A stretch of 25,922 bases of DNA. Origin: Promethearchaeota archaeon. GTDB taxonomy: Archaea > Asgardarchaeota > Lokiarchaeia > Sigynarchaeales > SOKP01. Shown here one piece after another: positions 1 to 25,922 of this stretch. The position numbers and the translations under genes were made by a program. Location of the stretch: NCBI GenBank assembly GCA_019057775.1, contig JAHLWT010000222.1:1-25922 (forward strand), given 5' to 3'. The notes under the pieces were generated by a model. The model worked only from the letters and a program-made list of their open reading frames with translations. It was not told the origin of the DNA and did no database searches. How positions within the stretch are numbered: position 1 is the first letter of the stretch; the number at the start of each line of letters is the position of its first letter.

Positions 1-716
1 ATGTTAAATCCGATCCATCAGTATCTCTTTTTGTTAAAATGCTCTTTTTAAAACATTCAAAAGCACATGACACTGCAACTGCTACATCATCATTATCCAA
101 ACCATATCGGCTAATCGTTTCAAAAGCTTTCAATATATATGATGGACTAGACATTTCAAGTCTACTTGCAAAGGCACAAAACGTATTATTTTCAGATATA
201 GGCACTCTAAGTCCTTTATAAGGACCATGATCTGCCTCCATAATATATCGACAGTATTCAATAGGACATTTAAAACATGAATCCCACAATTCTTGAGGTT
301 TTTTCCACTTTGACCAAGCTATACTAGAATTTTCTATATCCTCATAATGATCATCTTGTGTATTTCTATTTAGATTTTCCTTTAATTACTATATGGCTCC
401 ATTTAGTATGACCCAGTTCCGAACCTAAAAATCCACCAATATTAGCCCAATTTATTCCATTTGTCATACAATTTTTACTTTCAATATTTAATCTTCCTGA
501 AGCAGGATAATTGGTTCCCGCTAACGATCATGCACTAAAGATTATTATACTATTTGAATCTAAAGGATTCGTTTCTCTAACAAGCTCATTAAGTAAAATC
601 CAGGCACCAACTCCACGACCACCTAAAAATCTTTCATTGTATCTACCTGAATCTTCTTCAGAAAAAGACATAGATGAAAGGTCTACTCTTAATATTTTTC
701 CATTTTTATTTTTCAT
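1..716 (-). pseudogene. Decayed aldehyde:ferredoxin oxidoreductase (tungsten AOR family), truncated by window edge
   Basis: The first 62 codons, starting at 716, match the AOR N-terminus (GKILRVDLSSMSFSEED, then RFLGGRGVGAWIL). An in-frame TGA at 528-530 interrupts the usual 'FATG-LTGT' motif; beyond it the same frame continues as SLAGTNYPASGRLN and IGGFLGSELGHTKWSHIVIK, ending at TAG 366-368. The next frame then gives AOR-like sequence from much further along the protein: a Cys cluster CFKCPIEYC, GLDNDDVAVAV and the family signature DTDGSDL at the window edge. In intact AORs well over a hundred residues lie between these parts, so an internal deletion with frameshift is likely. Intact members are about 600 residues, bind a tungstopterin and a 4Fe-4S cluster, and oxidise aldehydes to acids with ferredoxin. 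With a nonsense codon, a frameshift and a deletion this copy cannot make a working enzyme. A good ribosome site (GAAAGGAA) still precedes the start. Confidence 0.8.
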
Positions 717-927
717 TTAGATATTCCTTTCATTTTTTCAAAGCAAACAATATCTTTCATACTGTTTTTACTGCACAGGTAGTAATCTTTTCCCTCATAT
801 GAAATATTTTTCTTTAGATAAAATTGTATTACCAGATAATTTTATCGGGGATATTCACGACCTATTCATTGCGTAAGGTATCTGGCGCGTCATCAAAACT
901 GATACAGTAAGTAATTATTTTTTTCAT
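713..927 (-). pseudogene. Frameshifted small ORF with a YHS-like stretch, upstream of and overlapping the AOR remnant
   Basis: An ATG at 927 with an AGG-rich upstream region opens MKKIITYCISFDDAPDTLRNE and stops at TAG 862-864. Further on, a different frame reads SYEGKDYYLCSKNSMKDIV and ends in a TGA at 713-715 that overlaps the AOR start as ATGA, the usual geometry of translational coupling. The YEGKDYYLCS stretch resembles YHS domains (Y-x-G-K-x-Y-Y-x-C), small metal-binding modules. The middle can be joined only by assuming two frame changes, so this looks like a decayed partner gene of the AOR. The YHS link rests on a short motif read by eye and could be coincidence; the coupling overlap is the firmer observation. 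Confidence 0.35.
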
Positions 928-970
928 TCGTCTAACCTTTTTCAGATATTATATTATTGTTAATACTATA

Positions 971-1000
971 ATTTTAGCCCCTCCTCTCTCTTAACGTCAA
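971..1000 (-). promoter_or_regulatory. Candidate promoter for the decayed YHS-like/AOR pair
   Basis: On the minus strand TTGACG (995-1000) is followed after 18 bp by TAAAAT (971-976), a fair match to a vegetative -35/-10 pair. It lies about 45 bp upstream of the ATG at 927. The rest of the 414-bp spacer between 716 and 1131 holds only the decayed ORF and the hairpin near 1100. Confidence 0.3.
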
Positions 1001-1085
1001 AATTTTATTTTAAATTGTATTTCATCTTAATTTAAAATAAGTTAATAAAGCAAAGTAAGCTAGGAATAGGTTTGTTTTTCTTGAC

Positions 1086-1117
1086 AACCCTTTTAAATTT
1101 CGCAATGTTTAAAGGTT
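1086..1117 (-). terminator. Weak hairpin after the small alpha/beta-barrel gene
   Basis: About 14 nt after the stop at 1131 the minus strand forms AACC-TTTAAA / TTTAAA-(A)-GGGTT around a 10-nt loop, with one bulged base. No U-run follows, so it is a poor intrinsic terminator. It may only stabilise the 3' end of the message. Confidence 0.25.
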
Positions 1118-1130
1118 TCTTGAAATATAT

Positions 1131-1478
1131 TTAAACTTCTTCGTCTTCTACGATTTTACCGTTCTCTTTCTTGTAGGAACATATTACTTTAAATACGCCA
1201 TTATCCAGATGAGCAACGGAAGTTTCCACCCAGTCTTTCCATTCCTGCGTATCGGGAATATTAGCCAGGCATGATTCGATTTTTTCTTCACTCTCAATTT
1301 CATAAATCGTATAATATTCTTTAACTCCTTTACGTTCCATAACCAGTCTTTTCCCGGAAGTCATTTCCGGAACAGCTTCCAATATTTTAGGAATTTTCTC
1401 ATTATAATATTCATTAAACTCTTTATCATGTTCCGGATTGACATTATATTTCACGATAAATAAAGGCTTCTTGCTCAT
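1131..1478 (-). CDS. Small hypothetical protein, probably dimeric alpha/beta-barrel fold
   Basis: A 115-residue soluble protein. It opens with a beta strand (LFIVKYNVNPEHDKEFNEYY), then a helix with IPKILEAVPEM, a strand with KRLVMERK, KEYYTIYEIE, and a C-terminal helix with two Trp (TQEWKDWVE). This alternation, with a first strand ending in N/P and an acidic helix, resembles ferredoxin-like dimeric alpha/beta-barrel proteins of the EthD or stress-responsive barrel type, but I cannot place it in a named family. It starts with ATG behind GAAAGGAAG. It follows the flavoenzyme at 1580-3520 in the same direction with a 101-bp gap holding a strong hairpin, and is probably cotranscribed with it. 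A role next to the flavoenzyme is guilt by association only. The charged tail KIVEDEEV is likely disordered. Confidence 0.7.
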   Translation of the reverse strand: MSKKPLFIVKYNVNPEHDKEFNEYYNEKIPKILEAVPEMTSGKRLVMERKGVKEYYTIYEIESEEKIESCLANIPDTQEWKDWVETSVAHLDNGVFKVICSYKKENGKIVEDEEV

Positions 1479-1520
1479 TTTATTCTTCCTTTCTTATATA
1501 ACTCATTTTTATTATGATGA

Positions 1521-1556
1521 CTGCTATTAAGCCGTTAAAAAACGGCCCAACAGCAG
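1521..1556 (-). other. Intercistronic RNA hairpin (16-bp stem, UUUU loop)
   Basis: The minus-strand transcript pairs 16 nt on each side of a UUUU loop, with three G-U wobbles and otherwise Watson-Crick pairs, including a six-pair GGCCGU-type core next to the loop. It sits 24 nt after the stop of the flavoenzyme (1580) and 42 nt before the next start (1478). No U-run follows, so a processing or stability element, or attenuation between the two genes, is more likely than a simple terminator. The wobbles would be A-C mismatches on the plus strand, so the fold is specific to the transcribed strand. Confidence 0.6.
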
Positions 1557-1579
1557 AAAATGCCTTATTGAAAAATCGG

Positions 1580-3520
1580 TTAAATTTCCCGGGCTGCTTT
1601 TGAACCTTCATAAATTGCCTCTGTGGCGTCATTAGGAGTTCGCGCATCGCCAATGATATATACCTCATCGATCAATGAATTGACTTCATTCCCTAATTGT
1701 TGATTGGAAGCGGCGCCAACCGCCAGTATCATAGTTTCGATCCCTTCCAGTCTTTGCGCTTCTTTATTCTTTTCTACCACAACCGCGTCTTTTTCCAGTC
1801 CGATAACTTTCGTATCCGTTAATATATGCAGTTTGGTGTAATTCTTAATATCCTTCATGAAGATGACCCTGACTTCTGTTGACATATCCAAGGCAATATC
1901 AGATAACATTTCTATTAAAAATACCTCTCTTTGTGCAGTATCCATCAGATAATGGGCTGTTTCTGCTCCTACTGAACCGCCGCCGATAACAACAACCCGC
2001 TTTCCAGCCGAACATTTTCCGGCCAATAAATCATCACTGGTCATCACCTTGGCTTTATCCATCCCTGGAATACCCGGGATAAACGACTGCGCACCAGTAG
2101 CAATGATGACAACATCCGGTTTTTTCTGCATAATAAATGCTTTATCAACGTTTACTCCTGTGTGTACTTTGATATCCAGTTTTTTAATAGTTCTTTTTAG
2201 ATATTCAACACCTTCCATATACCCTGCTTTATAAGGGGGCACGGAAGCCAATACAAGTCGTCCGCCTAATGTTTCATTCTTTTCGTAAAGCTCAACCTCA
2301 TGTCCTCTGAGCGTTGCTACTCTGGCTGCTTCCATACCTGCCGGACCGCCACCGACAATAATTACTTTCTTTGATTTTTTTGCAGGTGTAATTTTAAATG
2401 TTGATTCTCTGCCAGTTTCCGGATTAATGGTACATTTTACCGACCGATCCTCCGCTTTTCGGTTATGACAACCCTTATTGCAAGCTATACAAGGTATAAT
2501 TTCCTCTGCTCTCCCCTCTTGGGCTTTTCGGGGAAAATCAGGATCTGCCAGCAACACTCTTCCCAAACAAATTAAATCAGCCTTTCCGCTGGATAATATT
2601 TCTTCAGCCAATTCCGGAGTATTAATTCTTCCTGCAGTCATGACCGGTACTTTAACAACTTGTTTCACATTTTCTGCAAGATAAACATTGACCCCCGGTT
2701 GATAATACATGGGAGGAACAATTCGATAATAAGGGTAGGTATGAACAGAAACGTTAATTGCCGCTGCGCCTAATTTTTCTAAATATTGCGCAATTTCTCG
2801 TGCCAGATGCATGTCTATGCCGTTTGGCCTTAATTCATCTCCGGAAATCCTTACAGTGATGGTAAAATCGTCTCCGACTAATTCGCGGGCTCTTTCAAAT
2901 ATCTCTTTAATAAAACGCATCCTCCCCAAAAAAGAACCTCCATATTGATCAGCTCTAAAATTGGTCAAGGGAGACATGAATTGAGCAATTAAATAGCCGT
3001 GGGCACAATGTAATTCGACAGCATCAAATCCTGCTTCTTTGGCTCTTCTTACTCCCTGGGCGTAATACTCTACATAATCTCTTACTTCTCTCGTTGTAAG
3101 AGCTCTGGGAACAGGATATTCGGGAGTAGCAGGTAAAACAGAAGCGGAAACAGTAGGGTATCCTGTAATTTTAGGATTCGTTGCTCTTCCGGCATGATGA
3201 ATCTGTGCCGCAACTTTAGTGCCATATTGATGAACCTTATCAACTAATTTTTTTAAACCGGGAATTTTATTATCATTATCAATGTATATTTGATAACCGA
3301 AATCACCATCAGTCTTAATCAATAAAGAACCTACAATAATTAAACCGACACCACCTTGCGCCCTTCTTTCAAACATAGCTATTTCCCGGTCATTTACAAA
3401 ACCAAAACCCGACGGTTGAGTGGACATGTGCACGGCCATTGGAGCCATTACCATTCTATTTTTTAAAGTGATGTTTCCATATTGAATGGGAGAAAATAAT
3501 TTTTCAAATGATTTCAGCAT
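1580..3520 (-). CDS. Fe-S flavoenzyme, NADH:flavin oxidoreductase / 2,4-dienoyl-CoA reductase family (copy A)
   Basis: 646 residues, the full length of the FadH/BaiCD/BaiH group. Residues 1-340 form an Old Yellow Enzyme FMN barrel (LKNRMVMAPMAVHMS near 20; HCAHGYLIAQF at 171). Cys 344, 347, 351 and 363 form the CxxCxxxC...C site of a 4Fe-4S cluster. A Rossmann motif VGGGPAGMEAAR near 389 and a second (VVVIGGGSVGAE) mark the FAD- and NAD(P)H-binding halves, and a GDA motif lies at the C-terminus. The family reduces conjugated C=C bonds, such as dienoyl-CoAs or 3-oxo-4-ene steroid CoAs, passing electrons from NAD(P)H through FAD and Fe-S to FMN. It starts at ATG behind AAGGAA and has its own candidate promoter (3564-3592). 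It is a close paralogue of 3951-5885 and shares long stretches of identical DNA with it. The substrate cannot be read from sequence. Confidence 0.9.
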   Translation of the reverse strand: MLKSFEKLFSPIQYGNITLKNRMVMAPMAVHMSTQPSGFGFVNDREIAMFERRAQGGVGLIIVGSLLIKTDGDFGYQIYIDNDNKIPGLKKLVDKVHQYGTKVAAQIHHAGRATNPKITGYPTVSASVLPATPEYPVPRALTTREVRDYVEYYAQGVRRAKEAGFDAVELHCAHGYLIAQFMSPLTNFRADQYGGSFLGRMRFIKEIFERARELVGDDFTITVRISGDELRPNGIDMHLAREIAQYLEKLGAAAINVSVHTYPYYRIVPPMYYQPGVNVYLAENVKQVVKVPVMTAGRINTPELAEEILSSGKADLICLGRVLLADPDFPRKAQEGRAEEIIPCIACNKGCHNRKAEDRSVKCTINPETGRESTFKITPAKKSKKVIIVGGGPAGMEAARVATLRGHEVELYEKNETLGGRLVLASVPPYKAGYMEGVEYLKRTIKKLDIKVHTGVNVDKAFIMQKKPDVVIIATGAQSFIPGIPGMDKAKVMTSDDLLAGKCSAGKRVVVIGGGSVGAETAHYLMDTAQREVFLIEMLSDIALDMSTEVRVIFMKDIKNYTKLHILTDTKVIGLEKDAVVVEKNKEAQRLEGIETMILAVGAASNQQLGNEVNSLIDEVYIIGDARTPNDATEAIYEGSKAAREI

Positions 3521-3563
3521 ATAATATTCCTTATCTTTCTTTAATATATCTTAAAATAAAGTT

Positions 3564-3592
3564 TCTATATTTGTCATACGATAGTTTTCCAA
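3564..3592 (-). promoter_or_regulatory. Candidate promoter for flavoenzyme copy A
   Basis: On the minus strand TTGGAA (3587-3592) and TATAGA (3564-3569) are separated by exactly 17 bp, about 45 bp upstream of the start at 3520. This would let copy A be transcribed independently of the long upstream operon. Confidence 0.45.
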
Positions 3593-3650
3593 ATTTATTA
3601 TCTATAACTTTTCATTTATTTCATATTAATTTAATACAGGCAGGTTTTTC

Positions 3651-3670
3651 GTAGCAAAACTATCTGCTAC
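3651..3670. promoter_or_regulatory. Inverted repeat, possible operator
   Basis: GTAGCA (3651-3656) and TGCTAC (3665-3670) form a perfect 6-bp dyad with an 8-bp spacer, about 60 bp upstream of the candidate -35 box. A second weaker dyad, ATACC/GGTAT, lies at 3747-3763. The rest of the 3521-3950 spacer is AT-rich with no convincing ORF and no clear terminator for the gene at 3951. Confidence 0.3.
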
Positions 3671-3950
3671 CCGATAAAAATATTGGCAAAAACTATGAAA
3701 AATCGATAACAGGCTTTATCAAAATTATAAAATATCCTCGATTAAGATACCTATTATTGGTATTAGTAACATTTCACTTAAACTATTAGCCTCGGTTATC
3801 ATTTATCCTAATTTAATTTATTAACTCTCAAAAATTAATAAGTCATTATATAAAAGAACATCTATCCCATGAACAAATATGGAAGAAAAGTAGCTATTTC
3901 TATTATTTTGGCTTCGCAATATATATCACATATACAATATTTTATTTTAC

Positions 3951-5885
3951 TTATATTTCTATAGCAGCCATGGCACCTTCATAAATCGCCTTAGTTGCAT
4001 CTTTTGGTTTTAGGGCATCTCCAACAGAATAAACATCAGAGTTAAAATTTTTAAGTTCCTGTGCTAAAGTATTATTAGGAAGAACTCCGGCTGCCAATAC
4101 CACGCTATCAATATTTTTGATTTCCTGCTCCTCGTTATCTTTTTTGATAATGACTGAATTTTTATTAATTTTTATGACTTTAGAGTTGGTTAATACTTTT
4201 AAATCAATCATTCTCTTTAATTCTTCTGTAAAAATAATATGAGCATCTTGAGGCATATCCGTAGCAATATCGGGTAACATTTCTACCAAAAATACTTCTC
4301 TTTGAGTAGTTCCCATTAGGTAATGAGCTGTTTCAGCGCCCACTGAACCACCACCGATAACCACTACACGTTTTCCAGCTTTTTTCTTCCCTGCTAATAT
4401 CTCATCACTGTCCACCACAAAAGGTTGATCTACACCAGGAATATTAGGGATAAGTGTATGTGCGCCGGTAGCAAGTATAACCGTATCCGGATTTTGCTTC
4501 ATAATTTCCCCCTTGTTGACACGAACACCTAGATGTACTTTAACCTTTAATCTATCTATTTCTTTTTTAAAATACTCTACAGCCTCTGCATAACCCGTTT
4601 TATTTGGAGGAATCGAAGCTAAAATCAATCGCCCACCCAATTCTTCATTCTGCTCATAAAGCTCAACATCATGTCCTCTAAGGGTAGCCACTCTGGCTGC
4701 TTCCATGCCAGCAGGACCTCCTCCTACAACAACCACTTTCTTTGATTCTTTTGCAGGTGTAATTTTAAATGTTGATTCTCTGCCAGTTTCCGGATTAATG
4801 GTACATTTTACTGCCCGATCCTCAGCATTTCGGTCATGACAACCCTTATTGCAAGCTATGCAAGGTATAATTTCTTCTGATCTACCCTCTTGTGCTTTTT
4901 TAGAAAAATCAGGGTCTGCCAGTAAAACTCTTCCCAAACAAACTAAATCAGTCTTTCCGCTGGATAATATTTCTTCAGCTAATTCCGGAGTATTAATTCT
5001 TCCTGCAGTCATGACCGGTACTTTGACGACCTCTTTAATATTTTCTGCAAGATAAACATTGATACCGGGTTTATGATACATATTTGGACAAGTACGGACA
5101 TAAGGATACATTTGAGCAGATACACTAATTGCCGCTGCGCCTAATTTTTCCAAATATTGAGCAATTTCCCGGGAGAGATGCATGTCTATGCCGTTTGGCC
5201 TTAATTCATCTCCGGAAATCCTTACAGTGATGGTAAAATCGTCTCCGACTAATTCGCGGGCTCTTTCAAATATCTCTTTAATAAAACGCATTCTTCCCAA
5301 AAAAGAACCTCCATATTGATCGGCTCTAAAATTGGTCAAGGGAGACATAAATTGAGCGATTAAATAACCATGGGCACAATGTAATTCGACAGCATCAAAT
5401 CCAGCCTCTTTGGCTCTTCTTATTCCCTGAGCGTAATACTCTACATAATCTCCTACTTCTCGCGTTGTGAGAGCTCTGGGCAAATCATATTCCTCTGTTT
5501 CCGGTTCAAAGACAGAGGCTGATACCGGCTGGTAACCGCAAGTAGCAATATTGGTTTCACGTCCGGAATGATGAATCTGTGCTGATATTTTCGCATCAGC
5601 CTGATGAATTGCATCAGCCATTCTTTTTAAGCCGGGAATCCGACTATCATTGTCTATAAATATTTGACCTCCAAAATTTCCGTCAGCACGAATAAGAACT
5701 GACCCAATGGTAATTAGCCCAGTGCCTCCTTCGGCTTTCCTTTTATAAAAAATAATTTCTCTATCAGTAATTGAACCATCAGGGGGTGTTATATGTACTG
5801 ACATCGGAGCCAGTACAATTCTATTTTTTAATTTCATGGTTCCGATAGTGATGGGGGAAAATAAATTATCGTATTTTTTTGTCAT
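3951..5885 (-). CDS. Fe-S flavoenzyme, NADH:flavin oxidoreductase / 2,4-dienoyl-CoA reductase family (copy B)
   Basis: 644 residues with the same architecture as copy A: OYE barrel (LKNRIVLAPMSVHITP near 20), the substrate-side HCAHGYLIAQF motif, a 4Fe-4S Cys set (CIACNKGCHDR... and a later Cys), then FAD and NAD(P)H Rossmann motifs (VVVGGGPAGMEAAR, VVVIGGGSVGAE). It starts at ATG behind AAGGAG. It is the last gene of the long operon, 30 bp after the SDR at 5916. Relative to copy A the barrel middle (about residues 135-258) is nearly identical, whereas the N-terminus, the loop after AAISVSAQMYPY and the C-terminal third have diverged. That loop lies near the expected substrate pocket of the barrel, so the two copies may act on different enoyl or dienoyl substrates. 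The pairing recalls BaiCD/BaiH, but either gene could equally be a general dienoyl-CoA reductase. Confidence 0.9.
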   Translation of the reverse strand: MTKKYDNLFSPITIGTMKLKNRIVLAPMSVHITPPDGSITDREIIFYKRKAEGGTGLITIGSVLIRADGNFGGQIFIDNDSRIPGLKRMADAIHQADAKISAQIHHSGRETNIATCGYQPVSASVFEPETEEYDLPRALTTREVGDYVEYYAQGIRRAKEAGFDAVELHCAHGYLIAQFMSPLTNFRADQYGGSFLGRMRFIKEIFERARELVGDDFTITVRISGDELRPNGIDMHLSREIAQYLEKLGAAAISVSAQMYPYVRTCPNMYHKPGINVYLAENIKEVVKVPVMTAGRINTPELAEEILSSGKTDLVCLGRVLLADPDFSKKAQEGRSEEIIPCIACNKGCHDRNAEDRAVKCTINPETGRESTFKITPAKESKKVVVVGGGPAGMEAARVATLRGHDVELYEQNEELGGRLILASIPPNKTGYAEAVEYFKKEIDRLKVKVHLGVRVNKGEIMKQNPDTVILATGAHTLIPNIPGVDQPFVVDSDEILAGKKKAGKRVVVIGGGSVGAETAHYLMGTTQREVFLVEMLPDIATDMPQDAHIIFTEELKRMIDLKVLTNSKVIKINKNSVIIKKDNEEQEIKNIDSVVLAAGVLPNNTLAQELKNFNSDVYSVGDALKPKDATKAIYEGAMAAIEI

Positions 5886-5915
5886 TTTATACTCCTTAAT
5901 TTTTATATATTAGAA

Positions 5916-6686
5916 TTATTTTCTTCTATACGCTAATAAACAACCGCCATCTACTAGCAAGGTATGTCCATTAATATCCCTGGCATCTTCCGAACATAAA
6001 AACATCGCTGCATTTGCTAAATCAATGGGATTAGCAATTCTCCCTAAAGGATAAGAGGTCCTGACCCATTCACCATTGAAATAATCGTCTCCAAATAAAT
6101 CGGTAATCATTTGAGTTTTAGTTGTACCGGGAGCAATTGCATTTACATTAATATTGTAAGGGCCCAGAAATTCAGCTAATCCCGTAGTGAGCATTCGCAC
6201 GGCGGCTTTTGAAACATCATATGCCATACTGCACCGGGTAGAAGTAATATAACCCGAAGTGGAAGAAATGTTGATGATTTTCCCTTTCTTGAATTCAGCC
6301 ATGATTTTTGCTACCTCCTTTGACAAAAAAAACATGCCTTTCAAATTAATATCCATGATTAAATCCCAGGATTTTTCGGTGCTTTCAAAGATGTCTTCCT
6401 GAATGCATACACCCGCCACGTTAGCTAAAATATCGATTTTTTTGCCAAAACATTTTTGCGTTTCTTTCACTAAATTCTTTATACTATCCATATCGGTAAT
6501 ATCGGTTTTAATGACTACACTCGTTCCGCCCTGCTTCTTAATTTCTTGCATTGTCTCTAAAGACTTTTCTAAATTCACATCTGCAATAACCACTTTCGCT
6601 CCTTCTTTAGAAAAACTTAAAGCCATCTCTTTTCCTATTCCCTGTGCGCTTCCGGTAATGATAGCCACTTTCTTAGTAAATTCCAT
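5916..6686 (-). CDS. Short-chain dehydrogenase/reductase
   Basis: 256 residues, standard classical SDR length. The cofactor motif TGSAQGIG is at 11-18; an Asp at the end of strand 2 (VVIADVN, residue 36) favours NAD(H) over NADP(H). NVAG at 89-92 replaces the usual NNAG. The catalytic set is Ser near 141-142 (INISSTSG), Tyr156 and Lys160 (YDVSK). NVNAIAPGTTKTQM is the usual C-terminal loop. The family interconverts hydroxyl and keto groups, here probably on a hydroxyacyl-CoA or cyclic alcohol. It starts at ATG behind GGAGG and lies 26 bp after the next SDR and 30 bp before the flavoenzyme, so both SDRs and the flavoenzyme are surely cotranscribed. Confidence 0.9.
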   Translation of the reverse strand: MEFTKKVAIITGSAQGIGKEMALSFSKEGAKVVIADVNLEKSLETMQEIKKQGGTSVVIKTDITDMDSIKNLVKETQKCFGKKIDILANVAGVCIQEDIFESTEKSWDLIMDINLKGMFFLSKEVAKIMAEFKKGKIINISSTSGYITSTRCSMAYDVSKAAVRMLTTGLAEFLGPYNINVNAIAPGTTKTQMITDLFGDDYFNGEWVRTSYPLGRIANPIDLANAAMFLCSEDARDINGHTLLVDGGCLLAYRRK

Positions 6687-6712
6687 TAGTTCACTTCCTC
6701 CTTTCCGAATGA

Positions 6713-7471
6713 TTATTTATTTTGACTTAAGCCACCATCAACATAAAGTATATGGCCTGTAATATATTCCGCTTTATCCGATGCTAAAAATGCAAAAGCT
6801 CCGGCCAAATCTTTTGGCAAGGATATTCTCCTTATGGGAACAGTGCTACACATTGCTACTCGGGCACCGGGAACGGAAAATGTATCTTTATTTAATTCGG
6901 TGTCCACATGTCCGGGAGCAACGGCATTAACCCTTATATTGTAAGATGCCAGTTCCAAAGCCATTGCTCTGGTTATTTGCGTTACTGCTGCCTTGGAAGC
7001 AATGTAAGATAAACTGCCTTCCCATAAAATAGGGCCAACAACCGATGCAGTATTCACAATATTTCCAAATCCCTGTTTGATAAAGGTAGGAACTATTAAT
7101 TTACTACATAGAAAAACGCTCTTTAAATTGACTTCTAATGCCCGATCCCACATTTTACCTTCGATTTCATAAAATGGCTGTTTTAGTGGTTGAATACCGG
7201 CATTATTAACCAATATATCTATTTTTCCATAATCTTCAACAACTTGGTCAATTGTCTTTTTAATTGCCGATTCATTGGTTACATCTAACCTTACTGCCAC
7301 GCAACTGTTGACAGCTTTATTAATTTCTTCAGCTGTAGTTTGAGCTTTTTCTTTATTGATATCAGCAATAATTACCTTCGCTCCCTCCTGTGCAAATTTA
7401 ATAGCTATACCTTTTCCGATGCCTTGCGCGGCTCCGGTAATAATAGCAACTTTCTCTTTTAATAAATTCAT
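6713..7471 (-). CDS. Short-chain dehydrogenase/reductase
   Basis: 252 residues from the chosen start: MNLLKEKVAI then TGAAQGIG at 12-19, NNAG, Ser in NTASVVG, Tyr156 and Lys160 (YIASK), and NVRAVAPG-like RVNAVAPGHVDTEL. The open frame runs up to 7504, but a GGGGGG ribosome site lies inside that extension. The ATG at 7471 is 9 nt from it; the ATG at 7477 is only about 3 nt away and is the alternative. Asp48 of the long frame (IIADIN) points to NAD(H). It is related to, but clearly distinct from, the SDR downstream, so the pair may carry out two oxidation steps or handle opposite stereoisomers. Confidence 0.9.
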   Translation of the reverse strand: MNLLKEKVAIITGAAQGIGKGIAIKFAQEGAKVIIADINKEKAQTTAEEINKAVNSCVAVRLDVTNESAIKKTIDQVVEDYGKIDILVNNAGIQPLKQPFYEIEGKMWDRALEVNLKSVFLCSKLIVPTFIKQGFGNIVNTASVVGPILWEGSLSYIASKAAVTQITRAMALELASYNIRVNAVAPGHVDTELNKDTFSVPGARVAMCSTVPIRRISLPKDLAGAFAFLASDKAEYITGHILYVDGGLSQNK

Positions 7472-7515
7472 TTCCATAAACCCCCCTTTTGTTATATAAA
7501 ACAATTAATTTAAAC

Positions 7516-8748
7516 TTAACTCTTTCTCACATCATTGATTCCAAATTTCATCAATAAAAGTGCAATAACTTCCATGAAAATGGCAATATAAAAACCTGCA
7601 ACCAGTATACCGGTTAAATCGAATAAAAAACCTGTAATGATCGGAGCAACAAACATGGATAAACAGGCAAACGAATTAAAAACAGATAGATTTTTGCTAT
7701 AGTTTTTCAATTTTGAAAATTCAGTAACCAAATAAATGTGGAGAGGAGCTGTACTTAACCTGCTGGTTAATCCGTATATAGTTAAAGCAAATATTAAAAT
7801 ATATTTATTCAAACTATTTATAATTAATAGTGTACTCAGTATATTCACACTCATAATCGATAATAAAGGTTTTTTAATTTTTTTTATGGTTTTTAAATTT
7901 CTCATACTTACAGCGATGATAATTGTTGCAGGAACTGCTAAAACATAAGCAAAAGATGATAAATTACCCGCATCTAAAGCATTAAACCCACCTTGACAGA
8001 AAAAATAAGGCAACCAGGTAATAATCGTAAAAAGAGTATAACCTTGAATAAAGGCAATAATGGACAAATTTAAAAGATTTTTATTCTTTGAAAATTCTTT
8101 CATGTATAACAATACTGATTTAATTTTATCAGGTTCTTTATTTTTTTCTTTAACTTTAAATAGTTGCTCTTTTTTCTCTTTTGTTAATAAATTCAGGATC
8201 AAACTGGAAACAATAATACCCAATCCAAAGATAATAAACGGAGTGCCCCAATACAGATCATACCGAAATATTATTTCGCTGGTAAGTACTGTACCAACGA
8301 CAATACCTAAAGGCATAAAACTGTGTACAATTGCTATTCCTATTACCTTTTTTCTAAAAGGCAAGATAGAAGCTATGTAACCAAAACTGCTGCTGAAAAT
8401 AGCTGCTGAAAAAACGCCAGTTAAGATTCTAAAGAAAATAAAGCTAAAAACATTATCAAAATAACCACAACCCACCACCGCTATTCCCTGTAAAATTCCA
8501 CTCAAAATCATTATTTTCTTTCGATTCCATTTATCTGCAAGTAAACCACTCGGAATTTGAAAAATAAAATACGATAAATAGATTGCGCTTCCAAGCATAC
8601 CTACCTCTGCTCCGGTTAATCCCCACTTATCCTGAAAAAGTCCCATTAGTGGTGAAAAAATTATTCTATTTGCAAAGGTACAAAACCATAACACACCCAC
8701 TAATAATAAAATCCATCGCCGTCTATTATTATTTTTAGCTTGTTTCAC
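7516..8748 (-). CDS. Major facilitator superfamily transporter
   Basis: About 410 residues with roughly 12 hydrophobic segments. After an Arg-rich start (NNNRRRW) comes TM1; MFS motif A, GLLADKWNRKKIMIL, lies between TM2 and TM3. A hydrophilic Lys/Glu-rich stretch (KEKKEQLFKVKEKNKEPDK) in the middle is the usual cytoplasmic loop between the two six-helix halves. The frame extends to a TTG at 8769, but AAGGAA sits 7 nt before a GTG at 8746-8748, which I take as the start. Its place in the operon suggests uptake of the organic acid that the operon degrades, like BaiG for bile acids, or export of a product. The substrate cannot be told from sequence. Confidence 0.88.
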   Translation of the reverse strand: MKQAKNNNRRRWILLLVGVLWFCTFANRIIFSPLMGLFQDKWGLTGAEVGMLGSAIYLSYFIFQIPSGLLADKWNRKKIMILSGILQGIAVVGCGYFDNVFSFIFFRILTGVFSAAIFSSSFGYIASILPFRKKVIGIAIVHSFMPLGIVVGTVLTSEIIFRYDLYWGTPFIIFGLGIIVSSLILNLLTKEKKEQLFKVKEKNKEPDKIKSVLLYMKEFSKNKNLLNLSIIAFIQGYTLFTIITWLPYFFCQGGFNALDAGNLSSFAYVLAVPATIIIAVSMRNLKTIKKIKKPLLSIMSVNILSTLLIINSLNKYILIFALTIYGLTSRLSTAPLHIYLVTEFSKLKNYSKNLSVFNSFACLSMFVAPIITGFLFDLTGILVAGFYIAIFMEVIALLLMKFGINDVRKS

Positions 8749-8824
8749 TTTCAATTCCTTAAATTTCAAACAATTATCTTTTTATAAATTTATTTTGGAA
8801 TATTTTCTTTATTAATGAACATAC

Positions 8825-9901
8825 TTACTTTAATATATCTGTTGAAAAACCAATGAATTCCAAATCTTTTTGGTTTTTAAATTTATAAAATCCAATTTTA
8901 GATGTTTCCAATTCTCCATTACTCTGAAAAGAAATATCTCCGACAATTGAATTCATTTTTATTGATTTAATATTTTTTAACATATTTCCGCGTGTTATAT
9001 CTGATCCACATTTTTTCATAGCATCAATCAATAGCTTGGCTGTAACATATCCTTCTGCTGTGTAGACCGAATATATTTCACCATATCGCTCTTTGAATTT
9101 AAGAGCAAAATCATGAGTTAGTTCATTTCTATATAAATCTGTACAAACATTACTTTGATATGGTCCATCAATATTGAAACCTGGAGTCGTTAAAAATTTA
9201 GAAGGTTTAATGGCATCGGTACCCAGATAAATACTTTTTAGTCCTCTTTCCCGTAGTTTCAAAGCTACTAAATTACAGATCGGCTCCATACCAGCGAAAA
9301 ATATGTATTCTGGATTAATTTGAACCACCTTATCTATAGTATCTGTCAATCTATCCTCATCATCCTGAATTTTAATTTTATCAAGAATTTTTATATCTTT
9401 TTTTTGAGCATATTTTTCCATATATTTATTTAATCCTATGGCAAATTCAGTATCATCATTTATTAGTAAAAGGTGTTTTATTTTAAAAAACTGATCTAAA
9501 AAATTGGTGACAATCTCAGCTTGCATATCATCATTAGGAATTAAACGAAAAAAAGTGGAATAACCTTGTTGAGAAACATCTGTAATAGAGCCCGAATAAG
9601 TTATTTGGGGTAAACCAGCATTGTTATAAATAGGGGCGCCCGCTTTTGTTGCATCGCTTCCATTAGGTCCAAGTACTCCAACAATTAAGGGGTCTGATGA
9701 AAATTTTCTTGCTACTTCTACGGCTTTATTCGTTTCCGCTCCGTCATCTTCAATAATTAACTCCAAACCAAAATCCAAATCTTCTTCCTTTACTTCTTCA
9801 AAAGCAATTTTCACTGCTTCCACTTGGGCTTTACCATGTTTTTTTTCCACACCGCTTAACGCAGTAGAAAAACCAATTTTAAAAAGTTTCTTTTCAGCCA
9901 T
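8825..9901 (-). CDS. Type 1 periplasmic-binding-protein-like (Leu/Ile/Val-binding family) without signal peptide
   Basis: 358 residues in the LivJ/AmiC fold: FKIGFSTALSG at the N-terminus, VGVLGPNGSDATKAGAPIY near 93, LPQITYSGS, FFRLIPNDDMQAE, and YTAEGYVTAKLLIDAM in the second lobe. Family members with a transport role carry a signal peptide or lipobox Cys; this one begins MAEKKLFKIGFS directly. The start is fixed by AAAGGAGAAC 6 nt upstream and an in-frame TAA just before it, so no leader has been missed. No ABC permease or ATPase genes are nearby. A cytoplasmic ligand sensor, comparable to AmiC in the amidase operon, is therefore a better reading than a transporter subunit. It sits between the oxidoreductase gamma gene and the MFS carrier, so the likely ligand is the pathway substrate or an amino or oxo acid. 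Confidence 0.85.
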   Translation of the reverse strand: MAEKKLFKIGFSTALSGVEKKHGKAQVEAVKIAFEEVKEEDLDFGLELIIEDDGAETNKAVEVARKFSSDPLIVGVLGPNGSDATKAGAPIYNNAGLPQITYSGSITDVSQQGYSTFFRLIPNDDMQAEIVTNFLDQFFKIKHLLLINDDTEFAIGLNKYMEKYAQKKDIKILDKIKIQDDEDRLTDTIDKVVQINPEYIFFAGMEPICNLVALKLRERGLKSIYLGTDAIKPSKFLTTPGFNIDGPYQSNVCTDLYRNELTHDFALKFKERYGEIYSVYTAEGYVTAKLLIDAMKKCGSDITRGNMLKNIKSIKMNSIVGDISFQSNGELETSKIGFYKFKNQKDLEFIGFSTDILK

Positions 9902-9979
9902 AATATGTTCTCCTTTGAGAAATTATGGAAATTTAAATTTGCTTCTTTGAGTATTATTTGTGAATCATTCTTTTATTTC

Positions 9980-10507
9980 TTAAAACTTCATTCCTTCTAG
10001 CAATGCTTTACGGTTAATATCGACAACTTTTGGTTTTGTTCTAAAATAATCCGACATCAATTTCTCAACTGACTCATATTTAACTGATTTTACCCTCTTT
10101 AAGTAGTTTCCCAATGCAACCATATTTGCTGCCTTAATATTACCAAGCTCTAAAGCAATATCATTAAAAAGGATCTTGACCTGTTGAACAGATTTTAACT
10201 CTGCTGTTTCAGAGATAAGGGAAGAATTAAGAATAATTAATCCTCCCTCTTTGACAAAATCCTTAAATTTCCAATAAGAAGGTTCGTTTAACATAATCAT
10301 GCAATCAATTGAATCCGGTAAAGGGGTAATAACTTCTTTATCAGATATCACCACTGTACAATTTGCCGTCCCGCCTCTCATTTCCGGTCCATAAGCAGGT
10401 AAGCAAGAAGAATATTTATTCTCTTTTATAGCGCTAATGGCTAACAGAGTTCCTAATAACATAACACCCTGACCGCCTGAACCTCCAATTAATACTGTGT
10501 CTTCCAT
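9980..10507 (-). CDS. 2-oxoacid:ferredoxin oxidoreductase, gamma subunit
   Basis: 175 residues, usual size. Signature GGSGGQGVMLLG at 8-19, then LPAYGPEMRGGTANC at about 36-50 and IMLNEPSYWKF. This subunit completes the alpha/beta/gamma/delta complexes that oxidatively decarboxylate a 2-oxoacid to acyl-CoA, CO2 and reduced ferredoxin. Its ATG directly abuts the stop of the beta gene (TAGATG), with an AAGGAGG ribosome site inside that gene, so the two are translationally coupled. KorC (2-oxoglutarate) and VorC (branched 2-oxoacids) look alike at this level, and I cannot choose between them. Confidence 0.92.
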   Translation of the reverse strand: MEDTVLIGGSGGQGVMLLGTLLAISAIKENKYSSCLPAYGPEMRGGTANCTVVISDKEVITPLPDSIDCMIMLNEPSYWKFKDFVKEGGLIILNSSLISETAELKSVQQVKILFNDIALELGNIKAANMVALGNYLKRVKSVKYESVEKLMSDYFRTKPKVVDINRKALLEGMKF

Positions 10508-11455
10508 CTACGATTCCTCCTTGGGTACTTTAATCTCTCCTAAAGGAAAGATTTTAGTTATCTCATTTTTAATGACTTCGTTAGCATTTTCACGAGACAT
10601 TTTCCAATTAGTAGGACAAATTCCTAAAACCTCAACGATCGAAAAGCCTTTTTTTTGGATTTGAACCTCAAAAGCCTTTTTAATATATTTTTTAGTCTTG
10701 ATAATATTTTTAGGACTGTTTACAGCCCCCCTGGCAATATAGGCACTTCCTTCCAGATTAACAAGCATTTCGCATAGCTTAATCGGATAACCGTCTGATG
10801 CCTTTTTCCCAAAAGGTGAAGTCGTTGTTTTTTTACCTAAAAGCGTAGTAGGAGCCATTTGACCACCTGTCATGCCAAAGTTACCATTATTTACAAAAAT
10901 GGCCGTAAAATTTTCACCTCTATTAGCTGCATGAATAATTTCCGAGATCCCAATGGCAGCGATGTCACCATCGCCTTGATAAGTAAAAACAAAACTATCC
11001 GGGTTTACGCGCTTGATACCGGTAGCTACTGCCGGTGCTCTGCCATGTGCACCTTCTACGTAGTCTATATCTAAAAATCGGTAGATAAAAATCGCACAAC
11101 CAATTGGTGTCACCCCGATTGCTTTTTCCTGTAGATTTTTTTCCTCGATTAATTCAGCGATAAGTCTGTGGACAACACCATGGCTGCATCCGGGACAATA
11201 ACTGGTAGGAATGTCGTAAAGAACTTTTGGTCTTTTTACTTTCAGTTTATCCTCTTTATAAATTTCTATTGCCGCTTCCGGACATACCAAAGCACATAAT
11301 CCACAACCTGTACAACGTTCAGGGTCAACTTGTTCAATGAAAGTAAACCCCAATTTATTGAATTCTTTTGATTGAATTAAAAGATCATTGGGACAACTTT
11401 CGATGCAAGCACCACATCCTTTACATTTTTCTCTGTCTATTTTGATTTTATACAT
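10508..11455 (-). CDS. 2-oxoacid:ferredoxin oxidoreductase, ferredoxin (delta) fused to TPP-binding beta subunit
   Basis: 315 residues. Residues 1-70 are a two-cluster ferredoxin (CKGCGACIESCP, then CTGCGLCALVCPEA). From about 85 follows the thiamine-diphosphate beta subunit: YCPGCSHGVVHRL, TPIGCAIF, VEGAHGRAPAVATGIK, and the TPP motif running from GDGD to NNGNFGMTGG. In many complexes delta and beta are separate genes; here they are one polypeptide, which places the electron acceptor clusters next to the TPP site. It catalyses CoA-dependent decarboxylation of a 2-oxoacid with the alpha and gamma subunits. The aminotransferase gene separates it from alpha (12701), and gamma follows with no gap. 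Confidence 0.92.
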   Translation of the reverse strand: MYKIKIDREKCKGCGACIESCPNDLLIQSKEFNKLGFTFIEQVDPERCTGCGLCALVCPEAAIEIYKEDKLKVKRPKVLYDIPTSYCPGCSHGVVHRLIAELIEEKNLQEKAIGVTPIGCAIFIYRFLDIDYVEGAHGRAPAVATGIKRVNPDSFVFTYQGDGDIAAIGISEIIHAANRGENFTAIFVNNGNFGMTGGQMAPTTLLGKKTTTSPFGKKASDGYPIKLCEMLVNLEGSAYIARGAVNSPKNIIKTKKYIKKAFEVQIQKKGFSIVEVLGICPTNWKMSRENANEVIKNEITKIFPLGEIKVPKEES

Positions 11456-11492
11456 ATTTCCTTTATCCTTTTTACAAAAATAACCTATTATT

Positions 11493-12674
11493 TTATGTTA
11501 ATTTAGAAACTGCTGCTTTTATTCGGGGGATAGCCTTAACGATATTTTCATAAGAAGTAGCATATGACATTCTTATAAATCCTTCCCCGTTTTCCCCAAA
11601 ATTTGTACCGGGAACCGTTGCTACGCCCACTTCTTCCAAAAGATAATTTGCAAAAGTTTCACAATCCATTCCTATCTTTTTAATATTTACAAAAAGATAA
11701 AATGCACCTTTTGGTTCTAAACAGGAAAGCTTTTCAATTTTATTGATATTGGTAACTAAATAATCTCTTCTTTTCCGATATTCCTCTTTCATTTTTTCTG
11801 AAGGCTGGCTATCTTCTGTTAATCCCGCTATTGCACCCCATTGAGCGAAAGAATTAGCTGAGGTCGTATTATAAAAACAGAATCGGAACATCGGATCTAT
11901 TAATTTTTTATCTGCTGCTATATAACCCAATCGCCATCCGGTCATTGCAAAGTATTTAGAAAAACCATTCAGTATAATGGTCCTTTCTTTCATGCCGGGG
12001 AAAGAAGCAATGCTAACATTTTTCTCATTACCATAGGTTAATCTTTCATAAATCTCATCTGAGATAACGAGTAAATTATGTTCCTTTGCTAAATTAGCCA
12101 CATCGAGCAGCGAATCCCTGTCAAGAATCGAGCCGGTTGGATTATTTGGAGAAATTAATACAATTACTTTTGTCTTTGCAGTTGTTTTTTTCTTTAATTC
12201 TTCCATATCAATCTGGAAATTATTCTCTTCTTTTAATGAATAGGTTTTTATAATTCCCTGAGCAATCTTCGGAATATAAATATAACTCAAGTAGCCGGGA
12301 TCCGGGATTAATATTTCCTCCCCTTCATTCAAAAAGCACAGAATGGACGCAAGCATCCCTTGAGCTACACCCGTCGTAACTATAATCTCTTCAGGGAGAT
12401 ATTCTAAATTGTTCTCGTTTTGGAGTTTTTTACTAATTGCTTTCTTTAAACCATCAATTCCGGCAATCGGGGAGTAATGGACTTCTCCTTTATCCAATGC
12501 CTCTTTCGTGGCATTTTTTATGTGTTGGGGTGTATCAAAGTCTGGTTCACCCAAATCAAAATGAATAACATCTCTTCCCTGTTTTTCCAATTCATTGGCT
12601 CGTGCTACAATTTTACGAATACCGGAAAGCAATACATTTTCCATTCTCTTGGCTTGAGAAATTTCTTTTTCCAT
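11493..12674 (-). CDS. PLP-dependent aminotransferase, class I/II (aspartate aminotransferase-like)
   Basis: 393 residues from the ATG at 12674. The frame reaches a GTG at 12683, but AGGTGA spaces properly only to the ATG. Motifs in 393-residue numbering: GEPDFDTP near 43, SPNNPTGS around 176-182 with the PLP-ring Asn, DEIYE with Asp206, and the Schiff-base Lys240 in NGFSKYFAMTGWRLGY. C-terminal GEGFIRMSYA holds the carboxylate-binding Arg. It converts an amino acid to its 2-oxoacid (usually with 2-oxoglutarate or a similar acceptor). It sits between the alpha and beta genes of the 2-oxoacid:ferredoxin oxidoreductase, which suggests it supplies or drains that enzyme's 2-oxoacid. The amino acid is not readable; branched-chain, aromatic or alanine-type activity are all possible. 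Confidence 0.88.
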   Translation of the reverse strand: MEKEISQAKRMENVLLSGIRKIVARANELEKQGRDVIHFDLGEPDFDTPQHIKNATKEALDKGEVHYSPIAGIDGLKKAISKKLQNENNLEYLPEEIIVTTGVAQGMLASILCFLNEGEEILIPDPGYLSYIYIPKIAQGIIKTYSLKEENNFQIDMEELKKKTTAKTKVIVLISPNNPTGSILDRDSLLDVANLAKEHNLLVISDEIYERLTYGNEKNVSIASFPGMKERTIILNGFSKYFAMTGWRLGYIAADKKLIDPMFRFCFYNTTSANSFAQWGAIAGLTEDSQPSEKMKEEYRKRRDYLVTNINKIEKLSCLEPKGAFYLFVNIKKIGMDCETFANYLLEEVGVATVPGTNFGENGEGFIRMSYATSYENIVKAIPRIKAAVSKLT

Positions 12675-12700
12675 TATTATCACCTACTTATTTATGATTA

Positions 12701-13762
12701 TTACAATGATTCCTTTATCCATTTTTCAATTTCTATAGGTTTCGGTACTTCGGCAGTGGCTTGTCCTGGCTTAACGTACAATGTTTTAATATCTATCTGA
12801 CTTTTTATATCTGTTGCCATCTGCCCGGCAGACATTTCTATAATTAGCATCTTTTTATTTCCGGATAGTACCTCTTTTAATTTATCGACAGGAAATGGAA
12901 ATAAAGTAATCGGACGAAATAAACCGACATGGTAGTTTTTTTCTCTCAACCTTGTGATAGCTGATAATGCATTTCTTGCGACGATTCCATAAGCAACAAC
13001 AATCAATTCATTATTTTCATCAAAAAAATATTCTTCACTTCTTTGCTCTTTAGTAGAAATTGTTTTGTATTTTTCCTGTAATTGATGATGAAATTGATTG
13101 TAAATATCAGGATCAGGAAAATGAGCAATAGAAAGATTTCTTTTTCTGTTTTTTGCACCGGTTAGTGCCCAGTTCTTTTTAATGTTATTCTCTTGGATTT
13201 CATCATCAATAGTGACAGTTTCATAAGCCTGCCCAATAATATTATCTGCTAAGATCATTACTATATTTCGATATTTATCTGCTAAATCAAAAGATAATCT
13301 AGAAAAGTCATACATTTCTTGTGCATTCCATGGAGCAAACACTATATTTTTTTGATCTGCCCTACCACCTTTAATTGCTTGATTATAATCTTGTTGTGAA
13401 GGATGTAATGCTCCATTTCCAGGGCCTCCTCTCATGATATCAGCAATGACCACCGGTAATTGATGAGCATGTAAGTTACCTATTCCTTCCTGAAAAAGAT
13501 CCATCCCCGGACCTGAAGAAGCAGTCATTACTCTTCCACCGGCAACCGCTGCACCAATCACCATATTAATAGCGGCAACCTCGCTCTCTGCTTGTAAAAA
13601 ATTACCATTTGTTTCGACCATTCTTTTCGAGAATAATTCCATTACTTCACTCTGGGGAGTAATAGGATATCCAAAGAAATATTTACAACCAGCACTAATT
13701 GCCCCTTCAACCAAAGCATGATTACCCTTTAATAATATTTTTTCCTTCAACTTTATTGTCAC
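12701..13762 (-). CDS. 2-oxoacid:ferredoxin oxidoreductase, alpha subunit
   Basis: About 353 residues, typical of VorB/KorA alpha subunits. LLKGNHALVEGAISAGCKYF then GYPITPQSEVMELF near 30, QAESEVAAINMVIGAA, the TASSGPGMDLFQEG loop, and MRGGPGNGALHPSQQDY. The C-terminus carries the transketolase-C-like part (RNALSAITRLREK, LFRPITLFPFP). It binds the 2-oxoacid with the beta subunit. The frame opens at a GTG (13760-13762); a TTG four codons later (13748-13750) is about 9 nt from the GAGGTG ribosome-site sequence and could be the true start, so the first residues are uncertain. Order in the operon is MaoC, alpha, aminotransferase, ferredoxin-beta, gamma. Confidence 0.9.
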   Translation of the reverse strand: MTIKLKEKILLKGNHALVEGAISAGCKYFFGYPITPQSEVMELFSKRMVETNGNFLQAESEVAAINMVIGAAVAGGRVMTASSGPGMDLFQEGIGNLHAHQLPVVIADIMRGGPGNGALHPSQQDYNQAIKGGRADQKNIVFAPWNAQEMYDFSRLSFDLADKYRNIVMILADNIIGQAYETVTIDDEIQENNIKKNWALTGAKNRKRNLSIAHFPDPDIYNQFHHQLQEKYKTISTKEQRSEEYFFDENNELIVVAYGIVARNALSAITRLREKNYHVGLFRPITLFPFPVDKLKEVLSGNKKMLIIEMSAGQMATDIKSQIDIKTLYVKPGQATAEVPKPIEIEKWIKESL

Positions 13763-13789
13763 CTCTCTATCAATATATGCAATCTATCA

Positions 13790-14245
13790 CTAACATTTAT
13801 CGAATGCTTTTGTTTTTACCATCAACGTCATCTTGCCTTCTTGAACGACGCAATCATCCTGGTTCATCACTTCAAAGTCTAAAAAAATAATTCCTTTTTC
13901 TTTATCCTTGGTCATCCTTTTTTCACTGAGTTTAATTTTGCAGAAAATTGTATCTCCTAATTTGATTGCATTTTTAAACTTCCAGCCTGTTTCTAAAAAA
14001 GCAAGTGCTGTTCCATCTACCAAACCCAACCTGCACCATAATCCAACGGCAATAGAAGCACCCAATAATCCATGGGCAATTCTAGAACCAAAAATTGTTT
14101 TCTTTGCAAATAAATCATTCGTATGAAGCGGGTTATAATCCGCAGTTAATCCGGCAAATAGACTTATATCAGAATCAGTAACCGTTCTAGAAGGAGATAC
14201 AAATTCATCCTTAATTTTAAAATCTTCATAATACATGACATTCAT
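13790..14245 (-). CDS. MaoC-like (R)-specific enoyl-CoA hydratase
   Basis: 151 residues with a single hot-dog domain. The hydratase-2 motif is complete: Asp36 and His41 in ADYNPLHTN, followed by IFGSRIAHGLLGAS. GWKFKNAIKLGDTI and FLDFEVMNQDDCVV are the usual C-terminal strands. Such proteins add water to trans-2-enoyl-CoA giving (R)-3-hydroxyacyl-CoA, or dehydrate it; mesaconyl- or methylmalyl-CoA dehydratase relatives use the same fold. It starts at ATG behind GGAGA. It lies between the carboxyltransferase and the oxidoreductase. Because the operon's crotonase lacks one catalytic Glu, this may be the main hydratase of the pathway. Confidence 0.88.
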   Translation of the reverse strand: MNVMYYEDFKIKDEFVSPSRTVTDSDISLFAGLTADYNPLHTNDLFAKKTIFGSRIAHGLLGASIAVGLWCRLGLVDGTALAFLETGWKFKNAIKLGDTIFCKIKLSEKRMTKDKEKGIIFLDFEVMNQDDCVVQEGKMTLMVKTKAFDKC

Positions 14246-14274
14246 GATTTTTCTCCATTTATTAGTTTTAGAAA

Positions 14275-15810
14275 TTAACGTATCACTATATTCCTTTTCT
14301 GTTCCACATTCTGCTTAATTTTTCTATCTTCACAATAGTATGTAAAACGCTTAATTAATTCTTCTCTTAAATGTGATCCGACCACAATATCATCAATAAA
14401 GAATTTAGCAGCTGCTTTTAAAGCATTAATATTTTCCTGATATTCTAAACGTTTTTCTTCAATATATTTCGCTTTTTCATTTTTATCTTGAATTTCCTCT
14501 ATTTTGTTAAAATATATTGCGTTTACTGCTGCTTCCGGCCCCATAATGCCAGGATAAGCTGTTGGCAATGCAATACAGGCATCAGGCATGCAAGAAGCTC
14601 CCGACATAGCTACATAACCAGCCCCGTAAGCTTTTCTTACAATAACGCTGATCCTGGGAACTGTACAGTTAAAAATAGTATTTAACCAACGTGCTCCTTT
14701 TCTAATGATGGCTTCTGATTCAACTTTCCTACCGATCATAAACCCGGAAATATCCATTAAAAATAAAAGTGGAATCCCAAAAGCATTACAAAGACCAATA
14801 AAATGGGACCCTTTTTCTGCAGTATCCGGAAACAATACGCCACCTCTACAATTACTCTGATTTGCTAACAAGCCGATGGTTCTCCCTCCTAATCTTGCAA
14901 AACCTGTAATTAATTCCCTTCCGAATAATTTTTTAAATTCAAAAAAAGAATCTTCATCCACAATTCTTTCTATCAGGTCTTTAACATTATAAGCAATTCT
15001 TTGATTTTCCGGAATTATTTCTTCAATCGGCCTGCCGTCTTTCGGCTCTCTACTTTCTTGCTGAAGAATTGTACCTTGCCAATTCTGAGGCATGTATTGC
15101 AAATATTTCATTACAATATCCATCGCTTCTTGATCGTCCTTAGCCAAATAATCACCCAAACCGCTTGTCTCGCAATGCATTCTGGCTCCGCCCATCTCTT
15201 CCATGGTTACTCTTTCCCCGATGACCATTTCAGCCATCCTAGGAGAACCGAGATAAACACTAGTATTTTTATCTACCATAATAACCACATCAGACAATGC
15301 AGGAATATAAGCGGATCCTGCCGGAGATGGACCGAATACAGCACTGACTTGAGGGACTACCCCGGACATCACACCCTGTAATCTAAAAATCATTCCAGCA
15401 TGTCTTCGATCAATAAAAATATCAAACTGCTCATCCAACCTTGCACCTGCAGAATCAATTAAATAAAGAATGGGAATTTTTAATTCAAGGGCTTTCTCCT
15501 GAATCCTGATAATTTTTTCTATCGTCTTTGATCCCCAAGAACCTGCTTTCACCGTCATATCATTCGCCATAATACATATCAGTCTACCTTTTATTTTACC
15601 GATACCTGTTACAATGGCATCGGTAGGTAATTTTTCTTCCAAACATCTTGCAAATACACCATCTTCAACAAAACTGCCTTCATCTAACATATAGTCCAGT
15701 CTTTCACGAACATGCATTTTATTTTGCTGTCTTAATTTTTTTAAATAAGGTCTACTCTCAATATCAATAATTTTACTACGTAACTGGTTTACTCTTTCAC
15801 TTAGGTTCAT
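14275..15810 (-). CDS. Acyl-CoA carboxylase, carboxyltransferase (beta) subunit
   Basis: 511 residues, full-length PccB/MccB/AtuC/MmdA type. The N-half has NKMHVRERLDYMLDEGSF, LIDSAGARLDEQF, FGPSPAGSAYIPALSD and EEMGGARMHCETSGLGDY; the C-half has NQSNCRGGVLFPDTAEK, FLMDISGFMIG, RKAYGAGYVAMSG and PGIMGPEAAVNAIYF. These two crotonase-fold halves move a carboxyl group between carboxybiotin and an acyl-CoA. It starts at ATG behind GGAGG. No biotin carboxylase, biotin carrier protein or membrane decarboxylase subunit is present in the window, so it must use partners encoded elsewhere. It could work as carboxylase or, with a Na+-pump partner, as decarboxylase. Propionyl-, methylcrotonyl-, geranyl- and glutaconyl-CoA types all share these motifs. 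Confidence 0.88.
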   Translation of the reverse strand: MNLSERVNQLRSKIIDIESRPYLKKLRQQNKMHVRERLDYMLDEGSFVEDGVFARCLEEKLPTDAIVTGIGKIKGRLICIMANDMTVKAGSWGSKTIEKIIRIQEKALELKIPILYLIDSAGARLDEQFDIFIDRRHAGMIFRLQGVMSGVVPQVSAVFGPSPAGSAYIPALSDVVIMVDKNTSVYLGSPRMAEMVIGERVTMEEMGGARMHCETSGLGDYLAKDDQEAMDIVMKYLQYMPQNWQGTILQQESREPKDGRPIEEIIPENQRIAYNVKDLIERIVDEDSFFEFKKLFGRELITGFARLGGRTIGLLANQSNCRGGVLFPDTAEKGSHFIGLCNAFGIPLLFLMDISGFMIGRKVESEAIIRKGARWLNTIFNCTVPRISVIVRKAYGAGYVAMSGASCMPDACIALPTAYPGIMGPEAAVNAIYFNKIEEIQDKNEKAKYIEEKRLEYQENINALKAAAKFFIDDIVVGSHLREELIKRFTYYCEDRKIKQNVEQKRNIVIR

Positions 15811-15867
15811 TTTTTTTCCTCCATTTTCCTGTTAAGAAAATAATATCCAATTTTTTATTTACGAATA

Positions 15868-17070
15868 TTAATTTACTTTTACAATAAAACTTTCTCCCTG
15901 ACCTATGCCTCCGCAGATGGTAGATAATCCACATCCGCCACCTCTTCGTTTTAATTCATAAATCAATGTCATCAAAATCCTCGCAGCTGATGCACCGGTC
16001 GGATGACCAATGGCAATCGCTCCACCATTAACATTGGTTTTATTTTTAATTTCTTCTATTTTTTTAGAATCATTATTACCCATGATAATTGCAGAAACTA
16101 AAGGCATCACGGCAAAGGCTTCATTGATTTCAACCAGATCAATCTGGTCAATGGTCATCTTTGCTTTTTCCAATGCTTTCAAGGAGGTGATTCCCGGAAT
16201 GGTAGCAATACCACGAGGATGCCCTGCCGCCATGGCATGCGCAACAATAGTGGCTAATGGTTTAATATTTAATTCATTAGCTTTTTCTTTAGACATCAGT
16301 ATAACTGATGCAGCACCTGTACTTAAACCCGGTGCATTTCCAGGGGTTACAGTTGGACTATCATAGACCGTGGAAAGCTTTGATAATTTTTCTAGGGTTG
16401 TATCAGGTCTGGGCCCTTCATCTTCGCTCATAATAATCATATCAACCTGTTTTCCTCTTTTCATTATTGGTATCTCAAAAAGAATAATTTCATCTTTAAA
16501 CTTTCCCTCAGCTAATGCCTTGGCATATAATTGCTGGCTTCTCAATGCCCACTTATCCTGATCTTCACGACTGACCCCATATTTAACAGCATCTGTTCCT
16601 GCCTGCCAGGCTCTTCTTTCCCCTGTATAGGGGCAGCTTACCTGAATAATATCATTTAAAGTAATAGACCCTATTCTATTCCCCCAACGTAGTTCCGATA
16701 AAAAATAAGGAGTTGCACTGAGATTTTCTGATCCTCCCCCAACAGCTACATCAATATCCCCGCCCTTAATTGAACGATATCCGATACCAATAGCAATTGC
16801 AGATGAACAACAAGCTCTATCGGTTGTAGCGGCAGGGGTCGTCTCAGGTAATCCCGCTTTCAATGCAATTTGTCGGGCAATAGACCTGTTTTCACTTGGC
16901 ATATTGACTCCGAAATAAACTTCATCTACTTCTTTATAGTCTAAATTTATTCTATCTAATGTACCTTTTAAAACATGAGCACCTAAATCAACAGTACTAC
17001 TATCTCTGAGCAAGCCGCCAAATTTTCCAAAGGGTGTTCTGGCTGCACTAACAATCACAACTTCTTTCAT
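15868..17070 (-). CDS. Thiolase (acetyl-CoA acyltransferase family)
   Basis: 400 residues. SAARTPFGKFGG at the N-terminus; the nucleophile region is DRACCSSA with Cys87 in the usual position and a second Cys next to it. NEAFAVMPLV, the catalytic His in NGGAIAIGHPTGASAARI, and the C-terminal acid/base Cys in STICGGIGQGES complete the set. The protein cleaves a 3-oxoacyl-CoA with CoA, or condenses acyl-CoAs. The replacement of the common C-G/A-S-G by C-C-S-S is unusual and may alter the acyl pocket. It lies between the CoA-transferase and the carboxyltransferase. It differs markedly from the second thiolase at 20864, so substrates of two chain lengths or shapes are likely. Confidence 0.92.
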   Translation of the reverse strand: MKEVVIVSAARTPFGKFGGLLRDSSTVDLGAHVLKGTLDRINLDYKEVDEVYFGVNMPSENRSIARQIALKAGLPETTPAATTDRACCSSAIAIGIGYRSIKGGDIDVAVGGGSENLSATPYFLSELRWGNRIGSITLNDIIQVSCPYTGERRAWQAGTDAVKYGVSREDQDKWALRSQQLYAKALAEGKFKDEIILFEIPIMKRGKQVDMIIMSEDEGPRPDTTLEKLSKLSTVYDSPTVTPGNAPGLSTGAASVILMSKEKANELNIKPLATIVAHAMAAGHPRGIATIPGITSLKALEKAKMTIDQIDLVEINEAFAVMPLVSAIIMGNNDSKKIEEIKNKTNVNGGAIAIGHPTGASAARILMTLIYELKRRGGGCGLSTICGGIGQGESFIVKVN

Positions 17071-17092
17071 TCACTTATCTCCTTTTTATTAC

Positions 17093-18316
17093 TTAAACAA
17101 CATGGTTAGTTTTTAATTTATTAATTTCATCTGCTGGAAAATTTAAAATTTCTTTTAATATTTCATCGGTATGTTCCCCTAATCTGGGAACCGTTTTTGC
17201 TTTTTCCTCTACCGGAATACTACCCATTTTTACCGGATTGCCAACGACTTTAATTTTCGAGGCAACCGGATCATTGATTTCCATCCACATCTTTCTTGCT
17301 TTTGCCTGAGGTGAATTAAAAATCTGTTCTGCATTGTTAACGATTCCGATGGGGACATTGTATTTCAGCATGGTTTCACATACTCCTTCACTAGTTTTAT
17401 CTTTCATCCATTCATTGATAATTGGTTCTAACTCTAATTTATACTTAGACCTTAAACTTGCAGTTTTAAATCGCTCATTCTCAATTAACTCAGGGTGATT
17501 AATGGCTTGACAAAAACGTTTCCACATTTTGGATTCCAGAACAATAATGGCTACATAACCATCTTTCGTTTTAAATGAACCCCAAGGATAAATTAAACTT
17601 TCTTTCCCCCTGCTCATGACCTTTCCAGTCATAGAATAAAAATTTAAACTTCTTTCAGTTAAAGAAAGCATCACATCATACATTGCCATATCAACAAAAT
17701 CACCTTGGCCGGTAATTTTTCGTTTGTACAAGGCAAGCATAACGGCATAAGCAGTCATCATGCCTGTTACGACATCTCCAAAGGCAATCATTGGATGTAA
17801 AGGTGGGCCATCTTCATATCCAATAAGGTCCATTAATCCTCCCATGGCTTGAATGACAATGTCATAAGCAGTCCGTTTTGAAAATGGACCTAAATATCTC
17901 TTATCAACACCAAAACCACTAATAGATACATAGACTATTCTTGGATTAATTTCTTTTATAGTTTCATAACTGAATCCGATAGAAGTTAAAAACCCGGGTT
18001 TTAAATTCTCAAGAATAACATCACTTTTTTTCAATAATTCAGAAAATATTATTTTCCCTTCTTCACTTTTTAAGTTAAGGGTTAAGCTTTTTTTATTTCT
18101 ATTCCATCTCATAAAATAACCACTTATAGTACCACCTTTATCGTCCTTTAAGATAGGTCCGGGCTCTCTGGCAGCATCTCCTCTTCCAGGAGATTCAATC
18201 TTGATCACCTCAGCTCCTGCATCACCCAGCATCATGGTGCAATACGGTCCTGCAACCTGCGTTTCTATCGATAAAACCCTTATTCCGTCTAATGGTTTAA
18301 TAGTTTTATTATGCAT
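17093..18316 (-). CDS. Class III CoA-transferase (CaiB/BaiF family)
   Basis: 407 residues, typical length. The N-terminus has GIRVLSIETQVAGPYCTMML and LGDAGAEVIKIESPGRGD; RNKKSLTLNLKSEEGK and ENLKPGFL follow. The catalytic Asp is Asp181 in IAFGDVVTGM, which forms a glutamyl/aspartyl-CoA intermediate in this family. The C-terminal part (PRLGEHTDEILKEI) is the standard ending. It transfers CoA from a donor thioester (succinyl-, acetyl- or a product CoA) to a carboxylic acid without ATP, matching the absence of any acyl-CoA ligase here. It starts at ATG behind AAGGGG. The gap to the mutase upstream is 110 bp, the largest inside the operon, and holds a candidate promoter. Confidence 0.92.
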   Translation of the reverse strand: MHNKTIKPLDGIRVLSIETQVAGPYCTMMLGDAGAEVIKIESPGRGDAAREPGPILKDDKGGTISGYFMRWNRNKKSLTLNLKSEEGKIIFSELLKKSDVILENLKPGFLTSIGFSYETIKEINPRIVYVSISGFGVDKRYLGPFSKRTAYDIVIQAMGGLMDLIGYEDGPPLHPMIAFGDVVTGMMTAYAVMLALYKRKITGQGDFVDMAMYDVMLSLTERSLNFYSMTGKVMSRGKESLIYPWGSFKTKDGYVAIIVLESKMWKRFCQAINHPELIENERFKTASLRSKYKLELEPIINEWMKDKTSEGVCETMLKYNVPIGIVNNAEQIFNSPQAKARKMWMEINDPVASKIKVVGNPVKMGSIPVEEKAKTVPRLGEHTDEILKEILNFPADEINKLKTNHVV

Positions 18317-18351
18317 TATTTATTTTCCCCTTGTTATTTTTTTCACCAACT

Positions 18352-18380
18352 TATTTAGTGTTTTAAATTATTATCATCAA
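18352..18380 (-). promoter_or_regulatory. Candidate internal promoter ahead of the CoA-transferase
   Basis: In the largest gap of the operon the minus strand has TTGATG (18375-18380), 17 bp, then TAAATA (18352-18357), about 35 bp before the ATG at 18316. AT-rich spacers produce such matches by chance, so this is tentative. Confidence 0.25.
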
Positions 18381-18426
18381 TTGCTTGTAATCATAATATG
18401 TAGCTTTCTTTTATAAATATAAAAAT

Positions 18427-20040
18427 CTAGAAGCTTTTCGTGCTTTGAAAAGATCCATAGACTTTTTTCAGGACATTTACGATTTCACCTAAAGTAGCAT
18501 AATTTTTAACGGCTTCAACCATAGCCGGGATTAAATTCTTATCCTGAGTAGTATCTTCTTGAATCTGTTTTAATGAATTTTTGACTTTATCATTATTTCT
18601 GTTTGCTCTTAATTTTCTTAATTTTTCAATCTGTCTTTTTTCTGAACTACCATCTTGTTTGAATGTGGAAACAGAATTCTTTTCTTCTTCCTTGAATTCA
18701 TTCACTCCGACAATAATTTTCTCCTTATTCTCTATTGAAGTTTGATGTTTGTAGGCTTCATTTGCCAACTCTTTTTGAAAATAACCATTTTCAATACAAT
18801 TAACTGCTCCACCCAATTGGTCAATCTTGGTTATTAATTCCAATACTTTTTTTTCAATTTCACTGGTAATACTTTCCAGCGCATAGCTACCGCCTAACAA
18901 ATCAACACTTTTAGTAATGCCGGATTCATAAGCCACTACCTGTTGTGTTCTTAAAGCAATATTAACCGCTTCTTTGGTAGGAATACCAAAAGCTTCATCA
19001 TAAGAAGATGTAGCAAGCGTTTGAATGCCACCCAGAGTCGCCGCTAAGGTTTCTATAGCCACACGAATAATATTATTCAAAGGCTGTTGTGCGGTTAAAG
19101 TACTCCCGCATGTATAGGCTAAAATTTTTAACTTCATTGACTCAGGATTTTTTGCCTGAAAACGTTCTTTCATAATATGAGCCCAAATTTTTCTCGAACT
19201 TCGGAATTTTGCCAATTCTTCAATAAATTCAATACTGGCTCCGAGAAATGTAAATATTTTAGGTGCAAACTTATCAATATTTATTCCTCTACTAAGAGTT
19301 TCTTCAATATAACTAATACCATTGCTAAAAGTGTAAGCTAACTCTTGAATAACAGTACTTCCTGATTCCCTGATGTGATAACCGCTCATGGCCACAGAAT
19401 TCCAATTAGGCAAATATTTTGCACAGTATTCAATGACATCCACAGTTAATTTCACGCTGGCTTTAGGAGAAAATATATATGCGCCTCTACCGATATATTC
19501 TTTTAATGGATCATTTTGAATAAAAAAGTTTATACTATTGGGATCAATACCATTTTTTTCAGCAAATGCAATATACCATGCAGTCATAATTGGTCCGATG
19601 GCATTTGCAGTAGTTCTTATTTGCTGAACCTTTTCAAAAGGAATTTTATCAAACAAGAAATTGATATCTTCCAATGAATCGATGGCTACGCCCACCTTAC
19701 CGACTTCGCCCTTGCTTAATTCATGATCAGAATCTAAACCGATTTGAGTCGGCAAGTCAAGTGCTATAGAGAAACCGGTTTGACCTTGTTCAAGTAGATA
19801 TCGGTAACGCTGGTTTGCTTCTTCAGCTGAACCAAAACCGGAATACAAACCCATTATCCATAATTTATCCCGGTACATGTTCGAAGTGATTCCTCGCGAA
19901 AAAGGATACTCTCCTGCATCATTAAGATCTTTTTTAAAGGAAAAATCAATTTTTTGTAAATCTTCTGGACCATAAATTCTCTTTAGTTCAATTCCTCCGT
20001 TAGTAGTAAATTTCTTGTCTTTCTTATTATGCAAGTCCAT
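18427..20040 (-). CDS. Methylmalonyl-CoA mutase-family large subunit (catalytic barrel only)
   Basis: 537 residues, the size of mutase large subunits that use a separate B12-binding subunit. By eye against Propionibacterium methylmalonyl-CoA mutase: Tyr66 matches Tyr89, Arg185 (QNDPLKEYIGRGAYIF) matches the carboxylate-binding Arg207, and Tyr221-His222 (AMSGYHIRESG) match Tyr243-His244. Retaining Tyr89/Arg207 argues for a substrate with a free carboxylate rather than isobutyryl-CoA, where these become Phe and Gln. However, Thr77, Arg82 and Arg87 correspond to Asn54, Lys59 and Gly64, in YRDKLWIMGLYSGF. The barrel ends with ATSSYDEAFGIPT; residues 450-510 are a charged, probably flexible stretch. 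No cobalamin-binding subunit, epimerase or chaperone GTPase lies in the window. It starts at ATG behind AGGAGA, 22 bp after the crotonase gene. Confidence 0.88.
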   Translation of the reverse strand: MDLHNKKDKKFTTNGGIELKRIYGPEDLQKIDFSFKKDLNDAGEYPFSRGITSNMYRDKLWIMGLYSGFGSAEEANQRYRYLLEQGQTGFSIALDLPTQIGLDSDHELSKGEVGKVGVAIDSLEDINFLFDKIPFEKVQQIRTTANAIGPIMTAWYIAFAEKNGIDPNSINFFIQNDPLKEYIGRGAYIFSPKASVKLTVDVIEYCAKYLPNWNSVAMSGYHIRESGSTVIQELAYTFSNGISYIEETLSRGINIDKFAPKIFTFLGASIEFIEELAKFRSSRKIWAHIMKERFQAKNPESMKLKILAYTCGSTLTAQQPLNNIIRVAIETLAATLGGIQTLATSSYDEAFGIPTKEAVNIALRTQQVVAYESGITKSVDLLGGSYALESITSEIEKKVLELITKIDQLGGAVNCIENGYFQKELANEAYKHQTSIENKEKIIVGVNEFKEEEKNSVSTFKQDGSSEKRQIEKLRKLRANRNNDKVKNSLKQIQEDTTQDKNLIPAMVEAVKNYATLGEIVNVLKKVYGSFQSTKSF

Positions 20041-20062
20041 TTTTTATTCTCCTTGTCCTCTC

Positions 20063-20851
20063 CTATTTATTTTTCCAAATGGGTTTTCTTTTCTCAAGGA
20101 AAGAAGAAATTCCTTCTTTGGCATCTTCACTTCCCATTAAAATAGTGACCATATATCGTAAATACTTTATGGATTTCATTAACTCCATATCTTGAGTATT
20201 GATTAAAGCTTCTCTCCCCATACAAATTGCTAGAGAACTCTTTGAAGCAATATTATCAGATAATAATTTTGCTTCTTTTTCTAAATCTTCATGGGGAACG
20301 ACCCTGTTTACCAAGCCAATTTTGAAAGCTTCTTCCGCTTTTACTATTCTTCCGGTATACAACAGTTCCATTGTTCTCTTTAAACCTATGATTCTTACAA
20401 GGGGAGCAGAAATGATTGCGCCCCAGATTCCAAGATTTATTTCAGGGATACCAAAAGTTGCTTTTTCTGAAGCAAGTGTGATATCACAGACTGCTGCAAG
20501 ACCGCAACCTCCGGCTAGAGCATATCCCTGCACAACCGCAATAGTCGGTTTTTTAGAATGAATTAAAGCATCAATTAATTTGGCATAATTTCCGGTAAAT
20601 CTTTCAATAGTAATGCTGTTTTCCTTCATATTTTTCATCATATTCTTTAAATCTCCACCGGCACAAAAAGCTTTATCTCCTGTACTCTGGATTTGAATGA
20701 CTTTTACCTCGCTATCATGATTAAATTGATTTAATGCGTCAACGATTTCATTGAGAGTGCATTCGTCCAATGCATTTCTGGCTTTAGGTCTATTGATGGT
20801 TAAATATCCGACATTTTTACTTATATTTAAAACTACATTCTGAAAGTTCAT
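20063..20851 (-). CDS. Crotonase-family protein (enoyl-CoA hydratase/isomerase-like), one catalytic Glu missing
   Basis: 262 residues. The oxyanion-hole segment is FCAGGDLKN (62-70) and the second is GYALAGGCGLAAVCDI (109-124), followed by FGIPEINLGIWGA (133-145). In rat enoyl-CoA hydratase the two acid/base glutamates are Glu144 (GGGCE) and Glu164 (QPE). Here the first is Gly117, and the second is kept as Glu137. One-Glu crotonases are often isomerases, decarboxylases or other variants rather than simple hydratases. It starts at ATG behind AAGGAG, 12 bp after the thiolase gene and 22 bp before the mutase. The exact reaction is open; the fold and CoA-thioester substrate are secure. Confidence 0.88.
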   Translation of the reverse strand: MNFQNVVLNISKNVGYLTINRPKARNALDECTLNEIVDALNQFNHDSEVKVIQIQSTGDKAFCAGGDLKNMMKNMKENSITIERFTGNYAKLIDALIHSKKPTIAVVQGYALAGGCGLAAVCDITLASEKATFGIPEINLGIWGAIISAPLVRIIGLKRTMELLYTGRIVKAEEAFKIGLVNRVVPHEDLEKEAKLLSDNIASKSSLAICMGREALINTQDMELMKSIKYLRYMVTILMGSEDAKEGISSFLEKRKPIWKNK

Positions 20852-20863
20852 CTTTTCTCCTTA

Positions 20864-22045
20864 TTAAACTTTGGCATCAACAATAATGGCTATTCCCTGT
20901 CCTCCGCCAATGCACAGGGCTGCCAATCCATATCTTTTCTTTCTTTTTTTCAATCCGTAAAGAAGTTTGGTTAGAATAACTGTACCGGTTGCAGCGATTG
21001 GATGACCAAGAGCAATGGCGCCACCATTTACATTTAATTTCTCACTGTTAATATCAATGTTAAATTCCCTCAGACAATAAATTGTCTGGCAAGCAAAAGC
21101 TTCATTCAGTTCAATTAGATCAATATCTTTAATTTTTAATCCTGCATTATCCAAGGCCTTTTTAATGGCGGGAACGGGTGCAATGCCAAACAGAGAAGGA
21201 TCAACGCCTACATAAGAAAAAGAAAGGATTTTAGCGAGGGGCTTTATCCTTAGATTTTTGGCTTTTTCCTGAGACATCACTACTGTTGCTGCAGCACCAT
21301 CGCTCATACTGGAGGCATTTCCGGCGGTAATTGTTCCGCTAAACTCAATGGTTCTTAATGAAGAAAGGACCTTTAAATTAGTTCCGAATTTTGGACATTC
21401 ATCTTTTTCAAACATGTGCTTAGTCCCACGATTATTTATTTCCAAAGGAACGATTTCTTCTTCAAATTCTCCATTCTTGATTGCTCTCTCAGCTTTATTT
21501 TCGCTTAGCACCGCATATTCATCTTGTTCCTTACGAGTAATATTATATAATTTAGCCAATTTTTCATTACTCTGAATCATGCTTAAATTAGAAATATTAT
21601 CTCTCATTACCAATTGATCAATTAGATTTAAATGTCCTACCTTGATTCCCCACCTTGCCCCGGGAGCAAAATGGCAAGCTTTACTCATTTGTTCAATTCC
21701 ACCGGAAATGATTACATCTGCTGTTTCGCTACGGATAGCCTGATAAGCATAAGTTACACTTTTTATCCCTGCACCACAATGTTTATTTAAAGTAAATTGT
21801 GGAATTTCATAGGGAAAACCAGCTTTTATAGCAAAAATTCGTGTCGAATTTGAATTAATAAGACCTGTACGAAAATTATGACCCATTACTAATTCATCTA
21901 CTTCTTTATAATCTAGATTATTTGCTCTTTGCATGGCCTCTTTTATTACAGTAATCGCCATATCTGTTTCTTCAGCATGCAAAAGTGTACCTCCTAATTT
22001 ACCTACAGGTAATCTAGCAGCACTAGCAATAACTACTTCTTTCAT
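20864..22045 (-). CDS. Thiolase (acetyl-CoA acyltransferase family)
   Basis: 393 residues. SAARLPVGKLGG opens the protein; Cys90 in LNKHCGAGIKS is the nucleophile, NEAFACQT and NGGAIALGHPIAATG carry the catalytic Asn/His, and ALCIGGGQGIA the C-terminal Cys. The GHPIAATG loop replaces the common GHPIGASG. The family cleaves 3-oxoacyl-CoA to acetyl-CoA and a shortened acyl-CoA. It starts at ATG behind GGGAG, 25 bp after the small AtuA-partner gene. Compared with the thiolase at 15868, active-site neighbours differ (HCGAG against ACCSS), so the two are probably specialised for different substrates. Confidence 0.92.
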   Translation of the reverse strand: MKEVVIASAARLPVGKLGGTLLHAEETDMAITVIKEAMQRANNLDYKEVDELVMGHNFRTGLINSNSTRIFAIKAGFPYEIPQFTLNKHCGAGIKSVTYAYQAIRSETADVIISGGIEQMSKACHFAPGARWGIKVGHLNLIDQLVMRDNISNLSMIQSNEKLAKLYNITRKEQDEYAVLSENKAERAIKNGEFEEEIVPLEINNRGTKHMFEKDECPKFGTNLKVLSSLRTIEFSGTITAGNASSMSDGAAATVVMSQEKAKNLRIKPLAKILSFSYVGVDPSLFGIAPVPAIKKALDNAGLKIKDIDLIELNEAFACQTIYCLREFNIDINSEKLNVNGGAIALGHPIAATGTVILTKLLYGLKKRKKRYGLAALCIGGGQGIAIIVDAKV

Positions 22046-22070
22046 TTTTATATATCTCCCTCCATCATTT

Positions 22071-22382
22071 TTATATATCTACTTCCATTCTTAACAAAGC
22101 AGTACACATAGCTTTACCCGTTTGGTCTACTCTGAGGGTTTTTGTTGCTCCTCCGCCCAATGCTTGAGTCATCACAATTTGTATTGATTCAAGATTATCC
22201 AAAGGATAAATCATTACTTTGCCTTTTACCATAGAACCAAAAAAAAATTTAACTGCTTCCGGTGTTACCTCTTTTTTAATGATTTGATAATTCTTGTTAC
22301 TTGTCGCAATCAACCCAATATTACTAATATCACCTTTATCTCCGGAACGACCAAAAGCCAAATCTTTTAATTGAACTTTCAT
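22071..22382 (-). CDS. Small AtuA-associated protein (AtuA C-terminal domain-like)
   Basis: 103 residues beginning MKVQLKDLAFGRSGDKGDIS, followed by NIGLIA, ALGGGATKTLRVD, GKAMCTALLRMEV. The RSGDKGD and LGGG motifs are those of the domain that forms the C-terminal part of single-chain AtuA proteins. Here it is a separate gene, 2 bp after the AtuA-like gene at 22385, so the two are almost certainly made together and probably assemble into one unit. No biochemical activity is known for the domain as far as I can state. It starts at ATG close behind AGGAGGTTG in the upstream gene. Confidence 0.85.
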   Translation of the reverse strand: MKVQLKDLAFGRSGDKGDISNIGLIATSNKNYQIIKKEVTPEAVKFFFGSMVKGKVMIYPLDNLESIQIVMTQALGGGATKTLRVDQTGKAMCTALLRMEVDI

Positions 22383-22384
22383 TG

Positions 22385-23743
22385 TTATTCAACCTCCTTT
22401 ATGGTAAATGTAGTTTTCACTTCTTCCCGTGGAATCAGAGTAGGCCATAATGAAATCACCGGTCGAGGTCGGTAAGGTGTGCCATACGCAGTTCCTACGC
22501 CACCTAATGTCCAAATATGAGTAGCTTCTCTACCAATTTTTGAAGCTTCTTCTCTGGTTTTTGTTCTGGCAACGACTCGTAAGCCTACTTCATTCAGATC
22601 ACTTGAAGGTTCCGGGGCTACTGTTCCATGAAGCATATTAACTCCCACATAATCAAACTGAATTTCTTCTGCTTCAAGTTTTACAGTCTTAAATCTTTCC
22701 CGGATAATTTCTTCAGCCTGTTTTGCTTTCTCATAAGCATTTGGCCAGCTAAAATATATTTGACCTTCCCCAATCCATCCATCCTGATATCCAATTTGGA
22801 CTTTTAATTTCTCCGGTCTCGGCTTACCACTCATATTTGAAAGTTTTACACGATTATTTCCTAAATCTTCCAGTTTAATCGTTGTAAAATCCGCAATACC
22901 ATCCGGCATAATATAATTTTTGGGGTCATGAACTTCATACATTAGTTGTTCTTTTATAGACCATTCATTGACAACTCCACCGGAACCCGGCACCTTTTCA
23001 ATGATCGCTTCACCATTCTCGCTGAACTCAAGAATTGGAAAACCGATATTAGCTACATTCTTAACTTTATCCCATTCATTAAATCCTCGTGTTGCACATT
23101 CTGCACATTCAATCACATGGCTGGCAATCTGTGCAGCAGCAATTTTTCCCCAATCCTTCTCAAAGGTCCACCCAAATTCATACATAATCGGACCTATATA
23201 TAGTGCTGTATCTGAACACCGGCCGACAATAACTACATCTGCACCTGCAGCTAATGCCTCAATAATAGATTCTGAACCAATATATACATTTGCTGCAATG
23301 ATATTTTCTCGAACCTTACTAATATCCTTTTCACCGGTATCCAAATTGGTTAAATCAACACCTTTAGCAATGAGTTCATCTAATTTTGGGTATAAATCAT
23401 CTCCCTCAATAATGGCGATTTTCATTCCGTTAAACCCTAAAGACTTAGCTACTTGAGCAACCTGTTCTGCTGCACTTCTCGGATTTACGCCACCAGCATT
23501 TGTGATTAACTTAATTCTTTTCGGTTGAGAAATTGGAAGGATAGCTTCCATCCAGGGAATGATATCCCTGATATAGCCCATCAATGAATTTTTATTTTTT
23601 TGTCTTTGCAAAATAGACATCGTTAATTCTGCCAGATGGTCAAAACCCAGATATTTTACATTGCCTTTTTTTGCAATTTCAACTGCCGGTTCAAGCATAT
23701 CCCCCCAAAACGCTGACCCTGCTCCCAAACGTACATTCCTCAT
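22385..23743 (-). CDS. AtuA-type protein (acyclic terpene utilization AtuA family, DUF1446)
   Basis: 452 residues. VRLGAGSAFWGDMLEPAVE at the N-terminus, YLGFDHLAELTMSIL, ITNAGGVNPRSAAEQV, VYIGSESIIEALAAGADVVI, VGRCSDTALYIGPIMYEFGW, and VPGSGGVVNEWSIKEQLMYE are the conserved blocks. AtuA is needed for citronellol/geraniol catabolism in Pseudomonas but its reaction is not established; relatives occur beside carboxyltransferases and enoyl-CoA hydratases in many catabolic operons, as here. It is the first gene of the 18-gene operon, with a GGGGG ribosome site before the ATG. About 116 bp upstream lies the end of the insertion sequence. The protein lacks the C-terminal domain present in one-piece relatives; the next gene supplies it. 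Confidence 0.9.
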   Translation of the reverse strand: MRNVRLGAGSAFWGDMLEPAVEIAKKGNVKYLGFDHLAELTMSILQRQKNKNSLMGYIRDIIPWMEAILPISQPKRIKLITNAGGVNPRSAAEQVAQVAKSLGFNGMKIAIIEGDDLYPKLDELIAKGVDLTNLDTGEKDISKVRENIIAANVYIGSESIIEALAAGADVVIVGRCSDTALYIGPIMYEFGWTFEKDWGKIAAAQIASHVIECAECATRGFNEWDKVKNVANIGFPILEFSENGEAIIEKVPGSGGVVNEWSIKEQLMYEVHDPKNYIMPDGIADFTTIKLEDLGNNRVKLSNMSGKPRPEKLKVQIGYQDGWIGEGQIYFSWPNAYEKAKQAEEIIRERFKTVKLEAEEIQFDYVGVNMLHGTVAPEPSSDLNEVGLRVVARTKTREEASKIGREATHIWTLGGVGTAYGTPYRPRPVISLWPTLIPREEVKTTFTIKEVE

Positions 23744-23859
23744 TGTTTTTCCCCCTATTTTATTTGTTTTTCTTTTTACAAGCCATGAATTAACATATCT
23801 ATTAAAATTTTTTATACAACTATAACTTTAATTTAGTATTAAATCTTTAACCAGAAAAG

Positions 23860-23878
23860 CTAGCGTGACTTTATTAAA
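23860..23878 (+). repeat. Outer inverted repeat, left end of the IS
   Basis: CTAGCGTGACTTTATTAAA; its partner at 25854-25872 reads CTAGCGTGAGTTTACTAAA on the minus strand, with two mismatches. Confidence 0.55.
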
Positions 23879-23896
23879 TAATTATTAAAATTAGCC

Positions 23897-23912
23897 TAAA
23901 GCCTTATATATA
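23897..23912 (+). repeat. Inner inverted repeat, left copy
   Basis: TAAAGCCTTATATATA, perfectly inverted at 25710-25725. It overlaps a 16-bp palindrome, CCTTATATATATAAGG (23902-23917), which lies 15-30 nt after the transposase stop and might act as a weak terminator hairpin or a transposase site. Confidence 0.55.
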
Positions 23913-23931
23913 TAAGGGTATTTACTTACAT

Positions 23932-25647
23932 CTAATTGTATACGCTGAAGGGAATTTTGGTTTTCATTTTTAATTCACTCAGACCCATCTCTTCGGCAAG
24001 AACCTTGATATCAGGGTCCATCTCTTCCAGACGGTAAACTGCTTTGTATCTACCTTTAGTCTTCTGTAGGGGACTTTCGATAAAAGTTGCCAGTCGGATA
24101 GCAGAAAGTTTTTCTAGTAGAGCATCTGGTGTCCCCGTAAATCCCGCCTTTTCCCTTGCCCTCTTACTTGCTACCATGACCAGGAGAAAGGCCAGAAGAC
24201 ATATAAATCCGTGGACCTCTATCTTCTGGTCGGTCCAGTGGTATTGTGGTCTTAAGGCCAGATGAAAAGGATTCTTTATTCTCTTAAAAACACTCTCTAT
24301 CTTCGATTGTCCCCAATAAGCTAAGATAATCTCTTTGGTGCTCCAATCGTGTTGATTGGTAATTAATATACGACGCCCAAATTTATGGTCTTTTAGAAGA
24401 TTAAACTCTTTCTTGTCTACCCAAAAATCAAGGTCAAAGGCATCTTCTTTGACGTGCTTAAGTTTCCAGCGAATAAGATTTTCAGGAAGACAAGTAGTTA
24501 ACGATTCTATCTTTTTCTCTAAGTCCTCCTTACTCCTTTTTTTACCCCTTTTGCTGGCTTGTTTAATCCTTGCTTTTAATTTATGAAGTTTGGTAAATAT
24601 TCTTTCTATATCTTTTTCAAGTCCTTTGATCTGTCCTTTACGAAGTTTTTCGGAAATATATACCACACAAGTTAGATCAAGTTCCCAGATCCTGGTGCGG
24701 AGGCGGTAATACTCAAGTTCATAATTATTTACTGCTATTATCTTTAGATTATTATTAGCTTTTTTAATTAAATCTTTATGCTGATAAGGGGATAGGGCAC
24801 CGATAAAATGAATATTCCGATCTACATCCTTTAGAATTTCCTTGGAGTTATTTCCCTGATCAAATACTAAGGTGATATTCTCCAGTGAACCGGCAATAGC
24901 CTTAAATCTGGCCAGTATCTTCTGGAAATTATCTTTAAAGACCACCTTATCAGAAAGGTTGCCTTGATAAACCTGGTGAAAAAGGGGAATCTGATCTCGA
25001 GACACCAGTAATAATAATCCGAATTGTCTTAGATCCATCCTCTTTTGTTTATTTCTACCCCTTTGGGCAAGGCTACGCTTTTGGTTATTAGAATCAATAT
25101 AGGTGAAAAAATTACTGGTATCATAAAGTAGAGTATCAAGGGTTATTCCTTCTTTTTCTATTAGTACTTGAAGTATATCTTCTTCTACCTGGTGAATAGC
25201 GGCAAGCGGGAAGGCTTCCATCTGATCCCAAAAATGCTGACTGTCCAGTTTATTTAAAGACATCCGCAAAAGATAAGACAGACTGGTATACCTGGCCCAT
25301 CCCTCATACCAGCCCCTTTTGCTGGTAGGTTTACCTATTCTACCTATAGCAGCCAATAATAGGGAACCACCTACGGTAAAACCATTCCGCAATTGCTTAG
25401 ACTTTAGGTGTCTATTTATAGATGGTACAATTTGGAGTTCTTCCGCAATATTAAGCATAATTGCAACCAGCCCATGACTATAACTATGGACTTTTTTAGG
25501 GATACCTTCTTTTAGTCTTTTAAAAAGGGTGGCAGCGCTGCCGAGATATTCCAGGATAACGGGTCTTGGTTTACCATTAACCCTCCGGGATTCAACTATA
25601 GACCAGTAATTATGTCCTCTGGATTTTCTTTTCTGTAATGTTGCCAT
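23932..25647 (-). CDS. IS1634-family DDE transposase
   Basis: 571 residues from the ATG at 25647. The frame continues 18 codons upstream, but the family N-terminus begins at MATLQKRKSRGHNYWSIVE, with RRVNGKPRPVILEYLGS next. DDE residues: Asp in LLYDTSNFFTYI, Asp in LVFDQGNNSKE, Glu in WGQSKIESVFKRIKNP; the HLALRPQYHWTDQKIEVHGF block after the Glu is typical. A Lys/Arg-rich coiled region (ARIKQASKRGKKRSKEDLEK) precedes the Glu, in the insertion domain. It is intact, so the element may still be active. The ribosome site is weak, and the candidate promoter places the message start very near the ATG. Confidence 0.93.
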   Translation of the reverse strand: MATLQKRKSRGHNYWSIVESRRVNGKPRPVILEYLGSAATLFKRLKEGIPKKVHSYSHGLVAIMLNIAEELQIVPSINRHLKSKQLRNGFTVGGSLLLAAIGRIGKPTSKRGWYEGWARYTSLSYLLRMSLNKLDSQHFWDQMEAFPLAAIHQVEEDILQVLIEKEGITLDTLLYDTSNFFTYIDSNNQKRSLAQRGRNKQKRMDLRQFGLLLLVSRDQIPLFHQVYQGNLSDKVVFKDNFQKILARFKAIAGSLENITLVFDQGNNSKEILKDVDRNIHFIGALSPYQHKDLIKKANNNLKIIAVNNYELEYYRLRTRIWELDLTCVVYISEKLRKGQIKGLEKDIERIFTKLHKLKARIKQASKRGKKRSKEDLEKKIESLTTCLPENLIRWKLKHVKEDAFDLDFWVDKKEFNLLKDHKFGRRILITNQHDWSTKEIILAYWGQSKIESVFKRIKNPFHLALRPQYHWTDQKIEVHGFICLLAFLLVMVASKRAREKAGFTGTPDALLEKLSAIRLATFIESPLQKTKGRYKAVYRLEEMDPDIKVLAEEMGLSELKMKTKIPFSVYN

Positions 25648-25657
25648 ATTAGTGTAT

Positions 25658-25686
25658 ACCTTATCATAGATATATAGTGTTGTCAA
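25658..25686 (-). promoter_or_regulatory. Candidate transposase promoter
   Basis: TTGACA (25681-25686, minus strand) is a perfect -35 box; 17 bp further TAAGGT is a poor -10, with TATGAT at 12 bp as a too-close alternative. The repeat AGTGTATAC occurs here (25651-25659) and again at 25764-25772 in the otherwise gene-free DNA between the transposase start and the window end. I see nothing else in that stretch. Confidence 0.3.
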
Positions 25687-25709
25687 GGTTCTTAGTAACA
25701 ATTATTATT

Positions 25710-25725
25710 TATATATAAGGCTTTA
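25710..25725 (-). repeat. Inner inverted repeat, right copy
   Basis: On the minus strand this reads TAAAGCCTTATATATA, identical to 23897-23912. Confidence 0.55.
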
Positions 25726-25853
25726 TATAATTGTAGTAATCTTGTAGGCTTTGTACCTATATCAGTGTATACATATTTATGGTATTATAATGCCCTCAAA
25801 CCTATTGATTTTATTGGATAAATAAGCATTGGTACCTCTTTTAAGCTTGATTT

Positions 25854-25872
25854 TTTAGTAAACTCACGCTAG
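25854..25872 (-). repeat. Outer inverted repeat, right end of the IS
   Basis: On the minus strand CTAGCGTGAGTTTACTAAA, pairing with 23860-23878 (17 of 19). The 50 bp beyond it to the window end hold no visible feature. Confidence 0.55.
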
Positions 25873-25922
25873 ATGTTAGATGAGCCGAAGGTTGTTAAAT
25901 ATAAAGTGCTTATCATTTTTTT

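What the first reader, a model, noticed from the sequence alone, without database searches (positions are those of the whole stretch)
3951..23743. An 18-gene, ~20-kb single-direction catabolic operon of unassigned substrate
Eighteen minus-strand genes have gaps of 0-110 bp. They combine AtuA, class III CoA-transferase, mutase, carboxyltransferase, two thiolases, two hydratase-fold proteins, a 2-oxoacid:ferredoxin oxidoreductase with aminotransferase, a leaderless solute-binding protein, an MFS carrier, SDRs and an Fe-S flavoenzyme. No named pathway I know has this complement. The parts suggest anaerobic degradation of a branched or cyclic carboxylic acid, with CoA transfer replacing ATP-dependent activation. 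The substrate is inference; the gene content and spacing are seen.
Basis: partly seen in the sequence, partly recalled or inferred. Interest (0 to 1): 0.75.

Follow-up and report, generated by a model that had tools for sequence, protein, structure and literature searches.

The report
Conserved operon degrading an amino acid
A block of about twenty neighbouring bacterial genes, kept in the same order in a distant relative, looks like a pathway for using an amino acid, perhaps tyrosine, without oxygen, including opening its ring; I found no description of it in the papers I could search, and the chemistry is inferred and untested.

Summary
The 18 minus-strand genes at 3951-23743 are real, with gaps of 0-110 bp. 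The unit is conserved: a Bacillota MAG has all 18 families in this order on two contigs, 37-75% identical, plus a second OYE gene and a B12-binding subunit between mutase and CoA-transferase. So the window's unit probably reaches 1580 and lacks that subunit. Three Chloroflexota and one Armatimonadota MAG keep ten core genes; there PDH-type E1/E2 genes (three of four) and amino-acid ABC transporters (three of four) stand in for the ferredoxin oxidoreductase and MFS carrier, with a biotin carboxylase in all four. This points to an alpha-amino acid, not a CoA-transferase-activated acid. Inferred: carboxylation, hydration, AtuA-type lyase, thiolysis, then a B12 mutase feeding a second thiolase. 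Tyrosine fits best: 4-hydroxyphenylacetyl-CoA + CO2 + 2 electrons balances acetyl- + propionyl- + succinyl-CoA, and OYEa's nearest solved structure is 2-naphthoyl-CoA reductase. Against: no OYE seen near the cluster in three of five relatives, and I know no precedent for an OYE reducing an isolated ring or for this mutase substrate.

The parts
22385..23743 (-). AtuA-family protein (452 aa), first gene; proposed lyase subunit for a tertiary 3-hydroxyacyl-CoA
   Evidence: PF07287 454 bits; weak PDB match to 9erq 'AtuA family / citramalate lyase subunit A' E 0.067; naphthalene ThnQS precedent
22071..22382 (-). AtuF: AtuA ferredoxin-like domain protein (103 aa), proposed small lyase subunit
   Evidence: PF23544 93 bits
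20864..22045 (-). ThlA thiolase (393 aa)
   Evidence: TIGR01930 425.7 bits, over cut-off
20063..20851 (-). ECH crotonase-family hydratase/isomerase (262 aa)
   Evidence: PF00378 218 bits
18427..20040 (-). MutA: acyl-CoA mutase large subunit (537 aa) without B12-binding domain
   Evidence: PF01642 619 bits; TIGR00641 635.8; best PDB match 4r3u HcmA
18317..18426 (.). 110-bp gap where G001 carries the 134-aa B12-binding subunit; no remnant found
17093..18316 (-). CaiB: class III CoA-transferase (407 aa)
   Evidence: PF02515 381 bits; PDB best 9br7
15868..17070 (-). ThlB thiolase (400 aa), partner of MutA by synteny
   Evidence: TIGR01930 384.9; adjacency count
14275..15810 (-). CT: carboxyltransferase of a biotin-dependent acyl-CoA carboxylase (511 aa)
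   Evidence: PF01039 470 bits; biotin carboxylase neighbour or fusion in 4 relatives
13790..14245 (-). MaoC-type hydratase (151 aa)
   Evidence: PF01575 76.8 bits
12701..13762 (-). KorA: 2-oxoacid:ferredoxin oxidoreductase alpha (353 aa)
   Evidence: NF005507 VorB-type 410.7, over cut-off 399
11493..12683 (-). AT: class I/II aminotransferase (396 aa)
   Evidence: PF00155 252 bits; PDB best 1gd9/1dju
10508..11455 (-). KorB: OFOR beta with fused ferredoxin domain (315 aa)
   Evidence: PF02775 and Fer4
9980..10507 (-). KorC: OFOR gamma (175 aa)
   Evidence: PF01558 116 bits
8825..9901 (-). Leaderless LivK-type binding protein (358 aa)
   Evidence: PF13458 127 bits; stops directly upstream, also in L106 and L103
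7516..8769 (-). MFS carrier (417 aa)
   Evidence: PF07690 151 bits
6713..7504 (-). SDR2 (263 aa by first TTG; true start probably an internal ATG)
   Evidence: PF13561 241 bits
5916..6686 (-). SDR1 (256 aa)
   Evidence: PF13561 207 bits
3951..5885 (-). OYEa: old-yellow-enzyme-family flavin reductase (644 aa) with a C-x2-C-x3-C motif
   Evidence: PF00724 249 bits; motif; PDB best 6qkg 2-naphthoyl-CoA reductase 344 bits
1580..3520 (-). OYEb: second OYE-family reductase, outside the stated range but part of the syntenic unit
   Evidence: PF00724 258 bits; synteny in L106; 70% identical to OYEa
1131..1478 (-). Small ORF (115 aa), no Pfam match; homologues 32-34% identical in the cluster stretches of G002, G003, G006
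23855..25877 (-). IS1634-family insertion element with imperfect terminal inverted repeats, just upstream of the operon
   Evidence: NF033559 260 bits, over cut-off; repeat arms 23855-23882 and 25850-25877, 82% complementary

Best explanation
A conserved operon for catabolism of an alpha-amino acid, with L-tyrosine as the leading candidate substrate. SHOWN by sequence: gene families, order, conservation, and other proteins standing where OFOR and MFS stand in the window. INFERRED steps: (1) uptake by MFS (ABC in Chloroflexota); (2) AT makes the 2-oxo acid; (3) KorABC decarboxylates it to an arylacetyl-CoA, giving reduced ferredoxin; (4) an NCR-like OYE, with SDRs, reduces the 4-hydroxyphenyl ring by two electrons, and ECH shifts the double bond to (4-oxocyclohexylidene)acetyl-CoA, so no acyl-CoA dehydrogenase is needed; (5) CT, with a biotin carboxylase, carboxylates the gamma carbon; (6) ECH or MaoC adds water, giving a tertiary alcohol; (7) AtuA/AtuF cleaves the ring as ThnQS does in naphthalene degradation; (8) ThlA releases acetyl-CoA and 4-oxopimeloyl-CoA; (9) MutA moves the thioester carbonyl of this gamma-oxoacyl-CoA to give 2-methyl-3-oxoadipyl-CoA (the topology of succinyl- to methylmalonyl-CoA); (10) ThlB cleaves it to propionyl-CoA and succinyl-CoA; (11) CaiB uses succinyl-CoA to (re)activate the dicarboxylate. 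My split: amino acid 0.75; the CT-hydratase-AtuA lyase block 0.6; tyrosine 0.3 (lowered from 0.35 on re-reading, because published work argues against OYE-type reductases acting on an isolated benzene ring).
For: Gene order kept in G001 at 37-75% identity. G002, G003, G005 and G006 keep AtuA, AtuF, CT, CaiB, ThlB, MutA, ThlA, ECH, MaoC and AT. PDH-type genes lie there in G003 (E1 alpha, E1 beta, E2 by NCBIfam, all below cut-off) and, by eye, in G002 and G006; amino-acid-type ABC transporters in G002, G003 and G005. Biotin carboxylase lies next to, near or fused with CT in all four; BioY in L107 by Pfam and L004 by eye. CT homologues in other genomes have an ECH homologue beside them in 29 of 38 loci. 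[quoted passage not shown] cited there as unpublished results). OYEa's best solved relative is 2-naphthoyl-CoA reductase, 344 bits against 311 for 2,4-dienoyl-CoA reductase (OYEb not searched). MutA at 55% identity or more has a thiolase within 4.5 kb in 11 of 16 loci against 6 of 64, CaiB in 10 of 16 against 4 of 64. Carbon and electrons close exactly for tyrosine. HPPD over its cut-off in 0 of 5 cluster genomes.
Against: No OYE homologue was found in the stretches held around the clusters of G002, G003 and G006; LLM-type flavoenzymes lie there (one typed, in G003; others by eye) and would have to do the reduction. The phenanthrene paper argues against a type III (OYE) reductase acting on an isolated benzene ring, and naphthalene degraders use an ATP-dependent enzyme for the last ring. 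KorABC is shared only with G001, and neither OFOR nor PDH-type genes were seen in the stretches of G005. G002 also has an MFS-like ORF (25%, partial) beyond its biotin carboxylase. No biotin carboxylase is in the window or in L010/L106; no B12-binding subunit is in the window. One search listed no B12 mutase acting on a gamma-oxoacyl-CoA, but only 12 of 1,451 papers were listed. MutA keeps the methylmalonyl-CoA mutase carboxylate-binding Tyr and Arg, which also fits an ordinary dicarboxylyl-CoA. Related MutA genes sit in loci with a ligase-like gene and no AtuA or close CT in the stretch held (L001, L011, L012, L034). NADH from a PDH-type complex would be a weak donor for a phenol ring; I computed no thermodynamics. 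Two SDRs and a second OYE are more than my scheme needs.
Confidence: 0.5

Rival explanations
1. Tryptophan or indoleacetate route of the Iaa kind: AT and OFOR make indoleacetyl-CoA; after ring opening, CaiB and MutA act as IaaL and IaaGH, moving arylsuccinyl-CoA to arylmalonyl-CoA, which CT decarboxylates.
For: IaaL is a family III CoA-transferase and IaaGH a benzylmalonyl-CoA mutase (its B12 dependence is recalled); MutA keeps the residues that bind a free carboxylate.
Against: No ring-hydroxylating enzyme, no amidase for the oxindole and no acyl-CoA dehydrogenase (IaaF) among the 20 proteins scanned. AtuA/AtuF, OYEs and the second thiolase have no place.
Confidence: 0.13
2. Leucine or another branched-chain amino acid by an Atu/Liu-like route: 3-methylcrotonyl-type carboxylation, hydration, and AtuA/AtuF in place of HMG-CoA lyase.
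For: CT, ECH and lyase logic; KorA is of VorB type; related CT genes lie beside ECH in 29 of 38 loci, and 14 of the 38 show an HMG-lyase-like neighbour start by eye.
Against: No acyl-CoA dehydrogenase in the unit; MutA, CaiB, OYEs and SDRs unexplained. G002 and G003 have another CT plus biotin carboxylase (L089, L090) that looks by eye like a separate methylcrotonyl-CoA carboxylase. HMGL-like proteins occur in 5 of 5 cluster genomes and 14 of 14 controls, so they do not discriminate.
Confidence: 0.12
3. Anaerobic degradation of a branched or cyclic carboxylic acid activated by CoA transfer; AT and OFOR act on a side product or only for redox.
For: CaiB is in the conserved core; L001, L011, L012 and L034 carry MutA, CaiB and ThlB with ligase-like genes (ligases by eye).
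Against: AT is kept with OFOR in G001 and with PDH-type genes in G002, G003 and G006; transporters of three relatives are of amino-acid type.
Confidence: 0.12
4. A substituted glutamate-like amino acid: OFOR gives a substituted succinyl-CoA, MutA the methylmalonyl-type isomer, CT decarboxylates it, then beta-oxidation.
For: MutA keeps the Tyr and Arg that bind the substrate carboxylate; mmdA is the best NCBIfam match of CT, though below cut-off (381 of 998.8).
Against: Biotin carboxylase near CT in four relatives argues for carboxylation there; AtuA/AtuF and OYEs unexplained.
Confidence: 0.1

Closest known systems
Anaerobic naphthalene degradation (NCR and thn operon, culture N47; PMC12016498, PMC11659651, passages and one section seen)
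   Same: OYE-family reductases, AtuA-like lyase, thiolases, hydratases, a CoA-transferase; a carboxycyclohexylidene-acetyl-CoA type intermediate is proposed here too
   Different: No acyl-CoA dehydrogenase and no benzoyl-CoA-type reductase found here, class III instead of family I CoA-transferase; extra AT, OFOR, carboxyltransferase and mutase
Anaerobic indoleacetate (iaa) pathway of Aromatoleum aromaticum (PMC8360864, abstract and passages seen)
   Same: Class III CoA-transferase plus an acyl-CoA mutase
   Different: CoA ligase start and decarboxylating dehydrogenase IaaF absent here; AtuA and OYE not mentioned in what I read there
Acyclic terpene (Atu) and leucine (Liu) utilisation (gene content recalled)
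   Same: AtuA family, carboxyltransferase, crotonase
   Different: No acyl-CoA dehydrogenase or biotin carboxylase here; mutase, OFOR, aminotransferase and OYEs are extra
2-hydroxyisobutyryl-CoA mutase HcmA / methylmalonyl-CoA mutase
   Same: Closest solved sequence is HcmA 4r3u (464.8 bits); large subunit without B12 domain
   Different: Keeps Tyr89/Arg207 of methylmalonyl-CoA mutase rather than the HcmA residues, but has an invariant Gly at the place of Arg87 (residue numbers and roles recalled; alignments)

Membership tests
Naphthalene thn/NCR pathway | Type III aryl-CoA reductase of the OYE family | tested here: inconclusive
   Best solved match of OYEa is NCR, 344 vs 311 bits for DCR; activity cannot be judged from sequence
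Naphthalene thn/NCR pathway | AtuA-like lyase ThnQS | tested here: inconclusive
   AtuA and AtuF present by Pfam; orthology to ThnQ/ThnS not tested, their sequences were not at hand
Naphthalene thn/NCR pathway | Acyl-CoA dehydrogenases ThnO/ThnT | tested here: not met
   No acyl-CoA dehydrogenase family among 20 window proteins scanned
Naphthalene thn/NCR pathway | Family I CoA-transferase ThnP | tested here: not met
   PF02515, class III; ThnP is family I
Iaa indoleacetate pathway | CoA ligase IaaB and dehydrogenase IaaF | tested here: not met
   Neither family among 20 window proteins scanned
Iaa indoleacetate pathway | Class III CoA-transferase plus acyl-CoA mutase | tested here: met
   Families only; the B12 subunit is missing in the window but present in G001
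Atu/Liu | AtuA and carboxyltransferase | tested here: met
   PF07287 and PF01039
Atu/Liu | Biotin carboxylase subunit and acyl-CoA dehydrogenase in the unit | tested here: not met
   Neither found in the window; biotin carboxylase in four relatives only
Methylmalonyl-CoA mutase | Substrate-binding Tyr and Arg and catalytic His | tested here: met
   Y66, R185, H222, invariant in the 24 sequences chosen for A1; role of the residues recalled
Methylmalonyl-CoA mutase | Curated MCM equivalog score | tested here: not met
   NF006944 527.6 of 876; only the subfamily domain TIGR00641 passes
Bile-acid BaiCD / bilirubin reductase / mycofactocin OYE | Curated cut-offs | tested here: not met
   OYEa 505.8 of 825, 511.3 of 750, 516.3 of 793.15

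The most novel reading that the evidence does not exclude
An oxygen-independent, complete tyrosine-to-CoA-thioester pathway in which ferredoxin electrons from the first oxidative step drive OYE-type dearomatisation of a single phenol ring without benzoyl-CoA reductase, the ring is opened by carboxylation plus an AtuA/AtuF lyase, and a new B12 mutase turns a gamma-oxoacyl-CoA into an alpha-methyl-beta-oxoacyl-CoA for thiolysis; net products acetyl-, propionyl- and succinyl-CoA.
Probability: 0.25. Interest if true: 0.9.

Novelty: new variant of a known kind. Interest (0 to 1): 0.66.

Why it matters
If the amino-acid reading holds, a family of clusters in Bacillota, Chloroflexota and Armatimonadota carries a catabolic route for which my searches listed no name. 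If the tyrosine version holds, it would add a way of breaking a single aromatic ring without oxygen, extend type III (OYE) aryl reductases to a monocyclic phenol, give a role to members of the AtuA family, and add a substrate class to B12 mutases.

Tried and rejected
Methylmalonyl-CoA-only reading (2-oxoglutarate to succinyl-CoA to propionyl-CoA): leaves AtuA, OYEs and thiolases unexplained. Leucine: see rivals. Bile-acid or steroid reading from BaiCD similarity: all three models far below cut-off. A hydantoinase-like Iaa reading of the actinobacterial loci L016-L019: I guessed it from ORF lengths, but in the two I read (L016, L019) the neighbours look by eye like acyl-CoA synthetase and CoA-ligase-like proteins, so I dropped it. 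Substrate from the ABC binding protein of L009: best matches were reconstructed ancestors of cyclohexadienyl dehydratase, which only says amino-acid type. Own-genome search: no genome held. CT at E 1e-140 or better: class of G001 1 of 1 genomes, itself; class of G002 3 of 298; phylum of G001 36 of 398; class of G004 25 of 113; class of G007 0 of 391. HMGL-like family: 5 of 5 cluster genomes and 14 of 14 controls, uninformative. Mutase matches: 1 to 8 per genome in 8 of 8 genomes, so in most of these genomes the cluster's mutase is not the only one.

Limits of counts. The adjacency counts see only thiolases similar to the window's, on the same strand, in loci of unequal length, including truncated contigs and relatives of each other, so the Fisher values overstate independence. 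The 38 loci are those returned, with near-copies among them. B12-binding and biotin-carboxylase genes were sought in relatives by exact short motifs. The mutase tree needs 5 changes for the AtuA-linked label, so it is not one clade; for seven P-proteins the label rests on equal contig lengths.

Full report
What is there. Eighteen minus-strand ORFs run from 3951 to 23743. Their families are, in transcription order: AtuA, AtuA ferredoxin-like domain protein (AtuF), thiolase A, crotonase, acyl-CoA mutase large subunit (MutA), class III CoA-transferase (CaiB), thiolase B, carboxyltransferase (CT), MaoC hydratase, OFOR alpha, aminotransferase, OFOR beta (with fused ferredoxin domain), OFOR gamma, LivK-type binding protein, MFS carrier, two SDRs, and an old-yellow-enzyme-family (OYE) reductase. 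Gaps are 30, 26, 11, 55, 78, 0, 37, 17, 27, 29, 57, 22, 110, 22, 12, 25 and 2 bp from left to right. ARAGORN found no tRNA and Rfam no family at gathering score. Terminator-like sites (10 and 6) do not exceed shuffled DNA (8.3 and 8.3), and none lies in a gap between these genes.

Conservation of the whole unit. One of them, L010, from a Bacillota MAG (isolate Tb.RUG.66), reads AtuA, AtuF, ThlA, ECH, MutA, in the window's order, up to a contig end. A search of that genome (G001) with CT found a second contig, L106, which reads MutA end, a 134-aa B12-binding protein, CaiB, ThlB, CT, MaoC, KorA, AT, KorB, KorC, binding protein, MFS, SDR2, SDR1, OYE, OYE. All 18 window genes plus the second OYE are matched, at 37-75% identity. 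Of the two OYEs, the one next to SDR1 in L106 matches the window's OYEb best and the last one OYEa, so their best matches are crossed; the small ORF 1131-1478 has no match in G001. That the two contigs are neighbours in the genome is inference: each breaks inside MutA. The window's second OYE at 1580-3520 is therefore probably the end of the operon. The missing B12 subunit is a difference: no remnant turned up in the 110-bp gap or elsewhere in the window at a meaningful score (best E 0.37).

The swapped parts. Three Chloroflexota MAGs (G002, G003, G005) and one Armatimonadota MAG (G006) have AtuA, AtuF, CT, CaiB, ThlB, MutA, ThlA, ECH, MaoC and AT in the stretches held (two contigs for G006). 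In G003 PDH-type E1 alpha, E1 beta and E2 lie where the window has OFOR (NCBIfam, below cut-off: 403.7 of 411.35, 293.2 of 321, 322.8 of 722); in G002 and G006 I recognise E1 beta and E2 by eye. I saw neither kind in the stretches of G005. A polar-amino-acid-type ABC transporter lies in G002, G003 and G005; no MFS homologue at E 1e-8 was found in the four, though an MFS-like ORF (25%, partial) lies beyond the biotin carboxylase of G002. A biotin carboxylase lies beside, near or fused to CT in all four (L102, L104, L107; fused, 1020 aa, in L004), and a BioY biotin transporter in L107 by Pfam and in L004 by eye. Unrelated proteins of the same role in the same cluster are the main reason to read the start of the pathway as amino-acid uptake, transamination and oxidative decarboxylation to an acyl-CoA.

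Not found in relatives. OYE homologues occur near the cluster in G001 and G005 but not in the stretches held of G002, G003 and G006; LLM-class flavoenzymes lie there (one typed in L103; others by eye). KorABC occurs only in G001. SDRs were not found in the G006 stretches. By an exact motif the B12 subunit was seen in the cluster only in G001.

The lyase block. CT's best NCBIfam model is mmdA, far below cut-off; its best solved relative is a propionyl-CoA carboxylase beta subunit. Of 38 further loci with CT at 49-56% identity, 29 have a crotonase homologue next to CT, and 14 show, within the 25 residues printed of a neighbour, a start that I recognise by eye as HMG-CoA-lyase-like. [quoted passage not shown] the review cites unpublished results). 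A PDB entry names an AtuA-family protein citramalate lyase subunit A, but my match to it is weak (E 0.067) and two azoreductases score better. Together this suggests carboxylation, hydration to a tertiary alcohol, lyase, thiolysis. AtuA has one match, in the cluster, in 5 of 8 genomes searched and none at E 1e-10 in the other 3.

The mutase block. MutA keeps Y66, R185 and H222, which align with Tyr89, Arg207 and His244 of methylmalonyl-CoA mutase (numbers recalled; alignment), all invariant in the 24 sequences of A1, while G64, at the place of Arg87, is invariant too. Among 80 loci, a thiolase like the window's lies within 4.5 kb on the same strand in 11 of 16 with MutA at 55% identity or more, 3 of 25 at 50-55% and 3 of 39 below 50%; CaiB in 10, 3 and 1 (Fisher p about 3e-6 each for the first class against the other 64; loci are related and of unequal length). 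Since thiolases act on 3-oxoacyl-CoAs, I propose that MutA makes a 2-methyl-3-oxoacyl-CoA from a 4-oxoacyl-CoA; the thiolase could instead serve another step. One literature search listed no such enzyme, but showed 12 of 1,451 papers. The mutase tree groups the window with P0003 and P0005 (support 100/99); the Anaerolineales mutases L007 and L009 nest with L006, L011, L012, L013 and L025 (Acidobacteriota, Nitrospirota), whose loci show no AtuA in the stretch held and, in L011 and L012, a ligase-like gene by eye. So this block seems to be shared by several pathways.

Why tyrosine. A para-oxygenated ring is what turns the lyase and thiolase steps into a gamma-oxo acid (4-oxopimeloyl-CoA), the substrate that the mutase block would need. 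The balance closes: C8 acid plus CO2 plus two electrons equals acetate plus propionate plus succinate in carbon (9 = 9) and electrons (36 = 36); tyrosine to the C8 acid releases four electrons, two of them at OFOR (established knowledge). No acyl-CoA dehydrogenase is then needed, and none was found. OYEa's nearest solved structure is 2-naphthoyl-CoA reductase (344 bits; 2,4-dienoyl-CoA reductase 311). Its relatives reduce phenanthroyl-CoA stepwise without ATP (PMC13365417, abstract and passages seen). HPPD, the aerobic tyrosine enzyme, is over its cut-off in 0 of 5 cluster genomes, though all 5 have weak sub-cut-off matches and the genomes may be incomplete. All of this is consistency, not proof.

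Against tyrosine. The same paper says type III reductases are only known from PAH degradation, gives energies as a major argument against an isolated benzene ring being their substrate, and recalls that naphthalene degraders need an ATP-dependent enzyme for the last ring. A phenol can tautomerise to a dienone, which benzene cannot; whether that is enough is untested. The OYEs are not seen beside the cluster in three of five relatives.

Literature. Searches covered open-access PMC text only, and several listings were capped (20 of 51, 20 of 876, 12 of 1,451). I saw abstract and passages of PMC8360864 and PMC13365417, passages of PMC6502838 and PMC11659651, and passages plus section 13 of PMC12016498. 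None of the papers listed or seen describes this gene set, as far as titles, abstract starts and those passages show.

Verdict. The finding is real, probably larger than stated at one end, and conserved. Its pathway is unassigned in what I could search. The amino-acid reading is well supported by synteny; tyrosine and the proposed ring and mutase chemistry are a testable hypothesis.

Noticed in passing
window 8825-9901; L106 8620-9702; L103 54-1145: LivK-type binding protein without a signal peptide, with in-frame stops directly upstream, in the Bacillota and one Chloroflexota cluster: probably a cytosolic amino-acid-binding protein of unknown use.
   Followed up: partly
window 1580-3520 and 3951-5885: The two OYE genes are 93-96% identical in DNA over codons 152-251 but 52-89% elsewhere, as after gene conversion; in the L106 pair no block of about 50 codons exceeds 71%.
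   Followed up: yes
window 23855-25877: IS1634-family element ending about 110 bp before the first gene; it may have displaced or replaced the promoter.
   Followed up: partly
window 2 to about 850, minus strand: Remains of an aldehyde:ferredoxin oxidoreductase gene with stops and frame changes; only the piece 2-289 matches PF01314 over cut-off, the rest is by eye.
   Followed up: partly
window 18317-18426: The B12-binding mutase subunit present in G001 between MutA and CaiB is missing here.
   Followed up: yes
L001, L034 (also L011, L012): MutA, CaiB and ThlB occur with ligase-like genes, amidohydrolase-like genes in L001 (PF04909), L012 and L034, and PEP-utiliser-like genes in L001 (PF00391) and L034: a second pathway type sharing the mutase block (only the L001 proteins were typed).
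   Followed up: no
L102, L104, L103, L107: LLM-class flavoenzymes (L103's typed as F420-type, others by eye) lie near the clusters that lack OYEs; possible replacement of the reductase.
   Followed up: no
L018, L019, L029: Public MAGs titled Bifidobacterium breve carry a mutase locus like those of other actinobacterial MAGs; the titles look wrong to me.
   Followed up: no
G001: The relative with the whole operon is the only held genome of its class, so the host lineage is poorly sampled.
   Followed up: no
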